The notes under the pieces were generated by a model, which made no database searches, had not been told where the DNA came from, and saw only the letters and a list, made by a program, of their open reading frames with translations. Made by a program: the position numbers and the translations under genes. This document shows positions 1 to 64,000 of a DNA stretch of 64,000 nucleotides, piece after piece. Every line of letters begins with the position of its first letter. Position 1 is the stretch's first letter. Source of the DNA: Nymphaea colorata (lineage: Eukaryota > Streptophyta > Magnoliopsida > Nymphaeales > Nymphaeaceae); assembly GCF_008831285.2 (NCBI RefSeq), contig NC_045146.1:18717149-18781148 (forward strand), in the 5' to 3' direction.

Positions 1-9
1 GCGAGCGAA

Positions 10-567
10 ATGGCATCCGCTGCCTGTGCCAGGAGAGTGGTTCGTTCCTCGTTAGGAAGCAGCAGCTGCAGGGCATTCATCGGAGCGAGAAGCACCGGTG
101 TGACTGCCTCCTCCCCATCAGTCGCTCGCTTCCCTCTCCTGCGGCGGCAGTCCAATGTCTCATGGTCAGCCATCGATCTTCCTTTTTCTCTTTTTTTCCT
201 TATAACATGTTAGGATCCTTTCACCACTCTTGTTTCTCTGTTCTTTCCCGTACCACCAGATTCTCTTTAGCGCTCCACGAAAAGCCATTATTAGAAAATG
301 TGCTGTTTAATTCTTAACTGCTTCCCTGTTTGGGTTGGAAGAATAGTCGCTTCTGCTTTCGTTGGTATATGCCTCTCCAGTTTTTCCTGTTAGAGCTTGA
401 CTTTGAGTTGATTTTATTGAAATTCCCCTATTCCTTTCTTTGCTGTAGCCTTCCTAGAGTTTTGGGTCCTGTTTCTTCTTTGATGCCTCTGCACACCGCA
501 ACTGCAACGGCTTTGATGACTTCCATGCTTTCTGTGAAGTCTAGGAACTGGGGGTGGCTGTCAGAAG
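10..567 (+). CDS. NFD6-like small mitochondrial protein gene, exons 1 and 2
   Basis: Exon 1 is 10-164 and begins MASAACARRVVRSSL. Exon 2 is 449-567 and encodes SLMPLHTATATALMTSML followed by WGWLSEG. The donor at 165 (GTCAGC) and the acceptor at 448 (TTTGCTGTAG) keep the frame, giving a split Cys codon. The N-terminus is rich in Arg, Ser and Ala and lacks acidic residues, which fits a mitochondrial presequence. The motif MPLHTATATALMTSMLS resembles the plant NFD6 family (NUCLEAR FUSION DEFECTIVE 6), small mitochondrial proteins needed for polar nuclear fusion; this is recognition from memory. Exon 2 ends at a donor GAAG|GTACCA, so a short terminal exon is expected. Candidates start at 864, 1781 (immediate stop) and 3078 (adds FATPL then stop). 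The promoter lies left of the window. Family assignment is moderately sure, the 3' end is not. Confidence 0.62.
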
Positions 568-1170
568 GTACCATCCTTGCTTTCTTCTTCTTCCCTTGGG
601 TCTCCCTTTGCTGCCTTTCATGATTTTGTTTTTGGATTTATTCCTGATTGATGAAATGACTTAAATCCTGGTTGTTTCCTTCGCTTTCGCCATTCTGTTA
701 TGTGTATATTTTTCTTATGATCACCAGTTACTTGAATTTATTTTTATGTTCTAATAATTTGTTTTCTTTATGGATTTCATGGATAATGGTGCTAATTTAT
801 AACTATTTGAATTGTGTTACATATGCCTGTTACCTTCGAAGTTAAACTTTTTCTTTCTTTTAGCTCATCATGCTTTAATATGGGCTGGTTTTGGTAGGTG
901 CACTAAACAAACCAAGCTGATTCCCAGCATTTTAAGGTATGTTCATCATAGAGACCCTTAGCTGCTGGTAAAAAAGTTTGGAGTCTCAATTTTGCTTATC
1001 AATGATATATGTAGATATTCTGTCCAGGAGCAAGAATTGTAGTTTAAGCATACTACCTTATCCGAATGATACTTGTTGAAAGCATTGTGTGACATGTGGT
1101 TGCTAAATTTGATATGTTTTGGTTGCAAACTTTTGACAGCTTCTGGTTGGTGTTACTTTTGCTTTGCCTG

Positions 1171-1173
<3 letters not shown>

Positions 1174-1218
<45 letters not shown>

Positions 1219-1230
1219 TATATATAATAT
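1174..1230. repeat. (CA)n-(TA)n microsatellite
   Basis: A run of about 15 AC dinucleotides passes directly into imperfect TA dinucleotides. It lies in the presumed intron of the NFD6-like gene. The rest of 568-1780 shows no recognisable gene. Confidence 0.95.
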
Positions 1231-1800
1231 ACATACATATTTTGATGTATTCTCAAGCTCTGTGTTGAACAATGGTTCTGTACACAAAGGCTTTTCATGT
1301 AAAAGATATATCTTCGAATATGAGCAAGGCTTGGTGTTATGCTGACAGGTTGGACTATTACAAATTTATTCCAATTAGCAGCTGTGTCTATATGTCAATG
1401 TGTTCCTGTGTGTGTGTGTATGTGTGCACCCCAGTTCAGTAAAGAATCTGTAGTGAGTGTGGAGGGTGGGCATGGGGGGTGATACTGAATCAACAGATTT
1501 TCATCTGAATTGGTAAAGCTTGGGTTGGATTGGCATATTCAATCCAAATTGGACAATCCTCCCCAGGTCTATGTTTTCTTAAACTGCTTCTTCCACAACC
1601 AAATCCAAACTAACAAAATGTTGAATTGAGTCTTACCAGTCCCTACTGGGGTTATTACTCATTTTTGTACTCACTGTTTATGTTCCAATTATTTCTACAA
1701 TGAGAGAAAGAAAGGAAATTCTCTTTTCTTATTTGGAAGGATATCATACCATAGCTATCCATGACTATTTATGTCTATAGGATGACCACTTGATGAACAA

Positions 1801-1929
1801 ATGGCTGATTCTACTGGAAGGATTCCTCTTTGGCTGATACTGATAGGCACTCTAACTGGTATTCTTGTGATTGGTTTAATTGGTGTTTTCTTCGAGGGCG
1901 CATAGTTCGAATTGAGATCTGCCCTGTAG
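1801..1929 (+). pseudogene. psbJ: plastid psbJ inserted in the nucleus (NUPT), degenerate
   Basis: The translation starts [11 protein letters not shown] and continues [17 protein letters not shown], which matches the photosystem II subunit PsbJ, a one-helix thylakoid protein of 40 aa encoded in the plastid psbE-F-L-J operon. The stretch is 43 codons to a TAG at 1927-1929: the normal 41 codons plus two from a CTGATA duplication around 1831-1842. An in-frame TAG at 1903-1905 replaces the YGSYSG region, so it cannot make PsbJ. A stem-loop typical of a plastid transcript 3' end follows. The flanks 1781-1800 and up to about 2080 are probably plastid DNA too. Transfer through a mitochondrial copy cannot be excluded. 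Confidence 0.82.
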
Positions 1930-1962
1930 TAATCAGATGAATCATACTGTAGACATGAAAGA

Positions 1963-2024
1963 GTAAAAACTCAGCAGGACCTGACCTTTCCTTATATGTA
2001 TTTGAGGTCCCGTTGAGTTCTTAC
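1963..2024 (+). terminator. stem-loop behind psbJ, relic plastid RNA 3' end
   Basis: 1963-1982 and 2005-2024 form an inverted repeat with 17 of 20 bases paired and a 22-nt loop. Plastid operons often end in such 3' stabilising stem-loops. Its position 34 bp after the psbJ stop supports a plastid origin for the segment. It should have no function in the nucleus. Confidence 0.6.
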
Positions 2025-2513
2025 ACTTTGACCGAGACCTTGATCCATTCCATAAGAGGGGAGAGGCATTGGGCACTTCCTATTAACCTGCTCTAACACA
2101 CATGCCAAACCGTAAGGGTGAAAGAGTCCACCCTTCTATCGCTGCCTTGCTGGATTTATTTGCCAAAACTATAGTTTGCCAGAGATTTTCCTGTTGACTG
2201 TTGTGTCTACTGCCTCCTTTTAATTATTCTTCTTCCCTGTATCTTTTTGTGCTCCCCCTTCTCCTGAGTAAAAAGAGTACCAATGTGCCATGAATAAACA
2301 GTATGGTTCTTTTTTCTTATAATATGATTCAAGCTCATTTCCAAATCCTTTTGTAAACCAATTTGATGCAATGAAAAGAAGGTTTTACAACATTGACTCA
2401 GAATCTTTAGTTACTAGATAACTAATGTGTGCATGCCTATTCATTGTCAGTTAATGTTCTTTGTCCTTTTTTTTTTGACCTTTTTTTCGGAATCTGTCTT
2501 TTTGGATAAATAT

Positions 2514-2815
2514 GTTAGGCCGTACTAGGCGACAGATTCCAGAAAAAGCTCTAGCCCAGAAAAAGCTCTACTCAGGGCCTAGTGGGTTCTAATTGGCAGA
2601 TTATATGAGGAAGAGAAAAGAAGAGGGAAGAAAGTAAATGGTGGGGTTTTTGAAGTTCCTCTACCTCAAACAATATACTAGAAGATTGAACTAGCAGAAT
2701 AAAAAAAATTTGTAGCGTTAAAATTTTTTAAAAGATCTTGAGGCACCTAGGTACCTTGGCCTAGGCAAGCTATCGCCCAGCACCTAGGTGGGCGCCTGAC
2801 GACACTTTTGACCAC
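2514..2815. repeat. CCTAGG/GGCGCC-rich repeat, possible MITE
   Basis: The stretch opens with GGCCGTACTAGGCGACAGA, has AGAAAAAGCTCTA twice in tandem near 2540-2571, and closes with several CCTAGG and GGGCGCC words. Such islands in AT-rich plant DNA are usually short non-autonomous DNA transposons, but I see no convincing terminal repeats or target duplication. The neighbouring 2030-2510 and 2820-3070 hold nothing I recognise. Confidence 0.3.
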
Positions 2816-3077
2816 ACTGTAATCTACTCTCTGCACAGCAACTTTAGTTTGTCATATGTGCTAGATAATCAATAGTAGATTTTCAGAGAACAGTCTTTGT
2901 TACGTATTAAAAATGTTATATGCTATATTGCATTCTTGGATTCTTACCTGTCCGGTTTTGACAGTTCATATGATTCCAGAAGATGGTCTACAATTGGATG
3001 ATTTTCCATGCATTATAATTTGATTGGCCTTTACTTTAATCTCAGCTGGATGAATCACCTCTTTTATTTCATTACAG

Positions 3078-3510
3078 GTTTTGCTACACCACTGTAACAT
3101 GGCCGGACTAGTGATACTGTGATGGGATCTGTGGGATTAGTGAACTCAGTTTTGTAATCAGTGGTATTTGCCCATTGAAGAATATGTTTCTAGCTTCAGA
3201 AGCAATGTTGCTTGTCTGAGTACTTAAATCCAGAAAAAACGTTTGGAGGATGCTGATGGTTGCTAGCTTTTCTAGCCAAAATTGTCAGCTGCTATACTCA
3301 TCCAAGAATAAAATTCATGTCCACTTTGTTTCTTTGTTTGTTTTTTTTTTGGATGCACATGGAGAAAGGACAACGGTTAAATTTACTGAGGAATGGAATT
3401 TGATCTGCAAACTTTCTACTACCTATTTTAGTATGAAAGAGGTGCAAATTTCAGAACATAATGTCAGATGCAATTCTTTGAACCTCTGCCGTTAACATTT
3501 TCTTTGGCAG
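3078..3510 (+). other. candidate terminal exon and 3' UTR of the NFD6-like gene
   Basis: A good acceptor (TTATTTCATTACAG, ending at 3077) precedes sequence that would add Gly-Phe-Ala-Thr-Pro-Leu and a TAA at 3095-3097 to the exon 2 reading frame. An AATAAA is present near 3307. If correct, the last intron is 2.5 kb and contains the psbJ insertion. Without transcript data this is only a proposal. Confidence 0.3.
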
Positions 3511-3944
3511 AAAGCTCAACGGGTGTGGCTATTGTGGTTGGAATTGGTCTTTCCTGATTCAAACAATTTTAGGTAAAACTATCAGACACGAACTTTAAAT
3601 TGAATACCGTCCTCCCATCAAGCTTTTTATCATTACCTATATCATCCTTTTAAGTTTAAAAGCGTTCGTTATTCTTGTTAAAAGATTTAGAAGATTAATG
3701 TAACTTTCACAGCCTGATTTAGTTGAAGTGGTATTAGGAGACAATGATAGAGGTAGCAGGCCTCCAGTGAGCCGCTCTAAGCAAATGCTGGGCCAGCATT
3801 GTACAACTTGGAATTGGATAAGAAGGTGAATGCCCAAATGATAGTTTATATTAAGTTTGTTGCAGTTGACAGCCTTCCACCTAAGTCACATGGGTATATT
3901 TGATCACTTTGGTCTAACACGCAAGATCAAATGCACCTTTCCAA

Positions 3945-4060
3945 GAACAGAAATTTGCCGATGGGAACTTTAAAGCCGTCGGTAATTCAATTCTCGATGG
4001 CTTTCCGGGTTCTTTTCCGACGGCCCTGGCCGTCTTCAAAAAGCAATATTCTTATATAGT
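3945..4060. mobile_element. remnant with CACTA-like right end
   Basis: Repeated GCCGTCGG / CCGACGGCC words at 3957-4033 resemble the subterminal repeats of CACTA (En/Spm) elements. The segment ends ATTCTTATATAGTG, the reverse complement of a CACTA-type terminus. No matching left end was found, so only one side survives or the match is fortuitous. Confidence 0.35.
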
Positions 4061-5325
4061 GATTAAAGATGTTGCGACTGATCTCCCCATGCTCTGAGAT
4101 GTTGCGACTTGAGATGAGATGAAATTGTCATGACTCATGAGGTGTGTGAAGAATAGCAGCAGAATGCAATAGCCGATCTATCACCACCCACAGACGAGGC
4201 ACTAATCTGATATGTTGTATGAATGGATCATCCCATTCATGAGAAAGTGTCACCAATGACATTATGACAAATCTACGTTCCCCAGAGGCGAAACTCTTAG
4301 CAGAAATGACAGCAAACGATACATATAGTAAGAAAACTCCCCGTATCCCAGTGCTGATCAGCTTGGATATTTGACCTCCATATTACTAAACAATTCATTA
4401 GAGAAGGAGCATTGGTCTTCACTCGGGCAATGAAATTTCCTCCTGCGCACCGGATACCTCGCGGTTGGCTTATAAAAATTCATTCCACAAAGGCAAAATA
4501 ATGTTTGCCGAATGAACCCATTTCGTATTGGTTTCGCAAATAGTTCAACCACAAGTTTACATATTTTCGTATTAGTGCTATCTTTTAACTATGAACTTAC
4601 ATATTTATAACCCATCACCATAATTTTTGATTCCCAACGACTGCCAACTATTCTTCTTATCGTAGTAACGAAAAGGCAAAAAAACAAACGGAAATCTGCA
4701 ACAAGGTAGTGTGAAAGTGTATGTTTCGATACAGAATATTGCCAAAAGTCCGGTGGACGCCATTTTCTCCGTCGACAGAGCTTAGTCGAAAGTAAGCATC
4801 CGAACAAGATTGACTTGGAAAAGACTTCAAAAACATGTCTCCGAGTGAAGATGGCGGCGCAGCACACGCCCATTTTTATTTGTTTAAATGTTTTACCCGT
4901 ATCATATTTGGCGGCCATTTCTCATAGTAACTTGTTAATTAGTTCAATTATTAATTAAACATTTACGATTGAATAAAAAGTTTCCATTGGAATTACGATT
5001 TCATGGTTGCCCCCCTGCTTCAGCTTGTTGTGTTGCCCAATTATGTTGTCTGTTCAAACGAGTGCCGTGTGTGATCCGGTCAGTTGCCGGATGACATACT
5101 GATTTCAGTTTATTTCCGGACGAAGTTGTGAGGTCTTGTTGTGAATTAGAGGCCCTATACGGGCTAGTGTATTCATTGGTAGGATAGCGCCAAATGAAAT
5201 TCTGTAAGGGCAACTTCACTGGCAGAGCCATAAATTTTTAGCTGAAGAATTAATGTAGGAATAAACAAAATTTTGTGGGTCTGTGTAGGCTACTATGTAT
5301 AGACTAGAGCTCGTCAAAATGATGG

Positions 5326-5360
<35 letters not shown>

Positions 5361-5538
5361 AAACTAGACTGTTTGAAACATAAAATGAAAGCATCTTTGC
5401 TGGAATCAAACTTTAAAGAATAAAATTTTTGAATAATTTATATCAAACATATATTAAGTGATCAATGACCATTTTTATAATATTTAAATGTACTTTATTT
5501 ATTAAAAAACTAATGGATCTTATAGCATTAAAGCTTTG

Positions 5539-5613
<75 letters not shown>

Positions 5614-6290
5614 CGGCAAACTACTAACAAAGATATAGAATATGGAAACTTTTGTCTATATATATATATATATATATACACGCACAGGCACACACATTAT
5701 ATTAATGGGCTGAAAACTACGGGCAAAGATTTAAAATATAGGAACTTCGAAGTCTTAATTAGTCGAAGCAGTTCGTGTGGCTTTTGTGCCTTTGACCATT
5801 CCAGGGATGCATGAACATAATGTTAAAAATGGATAATTATTGGGTCCAGATGGACGATAGTTATCGCTTGCCATGCATCCTTTAAAGGCAGGTGGGCCTT
5901 AGCTTTGAATTTTCTGCCATGTTCGAGGCTTGCCCGTCTGTTGTTTGGACCATTGAAGCCTCGGAGAATGTATATGTTCTAATTCAAGGCGAATAAAAGA
6001 TGTTCTACAAATCTGTTCTAATTATTAAGCACTAACATACTGTTACTGTTGTAAATGCCCTCCAAAGTACACACTGTAAGAAATTCGGCTCTTTCTGACA
6101 GAAAGAGAACATTATGTTCCAAGAATTCAGTGTTCCTGCAAACAAACGTTGCCTCCAGTTTCTTGCTCCCATTCAGCTCCTTATATTTTGTCCCGTGCAG
6201 CACCCAAGATTGAACACTTCGATTGAGGTTGAGACCTGAAACCGGTGGAAATTGCGAGCAGAGCGACGACCCAATGAATGTCGATAGCAA
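4061..6290. other. intergenic stretch without recognisable gene
   Basis: A short direct repeat of GATGTTGCGACT occurs at 4069 and 4099. Open frames here (for example 4589-4918 and 6018-6290 on the minus strand) are short, have no recognisable motif and look like chance. The stretch also contains pure (AT)n tracts at 5329-5357 and 5657-5677. Confidence 0.6.
5541..5612. repeat. (AT)n microsatellite
   Basis: About 36 uninterrupted AT dinucleotides, the longest simple repeat in the window. The apparent Tyr-Ile open frame across it is an artefact of the repeat. Confidence 0.97.
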
Positions 6291-6299
6291 AATAGAGCT

Positions 6300-7190
6300 A
6301 CCAATTAGTTAGTTGGTGCCCGTTTCCAAGCTAAGTTGCTTAGTAAGAAAACTAAAATCAAATAAAGACTTCTCAAACTGATGCAGGCATGCTTCTATGA
6401 TTATTTTTTTTTTCAACTTTTTCCTTTTATTGATGTCTAATTTGTACATAAAAGAAGGTTTGAACTGGATTCAGCAATTTTTCCCTTGTTCTAACTCTAA
6501 TATCAATATAAATGGTTTGATTTAGACAAAGGCAAATAGAGAGGATAGGGGTCTAAATCAAATCATGCACTTTCATATTTTTTTCAATAGAAAATCTCTG
6601 TCTTAAAGAGTAGATGTCATTTATGTCTGCATTTATAAGGAGTCGTGCTTATAGATTGAATTTTAATAATGTGACTGGTAGTCTTATCTAAATGGGACGT
6701 TATGATCATGAATCCAGTACCTATATATGGGCTCATTTGATTGAAACGCGCGTCACAACATGATGTGTTCTGGGATTGCAAAACTGAGAAAATCAAACAA
6801 AAATTAAGTTACTGATGTGCTGCAGAACGTCAGTAAATGTTTCATCAAGGACTTGTCACTAACGCCTGCCTTCGAGTCAGGCATTTCGTCAGCAAAACTT
6901 TTACCTTTGATTATTGGGGTTTACAACTCGCGTTATGTTTAAGTCAATAAAAACCTGTTTTTTTTTTTAATTTTTTAGTGAGGATTCTTCCAAAGGTCTT
7001 CAATTCTACAATTCTATTGGCCAATGAGTCTGATTTTGAAACAATCACCACTCACCAACTTAATGCCTAATGGTACATGACTTAGGAGATCCGGGAAAAA
7101 TCAAGACCATCTCCGTTCAAGTTTCCTACCATCTTCTAATTTGTTTCTTGAGCTTGAGTTTTAGAATTTGTGCAAACTCAAATTTACGGA
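6300..7190 (+). repeat. old degenerate direct duplicate of 8560-9830
   Basis: Blocks match in the same order and orientation. CAAGCTAAGTTGCTTAGTAAG matches CAAGCTATGTTGCTAATATC. The TTTTTCAACTTTTTCCTTTT run matches that at 8720. TAATGTGACTGGTAGTCTTA matches the same phrase at 9560. GAGTCTGATTTTGAAACAAT matches 9728. Divergence is much higher than between the tandem units, so this is an older duplication, predating or accompanying the sHSP block duplications. No coding capacity is seen. Confidence 0.65.
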
Positions 7191-7754
7191 GGAATTGGAG
7201 TTTCACTTTCATTACCTTCTTATCACCATGATATTCTTGCTTGAGAATAGTCTAAGCTTCATTTAAACGCACCAGCAATTCGAGGAAAGATAGTCTCACT
7301 TACAGCTTGTTGAAGAACAAGCAAGACTTTTGAATCATTCTTCCGTTGCTTTCTTGATTCAACTGTCTTTTCTCATTGTTTTGAGTTTTTTGCACTTTCT
7401 ATATAGCCATTCTCAACTAAATCACAAAGATCTTGTGACAAAAAGAAAGTCTTCATTTTTATGCTCCAAAAACCATAATTATCACCACTAAATACAGGTA
7501 TGAACGATTAAAAAATATTCGAAGTGGACACGCCATTAGCCATAATGAACAAAAATTTCCCACAGAAATTTTGTCGAACAAGTTATGTGCAGACTTTACC
7601 TTGCAGGATTCTCTTTTGCACTTTTACCAGCAATCACGACAACACAATCGACCTGGCTTTGATACCACTGTTAGCAAAAGGAATGACCTGCCTGCATAAC
7701 TTCTTCTTGTGCTCCTGTGAATGACACAACAAAAGAACACAACACAAGCACCCC
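7191..7754 (-). other. probable Ty1/copia remnant with tRNA-primer site
   Basis: At 7656-7668 the minus strand reads TGGTATCAAAGCC, close to the initiator-Met-tRNA primer-binding site TGGTATCAGAGC. It directly follows a CTAACA end, as at an LTR/PBS junction. This would put an LTR of a minus-strand element to the right of 7671, cut off by the peroxidase fragment. No gag or pol frames are visible to the left, so the element is a stub or the match is chance. Confidence 0.35.
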
Positions 7755-7985
7755 AACACCTTCGACAATAACTACTTCTAGGGGCTCATCAACAGAAGGG
7801 GGCTCCTCCACTCCGACCAGGTCCTCTTCAACGGCGGCGCCACAGACTCCATCGTCACCACCTACAGCAACGATGCCAACACCTTCAGCAATGACCTCGC
7901 CAACGCCATGATCAAGATGGGAAATCTCAACCCGCTCACCGGAACCCAAGGTGAAGTGAGGCTCAATTGCAGGAGAGTCAACTAA
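7755..7985 (+). pseudogene. class III peroxidase, last-exon fragment
   Basis: Translation gives TFDNNYF, a stop, [44 protein letters not shown] and LNCRRVN then TAA. This is the C-terminal third of a secreted plant class III peroxidase (heme peroxidase of the cell wall or vacuole): the DNxYFxxL region, the GxLxSDQxL region, and the MGNxxPLTGxxGEIRxNCRxxN end with its disulfide Cys. A TAG at 7779-7781 replaces the codon usually encoding Lys. The heme-pocket exons with the catalytic Arg and His are absent upstream. GC content is far above its surroundings. It looks like a captured or truncated exon. The peroxidase-like 3' UTR continues to about 8200. Confidence 0.85.
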
Positions 7986-9421
7986 AACCAACATAATGGG
8001 ATGTATGGAACTCTTTAGTCACCCTACCCATAGCAGTTAAGTTATGTTCCTGGAAAAGAATTCTCCGGCAGGCTGAAGTTGTGCTTTGTGCTGCCATTTT
8101 CTTCGTTCTATCTCTTGGTGGAGCTTGACATGGTGTTTCAATTGCACCATTGTACTGTTATGCATTTTGTGCGGTTTCGTGTTCTTGATTCTCTGATTTG
8201 AGGAGTTTTCCTTGCCATCAACAGATCTTCTACAAAATACAACCACTGAAAATTGTGTTAGCACATCAATTTTACTTTTGGTTTCAGTAAAATTAAAATT
8301 GTAATGCTATAAAATTTGAATCATGCCGCTGCCTATTCAATCGACACTTTGTCATGGTTTCCATTGTGGACGTTTAATTTTCGTCTATCCTTGTCAAATT
8401 TTTTGAATCTTATATCGAACCAATAGTTCGGTTGACCAGCACAAATTCGTCCCCCAGGATAAGGACCGATTGAATTAAAAGAAACTGAGTGCCAAAATTT
8501 ACAGAAAAAGAAGTTTTATGACTTATCTTTGGTTTAAGATCACAATTCATTTACAGTCAGGAATTAAGTTGGGGACCCAGTTCCAAGCTATGTTGCTAAT
8601 ATCATGAGTTACCGAACTCTGCCGACAATCAACGCTTAGTGAGAAACTAAAATCAGAAGAGACTCTCCTAGAATTGATGCAAGGTCTGATTCAATTGACT
8701 TAACGTCGCAACTTTCCATGCTTTTTTTTTCCAACTTTTTTCTTTTGTTGCTACCTATTTTTCTAAATAAAATATTATTTTTTAATTCTGAATTGGAATA
8801 GACCAGTTTTGGTACTCAATTTGACTAGTGGCAGAAGCACATGTGGACTTGTGGGTGCAGTTGCCCACACATTTTCACGAAAACTATTTATTTGCATAAA
8901 TTGGTTGTTTGCAAACATGTGCTTGTTCTTGGCAGGTTAAGTGTTTCTTGAATTAGTGTCCCTCAACCAAAAATTTTTGGGTTTCTGCCGCCAGTTTTGA
9001 CAAACAATAATAGAAGGAGACCTATTGATAATGAACCTTATAGGAAGTGGGATTTGGGGTCCATACAAGTTCTCCATAACATTACTGCTTTTACTTTGGA
9101 CGCTCAGCCATTCTTAGTTCAGCAGCCTTCTAAATAATGCAAAAATGGTCATATATGCTGTACTGGCGCATGAAAATTTCATGCGCAAGTACGATTAATG
9201 ACAAAAATGCTTTTGTTTGAATAGAAAAAAAAATTCTTTTGTACAGGCAAGAAAAGAAATCGGAAAAAGTGAAAAGACTCAAGAGAACATTTATTTTCCT
9301 AGAATTTCAGAAATATCTCTTTTTTCCTTTTGGTGTATGTATGTTGCGTGCACCGACCACACAACTCAAACTCTAAATAATAATCATATGTTCTAAATTA
9401 AAACATGTTCAAATATTTCAT

Positions 9422-9469
<48 letters not shown>

Positions 9470-10386
9470 TAAAACAAAAGTTCTTGCATGTCTTGAGAGA
9501 GTTTATTGTCATTTATGTTTACATGAATAAGGACTCATGGTTATTGGTTAGATCTTAATAATGTGAATGGCAGTCTTATCTAAAGGGGCTATGAACGTGA
9601 ATATATCCAAGGATGTATGATTCGATTTGATTGAAACAACACAACATTATTATGCGATATAGGATTGCTACGAACTTAAAGATAAAGGGGATCCTTCCCA
9701 AAAAATTTTCTGTGTTTTAGTAGCCGAAGAGTCCGATTTTGAAAGAATCACCAACTTAGTGGTAAATCAAGACTATCTTACCATCATTTTTCATTAGTTT
9801 TTTGGGTTTGAGTTCCAGAACTCATGCAAACTGAATCACTTAAATGATGGCCCTTAAAAGCTTATCTCATAGGGGATGGCACAACGGTTGGATTGGAGAC
9901 TATAGGCAGCCAGTTCCTGCTTCTAACTTATGCTTCAAACTTCCCTGGTGTCATCTTTCTCTACTGCAAAACCGATATGTAAAGTAACACATACCGGAGC
10001 TTCGGCATTCCCTTGAACATTGGGATTTCCTCTGGTGCAGCCGATAGTCCTCAAAACTTTTCTAAATTACCTTTTCTGCTGTATCTATCAATCTACATCT
10101 AGATATCAATGTCCACTTGTTGTCTGTTCATAGTACTGAACAAGTATTCAGTCAGAGCCAGCCATGAGGAACAGACAAAGTGATAAGAAATTAATGATAT
10201 ATATGGACAAAGGCCTAAAGTTCACACCACTAATTATGAGCCCAGACGCAGCAATTAAGCCTGGGAAATGAGCCATCCAGTTCATCGACTTTTCTTTGAG
10301 TAGTCTGAACTTGGCTTGTGCCCGTCACAAGCCGATCAAGACAACGCCATTTACCGGCGAATTTGGCTGTCTCCCTTGTCTACTAC

Positions 10387-10782
10387 TAGGGATGTCAATA
10401 TATCCGATTTGAATCGGATATCTGACCGATCCGATCCGAAAAAACGGATATGGATAAAAATTTAATATCCGATTAAGAAATCGGATCGGATTCGGATTTA
10501 ATAAATGACATCCTATCGGATTCGGATTCGGATTCGGATATACATGAATATCGGATCGGATTCAGTTTTAGACAAATATCCTCTATCTAATACTTGAAAA
10601 ATGACAAAATTCGGTTCAAAATTCAGATTCGGATTGTAAAATCGGATTTCGGATTCGGATTCGGATATGACTTTGCTTTATCCGAATTTGAATCCAAATC
10701 CGAATCCGAATATATGAATATCAGAAAAAACGGATATGATTGAAGATGTATCCGATCCGAATCCGATCCATTGACATTCTTA
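10387..10782. mobile_element. hAT-type MITE with 8-bp target duplication
   Basis: The 396-bp element begins TAGGGATGTCAATATATCCG and ends in the imperfect inverse (CCATTGACATTCTTA). It is flanked by TCTACTAC at 10379-10386 and 10783-10790. An 8-bp duplication and TAGGGATG-type termini are diagnostic of hAT elements. The interior is built from CGGATTCGGAT words on both strands, the typical subterminal repeat pattern, and has no coding capacity. The corresponding place in the inverted duplicate (about 40785) lacks it. Confidence 0.88.
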
Positions 10783-10790
10783 TCTACTAC

Positions 10791-12915
10791 TAGTATTACT
10801 GGCGGAGCCTGTAAGTCTCAGAAGAAGGTCCAGCTTGTGCTTCTACGTTTAATCAGGAGCCATAAGTTTTTTACAGCACTAGTATCACAGAAATCGCGAG
10901 AGTTTCAAAAACCTCATGAGATATTTTATTGCGATTTTCCCCTGAGATTTTAAATATTTTTTATTTTTCTTAATGTTTATTTTTTTTTTTAAAATTGCCG
11001 AGACTTGCTAGAAAAGACCCGAGAAAACCCTCGCTGAAATTTTTCCGACAACGATATCTGTAAAGGTTTTTGGCCCATGTACACATAACAATTACACATA
11101 TTTAAAAATAAGAGTAAAATAACAAAAAAATTAAAACGCAGAAATAAAAAGACAGATATGCAATTTTTCTAAAAAATACATACCAATATATAGGGTTCCA
11201 GTTATATAAGGACCAGCTAATTAAATATGAAAATTATGAGGAAGTGGATCTTTTATCACGTACGACTCACAAATTATCACGTTAAAAGCAATTTGTTTTT
11301 TGTTTGGGAGGTAAAAGTGCATCACAGCACTGCTCTTTAGGATATTTAATATGCCTTCTATGGATGCCAAAAATCTTTTAAGATGTTTTTCTTGTAAACT
11401 TGATCATACAAATGAATGCAAAATATATGAAAATATAAGGATAGATGTAACATCTGTCAAGATTTTATTCTCGTGAAAATTAGATTTTATGATCTGAAAA
11501 CCAGACCACTTGGGTAAGAGACAAAAACAAGAGCCATAAAATTACTTATTAAAATAAATTTTTATAATTTAACCTTATAGATATGATCTTAAGAGTAATT
11601 TGACCAGAAACATATATTAACTTAGTTGTTTTTTTAGTTAAATAATTGTTTTTTAATAACAAAAAATGAACATCTCTTATAACATCAAAATTTTGATAGT
11701 AGAAAGATCAATTGTTTCATAACTTAAATTAAAACATGATTGATATCAAATCAGTGTCTATAAACATATTAGACTGTTCATATTTTGCTTAAAACACTTT
11801 TAACAAGAATTTAAGGGGTCTGGTTTTTATCCCCTACCAAAGTGGTCTGAATATATATATATATATATATATATAGGATCTCACTGCTCTGATCTACCTG
11901 ATCTGCATTACCCCTTCAGGTTTATAAGTAAATAGTCGTACCCGACTCGGCCCGATCGAGTGCAATTTTCTGGTGTTATATACACAACAAAAAGCCTGAT
12001 TACTGAAATTTGAGTGCCGGAACTTTGCGTGAGATTTAATTACCAACCACAACAAGTCTAAATTAGGATCGACAAAGATGAAATTCTGTAAATGTTAAAG
12101 TAAAATGATCAGTTTATGTTACAATTAATTTGAACGTACTCTCATACTAATTCCTAACCGTTTTTCCTTTTCCCTGAATGTAACTCAAATGTACACATGA
12201 AATTTTGGTGGTAACGGGAAACATACCTAACATTTATAATTTATGTAGTGTTCAACCTGACCTGGCACTTCTTTAAATATGTCTAACACTTTTTTCATCG
12301 GTTAATTTTGGCTTTTCTTTTAAAACAAGGTAAACTAATGAGCCAAAAATATTAAAAATCTTTTCCGAATATATTTCCCCCCTTTATGTTGATTATAATA
12401 AGTGGATTTCATATATTTTGTTTTATTTTCTTTGTGACATATTTTCTTTGTGACATCGAGTTCTGCTATATTTTAGAAATTTTGGGCTTCACGAGACGTT
12501 TATCGATTATTCATAGTATAATAGAAAGGGAGACAGGACAATCTTTACATGTCATATCATGTCATATAGTTTCATGTCTAATGTCTAAAAAAAAAAAATC
12601 TTTAACCACTCGGTAACCCCAAACATCACCGAAGACTGTTCCTGAAATTTTTGAATTTCTGATCAATAATAAAAAAACATTAAGTGGCTTTTTAACCAAG
12701 CGAAGTGCATGAATTTATTTGTGGCTATGAGACGAAATAATATAAAATTGGTTGTACAACTAATATAAAATCAAAACATTCTAAACCGCCAGATTGTTTG
12801 TTTTTATAAATCCTTTGGAGAATTTTTGCAGGTTTTGTCGACACACCAAAATAATATTTGACGTTCATTTCCCGATTGCTTTCTAAATTGTAGAGAATGT
12901 AAGGACCCAAAAATT
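10791..12915. other. AT-rich spacer of the inverted block
   Basis: No gene is visible. The stretch runs inversely colinear with 38900-40700 in the tandem unit. It contains an (AT)n tract at 11853-11875 and several oligo-A or oligo-T runs. Open frames such as 12386-12616 are AT-driven and carry no recognisable motif. Confidence 0.6.
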
Positions 12916-12919
12916 TGAT

Positions 12920-13148
12920 TTCCAGAATGATCCGGACTCTCCAGAGCGTGGCGGTAACTCAGAGAACACGTAGTGGGGAGAGAGTCTTTTCCAGTGACGA
13001 CACTAGATCGATCCCCTTGCTTCCACATTCTTCTTCACTGGTTTCTGGTTTCCGTTGGTCGCCATTAGACAGACCAAAGGAATCAAGGAGTCCCCTGGAC
13101 GAGTCGAGAGAGATGAACCCCCACCATCTCCATCTCACTCTATAAATA
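12920..13148 (+). promoter_or_regulatory. sHSP A promoter: HSE-like site and TATA box
   Basis: TATAAATA at 13141-13148 lies 136 bp before the start codon, fitting a 5' UTR of roughly 110 nt. At 12920-12932 there is TTC-nn-GAA-nn-ATC, one base short of a three-unit heat shock element. Further isolated TTC/GAA half sites occur between 12990 and 13060. In the paralogs, copy D keeps TATAAATA (near 56401-56410) while copy C reads AATAAATA at the same place. Heat induction is expected for the family but is not proved by these sites. Confidence 0.5.
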
Positions 13149-13283
13149 CCTCGACTGAGCTTTTGGGGAGGCAACAGTTTCGTGTTTCTGCGCTTATTGG
13201 ACAAGTTAAACTATCAGGTCTCGTTTCTGCTGTGTCTTTAAAGTCTTGCCAGCAGAAGGCAGAAGGTGGGTGGTGACGGGAAG

Positions 13284-14073
13284 ATGAAGAGGGCATCTTT
13301 CTTGGTGTTGTTAATCGCGTCGTTGCTGGTGGGGGTGACGTTCCTGCCGCTGACGGCGAGCGCCCTGCTGCCCTACAGTAGGCTGTGGGACATGATGATT
13401 CCTCAGGAAGCCGTGGATCCCTTCAAGATCCTCGAACATTCCCCTATTACAATTTCCAAGTCTCTGGATATGACCTTGACCCTTGCTCGCGCCGATTGGA
13501 TGGAGACGTCTCATGCTCATCTCATCACCCTCGACGTCCCTGGTACGTATCATCTTCTTCTTACCCTTTAATCTTTCGTTGGTCCGTGTTCTTTTGTTGC
13601 TTTGCAGTTGGTGTCCCTCTTTCGAACTCCAAAAAATGGAAGAAGAGGAGATTGGTGCTCTATCTCTCTCGATCTCTTGGCTTTTGAATTGGCATGAATG
13701 ATTTCTCCAATAGTATTGCTGAAGGAGAGATATGTTCGGGAATGGAATTGCAGGAGTGAAGAAGGAGGACATACAGATTGAGGTAGAGGAGGGAAGGGTA
13801 CTGAGGATCAGCGGCGAGAGGAAAGAGGAGGAGAAGGAGGCGGAAGGCGACAAGTGGCACCGGGGGGAGAGGCCCGTCGGCAAGTTCTGGCGGCAGTTCC
13901 GGCTGCCCTTCAATGCGAACTTGGATGCCGTCAAGGCACACCTGGAGAATGGTGTTTTGAAGGTAACCATCCCCAAGCTGACGGAAGGGAAGGGTAGACA
14001 GCCTAAGGTCATCGACATCGTGGAAAATCCGTCTGCCGGCGACATCAGCGCCTCCAAGGCCGAGCTGAAATGA
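13284..14073 (+). CDS. small heat shock protein, ER class (HSP22-like), copy A, intact
   Basis: Two exons, 13284-13542 and 13754-14073, with a 211-bp GT-AG intron (CCTG|GTACGT; GAATTGCAG|GA), encode 192 aa. Residues 1-27 ([17 protein letters not shown]..., ending TASA) are a signal peptide. [11 protein letters not shown] is typical of the N-terminal arm of ER sHSPs. The alpha-crystallin domain runs from about residue 72 ([17 protein letters not shown]) to [16 protein letters not shown] supplies the C-terminal I-x-I anchor. The protein ends SKAELK, one Lys longer than a K/HDEL-like ER signal. sHSPs are ATP-independent holdases that form oligomers and keep unfolding proteins soluble. No frame break is seen, in contrast to all four paralogs in the window. 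The intron between DVPG and VKKED is unusual for this class. The ATG is the first in frame after the TATA box with a signal peptide behind it. Confidence 0.92.
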
Positions 14074-14205
14074 AACCGCTAGCAGAAGTTGCTCTGCTGC
14101 GGCCTCCTAGAGTCTCATCTACCGTTCTGTTCGTCCTTAGTTAGTTCGGTTGTAGTGTATGTGAAGCAGAATATTTTGTGTAATGGAACTACTTTGGTGC
14201 ATAAG

Positions 14206-14211
14206 AATAAA
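14206..14211 (+). terminator. polyadenylation signal of sHSP A
   Basis: AATAAA 133 bp after the stop codon, followed by an A-rich stretch. The same sequence is kept at the 3' ends of the paralogs (inverse near 34550 and 50785). Confidence 0.6.
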
Positions 14212-14439
14212 CAAAAAGGTACTTGGTTTTGCTGGTTAATCTAAGTCAATCTAAACAAGCTTGAGCTCATATCAGCGCTCAAGCCTGAATTTAGCCAAGC
14301 TTTGTAACTTTGTTTGAAAAAAGAAAAAAAGAACAGAAATGCTTAGAGTGCAACCTCCTTTAAAGTTAAAAGAGAAAGAACCGACCACACCAACAACAGG
14401 ACCTTACTTGAACACTTACTGGATCATAGAGTGGAAGAC

Positions 14440-15240
14440 CATTTATGCTTACTTCTTAGAACAGTTTTCTCCACTCCAACCTCGGCTTGTTCTCGGTCGA
14501 GTTTAGACAAGTTGAGATTGAGTAACTGGATCTATTTTGCTGCATCTTTATGTTTACCTCTTAAAGTGTTTACTCAAGCCCAACCTCAGCTCGTTCTTGA
14601 GTCGAGTTTAGCTCCATCCATTTTGCATCTCAGTTTACCTCTTGGCTCTTAGAAGTGTTTATTCCAGCCCAACCTCATTTCATTCTCAAGTCAAGTTGAG
14701 ACAAAGTTGAGAACGAGTAGTTCGATCCATTTTGCATCTCAGTTTACCTCTGTGTTTATTTGAGCCCAACCTCCTTTCATTCTCAAGTCAAGTTTAGACA
14801 AAGTTGAGAACGAGTAGCTCGAGTCATTTTGCATCTCAGTTCACCTCTTGGCTCTTAGAAGTGTTTATTCGAGCCCAACCTCCTTTCATTCTCAAGTCAA
14901 GTTTAGAGAAAGTTGAGAACGAGTAGCTCGATCCATTTTGCTGCAACTTATGCTTTATCTCTTATAAGTGTTTCTAGTTTAGCCAAGTTGATACTGTGCA
15001 GCTTGATCCATTTTGCTGCATCTTTATGTTTACCTCTTAGAAAAGTTTACTCGAGCTCATTCTTGGCTCATTCTCATAATCAAGTTTAGACAAGCCGAGA
15101 TCGAGTAGCTCGATCTATTTTGCTGATTCTTTATGTTTACTTCTTAGAAGAGTACTCTGGAGCCCAACCTTGGCTTGTCTCCAGTCGAGTTTACATGAGT
15201 TGAGATTGAGTAACTCTACCCATTGTGCATCCCAACTCGG
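14440..15240. repeat. TCGAG-rich minisatellite downstream of sHSP A
   Basis: About seven to eight degenerate copies of a unit of roughly 100 bp, each containing a TCTTAGAAGTGTTTA-like segment, GCCCAACCT, then TCGAGTTTAGACAAGTTGAG and a GATCCATTTTGC segment. Related arrays in inverse orientation lie at 32820-33400 and 49060-49620 beside copies C and D. Short open frames across the array are chance. Confidence 0.8.
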
Positions 15241-15570
15241 GCCAGAGTGGGTTCCTTCCGACTTACCATTTTATTTTTTTCACTAGTTCAACTTCAGTTA
15301 GCAATGTTGGCTTCATCAATCGTAATAAAACCAACGAAGAAAAAGAAAAAGAGACAATGATAGGACAATCTTTTTTTCTCATGAGAAATTTAAACTATTC
15401 AACCTGTCAATAGTTTTAGGAGCAAAAACTTACTTTTACCGCTCAGTTTGTAATAGAAAAGTTTACCAAAGGGGTCACCTCAACTTTTAAATTAAAAATA
15501 AGAAACTTGAGTACGTTTTTAGTAAACTTATTTTTGTATTGTCGCTTGTAAATGCAATTTAAAGTTTTTC

Positions 15571-15747
15571 TTTTTACAACGGAAGGAGGAAATGAAGGCA
15601 GTGCTGGATAAAGTTAAGCGTGAAGCAATAGGAAGGGAAAAGGCAATTGCAAAAGCATTCAAGCTTGAGGTGGAGAGTTTCAAATCTGCTGTTGATGCCA
15701 GCAAAATGGCTATACAAGTGAAAGATGAAGCCTATGCACGAAGATGA
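15571..15747 (+). pseudogene. coiled-coil gene fragment, unidentified
   Basis: A frame open from about 15571 to TGA at 15745-15747 reads LQRKEEMKAVLDKVKREAIG, then REKAIAKAFKLEVESFKSAV and DASKMAIQVKDEAYARR. It is rich in Lys, Glu and Ala, with heptad-like spacing as in a coiled coil. It is absent from the inverse copies (near 32450 and 48690), so it was inserted in this block only. It looks like a captured exon rather than a gene. I cannot name the parent protein. Confidence 0.5.
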
Positions 15748-16120
15748 GAATTTTTTCCCCTCAAAAAAATTTGGGGCCATCAAACATGGCCTGAAACAAG
15801 AAAAAGAAAATTTGGCCTGAAACAAGAAAAAGAAAATTTTACCCTACCGTGGAGATTTTGAAAAATTTCCTCCTCAAACAAATCCAAGCCATGAAACGTG
15901 GCCTAAAAGAGTTTTAGCAAGTCTTCTCAACGTAAAAAAAAATGTTTAACTTCTTTAATATGGGATCTTGAAAGGGGAACCAAAATTTGATTTCCAATCA
16001 CCGTGAAGACTGTATAGAGTCTGACTGTTGCTCAGAGAACAAAGTCGTGGGATGAAATGTGCGAAAGATGCGGTCTCTTGCCCATCGACCCGCACAGATC
16101 GTTCTCCTTCCTTGGCCAGG

Positions 16121-17180
16121 AAAAATACTGTTTATGAAGGGTTTTTTTTCCCTTTTTTATACGCTTTCAACCAGTTTCAATGGGCGCCATCAAACTTAGC
16201 AAAAACTCTCCCGCTCAAAACTAGTTTCCAGGTTAAATTTACCCTGGATAAAGGTCAGACCCGTGAGGGTTCGACTTTTTTTCGGCGATAATTTTTTTGC
16301 CGTTAAGGCTTCATCCATCGCGCTTCTCTCCCTCGCCGCAGCTTCCACACAGACAAATGTCGCCCTTCGCTGCTGCCGACTCTCTCGCCTCTTGCCTGCC
16401 GACCCATCATTGTCGTCGCCACTCGTCCATGCTGCCGCTGCCCTCCCCTGAAATTTTCCTCCAATGATTCAATGGTTCCTTAACTGCTTGCCGCTGCTGC
16501 TGCCATCGCCACTCGCTGGCGTTGTGGCCATCACCGTCGCCCTTCACTGCTCCCTCCTTGCCAGACGCCGAGCATCCTGCCGAACGACCTCCCTTGACTC
16601 CCCCTTTGCCGGACGCTCCTCAGTCTTCACGGTTGCCTCCCTGCTGGATGTCACCTCTCGTAGGCCATTCTCAGGAGAACAATCTTTCCTATCTACATGG
16701 TTCATATTTGACGTATCTTGGTGACCAGTAAATTTGACATCAGCGTCGAGGGAGCGTGATTTCTTTCTTGTAGCTCATTCCTCTTTTGGAGGCATTAAAT
16801 TTTTCTGTTTAGGTTGGTGCATCAGCTTCCGTATGCAACATCGCAATGTTTTCTTTCTCCATGCAGGTCTCCATTGTCATTGATGCTTATGAATGGCATT
16901 CTGATTTGGTCAGTCCATGGGTTTTAAACTAGGATGAATCGGGGACTCATCCTAGTGTCGTGCAATTTCCGACTACAAACTCTTCCCTATTGCTCTACCT
17001 GAACTTATTTATATCAGAAGATGAATCAATAAGCAGGATGATTGGGTTTGAAAATTTTATGTCAAACTATAAACTATGCATTTTTTACCCTTCAAAAAAA
17101 TTCCAAGCCATCAAACATGGCTTGAAACAAGAAAAAAAAAATTTCCCTTCAAAAAAATCCAAGCCATCAAACTTGGCCTA
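16121..17180. other. insertion with GC-rich, exon-like pieces
   Basis: The sHSP-promoter homology (to the inverse of 48380-48500) runs to about 16120, stops, and resumes at 17180-17215 with GGTGTCTGGTTTTTGTGTTA. About 1 kb has therefore been inserted into the promoter of a lost B-type sHSP gene. The insert holds a GC-rich Pro/Ser/Leu-coding stretch (16290-16730) and a possible small exon after CTCCATGCAG (16857-16866). It also has two degenerate copies, near 17090 and 17150, of AAAAAATCCAAGCCATCAAAC, also seen near 15770 and 15880. No gene is recognised. Confidence 0.5.
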
Positions 17181-17371
17181 AAAGGTGTCTGGTTTTTGTG
17201 TTAGAGAGGCAAGGGAATCTGAGATAAACTCGACCAGTCTGAGAGATATAACCCCACCATCAACTTGAGTATCTTTTTAGATAAAACAGGTAATTTTCTA
17301 ACTAATTTGGGGCCTTTTAAAGTTTCTGTAGAAAAAAAAACCTCAATCATAACAAGCCACATGTCAAAATT

Positions 17372-17805
17372 TAATTCAGCAGTCAGCGAGTCGGATCGGC
17401 AGGTTGGGCAGGAGTAAGTTCCACAGAGCAATCACTTGAAGAGACATAAACCATGGTAAGTATGGTGGCATGTGGTGACAACGATGTGATCGGTCAGGCC
17501 GAACTCTTCACAGCATATGACACAGTCATCATCGCCAACGCGCTCTAGGAGCCGATCACAACTAGGTTTACCAGCCTCTTCGTCACTTATCTCTATGTGC
17601 ATTCTACACGGGGTTGTTGTTGTTGTTGATCGGTAAAGACAGTCCAAAGAGATGGGTTGTTGTTCCTGACCACTTTCATCTTGTTCATAATGGTTCTTAC
17701 AACCTCAGCTTCTGCCTTCTCGGCAGCCTCGGGATCCATATACATGTCAATGTGCAAGGTATTGTAGGCCAGATGCTCTGCATAACTAACATAACAAATT
17801 TGCAT
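17372..17805 (-). pseudogene. RING-H2 E3 ligase-like pseudogene
   Basis: The minus strand encodes YMDPEAAEKAEAEVVRTIMN, then after a frameshift in 17593-17647 HIEISDEEAGKPSCDRLLER, and a RING-H2 core DDDCVICCEEF...TTCHHTYHGLCLFK. A TGA at 17434-17432 sits where the family has the conserved Trp, and the frame resumes LLCGTYSCPTCRSD. With the TGA read through, all eight zinc ligands (C3H2C3) are present. Such proteins are ubiquitin ligases that recruit E2 enzymes. One frameshift plus one nonsense codon make this a pseudogene. It abuts the left edge of the tandem array. Confidence 0.78.
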
Positions 17806-19235
17806 AGACTATGTGGTGATGATCTTCTGCTCATAGCAGCGTTGGCTCTTTGTCACATCGCCATCTTCCCCGATGATGTTCAAGGTATCTTTTAGGAAGA
17901 ACCCTATATTTACTAGGAACCCGCTCTCTGTGAAGGAATAGCTTAAGGGGGTTTTATTTTTTCAATGGAACCCCTCACTTTGATGTCAATCTCCATCTCT
18001 CTTTAGAAGAAAGAAATGGTTGGTAGAAGAAGTCTAAGGTTTCTTTTTTTCCTCTTTTATTGGGAGGAGGACATTGGTCTCCTTAGGCCCGATATTTATA
18101 GTCTTAAGCCATTATGACTAAATTAATAAGTGGAGATGCCTTCGACGTTTTTATTATTAACTTGACAATTTGCACGTTAGATTTATATGAAAATAACAAA
18201 TATAGATGTGGTTTAAGTCATAGTCATAAAATTTGTGTGTGTGTGTGTGTGTTATTTTTAAATATGCATAAAACACAAAAAATAAGTCAGTGATTTTAAA
18301 CTTTAAAGACCCACCATTTTTGGAAAAAAACCAAAATAAAAAAGATGTGTATTAAGTGGTTTTTCATCTACTTTAATGACAAATTGCTTGTTCTCAATTT
18401 TTTTTATTTGCTGCTTATTCATTTAGTTTTTTGATGTTTGGATTATTAGTTTCTTACATATTTAAATTTTTTCCTATTTTTTCCTAATTTTTATGTTGTG
18501 AAATAGCTTCTGATTTTTGTGCATATTTTTTTTTTAAGAAATCAATTTTTATCCTAGATAAATTTCCTGAGACAACATCGAAATCCCAGTAGGGACGCTC
18601 ACTAGACGTCGGTGGCCATATATGAGTCTCTCTCTCTCTTCCGGCCGTTGTCTAATGATATTTTTTATGTGCAGTGGCTGAGAGGGAGCAGTCCCATTCT
18701 TTTTTTATTTTGTTATTTTTTCCTAGTTGTTTGGTGAACATACTGCTAAGAAGGAAACCTTTTGAATGCTTTTTCCACTCTAAGTGCTAGCGATGGTACC
18801 TTTCCTAGATTTTCTTTTCGTTTGGAAATTTTAGGTTCTCCTCAACATTGAGTTCATGTTTAGTGTATCTTCTTTTTACCATCTGGATTTTAGTCTTTAC
18901 ATTTTGTTTGGGTGGAGATGACGGTTTTGCCTTGTTTCATTGAGATAACTTTCCAAATATTTCTTTTACATTCTTATTATGATTGAGTTTTTTTTTTTTT
19001 TTTACATAAACTTAAAAAAGGCCCCAAATTCCCTGTTTTATCTAGAAAGATACTCAAGTTTTGGAATGCAAGCTACAATATGCAATTTTTTCTTACAATT
19101 ATGATTCGGGGAAAGTGACAACCAAATTTTACACTACAGCAATAAGATGGACCTACAAGATCCGGGATTTTTTGTCCAATCAAAAGGTAGCTCATAATTT
19201 AAGTCCGTAGTGGTGCCGACTGCATTAGGTTTGGG

Positions 19236-22200
19236 TAGGGATGTCAACGGATCGGATTCGAATCGGATATCCGATCCGAAATGCTCTTACAAAGTCGGAT
19301 TTAGTGATACTAACCTGATATCAGAATATCCGAATTCGAACTTCAACATGATAACCGAATCCGAACCACGTGAGCCCGATATCCGAATCCGGATTCAGTT
19401 TTAAGTAAATATCCGATCGAATGTAACCTGATATCCAAATATCCGAATCCGAACCACGTGAGCCCGATATCCGAATCCGAACCACGCGAGCGGTGAATGT
19501 TGAGTTGTGGTGTAGCCTCCAGGTTTTGAAATGTAAACATAGCCAAACCCACTAACTTAACACCATGAATGAATTAGAACATAAATATTATATATGGTAT
19601 AATCTCATTAAGAGCTGATTTTTTCATGGAGTTGCATGTAACAATATTTTTATAGAAATTATATACACCATTTAACTTAAAATATTTTAAAATATATATA
19701 ATTAATTAACTAAATAATACTATGTTTAATTAATTTCTTTTTTAATTAAGTAAACTATTCTAGTTAAGACATCAATTAAGCATGATATCATAAATAATAT
19801 ATTTACTTAATTGAAATAATAAATAAAACTTCAATAAAGAAATTCAATAAAATGGGAATTTTAAAAAATATGAAAAAGATACTTTTAAAGCTACAATTCT
19901 TTTAATGGACCGTAATGTCAAATTGGTTACAAGAATAGCTATATTATATATTAAAAAAATAACAAGTTTTAAAAAAAATATTGACATGTATTTCACCTAT
20001 GAAAAAAAAAGTTGATAGCAAAAAATATAATTTTTAAAAAAGCAAAACTTAAAAAAAAAATATGTTTTATTAATAAATAGAAATCTTAAACGCATTATGA
20101 TATTCATTTTAAGTTTCATTGTGCATAATCTCACTATGAAAAACTGCTAAACTTACAAAAAAGTTTTATTTATCAAATTAGCAATTTACTTATTTAATCA
20201 ATCAAGTAAATTACTTTGTATAATTATACAATTCATTCAAAAGGCTTAAGTATTCGATAAGTAACACATAATTCACAAACTTGAAAACAAAAGCCTCTAA
20301 CTAAGTAGGAAAACAACAAATTGTATGATTTAATAAACTAAACAAATTATATGATTTAATAAACTATCTTATATTATATATCGTTGGAGTGATTATACAG
20401 TTTTATGTATAAAAAACAACTATTTGATGGAGGTAAGAGGAATAATAAATTATTTGTTATATCAATGAACATTCATTTTACAGATGTAACACAAACTATT
20501 TCAATTAACTCAATCAAATGAAAAGAAAAATGTCTTTTTTTAAATGAGAAATAATATGGATCACCTAATTTAATAATTCTTAATAAGAAATCATCACAAA
20601 ATCATAATTTACTTAATTAAAATATGTTATTATTTAAAATAGACCAATCAATGTTCAATATGCATATTTAATTTGAAAAAAATGCGAAAGTTAAACATAC
20701 TAGTTGTTAGACCAGTCAAAGTTCAATATACTATTTATTTTCAGCAAGTATTTAAAAAAAAAAGAATTTATCAAAAATATATGTAAAAATAATTTAAAAC
20801 GTCCTTAAACAACTTAAAGACATAAAAGTCAAATATGATAAGTTATGAGCATAAAGAACTTATTGAGAAAATTAATAAGCTAACAGTTAAAACATTTTAA
20901 CCAAACTCATTTTAAAAACTCGACTTGTTAAAAAATATTAAGAAATCAAGCATATCTTAAAAAATTTAAAAATAGAGATAAACTCATTTTAATAATTAAG
21001 TTGAATTCGAGTTCACTAAACTTGGTGTAAAATGGTTAACAACTTTTACATACTCATTTTTTAATTAAAACAACCGGTTTCAAAACCTGTAAAATTCAAA
21101 AATTTAAAATTTTTTCATTCCACCAAACGCATAAAAATTCGACCGGAGTTTCGAAAAGAAATTTCCACGTCCAGGGCACGCGAGCGCCTCTTCACGTCTT
21201 CCTTCTCTTCTTCTCTTCCTTCCTGTGCCGCAGCTGCTCCATCTTCTTTATCTTCTTTCCAGAACAGGCGCGTCCCCATTCTCCTCTCCTTCTCCGCATC
21301 ATAGTTCCATGCAGCCTCGAGCCTTCCGTTCTTCTCTTTCTCGCAAGGTAGTGTCTCTCTCTCTCTCTCATTCTCTCTCTTGTTCCCCTCTCCAAGTAGG
21401 CCTTTTGAATGGAGTCTTTTTTAATCCGCTCAAGCAATCTGCCTTTTTGATGACTGCACTCTTGTTTATCGTTGATTGTGTTGTACTGAGCGAAGCTTGT
21501 ACTGTTCCAGTGAGCTAGGGCAGTTCGTGAAGTAACGTAGGGTTTTTTTTTTTTCTCCTGTGTGTGAGAGTTAGTTTCGGAAGTTTCAGAGAGTTGTATA
21601 ATACATTCCTGTGTGTGATCACTTAGTCCTAATACATTTCTTTCTTCTCACGGGAAGCGGTAAATCCTTCGTTGCCATTCTTGCGTCCTTTCTTATGTTT
21701 CTCTCTCGCGTCTTCTGGTTAGGGCTTCTTCTGGTGAGTTCTTATCCGTTTCAGGCCCAATGGTTGAGTTCTAGTTGATATGTTCCTGTTACGTTTTTTT
21801 TTTGTTCTGATGGGGAGAAATAGTTTCTCTTGATTGCCTAATGGGCACCAAATATTCGACAGAATGATCCAGTGAAATGTTGTACCGCGTTCTGCTTCAT
21901 TTCTACTAATTAATTGAAATCTACGATTCGAGGGACGGTCTATTGAACGGCTTAATTCTTCTTATATGGAACTCTTGAGAAATTGCTGTCGCTTTCCTAC
22001 TGTTCCACGAATGAGCTCGGAAATAATGGATCAGCATTGCCACTTGTCCTCCCATTTGAAGGTCAATTTCGAATGTGTGTGTGTCTCTATGTCTCTGTCT
22101 GTGTCGGCTCTAGTTTCCTGACCGTGTTAACATCTTACTGACCGTGTTAACATCTTACTGTGGTGCTTTCCAAATGTTATGTCATAGATGACCAGCCTAT

Positions 22201-23803
22201 CAATAAAATGCATTCTAAGTGTGTTCTTCTTAGTTTACGGGCATTTACTTGCCATGTCTTCCTCTTATGTTGTGCGTTGGCCTTGTTGGGACTTCGAAGA
22301 ACGGGAATTGATCTATAACTGGTTTTTACATTTTAATGAAATCACACGGATCACCTTGTTGACTGCCTGCCTGTCGTCCTGAATTTCTTTTTCAGCTTAG
22401 CTTTTCTTGTTTTCCCCTTTTGAATGAGTTGTCAAGTCTTTCATGCGTGAATTGAGCATCCTGTCTTTTTACTAATCTGAAACATGTTCCACCGTAAGTG
22501 ATTCAAGTTGTTACTCTCGTTCTATGTAGATGCATGTCATGTGTTCTCCTATGCATGGGCTTATCTCATTTGTTCTAACTGCTCAATCTTGCCCATTTTA
22601 ATATTCACTGGTGTTAATTTTTTAGTTTATTACTATAGCTTATGGTATTTTTAATCCTTTGGTAGCAATTGTCAGGGAAGCTGCTGTGAATTTCTGGTTT
22701 TTAAAAGCCAGTTTTCTGACTTGATGCTTACTCATGCAGCACTATTGAGTTGAATACGCTTGAATAATGGCTAGTTGTTGTGTACTCAGTTCTGCCAATG
22801 CATATCCATTTCCATGAATTTCACCTCTTTATCATGAGGGTAGGGACCGTATCAGCATTTGATGGACGTTTTTGCATGATTCAGTAAAGTGAATACACTG
22901 CCATCTCTTACAAATTTCTCTTTTTCTTAGAAACCATTTTTTCCTGTTCTGCAATTGTTTTTTGAAGTTCGTAGGTGAAGGATCTCTTGACAATGGAAGG
23001 AGCCATTCTGTTGACAGAGACAAACCATTTTATCTTTGTTTACTGCATATTCAATTGTAACTTGTATTTATTGTTAAGAGTTCTTATTTCTAAAGGAATT
23101 TTGACTTTTAGTTTTTATGTAGTTGAGCTTTTCTTTTTAAATTGTAGTTGATTGCATATATCAACTAATGCCCCTGAAGCTAGCTTCCTAATCACATGGT
23201 TTGAAATTGGATTTTGCAGAAAGCATAGCAAGTTGGTGACTATAGGTTGCAGGTGTTGCACATGCATGCATCAACAAAAAATTGAATTCAATGTTTGCCA
23301 CAAGCCGCTCAAGGATCACGGCGCAGCTTTTCCTAATGATGGTAGAACATAAAAGTCGGATTCGGATATAACATAAAAGTCGGATTCGGATATCTTTTGG
23401 TGGATTCGGATATAACATATAAGTCGGATCGGATTCGGATATAACATAAAAGTCGGATTCAGATATCTTCTGGTGGATTCGGATATAACATAAAAGTCGG
23501 ATCGGATTCAGATATAAAAAGTTGAATTCGGATCGGATTCGGATAAATTTAAAATTCGGATCGAATTCGGATAAATTTGAAGTTCGGATTCGGATCGGAT
23601 TCAAAATAACTTAAAAATCGGATTCGGATCGGATTCAAAATAACTTAAAAATCGGATTCGGATTTTAAAATCGGATTCGGATATGATATAAATTTTTTTC
23701 ATCCGAATCCGAATTCATATCCGAATCCGAATATATGAATATCCGAAAAATCGGATATGGTAAAAGATACATCCGATCCGAATCCGATCCGTTGACATCC
23801 CTA
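19236..23803. mobile_element. 4.6-kb non-autonomous hAT element carrying host-gene DNA
   Basis: Termini are perfect 25-bp inverted repeats beginning TAGGGATGTCAACGGATCGG (19236-19260 and 23779-23803). They are flanked by the 8-bp target duplication GGTTTGGG (19228-19235 and 23804-23811). Unit 2 has the uninterrupted empty site near 46080. Both ends carry dense CGGATTCGGAT subterminal repeats (19250-19500 and 23355-23790). The interior has a 1.5-kb very AT-rich part (19560-21130), then a GC-richer part (21170-23340) resembling a gene 5' end with first exon and intron. No transposase frame is visible, so it would need a helper. Confidence 0.9.
21309..21347 (+). other. candidate captured first coding exon inside the hAT element
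   Basis: A pyrimidine-rich, GC-richer leader (21180-21308) precedes ATG and 13 codons (MQPRAFRSSLSRK) ending at a donor AAG|GTAGTG, followed by a CT-rich intron-like stretch. This is the arrangement of a plant gene 5' end. Later exons are not recognised, with a possible exon after TTTTGCAG near 23219. The source gene is unknown. Confidence 0.35.
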
Positions 23804-23811
23804 GGTTTGGG

Positions 23812-25194
23812 TTAAGAGGTTAAAGATTCTGGAACCGAGCAGATTCTCTCTTTGGCATCAGTGTCTTCAAAGTGAATATGCACTAAAATTTGACCTCAAT
23901 GAAGTGAATGTGCAATTGGTAGTGGAAATGCACCAAGTTTTGAGAGAACTTAATTATGCTTATGTGTGCAAGCACAGAGATTAAAGAAAAAAAAAGAGGC
24001 CCATTAAATCATTAGTTATATCTTGGTCATGTCCTGATCATTTATTAGTAGAAGTTTCATATTTCATGTTTTGATATTCAAGAAAGATGCAATTTTTCTC
24101 GTCTCACTTTTTGAATTTGGCACTACTTGAGTTCACATTGTCAAATTACTGCTTTTGATTAACCGATATTGGACATTGTTTCCACAAAAATAGTAGACCA
24201 AACAAAAATGACGGTGATGAGGATGCTGGTGGAAAAGAAAGTTTGATTTGGCCAATTGTAGCTAATGGAGAAGGAAAAAGCCAAGCTAAATCAGCGAGTG
24301 GAGGCATATTCATTGGATTGGACAAATGTCAAGTCCACCTTTGAGATCGTGATTCTGAGTCAGCTGGAAAACCTTGAGCTCTTATTCTTTCAAAGTTTGT
24401 CAACTATGCGAATAAGCACCTATTAGTCCGTTTGGTTATCTTAATTCTAATTGTCTGTGGGCAAGCATGCGATGTTTTTATTGTAAAATCAAGCATATAC
24501 TTCAAAGGAAAGGGATGTAAAATACGATTTCTATGGTTTCTTTAAGAAAAAAATACAAATATACTTGTCAAATTGCCATTAACTTCGGTAGTTGCATACA
24601 ATATTAAGTAATAATGGTTACCATGCCATGGGAGTTTTTAACTCTTAGGTTTTCCCAAACGAAGATTTACTTACATGAATTTAGTATTGTGAAGCTGTAA
24701 AAACAACAAGACTTTTGTTCATTTGCTAGAATCGTCCTCTTTTGCCTATGCCCAAAACCTCCTCACATCAAAGATAAAAACTTAAAATTTGGCACTCACC
24801 TTTTATTAATTTGTTGGTCAATTCTTATTAATTTGTTGTTCCCTTGTGAACTGCTTTGTAGTTAGTTGGTGACTGAGGAAACAGTGAGAATCAGGTTGGT
24901 AGTTTAATCCCCACTGCCATTTTTCTAAACATTACTACAATCGGATGTTCTGAGGTAATAAAGGAAGCGGAGGGAGGGTCTTGACAGCGAGCATCTAATA
25001 ACACTCCCAAATGAAGCAAAAAACCAGAAACAGAAGACACACAAAGTAGGCCGGACAGAGATGAATAGTTAAACAGCAAAACCAAGAACCTTTTTATTTA
25101 TTCTTATGCACAAAAGTAGTTCCATTAAACATTCTGCTTCACTAAGGATGGACAGAGCAGTAGATGGGACTCTCGGAGGCCGTAGCAGAGCAGA
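23812..25194. other. unit segment before sHSP B; unrecognised frame remnants
   Basis: Matches 46080-47367. 23850-23985 is a broken version of an open frame better kept at 46042-46245. A 65-bp segment near 24190-24255 is absent from unit 2. Nothing here is recognisable as a gene. The last 250 bases contain the 3' flank of sHSP B with an inverse AATAAA near 25093. Confidence 0.55.
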
Positions 25195-25599
25195 TCATCC
25201 TCCGGTAGCGGCCTTCAGTTCCTCCAGCTTGGGAATGGTTACCTTCAGCACACCATTCTCCAGGTGCGCCTTCACAGCATCTAAGTTCGGATCGAAGGGC
25301 AGCCGGAACTGCCGCCAGAACTTGCCGTCGGGCCTCCCCGCCCGGTGCCACTTGTCCCCCCTCTGCCTCCCTCTCCTCATCCCCTTTCCTCTTGCCGCTC
25401 ATCCTCAGTACCCTTCCCTCCTCCACCTCAATCTTTATGTCCTCCTTCTTCACCCCTGCAATTCCCATACCCAAACATATCTCTCCTTCAACACTACTTT
25501 TCTATTCTTCCATTTCTTGGAGAAAAAATCATTCATCCCAATTTCAGAAGACCAAAATAAGAAGAAAAACACACATAGGGAGAGAGAGAGAGAGAGAGC

Positions 25600-26072
25600 T
25601 GTTGGGATTTGTCCCCATAACGCATATACAAAACCAAATGTATATATCCTAAACAGGATTATGCTCATGCTAAATCATTGAATTAAACAAAACCTTAAAT
25701 TTAATCGGAAGCGTACTTGAATCCATCTGATCTGGGACACGGGAAGATCGCAGCAGAGTCTTCCAGAGTACGTGCGGCACGCTTGAGGTCTCTCAGATGG
25801 GAAAGAGAAAAACCCTAGAAACCAATGTTTCAGGCAACTATTGCACGACCCCAGGAACCACTACCATTTTATAATAAAGGACAATTACAGATTCCACCCA
25901 TCAAAGAGTCCGTAAATCTATACCGGTATCTATACATTTTAAAATTACCCCATACCATCTAAAATGAGGTAATATCCCAAAATGCAATCACTTAAGCGGA
26001 TATTCACGTTAAGACAGCCATAATGTCTGAAATTCCTCATAGACATATGCCGGCCCACCAAATGATCTTACA
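25600..26072 (-). repeat. copia-1 3' LTR
   Basis: 473 bp, TGTTGGGATTT...ATCTTACA on the + strand. It is preceded (in element direction) by the purine-rich tract GGCCCAAGTGGGAGAT at 26088-26073, the likely plus-strand primer. It is about 95 % identical to the other LTR. Confidence 0.93.
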
Positions 26073-26539
26073 ATCTCCCACTTGGGCCAAATATGTCTTT
26101 ATATATTCAGACATTACACAAAACCTTAGGAGCTCATAATTGATATCTTATTAAACGTCATTTCACCAATCTCGTACATAATCATATCAACACAGAACAA
26201 AAGCGGCTTTCGCTATATCAAAATTAGCTAAACCTTCAATGATCACAAATGTTAACATAATCAATGACATAGATCTGATATGGATGTATAGCATGGGAAT
26301 TACATGTAATGTGATTTTTTACAACAACATGTATATTCTCAACTGGTCCAACTTTAAAATGTTATGGAGATCAAAACACAAACACATAAAATACAGAATG
26401 GAACTAAAGAACTTTAAACTTTATTCTGCAGAAAACTGAATATGTGTTCATACATTAGAGCAAACAAAATAAAAACTCCCAATAAACCAGCACATCATCT
26501 AAGGATAACACCTCCATAGGAACAACATGTTCGTGAAAG

Positions 26540-26900
26540 ACCTTATGTGTTAAACCCTTGGCAAGCGAATCCGCAAATCATAGAGTTTGTCCCAATATGC
26601 TCTAAGGACACCTGACCATTCTGTATCCCCTCTTTAACAGCCCAAAAAAACTTAATGTCGATGTGCTTCGAATTTGACAAATTGTGGCTGTTGTAAGAAT
26701 ACATGACTGCTGAATTATTGTCACACAACAACCTTAGTGGTCTTTCTATACCATACATAATGCGCAGCCTCGTGACAAAATTTTGCAATCACAAAACCTG
26801 ATTGGATGCCATTATCTTGGCACCCAGCAAAGTCAGAATCTGAATGCCCAATGATCTCCCACTGGTCTGACTTTTTGTATGTGAACATAAAACCCTTTTG
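26540..26900 (-). pseudogene. copia-1 RNase H remnant
   Basis: Fragments in shifting frames: SDSDFAGC near 26840-26820, then RPLRLLCDNNSAVMYSYN and SNSKHIDIKFFWAVKEGI. The family signatures (L-x-C-D-N-x-S-A and K-H-I-D-I-x-x-H/F) identify copia RNase H. Stops and frameshifts break it. 26089-26540 is non-coding 3' sequence of the element. Confidence 0.8.
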
Positions 26901-26956
26901 TTCTTTGTAAGTACTTCATTACCCTTTTGGCTGCTTTCTAATGATCCATACCAGGA

Positions 26957-27433
26957 TCACTTAAGTATCTGCCTAACACTCCAATGATAAATGCAATCCG
27001 GATGAGTACAAACCTGAGCATACATAAGCCTTCCCACAACAAACGAATATGGAATCCTTTCCATTTCCTTATATTCGATTTCACTTTTAGGGCACTGTTT
27101 GAGATAAAACTTCTCTCCTTTAGCAATTGTAGTATCTCCTGGTTTACAATCCTTTATGCCATATCGCTGAAGTACCTTATCAATGTAGGCCTTTTGTGAT
27201 AATCCGAGAATACCCCGAGAACGATCTCGAAATATTTGGATCCCCAAAACAAAAGATGCACAACCAAGATCCTTCATGTCAAACTTTGTTGACAAAAAAT
27301 TTTTAGTTTCATGCAATATGCCTACATCATTACTTGCCAGCAATATAACATTGACATATAAAAACCAAAAGATAAATTTACCCACTGAACTTTTGGTATA
27401 CATATTCATCAACCATATTAGCCTCGAAACCAA
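26957..27433 (-). pseudogene. copia-1 reverse transcriptase, C-terminal half
   Basis: A 158-codon frame reads FWFLYVNVILLASNDVGILH, KFDMKDLGCASFVLGIQIFR and LSQKAYIDKVLQRYGIKDCK, the copia RT palm and connection. The catalytic Tyr-Val-Asp-Asp has become Tyr-Val-Asn-Val, removing both metal-binding Asp residues. The N-terminal RT half is missing to the right. Confidence 0.88.
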
Positions 27434-27839
27434 ATGAAACTATAATTTAATGAAATTTGTAATACCATTGACTGGAAAGCTTGCTTTAGTCAATATATAG
27501 ATTTTCTTAGTGACATCTCTACTTAATTTTCTTGAGGTTGTTGAGTTTGTTCTTCAATATGGAGATCGACATCATTGCCTTCTTATGAATATGTTGATGG
27601 AACAATGTCAGGAATGAATACTTGACTATTGCTTACAACATCTGTATGAGTGGACTCAGGTCCCTCTTCAAAGGCAATGTGTTTAACCTAATCACCTCCC
27701 CCAAACTCAATATCCTCAAAGAAATGGGCATTTCCCTTTTCAAACAAAGACTTACTGAATGAATTATAAAATTTATAACCTCTTAATGTTTGTTCATTCT
27801 CTCTTTATACATACAATGCAAACATTAAAGTCTACAAAA

Positions 27840-28376
27840 TCAAAGGGACTCAAGAATTCTATTCGACATAAGCCTTTTATTCTCTTTTGAGATTTGTCCT
27901 AAGCGCCAATGCCATAACATAGCAGAATTATCTTTGGCTAATTTTCTTTTAGTACCACTAAACGTAACATGCACGGTTTCATTATATGAAGCAACCGTAT
28001 CAAGCAAATAGAGGTTATTGCTACCAGACAAAGAACCAGTGATAATCAAATTTGAATGCAGAACCAACTTAAATTTATTTCCTCCAAATGAACAATAATA
28101 ACCAAATTTGTCCAGTAAAGAAATAAAAAACAAATTCCGTCTAAAAGACGGTACTACATAAGTTTCTGTCAAATTCAAAAAACAACCAGTCTTTAACAAT
28201 AACCTAAAAAATCTGCTATGGCTTCAATCTTTACCTTCATGTCATCGCCCTCATAGATGAATCTTTCAGCATCAATTGGCGTCTAACAATTTAGGTAGCC
28301 CTGCACAGAAACACTTATGTGAGTAGTAGCAACTGAATCTACCCACAAGTGCCTTGGTACTGAAATTAAATTAACC
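27840..28376 (-). pseudogene. copia-1 protease remnant and GAG-pre-integrase domain
   Basis: Near 28350-28310 the minus strand reads HLWVDSVATTHIS, a retropepsin active site (normally Asp-Ser-Gly) with Gly replaced by Val. After stops, 28199-27840 is open for 119 codons (SFRRNLFFISLLDKFGYYCS ... LWHWRLGQISKENKRLMSN), the GAG-pre-integrase region. Between 27840 and 27433 only the linker after integrase (GYKFYNSFSKSLFEKGNAHF) is recognisable, so the integrase catalytic core is deleted. Confidence 0.82.
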
Positions 28377-29234
28377 TCAGAACAAACCCAAAGTAAGAAT
28401 CGTACCTTTCTTTTCACGCAATGCGTGATACTTAGTACAATCCTTCTTCATATGACCTTCATCCTTGCAAAAGAAGCAGTTTGATTTGCCTTCCTTATGC
28501 TTCTTTTGTTTCTTGATGGATGCGTGATCAACTGCAACTTCCTTAATAGCATTTCTTTTCTTACTTTTAAGCGTAGTAGCCAAGTGAGCACTTTCTATCA
28601 TATCATGCTTCAATCTCTCATCTTCTTCTACACAATGCGAAATGATCTCATTAAGAGTCCATTTCTCCTTCTGACAGTTATAACTAACTTTAAACTGTCC
28701 AAACTGTGGTGGAAGAGAAAGAAAGACCATATGCACTATAAAGTCTTCAGGTAACCTCAGACCTAGTGCCTGTAATTTTGAAGCAAGATGAGACATTTCC
28801 ATAATATGCTCTCGTATGTTCCCCTTACCTTTATACTTCAGCGTCACAAGTTTGCTCAAAAGAGTGCTTGTTTCAGCCTTTTCATTTTTAGCAAAACGTT
28901 TTTCAATCTCTTCAAGGAACGCCTTGGCACTAGCCTTTTCAGTAACAGTGCCCCGAAAATTTTCTGGGATTGATCTCTTCATGATCATTAGACACATGCG
29001 GTTTGAGCGTTCCCACCGTTCAAAGTACCGCTTATCCTCATGGGAACTTTGATCTGTTGGATGAGGTGGGCACAACTCCCTAAATGCAAGGTCAAGATCC
29101 ATACAACCCAGAACAATCATGACAGTTTCTTTCAAGTCCTTAAAATTTGAACTATTTAACTCAGGAACAGTACTCAAATTTGCAGATATCATGGAAGCAG
29201 AACTCACTGTACAAAGAACAACAAAAAATATCAA
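28377..29234 (-). CDS. copia-1 gag (capsid and zinc knuckle)
   Basis: The open frame is 285 codons, with the likely true start at the internal Met of MISANLSTVPELNSSNFKDL (residue 15). ERWERSNRMCLMIMKRSIPE and FEEIEKRF-like segments match the UBN2-type copia gag. A zinc knuckle CFFCKDEGHMKKDC (C-x2-C-x4-H-x4-C) lies near the C-terminus. Gag forms the virus-like particle and packages element RNA. This is the only long intact frame of the element; protease and polymerase frames are broken. Confidence 0.88.
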   Translation of the reverse strand: MIFFVVLCTVSSASMISANLSTVPELNSSNFKDLKETVMIVLGCMDLDLAFRELCPPHPTDQSSHEDKRYFERWERSNRMCLMIMKRSIPENFRGTVTEKASAKAFLEEIEKRFAKNEKAETSTLLSKLVTLKYKGKGNIREHIMEMSHLASKLQALGLRLPEDFIVHMVFLSLPPQFGQFKVSYNCQKEKWTLNEIISHCVEEDERLKHDMIESAHLATTLKSKKRNAIKEVAVDHASIKKQKKHKEGKSNCFFCKDEGHMKKDCTKYHALREKKGTILTLGLF

Positions 29235-29819
29235 ACATGCTCACAATCAATACATATACAAAGATGCAATAACAAATATAAATGAATTTAAATATAATGG
29301 CCTAAATCCCATCACAAGGTACCGGTGCAACATTAATATCCTATCTTTGGATTGAAATACTAACTGCAAGTGATATTCTTGGTCAATAATGAATATAGAT
29401 AATTAACCCTGTCAAACAACGAGCCTATCTTTGGATTGACTCGCTATTAACATGGAAACCTGAAAAATTATCACATATTCATTGCCCTGTATACTTAAAC
29501 CTGACCAAACAACAATCCTCATTTGGGCTGATCATTGTCCGCATGGATCAAGTATACTATCATCTAATGTTTAAAACAAACAAATTCGTACAACAGAGGT
29601 CACTTTGGCGATATAAAATACAAACTTACTCATTTGAAACAACAGACATGACCAAAGATCAAATTCACATTCCAAACATTCATTTAAAGTACACACACAA
29701 ATTAACAACATGCAAAACATAATGCATAAACCAAATTCTCATACAAGTATGCCCTACATTAAATTCAAAACCAAAATGATTCAATGAAATGGACCCAAAA
29801 GAGTCCAAAATTTATAAAC

Positions 29820-30965
29820 CGGTACCATAATCGTGCTTAAGAGGGTCAAGAACTACTGAATCGGCCTTAAAATGGCCCGTATCGTTCTTAAACCACAATT
29901 AGAACACCCACATGCCTCTACATAGGACTGAACCAGTCTAAAAATTGGAGGTACCGACCAAAAAATACACCGTATCGGTTCTAAAACCCACTGAACCGGT
30001 TAAAAAAATGGCAAAAACAGGTTTAAAAACTGAATGAACCGGTCTGCAAGCCCTGAATCAGTTAAAAAACTGAATGAACCGGTCCCAAAATAGTCCAAAT
30101 CGGGTTTAAAAGGTCTGAACCGGTTCTAAAACTGAATGAACCGGTCCACCAAATGTCCGAATCGGTCTCCAAAGGTATGAACCGGTTCCAAAAGGGTCCG
30201 AACCGATCTAAAAACAACTGAATCGGTCTGAAACCAAACAAACCGGTTTGACTCTTTTCAGAACCGGTTTGACAAGGATGAACCGTCTCTCAAAAGTTAA
30301 ACCGCATGGATACGGGTCGGGTTCTGTCTCCAAAAACTGAACACAGCGCGCGGGCGAGCGGGCGCGCGGCAAAATGATTTTTTATTTATTTAACTTTATG
30401 GATCCGAGTCGGGTCAGGACTGACCCGACCCGGGTCCGACCCGCCTCCCGCTCGACCGACGCCGCTGCTCACCCGAAACCGCTGCTCGCCTCTGATCAGT
30501 CACCGAATTGACGGCAAACGGCGAAATTGCCTCCGGCGGGCCACCGGGGGCCTTGGGTGGGCGCCGGTGGGTGTCACGACGCCGTCCGGTGAAAGAGAGC
30601 TCGATGGCATGGCCGGAGGTGGGCGAAAGCCTTTCTACTGCCCCTGTTGCAGTTCTTTCAGAAATCGAAAAGGGAAATCGGAAGGGACGGAGGCGGGTGG
30701 GCGCCGTGCCGCCAGAACTGCTGGCCCCGGCCGTTGCCCCTCTCTGCCGTCGCCTCCCCTTTTGTGTCTTCTTCTTGTTTCGTGGCTGCGACAGAAGCCC
30801 GACGGCTTCTGTCGCCCACAACCGAGGTTCAACAGCCGGTGGGTCACACCGCCCCTTCTGGCGACAGCGACCTCGCCGGCCGTTTCCCCTCCCTTTGTCC
30901 GTTGCTTCGGTTGCGACGGAAGCCGACGGCTTCCATCGCCTACGCGATGGAGGCCGTCGCCCCCT
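29820..30965 (-). other. copia-1 leader: AACCGGT-repeat zone and GC-rich structured zone
   Basis: The primer site is 1.8 kb from gag. 29820-30300 has about 20 spaced AACCGGT/GAATCGGT words, most 20-40 bp apart and linked by TCTAAAA-like spacers. 30330-30965 is very GC-rich and folds on itself (for example GGAAGCCGACGGCTTCC at 30920-30936 and GAAGCCCGACGGCTTCTGTC near 30796). Long open frames exist on both strands (30414-31025 minus, 30508-31077 plus), but this is expected from the GC bias and they match nothing I know. It could be a packaging or promoter region, or captured host DNA. Confidence 0.5.
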
Positions 30966-31070
30966 GTCCAGTTTTTTTTTTTTTTTTGAAAACCAAAAAT
31001 TGCAGTCGAAGAAAAGGAACATCAAAATGAAAAGAACGCCAAAAGATCAACGATTCAACAACGAGCATAG

Positions 31071-31082
31071 GCTCTGATACCA
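31071..31082 (-). promoter_or_regulatory. copia-1 primer-binding site (initiator Met tRNA)
   Basis: The minus strand reads TGGTATCAGAGC two bases inside the 5' LTR, complementary to the 3' end of plant initiator Met-tRNA. It fixes the element's orientation. Confidence 0.92.
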
Positions 31083-31084
31083 AA

Positions 31085-31558
31085 TGTTGGGATTTCACCC
31101 AATAACGCATATACAAAACCAAACGTATATATCCTAAACAGGATCATGCTCATGCTAAATCAATGAATTAAACAAAACCTTAAACTTAAGCGGAAGCGTA
31201 CCTGAATCCATCTGATCTGGTGCACGGGAAGATCGCAGCAGAGTCTTCCAGAGTACGTGCGGCGCGCTTGAGGTCTCTCTCAGATGAGGAAGAGGAAAAC
31301 CCTAGAAACCAATGTTTCAGGTAACCATTGCACGACCCCAGGAACCACTACCATTTTATAATAAAGGACAATTACAGTTCCACCCATCAAAGAGTCCGTA
31401 ATTCTATACCGGTATCTATACATTTTAAAATTACCCCATATCATCTAAAATGACGTAATATCCCAAAATACAATCACTTAAGCGGATATTCACGTTAAGA
31501 CAACCATAATGTCTAAAATTCCTCATAGACATATGCCGGCCCACCAAATGATCTTACA
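31085..31558 (-). repeat. copia-1 5' LTR
   Basis: 474 bp; the partner of 25600-26072. Differences include substitutions, a 2-bp indel near 31280 and a 1-bp indel, and many are transitions. It adjoins the mutated target duplicate AAAGT (31559-31563). Confidence 0.93.
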
Positions 31559-32819
31559 AAAGTACCACTCTCCTGTTCTTCCATTCTTTGGAGTTCGAAT
31601 AAAGGACATCAATTGCTAAACAACTGAAGAACTATGACCGATGAAAGTTTAAAAGGCTATAAGAAGAAGAAGAAGAAGAAGCTACGTACCAGAGATGTCT
31701 AGGCTGATGAAATGGGCAAGAGAGGTTTCCTTCCAATCGACGGGGGCAAGGGTCACGGGCGTATCCAGAGACTTGGGAAGCGTAAAGGGGGATTGCTCCA
31801 GGATCCTGAAGGGATCCACCGCTTCCGGAGGACCCATCATGTCCCATAGCCTACTATAGGGCAGCATGCCCCTCACCGACTCCGGCAAGAATGCCACCCC
31901 ACAAACAACGATGCCATTACCAACAAGACAGATGTCCTCATCTTCTTCCCTTCCTCCACGTCACGACCCACCCTCTGCCTTCTGCTGGGAAGCAATGAGA
32001 AGCGCTTAAGACAGAGAGAGCACGACACTGATGCCTCTCCGAAAGCTCAATTCAGGGAGGGAGATGCCGATGGAGATGGAGATGGAGATGGTGGGGTTTT
32101 ATCTCTCTAGACTCGTCCAGTTGATCTCTGTTTCCTTAGCCTCTCTAACACAAAAACCAGACACCTTTTTAAAGAAGAACGTAGAAGGAAGGAGATCGAT
32201 CTAGAGCTTCAAGCGGATCGATGGGCAAGAGTCCGCACATTTCTCCCCACGACTCTGTTCTCGGAGCAACAGCCAGACTCTATACAGTCGGGACCTCGTA
32301 CAAAGTGATCTGGATATCAAATTTTGGGTCCCTTTCAAGATCCCATAGTTATAGAAAAACTTTTTTTTTTTACGTTGAAAAGACTTGTTAAAACTGTTTT
32401 AAGGGTAAAAGGAAAGTCTTTAAAATTGCATCTACAACTTTGTGCCCTGGCCACAATAAAAAAAAAAGATTACCAAAAACGTAGTTAAATTTCTTATTTT
32501 TAATTTAAAAGTTCAGGTGACCGGGACCCCGGACCCCTTTGGGGAACTTTTATGTAACAAACTAAGCGGTAAAAGTAAGTTTTTGCTCCTAAAACAATAA
32601 ACAGGTTGAATAGTTTAAATTTCTCATGAGAAAAAAAGATTGTCCTATCATTGTCTCTTTTTTCTTGTCTGTCTAACTAATGGACATATAATGATTGATG
32701 AAGCCAACATTGCTAACTAAAGTTGAAGTACTGAAAAAAATAAAATGGTAAGTCGGAAGGAACCCATATATGGAGAAAATGGTACTCTGGCCGGATGCAC
32801 AATGTGTAGAGTTACTCGA

Positions 32820-33400
32820 TCTCAACTCGTGTAAACTCGATTCGAGGCAAGACGAGATTGGGCTTGAGAGTACTCTTCTAAGAAGTAAACATAAAGAATA
32901 AGCAAAATAGATCGAGCTACTCGATCTCGGCTTGTCTAAACTTGATTCTGAGAATGAGCCAAGAACGGGCTCGAGTAACCTCTTCTAAGAGGTAAACAAA
33001 ACAATGCAGCAAAATGGATCGAGCTGCACAGTCTCAACTTGGCTAAACTCGAAACACTTATAAGAGATAAAACATAAGTTGCAACAAAATGGATCGAGCT
33101 ACTCGTTCTCAACTTTGTCTAAACTTGACTTGAGAATGAAAGGAGTTTGGGCTCAAATGAACACTGTAAAAGCGAAGAGGTAAACTGAGATGCAAAATGG
33201 ATCGAGCTACTCGATCCCAACTTGTCTAAACTCGACGGAAGAACGAGCTGAGGTTGGGCTTGAGTAAACACTTGTAAGAGGTAAACATAAGGATGCGGCA
33301 AAATGGATCGAGTTAACTCAATCTCAACTTGTCTAAACTCGACCGGGAACAAGCCGAGGTTGGAGTGGATAAAACTGTTCCAAGAAGTAAGAATAAATGG
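32820..33400. repeat. TCGAG-rich minisatellite beside sHSP C
   Basis: Degenerate units of about 100 bp (GATCGAGCTACTCGATCTC, TTGTCTAAACTTGA, GGTAAACATAA) in inverse orientation to 14440-15240. It lies between the promoter side of copy B (31941-32300) and the 3' side of copy C. 32400-32800 is AT-rich and shows nothing. Confidence 0.8.
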
Positions 33401-33720
33401 TCTTACACTCTATGAATCCCAGTAAGTATTGTTGTTCAAGTAAGGTACTGTTGTTGGTGTGGTCGGTTCTTTCTCTTTTATTTCTTTAAAGGAGGTTTGC
33501 GCTCTAAGCATTTCTGTTCTTTTTTTCCTTTTTTAAACAAAGTTACAAAGCTTGGCTAAACCCAGGCGTTTAGCTCTTAGCTCGAGCTAATTAGCTGAAA
33601 TGAGCTTGAGCTCTCTTAGATTGACTTAGATTAGTTCGCCTCTGGGTGAGTCATTCCAGACTTAAGTTCGAGCAGGCCCAGCTAGGTCCAAAATTGGTTT
33701 GTGAATATAGGACCCTGCAA

Positions 33721-34164
33721 ATAAGGATGTGAATGGACTGGATTTGAATCCGACATTTGATTGAACTGCTTCGAAAAAGTGAGATGTGGGAAAAATATTA
33801 ATATCCAATGGATCTATTAAAAAAAGACATTTGATTGGATTCAGATTCAATAATTATAAATAAATATCTGATCGAATAATAGACATGAAGTCAACCAATT
33901 AAATTTTCTTATATCAGATACCTTTGCATTTTTGAAGTCTGTTCATAACATATTATTATACCATTCAAATTCAGTTGTGAATTTAAAAGTTGAATGTAGA
34001 TTTCAGTTATGAATTTGAAAGTTGGATTCAGATATATATGACAAACTTTTTTTTATCTGCCATTCGAATCTAGATTCGAACCCAAATATTTGAATATCCA
34101 ATTACATGAATTCAATATGATAAAAAGGAATATCCAATCTGAATCCAATTCATTGCCATCCTAA
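33721..34164. mobile_element. degenerate hAT-like MITE
   Basis: The 444-bp element has imperfect inverted ends ATAAGGATGTGAATGGACTG and TTCATTGCCATCCTAA, with TTGAATCCGA/TCCAATCTGAATCC subterminal repeats. It is flanked by 8-bp CCCTGCAA (33713-33720) and CCCCGCAA (34165-34172), one mismatch apart. It is an older relative of the elements at 10387 and 19236, present in both tandem units but not beside copy A. The rest of 33650-34530 is also absent beside copy A and shows no gene. Confidence 0.7.
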
Positions 34165-35661
34165 CCCCGCAATCAATACCATACATTCTCTCCAAAATCT
34201 ATATTATTGCTCTATGGGCGTGTTGATGCTGTGTAAGCACTGAGGCCCGACTCTACCTCGGCAAATACCTTCTGGCAGCAGTTCGTTCCTATACTTTATT
34301 AGTTTGCCTTTATATTCAACATTTCGTTTCTTTTTTTTTCCCATTTCCCATTCAAACAAAATAAGAGATTGATTCGAGCAAATTAGTAAATGACGCTGTC
34401 ATTATTAGCTGAGCATTTTTTAGACAATCAATTTTAAGACCATATAAAATTTGATTTTATATACGAAAACAAGTTTCTAGGCTGTCTTACGTTTCCCAAA
34501 AGAAGATCAGATACATGATGAATAGTTATCCAGCAAAAGCAAGAACCTTTTTTATTTACTCTTATGCACCAAAGTAGTTCCATTACACGAAACATTCTGC
34601 ATCATATACACTACGACCGAACTAAGGACGAACAAAACGGTAGATGGGACTCTTAGGAGGCCGCAGCAGAGCAACTTCTGCTAACGGTTTCATTTCAGCT
34701 CGTTCTTGGAGGTGCTGATGTCGCCGGCAGACCGATTTTCCACTATGTCGATGACCTTAGGCTGTCTACCCTTCCCTTCCGCCAGGTTGGGGATGGTTAC
34801 CTTCAAACACCATTATCCAGGTGCACCTTGACGGCATCCAAGTTCTTATTGTAGGGCAGCCCGAACTGCCGCCAGAACTTGCAGATGGGCCTCTCCCCCC
34901 AGTGCCACTTGTCGCCTTCTGCCTCCTTCTCCTCCTCCCCTTTCCTCTCCCCGCTGATCCTCAGTACCCTTCCCTCCTCTACCTCGATCTTTATGTCCTC
35001 CTTCTTCACCCCTTCCATTCCATTCCCGAACATATCTCTCCTTTAGCACTACTATTGGAGAAATCATTCTTGCCAATTCAAAAAACCAAGAGAACGAGAG
35101 AGATAGAGCTGATGAGAAGTCCACGTTTCAACAACTCGAATCCACGTTTCAGCATCACGGAAACAAATTTGTCAATAATTTCTTACCTTGTTAGTATTTG
35201 CTTTTGTTGCTATATTTTTGTCTCCTAGCCGTTGAGGGGAAACACCTTCCTTCTTGGTCTTCCTCCAGCGCTACATATACTCAATGTAATCTGTAAAGAA
35301 AAATGATGAGAAAATAGAGCAAGGTTGCGTGATGCTCTTATCATTGATGTAGGATTGAGAAATCTAAACCACGTAAATATGTGTTCATTGTCTTCTTTCT
35401 AATCTCTGTAAAGTTATCATGGTATCATAGCAATGATCTCGGGAGACCCCGGCGTGATAAGGTGCCGAGGGAGGAGCCGACATTTTACAAGTACCGCAGT
35501 TGCTGTCGTAGAAGATAAACCTGCGGAAGGATCGCTAGACAAGGCATTCTAGGCGTGACTTTCTCTGGGTCACGTTTTTTACTGGAAGCGTTTTTTAGAT
35601 TTTTTGGACAATCCTGTGAAGAGATACAAAATTTAGAAGTGCCGCAAGTTTCTGAAGTTCA

Positions 35662-36201
35662 ATGAACGCCAACGAAAGAACAAGTGATTCTCAAAGACTG
35701 AACTCTACTAGTGGATCTGCAACACAACAACATATTGTCGTGGAGACAGGTACCACCATTCTCAAAATTACAAATATTTCATTGAATGGCTTAAATTATA
35801 TGTCATGGTCCAAAGCTGCTACTTTGTTCTTAAGAGGGAAATGTAAACTTGGGTTTGTTAATGGAACAAAATCTAAACCTACCATTGACGACCCGAACTA
35901 TGATGAGTGGGAGTTCGGTAATCATATAGACATGTCTTGGTTATTGAATTCTATGGATGCTAAAATTGCTGAGAGTTTTTATTATTTCAAAACTGCCGAA
36001 GCAATATGGAATGCTGCCAAAGAGTTATATAGTGAAAAATATAGTACGGCGCACATGTATCAACTCTCCCATGAGATTTATGAGTTGAAGAAAGGTCATA
36101 TGACCTTGGGCGACCATATTGCTACGTTTAAAGGGAAGTGGAATGAGATGGACACTCATTGCCCGCTTTCAACTGACCTTGCTCGCAATAAGAGGCAGTG
36201 A
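35662..36201 (+). CDS. copia-2a gag fragment
   Basis: 179 codons: TTILKITNISLNGLNYMSWS, GDPNYDEWE-like and SFYYFKTAEAIWNAAKELYS segments typical of copia gag (DUF4219/UBN2 type). A stop (TGA) at 36199-36201 ends it well before any zinc knuckle; the continuation is broken by further stops. Nearly identical to the gag of copia-2b. Confidence 0.82.
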   Translation: MNANERTSDSQRLNSTSGSATQQHIVVETGTTILKITNISLNGLNYMSWSKAATLFLRGKCKLGFVNGTKSKPTIDDPNYDEWEFGNHIDMSWLLNSMDAKIAESFYYFKTAEAIWNAAKELYSEKYSTAHMYQLSHEIYELKKGHMTLGDHIATFKGKWNEMDTHCPLSTDLARNKRQ

Positions 36202-36659
36202 GGTCAAGAAAGAACCTTCAAACTATTGGCTGGTTTAGGTGAAGATTAAGATCAAGCAAGAAGCCAAATATTAATGACATATAATCTGTTGTCTTTGGAT
36301 ATGGTGTGTAACACCCTCTTACGAGAAGCAAAAAGAAGGAAGATTATGAACACTAGTGACACTATTAATACTAAAACTAGTAGTGATAACATTGAAAAAG
36401 TTGCATTCAATGCCTCGGTCAGCAAAAAACCTGAAGAAAAAATGGAGGTTCAGCCGTCGTTCAGAAATAGAGGCAAACGATTGGTTTAATCCGACGAAGG
36501 TGATGTTACTCTTTCTACTATTGCAAAGATTATTAAAAATTTGAATGGCCAAAAAGACACCAACACGGCAACTGCTGAAGTCACCGAGCCTAGAAGATCA
36601 CAAGGAACCATTCAACCTCCAAGGCACTTGAAAGATATGTGACATATAAGACAATTATG

Positions 36660-37790
36660 CATTCTATCGAAAAATCAATGTGATGTTTAAATTTTTTTCC
36701 GAAAAACACTACGCCTTTTTGGCTACCATAAAAAGAGAATTAGAACAAAGATCTTATGAGGAGGCCAAAGATAATCCTCTTTGGATCAAAGCTATGCATG
36801 AAGAGCTTGATGCCTTAAACAAAAATCAAACATGGGAGATTACTCAATTGCCTGAAGGAAAACATGCAGTTCTCTGCAGATGAGTTTTTAAAATCAAATA
36901 CAACAGTGATAGAACAGTGAAAAGATACAAGGCCAGGCTGGTCGCAAAAGGGTATACTCAAACACAAAGATTGGATTATGAGGAAACATTTGGCCCGGTA
37001 GCCAAGATGAATACAGTTTGAATATTTCTCTCGATTGCTTGCAATTATGATTGGTCACTATTTCAATTAGATGTAAAAAATGTCTTTCTACAGGGAGACT
37101 TACAAGAATAAGTATATATGAAACTACATATTGGATGGACTCAAGAAAAGTCTACATCAGTCTGCAGGCTGCGAAAACGATATATGGACTTAAACAATCT
37201 CCTCGAGCACAACACTTTAAACTGAGCATAGCTCTTGAACAGTATGGATTCTATAGGAGTAAAGTTGAACGGATTCTCAAATATTTGAAATAGTCTCCTG
37301 GTCAAGGATTGTTATATAAACGAAATGGCCATGTGAACATTAGAGCATATTCTGATGCAGATTGGGGAGGAAGCATGGATCAAAAATCCACTACTGGTTA
37401 TTGTATTTATGTAGGCGATAACCTAGTATCTTGGCAAAGTATGAAACAATGAGCCACTTCTAGGTCCAGTGCAGAAGCAGAATACAGGGCGATTGCCACC
37501 ACAACTAGTGAAATTACTTGGATTCATACTCAATGGGCTTAGAATTGAGTTCTCCAACACCAATGCATTGTGACAATCTAGCTGCTATTCATATTGCAGC
37601 AAATGCCATGTTCCATGAAAGGACAAAACATATAGAAATTGACTGTCACTTCATACAAGAAAAAGTTCAGAACGGCGAAATCAATACTCCCTTCACATCA
37701 AGTTGAAAACAACTTGCAGATGGATTAACCAAAGCAATATCAAGAAAAGAGTTGAATGAAGCCATTAACAAGTGGGGCTGCCATGACTTG
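36660..37790 (+). pseudogene. copia-2a reverse transcriptase and RNase H remnants
   Basis: Fragments: [54 protein letters not shown] (RT fingers and palm), GLKQSPRAQHFKLS, then DADWGGSMDQKSTTGYCIYV and [20 protein letters not shown] (RNase H), [14 protein letters not shown] and [18 protein letters not shown]. The Tyr-Val-Asp-Asp block is missing by deletion between 37270 and 37285. Several stops are one transition away from the expected Trp or Arg codon (for example TGA at 36881). Confidence 0.85.
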
Positions 37791-38529
37791 TACGCCCCAC
37801 TTGAGGGGGTGATGAGAAGTCGACGTTTCAGCATCACACATACAAATTTGTCAATAATTTCTTATCTTTTTAGTATTTGCTTTTGTTGCTATATTTTTCT
37901 CTTATAGCCATTTGTATAGCCATCGAGGCGGAAACACCTTCCTTCTTGGCCTTCCTCCAAAGTCTTCCTCCAGCGCTATGTATACTCAATGTAATCTCTA
38001 AAGAAAAATGATGAGAAAATAGAGCAAGGCTGCGTGATGCTCATATCGTGGATGTAGGATTGACAAATCTGAACCACGTAAATCTATGTTCATTGTCTTC
38101 TTTCTATTTTCTCAAAAGTTATCAAGAGCACCAATCTCCTACTCTTCCATTTTTTGGAGTTCAAATGAGGGACACCAATTGCAAAACAACAAAAGAACAA
38201 GGACCAACGAAAAAATAAATGGTGAAAAGAAGAAGAAGAAGATATGTACCAAGGACATCGAGGGTGATGAGATGGGCATGAGAGGTCTCCTTCCAATCGG
38301 TGCTGGCAAGGGTCAAGGTCGTATCCAGAGACTTGGGAATTGCAATAGGGGAATGCTCGAGGATCTTGAAGGGATCCACGGCTTCTTGAGGAATCATCAT
38401 GTCCCACAGCCTACTGTAGGGAAGCAGGGTGCTCGCCGTCTGCGGCAGGAATGCCACCCCCACCACCAATGACGCGATTAACAACACCAAGAAAGATGCC
38501 CTCTTCATCTGCCCTTAACGAGACCTTAG

Positions 38530-41500
38530 AAATCAGAAGCACTTAAGAGACATAGCAAAAACGAGACCTCATAGTTTAACTTGTCCAATACGCGCCGAAA
38601 CACGAAACTGATGCTTCCCCGGAAGCTCGGTCGAGGTATTTATTGGGGGAGATGGAAATGGTGGGGGTTCATCTGTCTAGACCAGTCCAGGAGAATCCCT
38701 GATTCCGTTGGTCTCTCTAATGGCGACCAACAGAAACCAGAAACCAGTCAGGAAGAATGTGGAAGGAAGGAGATCGATCTAGAGATTTCCAGTGTCGGTA
38801 CTGGAAAGGACTCTATCCCCATTACGTGCTCTGAGTAACGGCCACACTCTAGAGAGTCCAGATCTGATTCAGAGCAATCTGGAAATCAATTTTTTGGGTA
38901 TTGTTGACAAGGTCATGGCCGTTTAGTCGCATACATTTTCTAAAATTTAGAAAATTATCGAGAAATGAACATCAAATCGTATTGTATTATTTTGGTATGT
39001 CAACAAAACTTGCAAAAGTTCTTCAAAGGATTTATAAAATCAAACAATTTGGCGGTTTAGAATGTCTGGAATTTTATACTATAGAATTTCAATCAGTTGT
39101 ACAATTAAATTAAAGATCCCAATCGCCTCCAGCATATGGCATTGATTTACTGCTCTCTTTTTTAACTTATATGCGATTTGCATATTTGTTTCGTCTCATC
39201 GCCACTAATAAATTCAAACATTTTGCTAGTTTAAAAACCCACTTAATTTCTTTTATTATTGACCAGAAATTCTACAATTCCAGGAGCAGTCGTAGGTGAT
39301 GTTTGGGTAACCAAACGAGTGGTTAAAGAATGTTTTTTTCTTTTGGACATTAGACATGAAATTATAAGACATGTAAAGATTGTCCTATCATTATTATCTG
39401 CCTTTCTATTTTGCCATGAATAATCGATAGACGTCTGCTGAAGCCCAAAATTTGTAAAATATAGGAGAACTTGATGTCACAACGAAAATAAAACAAAAAA
39501 AATATGAAATCCATGTATCATAATAAACATAAAGGGAGAAAATATATTCAGAAAAGATTTTAATATTTTGGCTCATTAGTTTACCTTGTTTTAAAAGAAA
39601 AACCTAAATTATACCGATGAAAAAAGTATTAGAGTTGCGAAACAACTGATTTAATATCAATCATGTTTTAGTTTAAGTTATGATTCTATTATCAAAGAAA
39701 AGTAACTTAATATATGTCTCTCGTCAAATTGCTCTTAAGATCATATCTATAAGTTTAAATTATAAAAAGTTATTTTAATGACTAATTTTATAGCTCTGGT
39801 TTTTGTCTCTTACCCAAGTGGTCTGGTTTGACCAACTTTGATAATGACTAAATAACTTAATGTTCTCCACAAATTCCATTTTTCTCTCTGTCTATGATCT
39901 CCCTCTCTCTCCCTGTTCCTAAGCAAAATTAGTGCTGGGCTTTTTTTCATAAATCCAACCGTATAGATGGAAGCACAAACGTTAGCACTTATATGACTCG
40001 AGAGAGTCATGCAAGTGGGATGCATACACTAAACATTATAATAAAATTTATCTGTCTCAGCCTTTTTGGATCATAAAATCTAATTTTCACTAGAATAAAT
40101 CTTGAAAGATGTTACATCTATTCCTATATTTTCATACATTTTGCATCCATTTGTATGATCGAGTTTACAAGAAAAACAGCTTAAAAGATTTTTGGCATCC
40201 ATGTAAGACATATTAAATATCCTAAAGAGTAATGCTGCCATCCACTTTTAACCACAAAAAAACAAATGCTTTTAACGTGATAATTTGTGAATTGTATGAT
40301 TGATCAAGTTGGCTCACAGTGTTCCTGACAATCTTCATATTTAATTTGTAGGTCCTTGTATAACTGGAGCCCATTATACTGCCTTGTATTTTTTAGAACA
40401 ACAGCATATCTGTCTTTTTATTTATGCGTTTTGTTTTTTTTTGCTATTTTACTCTTATTTTTAAATATGTGTAACTTGTTATGTGTACATGGGCCAAAAA
40501 CCATTGTTACGAATATCGTTCTCAGAAAAATTTCAGCGAGGGTTTTGTCGAGTCTTTTCTAGCAAATGTCAACAACTTTTTAAAAAGTTAAAAATTAAGA
40601 AAAATATGAAAACTAACAAAAAAAATAAAAATTTCTGGGGAAAGTCGCAATAAAATTTCTTATGAGATTTTTGAAATTCTCGTTATATCTGTGACATTAG
40701 TGCTCAAGCTGAACCTTCATGTCGTCATATCTTACCATCATTTTTCAGTTTTACGGGAGAACGCAAAACAAACAAAATTCGCCGGTAAATGGCGTTGTCT
40801 TGATCGGCTTGAGACGGGCACAAGCCAAGTTCAGACAACTCAAAAAAGGTCGATGAACTGGAGTTGGCTCATTTCCCATGCTTAATTGCTGCATCTGGGC
40901 GAGAGTTTGTCTGTTCACATACATCATTAATTCCTTATCACTTTCTCTGTTCCTGATGGCTGGCTGACTCTGACTGAATACTTTTCCAATACTAAGAACA
41001 GACAACAAGTGAACATTGATAATTGAGATGTTGATTGATAGATACAGCAGAAAAGGTACATTAGAAAAGTTTTGAGAATCATGTGGTGCGCCAGAGGAAA
41101 TCTCAATGCTCAAGACAAAAATTTGACACCCGGAAAATTGGAAGCAGGAACAGTTGTGCTATCCCCTAGGAGATAAGTTTTTAAGGACTATCATTTAAGA
41201 ATTGGATGCAGGCACAGTTGTGCATGAGTGCCAAAACTCACACCCAAAAAACTGATGAAAAATGATGGTGAGATAGTTCTCATTTACCACTAAGTTGGTG
41301 ATTGTTTCGAAAATCCGACTTGTGGGCTGCTAAAACTGTAGAACTGAAAATTTTGGGAAGGATCCTCTTTATCTTTAAGTCGCTCCTTAAGTCCGTAGCA
41401 ATCCCAGATTGCATAATAATGTTGTGTTGTGGACCATATATCATTGGATATATTGACGATCATAACCCATTTAGAAAAGACTGCCATTCACATTATTGAA

Positions 41501-43190
41501 GGTTTAATCTTTAAGCATGAGTCCTTATTCATGTAAACATAAATGACAATAAACTATTTCAAGACATGAAAGAACTTTTGTGTTTGAAAATAATAAATAA
41601 ATAAATAAATATACATATATATATGAAAGCGAAATATTTGACTATGTTTTAATTTAGAACATGTGATCATTATGTAGAGTTTGAGTTATTGGGTCCGTGC
41701 AAGGAACATGCATACTCCAAAAGAAAAAAAAAGATATTTCAGAAATTCTAGAAAAAAAAAAGTCCTTTTGAGTCTTTTCACTTTTGCCGATTTCTTTTTT
41801 CTTTTTTTTTGCCCATACAAAAGAATTTTTTGCTATTCAAGCTAGAATGAACTACGACCAGTTTTGCATTCTTTTCATGCACTATGACCAGTATTGCATT
41901 ATTTTGAAGCTGCTGAGCTAAGAATGGCTGAGCGTCCAAAGTAAAAGCAGTAATGTTATGGAGAACTTGTATGGACCCCAAATCCCTCTTCCCATAAGTT
42001 TCATTATCAATACATCTCATTATCTTATTGTTTGCCAAAACTGGTGGCAGGACCATAAATTTTTAGTAGAAGAACATTAACTCATGATACGCTTAACCCA
42101 GCACATGTTTGCAAACAACCAATTTATATAAATAAATAGTTTTCGTGAAAATATGTGGGCAACTTCACCCAGAAGTCCACATGTGCTTCTATCACTAGTG
42201 AAGTGGAGTACCAAAAAATTAGGCAACGACAAAAGAAAAAAGGTTGAAAAAGAAAAACATGAAAAAGGTGTATCAATTCTAGGAAAGTCTCTGATTTTAG
42301 TTTCTCACTAAGCGTTGATTGTGGGCAGAGTTGGGTGACTCATGATATTAGCAACATAGCTTGGAACTTCGTCCCCAACTTCATTCGTGACTGTAAATTT
42401 ATCATGATTTTAAACCAAATATAAAACTACTTTTTCTGTAAATTTTCACACTCAGTTTCTTTTAATTCAATTGGTCCTTATCCTTGGAGATGAATTTGTG
42501 CTGGTCAACAAAACTATTGGTTCAACACATAGATTTATAAAACTTGGCAAGGATAGACGAAAGTTAAACGTCCACTATGGAAACCATGACGAAGTGTCGA
42601 TTGAATCAGCAGCAGCATGATTCAAATTTTGTAGTATTACTTTTTTGATTTTACTGAAACCAAAAGTAAAATTGATGTGCTGACATAATTTTCAGTAGTT
42701 GTATTTTGCAGTAGATCTGTTGCTGGCAAGGTAAACTCCTTAAATTAGAGAACCAAGAACACCAAACCGAAAAAAATGCATAACAGTACAATGGTGCAGT
42801 CCAAATTAATGAATTGGTAGGAAGAATCGTGCATTAAATTAACTTTATCAAAAGACTCTGGAAGCAAAAAACGGATACCCAGTAGCACCTGTCCACATGA
42901 AACTGCTAGAATCACAATGGTAGCCTATCGTCGACAAAATTAGATAAAATGTTCACTAATAATTTCAGGAAAAAAGAAGTTATAGGCAACCAATGTGCTA
43001 AAGCTTCACACTAATTTCAGTAGTTGTGCTTTGCAGTAGATCTGTTGATGGCAAGGTAAACTCCTCAAATTAGTGAACCAAGAACACCAAACCGAAGAAA
43101 ATTCATAACAGTGCAGTCCAAATTAATGAATTGGTAGGAAGAATCATGCATTAAATTAACTTCATCAAATGACTCTGGAAGCAAAAAAAG
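38530..43190. other. unit spacer upstream of sHSP C; two unidentified open frames
   Basis: 38530-38900 is the sHSP C promoter region. 38900-43190 is non-coding and inversely colinear with 8220-12900. Two minus-strand frames recur in every copy: 41113-40751 (120 codons, ends FTGEFCLFCVLP) and 42056-41778 (92 codons, contains RDLGSIQVLHNITAFTLDAQ). I do not recognise either. The second reads like a real exon but is broken in the 8987-9140 copy. A TAAA tetranucleotide run and ATATAT lie near 41590-41630. Confidence 0.5.
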
Positions 43191-43193
43191 GAT

Positions 43194-43287
43194 ACCCAGT
43201 AGCACCTGTCCACATGCAACTGCAAGAATCACAATGGCAGTTGGGGACCCAGTATTTGCAGTTGCATGTGGACAGGTGCTACTGGGT
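43194..43287. repeat. perfect 32-bp inverted repeat (hairpin), unit 1
   Basis: Arms 43194-43225 (ACCCAGTAGCACCTGTCC...) and 43256-43287 are exact reverse complements separated by 30 bp. A third, imperfect copy of the arm is at 42880-42912. The arm's end is also related to CCCAGTAGCACCTGACC at the centre of the neighbouring palindrome (43990). The second copy is at 61019-61112. Confidence 0.92.
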
Positions 43288-43584
43288 TAGCTTGGGAGAT
43301 ATGTGACAAAATAACTCCCTCTCCTTCTTAAGCGAATGCAACATTCATGTATTTCCTTCTTCGTGGGCGGGACAGCATTGTGACTTGTCATCCCAACTTT
43401 GGCAAAAGTGCATGCAAAGCCTGAAACATGATGGAGTGGTAAAGAGCTGGCTGTAGCAGAAGTTCTTCGGAAATCTTCCTATGGCCCTGTGCTTGCTATG
43501 AAAAGCACTCGTAGAAGTACCCAAAAAATCGGGAGGACTTCTCTGGCTTCATCACAATAATGTCATTCTCTTGTAATTTATCCA

Positions 43585-43875
43585 TCAAGTGGCGTGTACC
43601 GGCGGAATCAGTTGCCACATAACTGCTCCCTCCAAGTACAATGGTGGGTGGCCGCTGGTCTCCAAAACTATAGCAAAACTATATACGTCAACCTTGTTAT
43701 TATAGTGCTTCTTATCCCCAAGACGAAGTGTGACAGCGCTATAAAGCTGCGAAGGGGAAGCCAGAGAAAATAACCGAACCCATGGTGCACAATGAAAGAG
43801 AGTAAAAAACCTTAAGAAGACCAATGGTACTTCCGGAGCCATCCATCGATATGTGCCAGTTTCTGCAGTCGTCAT
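43585..43875 (-). pseudogene. Raf-like protein kinase fragment, left arm of palindrome
   Basis: TAETGTYRWMAPE, then an intron-like stretch (GAG|GTACC...TTCGCAG), then LYSAVTLRLGDKKHYNNKVD and VYSFAIVLE. These are kinase subdomains VIII-IX (APE motif and the Asp of the DVYSF helix) of the plant Raf-like/ATN1-type Ser/Thr kinases. The expected continuation (W-E-L-L-T-N) is replaced by ETSGHPPLYLEGAVMWQLIP, so this is a fragment fused to other DNA. No ATP-binding or catalytic-loop exons are present. The intron is kept, which argues against a retrocopy. Confidence 0.85.
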
Positions 43876-44007
43876 TTCGGTCAGGTGCTATTGGGTATCA
43901 CCTGCTCTCCAAAGGAGTGAGTTTCTGCAGTCATCATTTCGGTCAGGTGCTATTGGGTATCACCTGGTCTCCAAAGGAGTAAGGACACCCAGTAGCACCT
44001 GACCGAA

Positions 44008-44298
44008 ATGATGACTGCAGAAACTGGCACATATCGATGGATGGCTCCCGAGGTACCATTGGTCTTGTTAAGGTTTTTTAGTCTCTTTCGTTGTGCACCA
44101 TGGGTTCGCTTAGTTTCTCTAGCTTCCCCTTCGCAGCTTTATAGCACGGACACACTTCGTCGAGGGGATAAGAAGCACTATAATAACAAGGTTGATGTAT
44201 ATGGTTTTGCTATAGTTTTGGAGACCAGCCGCCACCCACCATTGTACTTGGAGGGAGCAGTTATGTGGCAACTGATTCCCTCGGTACACGGCACTTGA
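44008..44298 (+). pseudogene. Raf-like protein kinase fragment, right arm of palindrome
   Basis: The inverse copy of the fragment at 43585-43875, with the same content (TAETGTYRWMAPE, intron, GDKKHYNNKVDVYGFAIVLE) and a few substitutions. The conserved Ser of DVYSF is Gly here. Together with the left arm it could form a long double-stranded RNA. Confidence 0.85.
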
Positions 44299-46041
44299 TG
44301 GATAAATTACAAGAGAATGACATTACTGTGATGAAGCCAGAGAAGTCCTCCCGATTTTTTGGGTACTTCTACGAGTGCTTTTCATAGCAAGCACAGGGCC
44401 TTAGGAAGATTTCCGAAGAACTTCTGCTACGGCCGGTTCTTTGCCCGGATGAACACATTGAACAGCCAAAAGAAAAGAAAAAAAAAACAAGTCCACTTTG
44501 AACTGGGGAGAAACCAGCCGCCAGGTGATACACAACAAGCTCCAGAGAAACCAAAGAATCCTGCAATGTACAGAGACAGAAGTCCGGGAAAAAAAAGTTA
44601 AATTTGACAATTAAATAAGCTTGGTTAAGTTATATGAGTGCAGTCGTTATGTTCAGTTTACCACTCTATCATGTTTCAGGCTTTCAATCCGCTTTTGCCA
44701 AAGTTGTGATGACAAGCCACAATGCTGTCCTGCCCATACACGAAGAAGGAAGTTCAAGAAAGTTGCATTCTCTTAACAAGGAGGAACCCTATATTTACTA
44801 GGAACCCACTCTCTGCTGGGTGAATAGCTTGGGGGTTTCATTTTTGCAATGGAGCCCCTCTCTTTGATGTCAATCTCCATCTCTCTCTTCTATTCGAAAG
44901 AAAGAAATGGTTGCTAGAAGAAGTCTAAGGTTTCTTTTTTTCCTCTTCAATTAGGGTGAGGACATTGGACTCCCTCAGCCCTGGTATTTATAGTCTTATG
45001 CCATTATGACTAAATTAATAAGTGGAGATGCCATTGACGTTTTTATCATTTGCTTGCCAATTCGCACGTTAGATTTAGATGAAAATAACAAATATGGATG
45101 TGCTTTAGACCATAGTCATAAAAATTGTGTGTGCGTGTGTGTGTTAATTTTAAATATGCATAAAACACAAAAACAAGTCTGTTATTTTAAACTTTAAAAC
45201 ACCACCTTTTTTGGAAAAAAGTCAAAATAAAAAAGATGTGTTTTAAGTGGGTTTTCATCTACTTTAATGACAAATTGCTTGTTTCCAATTTTTTTTATTT
45301 TATTTGTTGCTTATTCGTTTAGTTTTTTGATGTTGGGATTATTAGTTTCTTGCATTTTTAAATTTTCCCTAATTTTTCCTAATTTTTATGTTGTGAAATA
45401 GCTTCTGATTTTTGTGCATTTTTTTTTAAGAAGTCAATTTTTATCCAAGATAACTTTCCTGAGACAGCATCTAAATCCCAGTAGGGACACTCACTAGACG
45501 TCGGTGGCCCTACATGAGTCTCTTTCTCTCTCTTTCTCCCTCTCTCTCTCTCTTGGCCATTGTCCACTGATATTTTTTGTGTACAGTGGCTGCGTGAGAT
45601 CAATCTCTTTCTTCTCTTACTTTGTTATTTTTTCCTCCACACTGCTAACAGGGAACCTTTTGAATGCTTTTCCCACTCTTAAGGGCTAGCGGATGGTACC
45701 TTTCCTAGATTTTCTTTTCGTTTGGAATTTCTAGGTTCTCCTCAGCATCGAGTTCATGTTTAGTGTATCTTCTTTTCACCATTTGGAATTTAGTCTTTAC
45801 ATTTTGTTCGGGTGGAGATGATGATGGTTTTGCCTTGTTTCATTGAGATAAATTCCGAATATTTCTTTTACATTCTTACTATGATTGAGGTTGTTTTTCC
45901 ACATAAACTTAAAAAGGCCCAAAATTTGTTAGATAACTCCCTGTTTTATCTAATATATTCACCAATATGCAATTTTTTCTTACAATTATGATTCGGAAAG
46001 TGACAACCAAATTTTAAATTACAGCAATAAGATGGACCTAC

Positions 46042-46245
46042 ATGATTCGGGATTTTTGTAGTGGTGCCAACTGCATTAGGTTTGGGTTAAGACGTTCCCA
46101 ATTTGGAAAGGAGCAGATTCAGTGTCTTCAAAGTGAATGTGCACTAAAATTTGACCTCAATGAAGTGAATGTGCAATTGGTAGTGCAAATGCACCAAGTT
46201 TTGAGAGAACCTAATTATGCTTATGTTTGCAAGGGCGGTGATTAA
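46042..46245 (+). other. unidentified open frame, repeated in each unit
   Basis: The frame runs KEQIQCLQSECALKFDLNEV, NVQLVVQMHQVLREPNYAYV and CKGGD. It reads like part of a protein but matches nothing I know. The unit-1 version (23850-23985) is broken by indels. The unit-3 version begins at 63930 and is cut by the window end. No start context or splice sites are convincing. Confidence 0.3.
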
Positions 46246-47367
46246 AGAAAAAAAAAGAGGCCCACTAAATCATTAGTTATATGTTGGTCATGTCCTGCTA
46301 ATTTATTAGTAGAAGTTTCATATTTCATGTTTTGATATTCAAGAAAGAAGCAATTTTTCTAGTCTTACTTTTTGAATTTGGCACTACTTGAGTTCACATT
46401 GTCAAATTACTGCTTTTGATTAACCGATATTGGACATTGTTTCCACAAAGTTTGATTTGGCCAATTGTAGCTAATGGAGAAGGAAAAAGCCTAGCTAAAT
46501 CAGCGGGTGGAGGCATATTCATTGGATTGGACAAATGTCAAGTCCACCTTTGAGATCGTGATTCTGATTCAGCTGGAAAACCTTGAGCTCTTATTCTTTC
46601 AAAGTTTTTCAACTATGCGAATAAGCACCTATTAGTTCGTTTGGTTATCTTAATTCTAATTGTCTGTGGGCAAGCATGCGATGTTTTTATTGTAAAATCA
46701 AGCATCTACTTCAAAGGAAAGGGATGTAAAATACGATTTCTATGGTTTCTTTAAGAAAAAAATACAAATATACTTGTCAAATTGCCGTTAACTTCGGTAG
46801 TTGCATACAATACCATGCCATGGGAGTCTTTTAACTCTTAGGTTTTCCCAAACGAAGATTTACTTACATGAATTTAGTATTGTGAAGCTGTAAAAACAAC
46901 AAGACTTTTGTTCATTTGCTAGAATCGTCCTCTTTTGCCTATGCCCAAGACCTCCTCACATCAAAGATAAAAACTTAAAATTTGGCACTCACCTTTTATT
47001 AATTTGTTGGTCAATTCTTATCAATTTGTTGTTCCCTTGTGAACTGCTCTGTAGTTAGTTGGTGACTGAGGAAACAGTGAGAATCAGGTTGGTAGTTTAA
47101 TCCCCACTGCCATTTTTCTAAACATTACTACAATCGGATGTTCTGAGGTAATAAAGGAAGCGGAGGGAGGGCTTTGACAGCGAGCATCTAATAACACTCC
47201 CAAATGAAGCAAAAAACCAGAAACAGAAGACACACAAAGTAGGCCGGACAGAGATGAATAGTTAAACAGCAAAACCAAGAACCTTTTTATTTATTCTTAT
47301 GCACAAAAGTAGTTCCATTAAACATTCTGCTTCACTAAGGATGGACAGAGCAGTAGATGGGAGCAGA

Positions 47368-48146
47368 TCATCCTCCGGTAGCGGCCTTCAGCTCCGCCAG
47401 CTTGGGAATGGTTACCTTCAGAACACCATTCTCCAGGTGCGCCTTCACAGCATCTAAGTTCGGATCGAAGGGCAGCCGGAACTGCCGCCAGAACTTGCCG
47501 TCGGGCCTCCCCGCCCGGTGCCACTTGTCCCCCCTCTGCCTCCCTCTCCTCATCCCCTTTCCTCTTGCCGCTGATCCTCAGTACCCTTCCCTCCTCCACC
47601 TCAATCTTTATGTCCTCCTTCTTCACCTCTGCAATTCCCATACCCAAACATATCTCTCCTTCAGCACTACCTTTCTATTCTTCCATTTCTTGGAGAAAAA
47701 ATCATTCATCCCAATTTCAGAAGACCAAAATAAGAAGAAAAACACACATAGGGAGAGAGAGAGAGACAGAGCACCACTCTCCTGTTCTTCCATTCTTTGG
47801 AGTTCGAATAAAGGACATCAATTGCTAAACAACTGAAGAACCACGACTGATGAAAGATTAAAAGGCTATAAGAAGAAGAAGAAGAAGCTACGTACCCGGG
47901 ATGTCTAGGCTGATGAAATGGGCAAGAGGGGTTTCCTTCCAATCGACGGGGGAAGGGTCACGGGCGTATCCAGAGACCTGGGAAGCGTAAAGGGGGATTG
48001 CTCCAGGATCCTGAAGGGATCCACCGCTTCCGGAGGATCCATCATGTCCCATAGCCCACTATAGGGCAGCATGCCCCTCGCCGACTCCGGCAGGAACGCC
48101 ACCCCACAAACAACGACGCCATTACCAACAAGACAGATGTCCTCAT
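47368..48146 (-). pseudogene. sHSP copy E, uninterrupted intron but frame-broken
   Basis: Exon 1 is 48146-47896 and exon 2 is 47628-47368, minus strand; the 267-bp intron has an intact AGAGCACC, the empty site of copia-1. As in copy B, a G run one base short (48102-48105) breaks the signal peptide after MRTSVLLVMASLFVG. A G run one base long (47529-47534) shifts the frame before [20 protein letters not shown]. The end is [11 protein letters not shown], without I-x-I or an ER tail. The residue after the splice is Glu (DIPE) instead of the conserved Gly of DVPG. A TATA-like GATAAAAC lies upstream near 48335. It could be transcribed but cannot give an ER-targeted sHSP. Confidence 0.88.
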
Positions 48147-49059
48147 CTTCTTCCCTTCCTCCACGTCACGACCCACCCTCTGCCTTCCGCTGGGAAGCAA
48201 TGAGAAGCGCTTAAGACAGAGAGAGCAAGGGAACTGATAGCTTTACCCAATAACAGCTGAAGCACGACACTGACGCCTCTCCGAAAGCTCAATGCAGGGA
48301 GGGAGATGCCGATGGAGAAGGAGATGGTGGGGTTTTATCTCTCTAGACTCGTCCAGTTGATCTCTGTTTCCCTTAGCCTCTCTAACACAAAAACCAGACA
48401 CCTTTTTAAAGAAGAACGTAGAAGGAAGGAGATCGATCGAGAGCTTCAAGCGGATCGATGGGCAAGAGTCCGCACATTTCTCCCCACGACTTTGTTCTCG
48501 GAGGAACAGCCAGACTCTATACAGTCGGGACCTCGTACAAAGTGATCTGGATATCAAATTTTGGGTCCCTTTCAAGATCCCATAGTTATAGAAAAACATT
48601 TTTTTTTTTTACGTTGAAAAGACTTGTTAAAACTGTTTTAAGGGTAAAAGGAAAGTCTTTAAAATTGCATCTACAACTTTGTGCCCTGGCCACAATAAAA
48701 AAAAAAGATTACCAAAAACGTATTTAAATTTCTTATTTTTAATTTAAAAGTTCAGGTGACCGGGACCCCGGACCCCTTTGGGGAACTTTTATGTAACAAA
48801 CTAAGCGGTAAAAGTAAGTTTTTTCGCCTAAAACAATAAACAGGTTGAATAGTTTAAATTTCTCATGAGAAAAAAAGATTGTCCTATCATTGTCTCTTTT
48901 TTCTTGTCTGTCTAACTAATGGACATATAATGATTGATGAAGCCAACATTGCTCACTAAAGTTGAAGTACTGAAAAAAATAAAATGGTAAGTCGGAAGGA
49001 ACCCATATAAGGAGAAAATGGTACTCTGGCCGGATGCACAATGTGTAGAGTTACTCGAT

Positions 49060-49620
49060 CTCAACTCGTGTAAACTCGATTCGAGGCAAGACGAGATTGG
49101 GCTCGAGAGTACTCTTCTAAGAAGTAAACATAAAGAATAAGCAAAATAGATCGAGCTACTCCATCTCGGCTTGTCTAAACCTGATTCTGAGAATGAGCCA
49201 AGAACGGGCTCGAGTAACCTCTTCTAAGAGGTAAACATAACAATGCAGCAAAATGGATCGAGCTGCACAGTCTCAACTTGGCTAAACTCGAAACACTTAT
49301 AAGAGATAAAACATAAGTTGCAACAAAATGGATCGAGCTACTCGTTCTCAACTTTGTCTAAACTTGACTTGAGAATGAAAGGAGTTTGGGCTCAAATAAA
49401 CACTGTAAGAGCGAAGAGGTAAACTGAGATGCAAAATGGATCGAGCTACTCGATCCCAACTTGTCTAAACTCGACGGAAGAACGAGCTGAGGTTGGGCTT
49501 GAGTAAACACTTGTAAGAGGTAAACATAAAGATGCAGCAAAATGGATCGAGTTAACTCAATCTCAACTTGTCTAAACTCGACCGGGAACAAGCCGAGGTT
49601 GGAGTGGATAAAACTGTTCC
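49060..49620. repeat. TCGAG-rich minisatellite, unit 2
   Basis: A near-identical copy of 32820-33400, with the same number of degenerate ~100-bp units. 48560-49050 and 49630-49950 show no gene. Confidence 0.8.
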
Positions 49621-49958
49621 AAGAAGTAAGAATAAATGGTCTTACACTCTATGAATCCCAGTAAGTATTGTTGTTCAAGTAAGGTACTGTTGTTGGTGTG
49701 GACGGTTCTTTCTCTTTTATTTCTTTAAAGGAGGTTTGCGCTCTAAGCATTTATGTTCTTTTTTTCTTTTTTTTAAACAAAGTTACAAAGCTTGGCTAAA
49801 CCCAGGTGTTGAGCTCTTAGCTCGAGCTAATTAGCTGAATGAGCTCGAGCTCTCTTAGATTGACTTAGATTAGTTCGCCTATGGTCAGTCTTTCCAGACT
49901 TAAGTTCGAGCAGGCCCAGATAGGTCCAAAATTGGTTTGTGAATATAAGACCCTGCAA

Positions 49959-50402
49959 ATAAGGATGCGAATGGACTGGATTTGAATCCGACATTTGATT
50001 GAACTGCTTCAAAAAAGTGAGATGTGGGAAAAATATTAATATCCAATGGATCTATTAAAAAAAGACATTTGATTGGATTCAGATTCAATAATTACAAATA
50101 AATATCTGATCGAATAATAGACATGAAGTCAACCAATTAAATTTTCTTATATCAGATACCTTTGCATTTTTAAAGTCTGTTCAGAACATGTTATTATACC
50201 ATTCAAATTCAGTTGTGAATTTAAAAGTTGAATGTAGATTTCAGTTATGAATTTGAAAGTTGGATTCAGATATATATGACAAACTTTTTTTTATCTGCCA
50301 TTCGAATCTAGATTCGAACCCAAATATTTGAATATCCAATTACATGAATTCAATATGATAAAAAGGAATATCCAATCTGAATCCAATTCATTGCCATCCT
50401 AA
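49959..50402. mobile_element. degenerate hAT-like MITE, unit 2 copy
   Basis: Copy of 33721-34164, flanked by CCCTGCAA (49951-49958) and CCCTGCAC (50403-50410). It shares the insertion point with unit 1, so it predates the tandem duplication. Confidence 0.7.
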
Positions 50403-51351
50403 CCCTGCACTCAATACCATACATTCTCTCAAAAATCTATATTATTGCTCTCTGGGCGTGTTGATGCTGTGTAAGCACTGAGGCCCGACTCTACCTCGGC
50501 AAATACCTTCTGGCAGCAGTTCGTTCCTTTACTTTATTAGCTTGCCTTTATATTCATCATTTCGTTTCTTTTTTTTCCCATTTCCCATACAAACAAAATA
50601 AGAGATTGATTCGAGCAAATTAGTAAATGACGCTGTCATTATTAGCTGAGCATTTTTTAGACAATCAATTTTAAAACCATATAAAATTTGATTTTATATA
50701 CGAAAACAAGTTTCTAGGCTGTCTTACGTTTCCCAAAAGAAGATCAGATACATGATGAATAGTTATCCAGCAAAACCAAGAACCTTTTTTATTTACTCTT
50801 ATGCACCAAAGTAGTTCCATTACACTACACGAAACATTCTGCATCATATACACTACGACCGAACTAAGGACGAACAGAACGGTAGATGGGACACTTAGGA
50901 GGCCGCAGCAGAGCAACTTCTGCTAACGGTTTCATTTCAGCTCATTCTTGGAGGTGCTGATGTCGCCGGCAGACCGATTTTCCACTATGTCGATGACCTT
51001 AGGCTGTCTACCCTTCCCTTCTGCCAGCTTGGGGATGGTTACCTTCAAACACCATTATCCAGGTGCACCTTGACGGCATCCAAGTTCTTATTGTAGGGCA
51101 GCCCGAACTGCCGCCAGAACTCGCAGATGGGCCTCTCCCCCCAGTGCCACTTGTCGCCTTCTGCCTCCTTCTCCTCCTCTCCTTTCCTCTCCCCGCTCAT
51201 CCTCAGTACCCTTCCCTCCTCTACCTCAATCTTTATGCCCTCCTTCTTCACCCCTTCCATTCCATTCCCAAACATATATCTCCTTTAGCACTACTATTGG
51301 AGAAATCATTCATGCCAATTCAAAAAACCAAGAGAACGAGAGAGATAGAGC

Positions 51352-51661
51352 TGATGAGAAGTCCACGTTTCAACAACACGAATCCACGTTTCAGCATCAC
51401 GGAAACAAATTTGTCAATAATTTCTTACCTTGTTAGTATTTGCTTTTGTTACTATATTTTTGTCTTATAGCCGTTGAGGGGAAACACCTTCCTTCTTGGT
51501 CTTCCTCCAGCGCTATATATACTCAATGTAATCTGTAAAGAAAGATGATGAGAAAATAGAGCAAGGTTGCGTGATGCTCTTATCGTTGATGTAGGATTGA
51601 CAAATCTAAACCACATAAATCTGTGTTCATTGTCTTTTTTCTAATCTCTCAAAAGTTATCA
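51352..51661 (+). repeat. copia-2b 5' LTR
   Basis: 310 bp, TGATGAGAAG...GTTATCA, preceded by AGAGC and followed at once by the primer site. The equivalent in unit 1 is 35110-35419. Confidence 0.92.
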
Positions 51662-51673
51662 TGGTATCAGAGC
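51662..51673 (+). promoter_or_regulatory. copia-2b primer-binding site
   Basis: TGGTATCAGAGC, a perfect initiator-Met-tRNA primer site. The unit-1 copy has T in place of G at position 9. 51674-51961 is the element leader. Confidence 0.93.
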
Positions 51674-51961
51674 AATGATCTCGGGAGACCCCGTGTGATA
51701 AGGTGCCGAGGGAGGAGCCGACATTTTACAAGTACCGCAGTTGCTGTCCTCGCAGATAACCCTGCGCAAGGCTCGCCAGACAAGGCATTCTAGGCGTGAC
51801 TTTCTCTGGGTCACGTTTTTTACTGGAGGCGATTTAGAGATCGAGCAAGGTGGCGTTGGATTCAGAAACGTGTCTAGTATTTTTAATCCAATTTTTATAT
51901 TTTTTGGACAATCCTGTGAAGAGATACAAAATTTACAAGTGTCGCAAGTTTCTGAAGTTCA

Positions 51962-52501
51962 ATGGACGCCAACGAAGGAACCAGTGATTCTCAAAGACTG
52001 AACTCTACTTGTGGATCTTCAACACAACAACATATTGTTGTGGAGACAGGTACCACCATTCTCAAAATTACAAATGTTTCATTGAATGGCTTAAATTATA
52101 TGTCATGGTCCAAAGCTACTACTTTGTTCTTAATTGGGAAATGTAAACTTGGGTTTGTTAATGGAACAAAATCTAAACCTACCATTGGTGACCCTAACTA
52201 TGATGAGTGGGAGTTCGGTAATCATATGGACATGTCTTGGTTATTGAATTCTATGGATGCTAAAATTGCTGAGAGTTTTTATTATTTCAAAACTGCCGAA
52301 GCAATATGGAATGCTGCCAAAGAGTTATATTGTGAAAAATATAGTACGGTGCACATGTATCAACTCTCCCATGAGATTTATGAGTTGAAGAAAGGTCATA
52401 TGACCTTGAGCGACCATATTGCTACGTTTCAAGGGAAGTGGAATGAGATGGACACTCATTGCCCGCTTTCAACTGACCTTGCTCACAATAAGAGGCAGTG
52501 A
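51962..52501 (+). CDS. copia-2b gag fragment
   Basis: 179 codons from MDANEGTSDSQ to a TGA at 52499-52501: TTILKITNVSLNGLNYMSWS, EWEFGNHMDMSWLLNSMDAK and SFYYFKTAEAIWNAAKELYC. This is copia gag of the UBN2/DUF4219 type. The stop lies at the same place as in copia-2a, so it predates the tandem duplication. The downstream gag part (52574-52850) is in fragments and I see no intact zinc knuckle. Confidence 0.82.
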   Translation: MDANEGTSDSQRLNSTCGSSTQQHIVVETGTTILKITNVSLNGLNYMSWSKATTLFLIGKCKLGFVNGTKSKPTIGDPNYDEWEFGNHMDMSWLLNSMDAKIAESFYYFKTAEAIWNAAKELYCEKYSTVHMYQLSHEIYELKKGHMTLSDHIATFQGKWNEMDTHCPLSTDLAHNKRQ

Positions 52502-52828
52502 GATCAAGAAAGAACCTTCAAACTATTGGCTGGTTTAGGTGAAGATTAAGATAAAACAAGAAGACAAATATTAATGACATATAATCTGTCGTCTTGGGAT
52601 ATGGTGTGTAACACCCTCTTACGAGAAGCAAAAAGAAGGAAGATTATGAACACTAGTGACACTATTAATACTAAAACTAGTAGTGATAACATTGAAAAAG
52701 TCGCATTCAATGCCTCGGTCAGCAAAAAACATGAAGAAAAAATGGTGGTTCGGATGTCGTTCAGAAATAGAGGCAAACGATTGCTTTAATCCGACGAAGG
52801 TGATGTTACTCTTGCTACTATTGCAAAG

Positions 52829-53900
52829 ATGATTAAAAATTTGAATGGCCAAAAAGACACCAACACGGCAACTGCTGCATCAGCGTTCACTTCACCCAGA
52901 AATCAACCAAGTATGAACTCAGATCCCTCTCTTACTAGAAATTACTCTTGGATCATGGATTCAGGTGCATCTGAACATATGTCTTGTTTTCACAATAACT
53001 TGAAAGATATAAAAAATAAAAGTGAAAATAGAACGTGACTATAGCTGATGGCACCTACATTAAAGTTGTTGGAGTTGGGAAAACATGTTTTTTTGAAAAA
53101 GAATTAAAGACTATTTATATGCCTAATCTGGCATCTAATCTACTCTCTGTTTCTAAGATTACACTTAATCTAAATTGCAATGTTATCTTTTCTCCTACCA
53201 ATGTGATGTTTTAGGATAGGTTGATGAATATGACTATTGGTGAAGGAAAAGAAGAGAATGGAGTGTATGTGATTGATCAAAATAATAATGTTGCTATGAC
53301 TGCTAGCTCAGGATTTGATTCTCACTTATGGCATTGCAGACCTGGCCACCCGTCCAGTAGAATTTCGTCGTTAATTTTTCCTCAAGAAACTTTTGATTTA
53401 CGTGTGTGTGAAATTTGTCAATATGCTAAAATGACTCGTCCTCCTTTTGTTTTGTCCAAAATTGTTGCTAGTGAACTATTTGAATTGGTGCATGCTGATG
53501 TTTGGCGTCCTGCCCCAGTAACATCATATAATAGTTTAAAATATTAATTATCATTTATTGATGATTTCTCTAAGGTAACCTGGTTATATCTTCTCAATTC
53601 CAAGGATCAAGTTATTGAAAAATTTGTGATTTACTACAATATGGTGCGAACTCAATACAATGTTGGTATTAAGACCCTAAGAACCGACAATGGGATTTAG
53701 TTTAAAAGCAGTTTTTTTTGAAAATTTTGAGAATATGAGCGACTTGATGCATCAATATTCATGTGTAAAAACTCCGCAACAAAACGGAGAAGACGAGAGG
53801 AAAAATTGTCATATTCTTGAAATTACAGGTTCCTTACTTTTTTAGTCTTATATGCCTAAATAGTTTTGGAGAGAGACGATTATGACTGCTTGATACCTAA
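52829..53900 (+). pseudogene. copia-2b protease and integrase, broken
   Basis: SWIMDSGASEHMSC holds the protease Asp-Ser-Gly (52958-52966), intact here. SHLWHCRPGHPSSR...CEICQYAKMTRPPF is the integrase HHCC zinc finger with His, His, Cys, Cys present. The core shows HADVW (first Asp), LRTDNG (second Asp) and QQNGEDERKN (Glu), so the D-D-E triad is visible. Stops at about 53545 and 53698 and a frameshift near 53710 inactivate it. All of this is deleted in copia-2a. Confidence 0.87.
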
Positions 53901-55568
53901 TTAACTGAACTCCTAGCTGCATATTAAGAGGAAAATCACCTCTTCACATCCTTACAGGACGCAAGATTAGTATCAATCACTTGAAATTGTTCGGAAGCAT
54001 TGTATATGTTTTGATCGACAAAAATGTACGAGACAAACAAAGTCCTAAAGCTCGCAAGTGTGAATTTATGAGATATTCAGTCAACAAAAAAGGGTATAGA
54101 TGCAACAATCCTTATGACCAGCGCATGTATATTTTTAGAGATGTCAAATTTGATGAGTCACTGCTATATTTCAAAAATCACCATCATCAAGAAAGACGAT
54201 AGGGGAGACTACTCTGCCAAACATTAGCATTTATGATCATTTAGTTGCCATTTCTACCAACCAAGGTAATCATAATGCATAGAAGAAGCTCAAGTGCAGA
54301 CCTTGATTTTAAAACTTGGGATCTCATGAAGTTGGAAGGGGCACAACTGAAGTCACTGAGCCTAGAAGATCACAAAGAACCATTCAACCTCCTAGGCACT
54401 TGAAAGATATGTGACATATAAGAAAATTATGCATTCTATCGAAAAATCAATGTGACGTTTAAATTTTTTTCTGAAAAACACTACGCCTTTTTGGCTGCCA
54501 CAAAAAGAGAATTAGAACCAAGATCTTATGAGGAGGCCAAAGATAATCCTCTTTGGATCAAAGCTATGCATGAAGAGCTTGATGCCTTAAACAAAAATCA
54601 AACATGGGAGATTACTCAATTGCCTGAAAGAAAACATGCAGTTCAACAGAAAGGGTATACAACAGTGATAGAACAGTGGAAAGATACAAAGCCAGGCTGG
54701 TTGCAAAAGGGTATACTCAAACACAAAGATTGGATTATGAAGAAACATTTGGCCCGATAGCCAAGATGAATACTGTTCGAATATTTCTCTCGATTGCTTG
54801 CAATTATGATTGGTCACTATTTCAATTAGATGTAAAAAATGTCTTTCTACAGGGAGACTTACAAGAAGAAGTATATATGAAACTACATATTGGATGAACT
54901 CAAGAAAAGTCTACATCAGTCTGCAAGCTGCGAAAACGATATATGGACTTAAACAATCTCCTCGAGCACAACACTTCAAATTGAGCAAAGCTCTTGAACA
55001 GTATGGATTCTATAGGAGTAAAGTTGAACGGATTCTCAAATATTTGAAATAGTCTCCTGGTCAAGGATTATTATATAAACGAAATGGCCATGCAAACATT
55101 AGAAAATATTCTCATGCAGATTGGGGAGGAAGCATGGATCAAAAATCCACTACTGGTTATCGTATTTATGTAGGAGATAACCTAGTATCTTGGCAAAGTA
55201 AGAAACAACGAGCCACTTCTAGGTCCAGTGCAGAAGCAGAATACAGGGCGATTGCCACTACAACTAGTGAAATTACTTGGATTCATACTCAATGGGCTTA
55301 GAATTGAGTTCTCCAACACCAATGCATTGTGACAATCAAGCTGCTATTCATATTGCAGCAAATGCCGTGTTCCATGAAAGGACAAAACATATAGAAATTG
55401 ACTGTCACTTCATACAAGAAAAGGTTCAGAACGGCGAAATCAGTACTCCCTTCACATCAAATTCAAAACAACTTGCAGATGGATTAACCAAAGCAATATC
55501 AAGAAAAGAGTTAAATGAAGCCATTAACAAGTGGGGCTGCCATGACTTGTACGCCCCACTTGAGGGGG
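53901..55568 (+). pseudogene. copia-2b RT and RNase H remnants
   Basis: 53981-54202 is the linker after integrase (MKLFGSIVYVLIDKNVRDKQ). RT starts EEAKDNPLWIKAMHEELDAL near 54533, then [20 protein letters not shown] and [40 protein letters not shown] then jumps to VERILKYLK near 55030, omitting the Tyr-Val-Asp-Asp segment. RNase H follows ([58 protein letters not shown]), with the metal-binding ADWG Asp kept. Frameshifts and stops are frequent. Confidence 0.85.
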
Positions 55569-55883
55569 TGATGAGAAGTCGACGTTTCAGCATCACACAT
55601 ACAAATTTGTCAATAATTTCTTATCTTTTTAGTATTTGCTTTTGTTGCTATATTTTTCTCTTATAGCCATTTGTATAGCCATTGAGGCGGAAACACCTTC
55701 CTTCTTGGCCTTCCTCCAAAGTCTTCCTCCAGCGCTATGTATACTCAATGTAATCTCTAAAGAAAAATGATGAGAAAATAGAGCAAGGCTGCGTGATGCT
55801 CATATCGTGGATGTAGGATTGACAAATCTGAACCACGTAAATCTATGTTCATTTTCTTCTTTCTAATTTCTCAAAAGTTATCA
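55569..55883 (+). repeat. copia-2b 3' LTR
   Basis: 315 bp, nearly identical to the unit-1 3' LTR (37810-38124) and more different from its own 5' LTR, as expected if the insertion predates the tandem duplication. Confidence 0.92.
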
Positions 55884-56269
55884 AGAGCACCCAATCTCCT
55901 GCTCTTCCATTTTTTGGAGTTCAAATGAGGGACACTAATTGCAAAACAACAAAAGAACAAGGACCAACAAAAGATTAAATGGTGAAAAGAAGAAGATACG
56001 TACCAAGGACATCGAGGGTGATGAGATGGGCATGAGAGGTCTCCTTCCAATCGGCGCAGGCAAGGGTCAAGGTCGTATCCAGAGACTTGGGAATTGCAAT
56101 AGGGGAATGCTCGAGGATCTTGAAGGGATCCATGGCTTCTTGAGGAATCATCATGTCCCACAGCCTACTGTAGGGAAGCAGGGTGCTCGCCGTCTGTGGC
56201 AGGAATGCCACCCCCACCACCAATGACGCGATTAACAACACCAAGAAAGATGCCCTCTTCATCTGCCCG

Positions 56270-59200
56270 TTACCACCCATCTTCTGCTGCCATGCAATCA
56301 GAAGCACTTAAGAGACATAGCAAAAACGAGACCTGATAGTTTAACTTGTCCAATACGCGCAGAAACACGAAACTGATGCTTCCCCGGAAGCTCGGTCGAG
56401 GTATTTATAGGGGGAGATGGAAATGGTGGGGGTTCATCTGTCTAGACTAGTCCAGGGGAATCCCTGATTCCGTTGGTCTCTCTAATGAAGACCAACAGAA
56501 ACCAGAAACCAGTCAAGAAGAATGTGGAAGGAAGGAGATCGATCTAGAGATTTCCAGTGTCGGTACTGGAAAGGACTCTATCCCCATTACCTGCTCTGAG
56601 TAACGGCCACACTCTAGAGAGTCAGGATCTGATTCAGAGCAATCTGGAAATAAAATTTTTGGGTATTGTTGACAAGGTCATGGCAGTTTAGTCGCGTACA
56701 TTTTCTAAAATTTAGAAAGGTATCGAGAAATGAACATCAAATCGTATTGTATTATTTTGGTATGTCAACAAAACTTACAAAAGTTCTTCAAAGGATTTAT
56801 AAAAAAAAACAATTTCGCGGTTTAAAATATCTGGAATTTTATACTATAGAATTTCAATCAGTTGTACAATTAAATTAAAGATCCCCATCGCCTCCAGCAT
56901 ATGGCATTGATTTACTGCTTTCTTTTGTAACTTATATGCGATTTGCATATTTGTTTCGTCTCATCGCCACTAATAAATTCAAACATTTTGCTTGTTTAAA
57001 AACCCACTTAATTTCTTTTATTATTGACCAGAAATTCAACAATTCCAGGAGCAGTCTTAGGTGATGTTTGGGTAACCAAACGAGTGGTTAAAGATTGTTT
57101 TTTTCTTTTGGACATTAGACATGAAATTATAAGACATGTAAAGATTGTCCTATCATTATTATCTGCCTTTCTATTATGCCATGAATAATCGATAGACGTC
57201 TGCTGAAGCCCAAAATTTCTAAAATATAGGAGAACTCGATGTCACAACGAAAATAAAACAAAAAAATATGAAATCCATGTACCATAATCAACATAAAGGG
57301 AGAAAATATATTCAGAAAAGATTTTAATATTTTGGCTCATTAGTTTACCTTGTTTTAAAAGAAAAACCAAAATTATACCGATGAAAAAAGTATTAGTGTT
57401 GCGAAACAACTGATTTAATATCAATCATGTATTAGTTTAAGTTATGATTCTATTATCAAAATTTTGATGTTATAAGAGATGTTCAGTTTTTTATTATTAA
57501 AAAACATTATTTAACAAAAAAAAAAAGTAACTTAATATATGTCTCTCGTCAAATTGCTCTTAAGGTCATATCTATAAGTTTAAATTATAAAAAGTTATTT
57601 TAATGATTAATTTTATAGCTCTGGTTTTTGTCTCTTACCCAAGTGGTCTGGTTTGACCAACTTTCATAATGATTAACTAACTTAATGTTCTCCACAAATT
57701 CCATTTTTCTCTCTGTCTATGATCTCCCTCTCTCTCTCTGTTCCTAAGAAAAATTAGTGCTGGGCTTTTTTTCATAAATCCAACCGTATAGATGAAAGCA
57801 CAAATGTTAGCACTTATATGACTCGAGAGAGTGATGCAAGTGGGATGCACACACTAAACATTATAATAAAATTTATCTGTCTCAGCCTTTTTGGATCATA
57901 AAATCTAATTTTCACGAGAATAAATATCGAAAGATGTTACATCTATTCCCATATTTTCATACATTTTGCATCCATTTGTATGATCGAGTTTACAAGAAAA
58001 ACAGCTTAAAAGATTTTTGGCATCCATGGAAGGCATATTAAATATCCTAAAGAGGAATGCTGCCATCCACTTTTAACCACAAAAAAACAAATGCTTTTAA
58101 CGTGATAATTTGTGAATTGTATGACTGATCAAGTTGGCTCACAGTGTTCCTCATAATCTTCATATTTAATTTGTTGGTCCTTGTATAACTGGAGCCCTAT
58201 ATACTGCCTTCTATTTTTTAGAACCACAGCATATCTGTCTTTTTATTTATGCGTTTTGTTTTTTTTGCTATTTTACTGTTATTTTTAAATATGTGTAACT
58301 TGTTATGTGTACATGGGCCAAAAACCATTGTTACGAATATCGTTCTCAGAAAAATTTCAGCGAGGGTTTTGTCGAGTCTTTTCTAGCAAATGTCGACAAT
58401 TCTTTAAAAAGTTAAAAATTAAGAAAATTATGAAAACTAACAAAAAAATAAAAATTTCTGGGGAAAGTCGCAATAAAATTTCTTATGAGATTTTTGAAAT
58501 TCTCGTTATATCTGTGACATTAGTGCTCAAGCTGAACCTTCATGTCGTGATATCTTACCATCATTTTTCAGTTTTACGGGAGAACGCAAAACAAACAAAA
58601 TTCGCCGGTAAATGGCGTTGTCTTGATCGGCTTGAGACGGGCACAAGCCAAGTTCAGACAAGTCAAGAAAGGTCGATGAACTGGTGTTGGCTCATTTCCC
58701 ATGCTTAATTGCTGCATCTGGGCGAGAGTTTGTCTGTTCACATATATCATTAATTCCTTATCACTTTGTCTGTTCCTGATGGCTGGCTGACTCTGACTGA
58801 ATACTTTTCCAATACTAAGAACAGACAACAAGTGAACATTGATAATTGAGATGTTGATTGATAGATACAGCAGAAAAGGTACATTAGAAAAGTTTTGAGA
58901 ATCATGTGGTGCGCCAGAGGAAATCTCAATGCTCAAGACAGAAATTTGACACCGGGAAAATTGGAAGCAGGAACAGTTGTGCTATCCCCTAGGAGATAAG
59001 TTTTTAAGGACTATCATTTAAGAATTGGAAGCAGGAACAGTTGTGCATGAGTGCCAAAACTCACACCCAAAAAACTGTTGAAAAATGTTGGTGAGATAGT
59101 TCTCATTTACCATAAAGTTGGTGATTGTTTCGAAAATCCGACTTGTGGGCTGCTAAAACTGTAGAACTGAAAATTTTGGGAAGGATCCCCTTTATCTTTA

Positions 59201-61018
59201 AGTCGCTCCTTAAGTCCGTGGCAATCCCAGATTGCATAACAATGTTGTGTTGTGGACCATATATCATTGGATATATTGACGATCATAACCCATTTAGAAA
59301 AGACTGCCATTCACATTATTGAAGGTTTAATCTTTAAGCATGAGTCCTTATTCATGTAAACATAAATGACAATAAACTCTTTCAAGACATGAAAGAACTT
59401 TTGTGTTTGAAAATAATAAATAAATAAATAAATATACATATATATATGAAAGCGAAATATTTGACTATGTTTTAATTTAGAACATGTGATCATTATGTAG
59501 AGTTTGAGTTATTGGGTCAGTGCAAGGAACATGCATACTCCAAAAGAAAAAAAAAAGATATTTCAGAAATTCTAGAAAAAAAAAAGTCCTTTTGAGTCTT
59601 TTCACTTTTGCCGATTTCTTTTTTCTTTTTGTTTGCCCATACAAAAGAATTTTTTGCTATTCAAGCTAGAATGAACTACGACCAGTTTTGCATTCTTTTC
59701 ATGCACTATGACCAGTATTGCATTATTTTGAAGCTGCTGAGCTAAGAATGGCTGAGCGTCCAAAGTAAAAGCAGTAATGTTATGGAGAACTTGTATGGAC
59801 CCCAAATCCCTCTTCCCATAAGTTTCATTATCAATACATCTCATTATCTTATTGTTTGCCAAAACTGGTGGCAGGACCATAAATTTTTAGTAGAAGAACA
59901 TTAACTCATGATACGCTTAACCCAGCACATGTTTGCAAACAACCAATTTATATAAATAAATAGTTTTCGTGAAAATATGTGGGCAACTTCACCCAGAAGT
60001 CCACATGTGCTTCTATCACTAGTGAAGTGGAGTACCAAAAAATTAGGCAACGACAAAAGAAAAAAGGTTGAAAAAGAAAAACATGAAAAAGGTGTATCAA
60101 TTCTAGGAAAGTCTCTGATTTTAGTTTCTCACTAAGCGTTGATTGTGGGCAGAGTTGGGTGACTCATGATATTAGCAACATAGCTTGGAACTTCGTCCCC
60201 AACTTCATTCGTGACTGTAAATTTATCACGATCTTAAACCAAAGATAAAACTACTTTTTCTGTAAATTTTTGCACTGAGTTTCTTTTAATTCAATTGGTC
60301 CTCATCCTTGGAGATGAATTTGTGCTGGTCAAACAAACTATTGGTTCAATACTTAGATTCATAAAACATGGCAAGGAAAGACGAAAGTTAAACGTCCACT
60401 ATGGAAACCTTGACGAAGTGTCGATTGAATCGGCAGCAGCATGATTCAAATTTGTAGCATTACTTTTTTGATTTTACTGAAACCAAAAGTGAAATTGATG
60501 TGCTGACATAATTTTCAGTAGTTGTATTTGCAGTAGGTCTGTTGCTGGGAAGGTAAACTCCTCAAATTAGAGAACCAAGAACACCAAACCGAAGAAAATG
60601 CATAACAGTACAATGGTGCAGTCCAAATTAATGAATCGGTAGGAAGAATCGTGCATTAAATTAACTTCATCAAAAGACTCTGGAAGCAAAAAACGGATAC
60701 CCAGTAGCACCTGTCCACATGCAACTGCAAGAATCACAACGGTAGCCTATCTTCAACAAAATTAGATAAAATGTTCACTAATAATTTCAGGAAAAAAGAA
60801 GAAGTTTTAGGCAACCATTGTGCTAAAGCTTCACACTAATTTCAGTAGTTGTGCTTTGCAGTAGATCTGTTGATGGCAAGGTAAACTCCTCAAATTAGTG
60901 AACCAAGAACACCAAACCGAAGAAAATTCATAACAGTGCAGTCCAAATTAATGAATTGGTAGGAAGAATCGTGCATTAAATTAACTTCATCAAATGACTC
61001 TGGAAGCAAAAAAAGGAT
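56270..61018. other. unit 2 spacer upstream of sHSP D
   Basis: Near-identical to 38530-43190. It holds the D promoter region (56310-56660) and the same two unidentified minus-strand frames (58936-58574 and 59880-59602). A ~55-bp AT-rich segment at about 57460-57530 is present here and absent at 39695. No recognised gene. Confidence 0.55.
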
Positions 61019-61112
61019 ACCCAGTAGCACCTGTCCACATGCAACTGCAAGAATCACAATGGCAGTTGGGGACCCAGTATTTGCAGTTGCATGTGGACAG
61101 GTGCTACTGGGT
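61019..61112. repeat. perfect 32-bp inverted repeat (hairpin), unit 2
   Basis: Arms 61019-61050 and 61081-61112 are exact reverse complements with a 30-bp loop, identical in arm sequence to 43194-43287. Confidence 0.92.
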
Positions 61113-61409
61113 TAGCTTGGGAGATATGTGACAAAATAACTCCCTCTCCTTCTTAAGCGAATGCAACATTCATGTATTTCCTTCTTCGTGGGCGGGACAG
61201 CATTGTGACTTGTCATCCCAACTTTGGCAAAAGTGCATGCAAAGCCTGAAACATGATGGAGTGGTAAAGAACTGGCTGTAGCAGAAGTTCTTCGGAAATC
61301 TTCCTATGGCCCTGTGCTTGCTATGAAAAGCACTCGTAGAAGTACCCAAAAAATCGGGAGGACTTCTCTGGCTTCATCACAATAATGTCATTCTCTTGTA
61401 ATTTATCCA

Positions 61410-61700
61410 TCAAGTGGCGTGTACCGGCGGAATCAGTTGCCACATAACTGCTCCCTCCAAGTACAATGGTGGGTGGCCGCTGGTCTCCAAAACTATAGCA
61501 AAACTATATACGTCAACCTTGTTATTATAGTGCTTCTTATCCCCAAGACGAAGTGTGACAGCGCTATAAAGCTGCGAAGGGGAAGCCAGAGAAAATAACC
61601 GAACCCATGGTGCACAATGAAAGAGAGTAAAAAACCTTAAGAAGACCAATGGTACTTCCGGAGCCATCCATCGATATGTGCCAGTTTCTGCAGTCGTCAT
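61410..61700 (-). pseudogene. Raf-like kinase fragment, left arm, unit 2
   Basis: Its translation is identical to the 43585-43875 fragment (TAETGTYRWMAPE; GDKKHYNNKVDVYSFAIVLE), with the intron-like insert kept. A truncated kinase piece without ATP-binding or catalytic-loop exons. Confidence 0.85.
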
Positions 61701-61832
61701 TTCGGTCAGGTGCTATTGGGTATCACCTGCTCTCCAAAGGAGTGAGTTTCTGCAGTCATCATTTCGGTCAGGTGCTATTGGGTATCACCTGGTCTCCAAA
61801 GGAGTAAGGACACCCAGTAGCACCTGACCGAA

Positions 61833-62123
61833 ATGATGACTGCAGAAACTGGCACATATCGATGGATGGCTCCCGAGGTACCATTGGTCTTGTTAAGGTT
61901 TTTTAGTCTCTTTCGTTGTGCACCATGGGTTCGCTTAGTTTCTCTAGCTTCCCCTTCGCAGCTTTATAGCACGGACACACTTCGTCGAGGGGATAAGAAG
62001 CACTATAATAACAAGGTTGATGTATATGGTTTTGCTATAGTTTTGGAGACCAGCCGCCACCCACCATTGTACTTGGAGGGAGCAGTTATGTGGCAACTGA
62101 TTCCCTCGGTACACGCCACTTGA
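61833..62123 (+). pseudogene. Raf-like kinase fragment, right arm, unit 2
   Basis: Same as 44008-44298, with one residue difference at the end (HAT for HGT). It carries the DVYGF change, so this substitution predates the unit duplication. Confidence 0.85.
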
Positions 62124-62608
62124 TGGATAAATTACAAGAGAATGACATTACTGTGATGAAGCCAGAGAAGTAGTCCCGATTTTTTGGGTACTTCTACGAG
62201 TGCTTTTCATAGCAAGGACAGGGCCTTAGGAAGATTTCCGAAGAACTTCTGCTACAGCTGGTTCTTTGCCCGGATGAACACGTTGAACAGCCAAAAGAAG
62301 AAAAAAAAAAACAAGTCCACATTGAACTGGGGAGAAACCAGCCGCCAGGTGCTACACAACAAGCTCCAGAGAAACCGAAGCATCCTGCAATGTACAGAGA
62401 CAGAAGTCTGGGAAAAAAATGTGAAATTTGGAAATTAAATAAGCTTGGTTAAGTTATATGAGTGCAGTCGTTACGTTCAGTTTACCACTCTATCATGTTT
62501 CAGGCTTTGCATCTGCTTTTGCCAAAGTTGTGATGACAAGCCACAATGCTGTCCTGCCCATACACGAAGAAGGAAGTACATGAAAGTTGCATACGCTTAA
62601 GAAGGAGG

Positions 62609-64000
62609 AACCCTATATTTACTAGGAACTTACTCTTTGCGGGGTGAATAGCTTGGGGGGTTTCATTTTTGCAATGGAGCCCCTCTCTTTGATGTCAATC
62701 TCCATCTCTCTCTTTGAAAGAAAGAAATGGTTGCTAGAAGAAGTCTAAGGTTTCTTTTTTTTCCCTTCTATTAGGGTGAGGACATTGGACTCCCCAGCCC
62801 CGGTATTTATAGTCTTAAGCCATTATGAGTAAATTAATAAGTGGAGATGCCATTGACGTTTTTATCATTTGCTTGCCAATTTGCACGTTAGATTTAGATG
62901 AAAATAACAAATATGGATGTGCTTTAGACCATAGTCATAAAAATTGTGTGTGCGTGTGTGTGTGATAATTAATTTTAAATATGCAAAAAACACAAAAACA
63001 AGTCTGTCATTTTAAACTTTAAAACCCCACCTTTTTTGGAAAAAAGCCAAAATCAAAAAGATGTGTTTTAAGTGGTTTTTCATCCACTTTAATGACGAAT
63101 TGCTTGTTTCCAATTTTTTTTTATTTTATTTGTTCCTTATTCGTTTAGTTTTTGATGTTGGGATTATTAGTTTCTTGCATTTTTAAATTTTCCCTAATTT
63201 TTCCTAATTTTTATGTTGTGAAATAGCTTCTGATTTTTGTGCATTTTTTTTAAGAAGTCAATTTTTATCCAAGATAACTTTCCTGAGACAGCATCTAAAT
63301 CCCAGTAGGGACACTCACTAGACGTCGGTGGCCCTACATGAGTTTATCTCTCTCTCTCTCTGTCTCTCTTGGCCATTGTGCACTGATATTTTTTATGTAC
63401 AGTGGCTGCGTGAGATCAGTCTCTTTCTTCTCTTACTTTGTTATTTTTTCCTCCACACTGCTAACAGGGAACCCTTTTGAATGCTTTTCCCACTCTTAAG
63501 GGCTAGCGGATGGTACCTTTCCTAGATTTTCTTTTTGTTTGGAATTTCTAGGTTCTCCTCAGCATCGAGTTCATGTTTAGTGTATCTTCTTTTCACCATT
63601 TGGAATTTCGTCTTTACATTTTGTTCGGGCGGAGATGATGATGGTTTTGCCTTGTTTCATTGAGATAAATTCCGAATATTTCTTTTACATTCTTAGTATG
63701 ATTGAGGTTGTTTTTCCACATAAACTTAAAAAGGCCCAAAATTTGTTAGATAACTCCCTGTTTTATCTAATATATTCACCAATATGCAATTTTTTCTTAC
63801 AATTATGATTCGGAAAGTGACAACAAAATTTCAAATTACAGCAATAAGATGGACCTACATGATTCGGGATTTTTGTAGTGGTGCCAACTGCATTAGGTTT
63901 GGGTTAAGACGTTCCCAATTTGGAAAGGAGCAGATTCAGTGTCTTCAAAGTGAATATGCACTAAAATTTGACCTCAATGAAGTGAATGTACAATTGGTAG
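62609..64000 (+). repeat. tandem unit 3, cut by the window end
   Basis: Matches 44785-46178 at about 98-99 % by eye, without any sign of divergence at the window edge. The array therefore continues to the right and further sHSP copies are likely there. No gene lies in the visible part apart from the start of the unidentified frame near 63930. Confidence 0.92.

Follow-up and report, generated by a model that had tools for sequence, protein, structure and literature searches.

Tos17 of rice is a plant copia element. Its target preference is ANGTT-TSD-AACNT, as quoted in PMC6911290. The elements ATCOPIA93 and ONSEN/ATCOPIA78 insert into H2A.Z-rich, environmentally responsive genes according to the excerpts of PMC6668482 and PMC8501995, and the excerpt of the latter describes no common TSD pattern among new ONSEN insertions, contrary to an earlier report that it cites. 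Retroviral intasomes are described as having a weak-palindrome target preference in the excerpt of PMC4422553. The portions of the literature on copia targeting and same-site insertion that we drew on contain no report of two unrelated copia families using one bond, which is short of proof that no such report exists.

Here we describe such a case in a 64,000-nucleotide stretch of Nymphaea colorata (the window), where the families copia-1 and copia-2 occupy paralogous small heat-shock protein (sHSP) genes. Like Tos17 as quoted, copia-1 has a 5-bp TSD and a palindromic preference for G at position -3 and C at +3; unlike Tos17 it has no fixed TT and AA adjoining the TSD on its left and right, A and T being about equally frequent at -1 and -2. 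The locus resembles the excerpted accounts of ATCOPIA93 and ONSEN in that copia elements lie within stress-related genes, but the targeting described there is at the scale of chromatin, unlike the single bond considered here. With the retroviral intasome, so far as the excerpt goes, copia-1 shares base preferences that are symmetric about a staggered cut of short span, although the integrases are different ones. We regard the biology as of a known kind, to which copia-1 adds a strong Tos17-like preference in one family.

The window contains five sHSP copies (A to E), and further copies were found outside the window (G), as copy F and on contig C478. Of these five, only copy A reads as an intact open reading frame; its protein matches the HSP20 alpha-crystallin domain profile (PF00011, E = 6.4e-28) and has an N-terminus that looks hydrophobic by eye. 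The HSP20 genes of the array are putatively of the ER (class IV) small heat-shock protein type. The coordinates of the genes, elements and junctions are collected in Table 1.

Table 1. Positions of the sHSP copies, copia elements and insertion junctions in the window.
Feature	Position	Strand	Remarks
sHSP copy A, HSP20 gene	13284..14073	+	two exons, intron ~13543-13753, empty site; ends derived from reading frames
Empty target AGAGC/ACCAATCTCC, copy A	13647..13661	-	read directly
Intron of sHSP copy B, containing copia-1	25456..31689	-	
copia-1 left TSD AGAGC, copy B	25595..25599	.	junction read
copia-1 element	25600..31558	-	LTRs 25600-26073 and 31085-31558; runs with the sHSP gene
copia-1 reverse transcriptase fragment	26957..27433	-	RVT_2
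copia-1 gag ORF	28377..29234	-	Retrotran_gag_2, zf-CCHC
copia-1 right target pentamer AAAGT, copy B	31559..31563	.	3/5 match to AGAGC
copia-2 left TSD AGAGC, copy C	35105..35109	.	junction read and alignment
copia-2, copy C	35110..38124	+	3015 bp; interior shorter than in D; runs against the sHSP gene
copia-2 right TSD AGAGC, copy C	38125..38129	.	junction read and alignment
Intron of sHSP copy E, empty	47629..47895	-	267 bp
Empty target AGAGC/ACCACTCTCC, copy E	47768..47782	+	read directly
copia-2 left TSD AGAGC, copy D	51347..51351	.	junction read and alignment
copia-2, copy D	51352..55883	+	4532 bp; runs against the sHSP gene
copia-2 right TSD AGAGC, copy D	55884..55888	.	junction read and alignment

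Both elements have paired LTRs. Those of copia-1 have TG...CA-type ends (TGTTGGG...TTACA) and a divergence of K2P 0.051; copia-type gag and RVT_2 profiles (PF14223, PF00098, PF07727) score over the cut-off, a gag_pre-integrase match upstream of RVT_2 (27843-28223) falls under it, and a search of three copia-1 pieces gave no integrase core. The LTRs of copia-2 likewise have TG...CA ends (TGATGAG...TTATCA) and are flanked on both sides by the 5-bp TSD AGAGC in copies C and D, with divergences of K2P 0.112 (C) and 0.100 (D). Its domain order is copia-like, with a PF14244 gag, PF13976 at 53215, PF25597 at 53909 and PF07727 (RVT_2) at 54628; a search of seven copia-2 pieces gave no match to the integrase core as such. 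The copia-2 insertion is also present in copy F, where only the right junction is seen, and in four of the C478 copies.

A base-level MAFFT alignment of 12 rows (four empty copies, the left and right sides of B, copies C and D, and four copies from C478) places copia-1 in B and copia-2 in C and D in one column, between AGAGC and ACCA(A/C)TCTCC. This confirms that the two families occupy the identical intron bond, as the sequence-only reading had claimed. The empty sites which that reading saw in copies A and E are likewise present, joined by those of copy G and one C478 copy, both of which read GGAGC. Copy D carries a single additional C after its right TSD. The unequal right pentamer of copy B had gone unmentioned in the sequence-only reading. 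In D's group, TGGTATCAGAGC follows the copia-2 5' LTR; the idea that AGAGC reflects the primer-binding site was set aside because copies A and E, which are empty, contain the pentamer too.

That the two families are unrelated and oppositely oriented also held up: the self-BLAST of the window gave no match of at least 100 bases at E = 1e-10 between them, and the gag ORFs place copia-1 with the sHSP gene and copia-2 against it. Trees of the flanks, built from 11 copies on the exon-1 side and 10 on the exon-2 side, concur in separating ((B,E),G) from A and a clade formed by the copies that bear copia-2, with 98-100% support for these clades, and since they are concordant conversion does not appear to have transferred either element from one clade to another. 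The trees support a single entry of copia-2, in the common ancestor of C, D, F and the four C478 copies, and place copia-1 in B only. Copies C and D carry one and the same insertion, multiplied by duplication, so that the independent hits, which the differing families and orientations also bear out, number two. Because empty sites are kept in neighbouring copies, independence can be argued from the sequence rather than assumed, and the locus offers a cleanly documented instance in nature of two retrotransposons, unrelated to each other, inserted at a single bond.

Target preferences were derived from other insertions of each family, with chance base frequencies set to the composition of the window. 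The copia-1 discovery set comprised 42 listed matches (40 of 583 candidates were scored), two being copy B itself; eight LTR pairs and 20 single LTRs were read at both ends and locus 94 at one end, while C14:37029 was left out, as were two short partial matches. After loci 68 and 69 (LTR start unclear) and locus 94 (running into the element) were dropped, 27 sites remained; in one of these (loci 50/51) the LTR end was taken to be TTACT. The copia-1 validation set was drawn from 100 listed of 275 places, on chromosomes C1-C5 only. Its 22 hand-chosen LTR pairs gave 12 two-sided sites and 10 used on the right side only, nine of these having an unrecognised left end (a fixed-offset guess) and one a 3/5 TSD; nine of 16 chosen single ends on C1 and C2 were dropped as running into the element. 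For copia-2, 40 listed matches, 13 of them in the array, gave 13 sites outside the array, nine of them two-sided, after removal of L031 and L113-L117, which were truncated or interior. Two of the nine two-sided copia-2 sites have imperfect TSDs (3/5 and 4/5); among the copia-1 matches listed, the TSD agreed at 5/5 in 19, 4/5 in two and 3/5 in one of 22 other two-sided insertions.

Among the matches listed, 51 of 56 other copia-1 insertions have G or C 3 bp outside the TSD, on both sides in 19 of 21 two-sided sites; the motif was found in the 27 discovery sites and recurred in the 29 further sites. Folded counts over the same listed matches (n = 77) are G 50, C 21, T 5 and A 1 at -3, A 34 and T 27 at -2, and A 25 and T 29 at -1. 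By these counts copia-1 has a strong Tos17-like G...C preference. Only one of 13 listed copia-2 sites has G or C at -3, and none of nine two-sided ones has it on both sides (Fisher p = 8e-9 for 51/56 versus 1/13), a contrast that rests on 13 copia-2 sites. With their opposed -3 preferences within a single genome, the two copia families form a usable pair for asking which part of a plant copia integrase reads the target.

The sHSP target reads GA(C/T/G)[AGAGC]ACC, that is, G at -3 and C at +3, and so fits copia-1 and is atypical for copia-2. Scored with the copia-1 matrix, the bond comes 9th to 18th among the 243 intron positions, according to the width of the matrix; the copia-2 matrix, from 13 sites only, ranks it 234th of 243 in E and 176th of 216 in A. 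By uniform chance one exact bond has a probability of 1/243 over the scored intron stretch and 1/1181 over the aligned gene. Given an insertion in the intron, the probability of the exact bond rises from 0.004 under uniformity to about 0.018-0.036 with the copia-1 matrix. The copia-1 preference makes the coincidence less improbable and does not explain it away. The strong local preference proposed earlier for the site is accordingly supported, as a preference of sequence, for copia-1 only, and the earlier interpretation as a whole is partly supported.

We consider it probable (about 0.8) that two independent integrase-mediated insertions struck the homologous bond, helped in part by the sequence preference of copia-1 and for the rest by chance. 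Copia-2 would have entered a C-type gene that had already split from copy A, creating a 5-bp TSD there; tandem duplication would then have multiplied the gene bearing it. Copia-1 would have entered copy B alone, its integrase preferring a G that lies three bases upstream of the 5-bp cut and a C at the same distance on the far side; the sHSP bond offers both, which would partly explain its choice. Copia-2 seems to have no such preference, and its landing looks random or chromatin-guided. The remaining agreement is best read as chance, a coincidence noticed after the fact. Against this reading stand the 3/5 TSD of copy B, the divergence of the copia-1 LTRs relative to the B and E flanks (see below), an exact-bond probability that remains low even with the copia-1 matrix, and the 13-site basis of the copia-2 contrast.

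A local hot spot, where several copia families are attracted to one bond by the chromatin, by bending of the DNA or by the GA tract, is unlikely. A (GA)n tract adjoins the site in copies B, E and G, and purine or pyrimidine runs of at least 10 occur in 7 of 22 copia-2 flanks versus 8.1% of random window 25-mers, although the background was drawn from the window only and those 22 flanks belong to 13 sites; copia-1 flanks are little enriched (10 of 78). The GA-rich tract named in the sequence-only reading thus gains slight, small-sample backing from copia-2 and little from copia-1. Chromatin-guided insertion of Ty1/copia elements into stress genes could have brought both families there, given that Arabidopsis Ty1/copia elements favour H2A.Z-rich, environmentally responsive genes in the excerpt of PMC6668482, but such targeting presumably acts at the scale of nucleosomes rather than of a single bond, and only two independent events are known. 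The coincidence does not demonstrate special targeting of heat-shock introns.

Shared integrase specificity, the other suggestion made from the sequence, accords with the fit of the bond to copia-1 and is contradicted by the -3 contrast among the matches listed and by the rank that copia-2's own matrix gives the bond, which makes it extremely improbable. It is very doubtful, if a little less so, that a copia-1-type integrase made the copia-2 insertion in trans, an idea suggested by the type of the bond, since G or C on both sides marks 19 of 21 copia-1 and none of the nine other two-sided copia-2 sites listed; if true, both hits could be traced to the specificity of a single enzyme. Nor does it seem at all probable that either insertion reached its locus from the other by gene conversion or recombination, or that copia-1 replaced copia-2. 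The unequal TSD of B and the high divergence of its LTRs hint at later exchange, but the elements lack a DNA match in the self-BLAST and run in opposite directions, the clades stay unmixed in the flank trees, queries with the LTR and the interior of copia-2 found no match in copy B, and its sister E is empty.

Under the preferred reading of two independent insertions, copia-2 probably arrived before copia-1, judging from its older LTRs. Since B's sister E is empty, the copia-1 insertion is expected to be younger than the split of B and E. The copia-1 LTRs differ at 23 of 472 positions and the B and E flanks at 117 of 5211 (Fisher p = 0.0015), and this greater divergence of the LTRs is at odds with that expectation. 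Both this and the 3/5 TSD of copy B would be accounted for if the element mutated faster, if the insertion was still polymorphic when the duplication took place, or if the flanks underwent conversion.

The sequence-only reading had placed two unrelated Ty1/copia families at the identical intron nucleotide of paralogous sHSP (HSP20) genes, and the shared position is a plain observation: in a base-level alignment of 12 rows, the insertions of copia-1 (the element in gene copy B) and copia-2 (the element in copies C and D) fall in one column, after AGAGC and before ACCA(A/C)TCTCC (referred to here as the sHSP bond). The families are likewise upheld as unrelated, in that self-BLAST of the window finds no match of at least 100 bases at E 1e-10 between them, the best Pfam models of their gag ORFs differ (copia-2 gags also score at or near the cut-off of the model for copia-1), and the elements run in opposite directions. 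The empty sites noted in A and E are present: both copies retain the uncut intron sequence, and so do G, which lies outside the window, and a further copy from contig C478, both with GGAGC instead of AGAGC.

Insertions at the sHSP bond and orientation of the gene copies
Feature	Position	Strand	Flanks
copia-1 in intron of B	25600-31558		AGAGC and AAAGT
copia-2 in intron of C	35110-38124		AGAGC both sides
copia-2 in intron of D	51352-55883		AGAGC both sides
sHSP copy A		plus	
sHSP copies B, C, D, E		minus	

The genes belong to the HSP20 family (PF00011, E 6.4e-28 for copy A) and carry one intron. By reading frame, A is intact; the frame shifts within exon 2 of B, C, D and E, so that most copies in the window, the empty E included, look like pseudogenes. 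The tandem array contains a 100-N assembly gap at 65394-65493 (window coordinates, beyond the window on the same contig). In the searched genome (407.8 Mb, 783 contigs), C478 (59.8 kb) overlaps the chromosome beyond this gap at 99.3% identity and bears additional array units, and the array is therefore probably longer than the chromosome sequence indicates. A long inverted repeat occurs twice, at 43438-44445 and 61263-62270 (462-nt arms, 94% complementary, 84 nt between).

The sHSP bond holds copia-2 in C, D, F (a copy beyond the window; right junction at 69194) and four C478 copies. F and one C478 copy are at distance 0 in the exon-1-side tree and, given the 99.3% overlap, are probably the same locus. 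Trees of both flanks (the empty C478 copy left out, F in one tree only) place every copia-2-bearing copy sampled in a single clade next to the empty A and group B with the empty E and G. This grouping supports two independent events: a single copia-2 insertion in the stem lineage of the C-type genes, and a single copia-1 insertion in B.

The LTR divergence (K2P) of copia-2 is 0.112 in C and 0.100 in D, and the right flanks of C and D differ by 0.037. For copia-1 the order is disturbed: the empty E implies insertion after the B/E split, yet the LTRs (0.051) are more diverged than the B/E flanks (0.020-0.029). The excess is significant (23/472 vs 117/5211, p 0.0015) and, together with two mismatches in the 5-bp target site duplication (TSD) in B (p 0.021 at the LTR rate), suggests either faster change around copia-1 or an older insertion carried through the duplication as a polymorphism. 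The copia-1 leader between 5' LTR and gag (30414-31077) contains a GC-rich stretch in which both strands have long open frames (GC 62% in 30500-30999, against 32-40% per 500-base step from 25500 to 29999).

As explanations of the coincidence, a strong local target preference or an integrase specificity common to both families had been proposed. When 27 copia-1 insertions at other loci are folded on the midpoint of the TSD, the third base outside it (position -3) is G in 25/36 and C in 9/36; at 29 further sites the counts are G 25, C 12 and T 4 (n=41). Counting one side per site over both sets, 51/56 have G or C at -3, where 38% is expected from the window, and 19 of the 21 two-sided sites have it on both sides, in ten cases with the combination G(-3)/C(+3). 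The target preference reported for rice Tos17, ANGTT-TSD-AACNT, has the G and C preference in common with copia-1 (PMC6911290). At C1:5310385-5321518, three successive copia-1 LTR ends are spaced by ~5.5-5.6 kb, resembling a tandem element whose units share an LTR, and the outer flanks have the same TSD, AAACA. Copia-2 has G or C at -3 in 1/13 sites and on both sides in none of nine two-sided sites; we see no sign in these sites of a specificity shared with copia-1. That copia-2 was integrated at the sHSP bond by a copia-1-type enzyme, a reading based on a single atypical site and the small copia-2 sample, appears very improbable.

The local preference stands in part. The sHSP bond combines G(-3) with C(+3), a pairing present at 10/243 positions in the scored stretch (47646-47888) inside the 267-bp intron of E. 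Under the copia-1 matrix it ranks 9 to 18 of 243, depending on matrix width, and 11/216 in the intron of A; its probability is 0.018-0.036 vs 0.004 within the intron and 0.004-0.008 vs 0.00085 over 1181 aligned-gene positions, values that concern a pattern picked after it was sighted. Under the copia-2 matrix (13 sites only) it ranks 234/243 in E and 176/216 in A. These ranks indicate that the copia-1 hit was moderately favoured by sequence and the copia-2 hit was not, so that a family-specific base preference partly explains one of the two events. Ty1/copia insertion is reported to favour environmentally responsive genes that are rich in H2A.Z (PMC6668482). A bias of this kind, at the level of chromatin, could direct copia-1 and copia-2 alike to heat-shock genes but would not select a bond. 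A study of new ONSEN insertions found no TSD pattern common to them, contrary to an earlier report cited there (PMC8501995).
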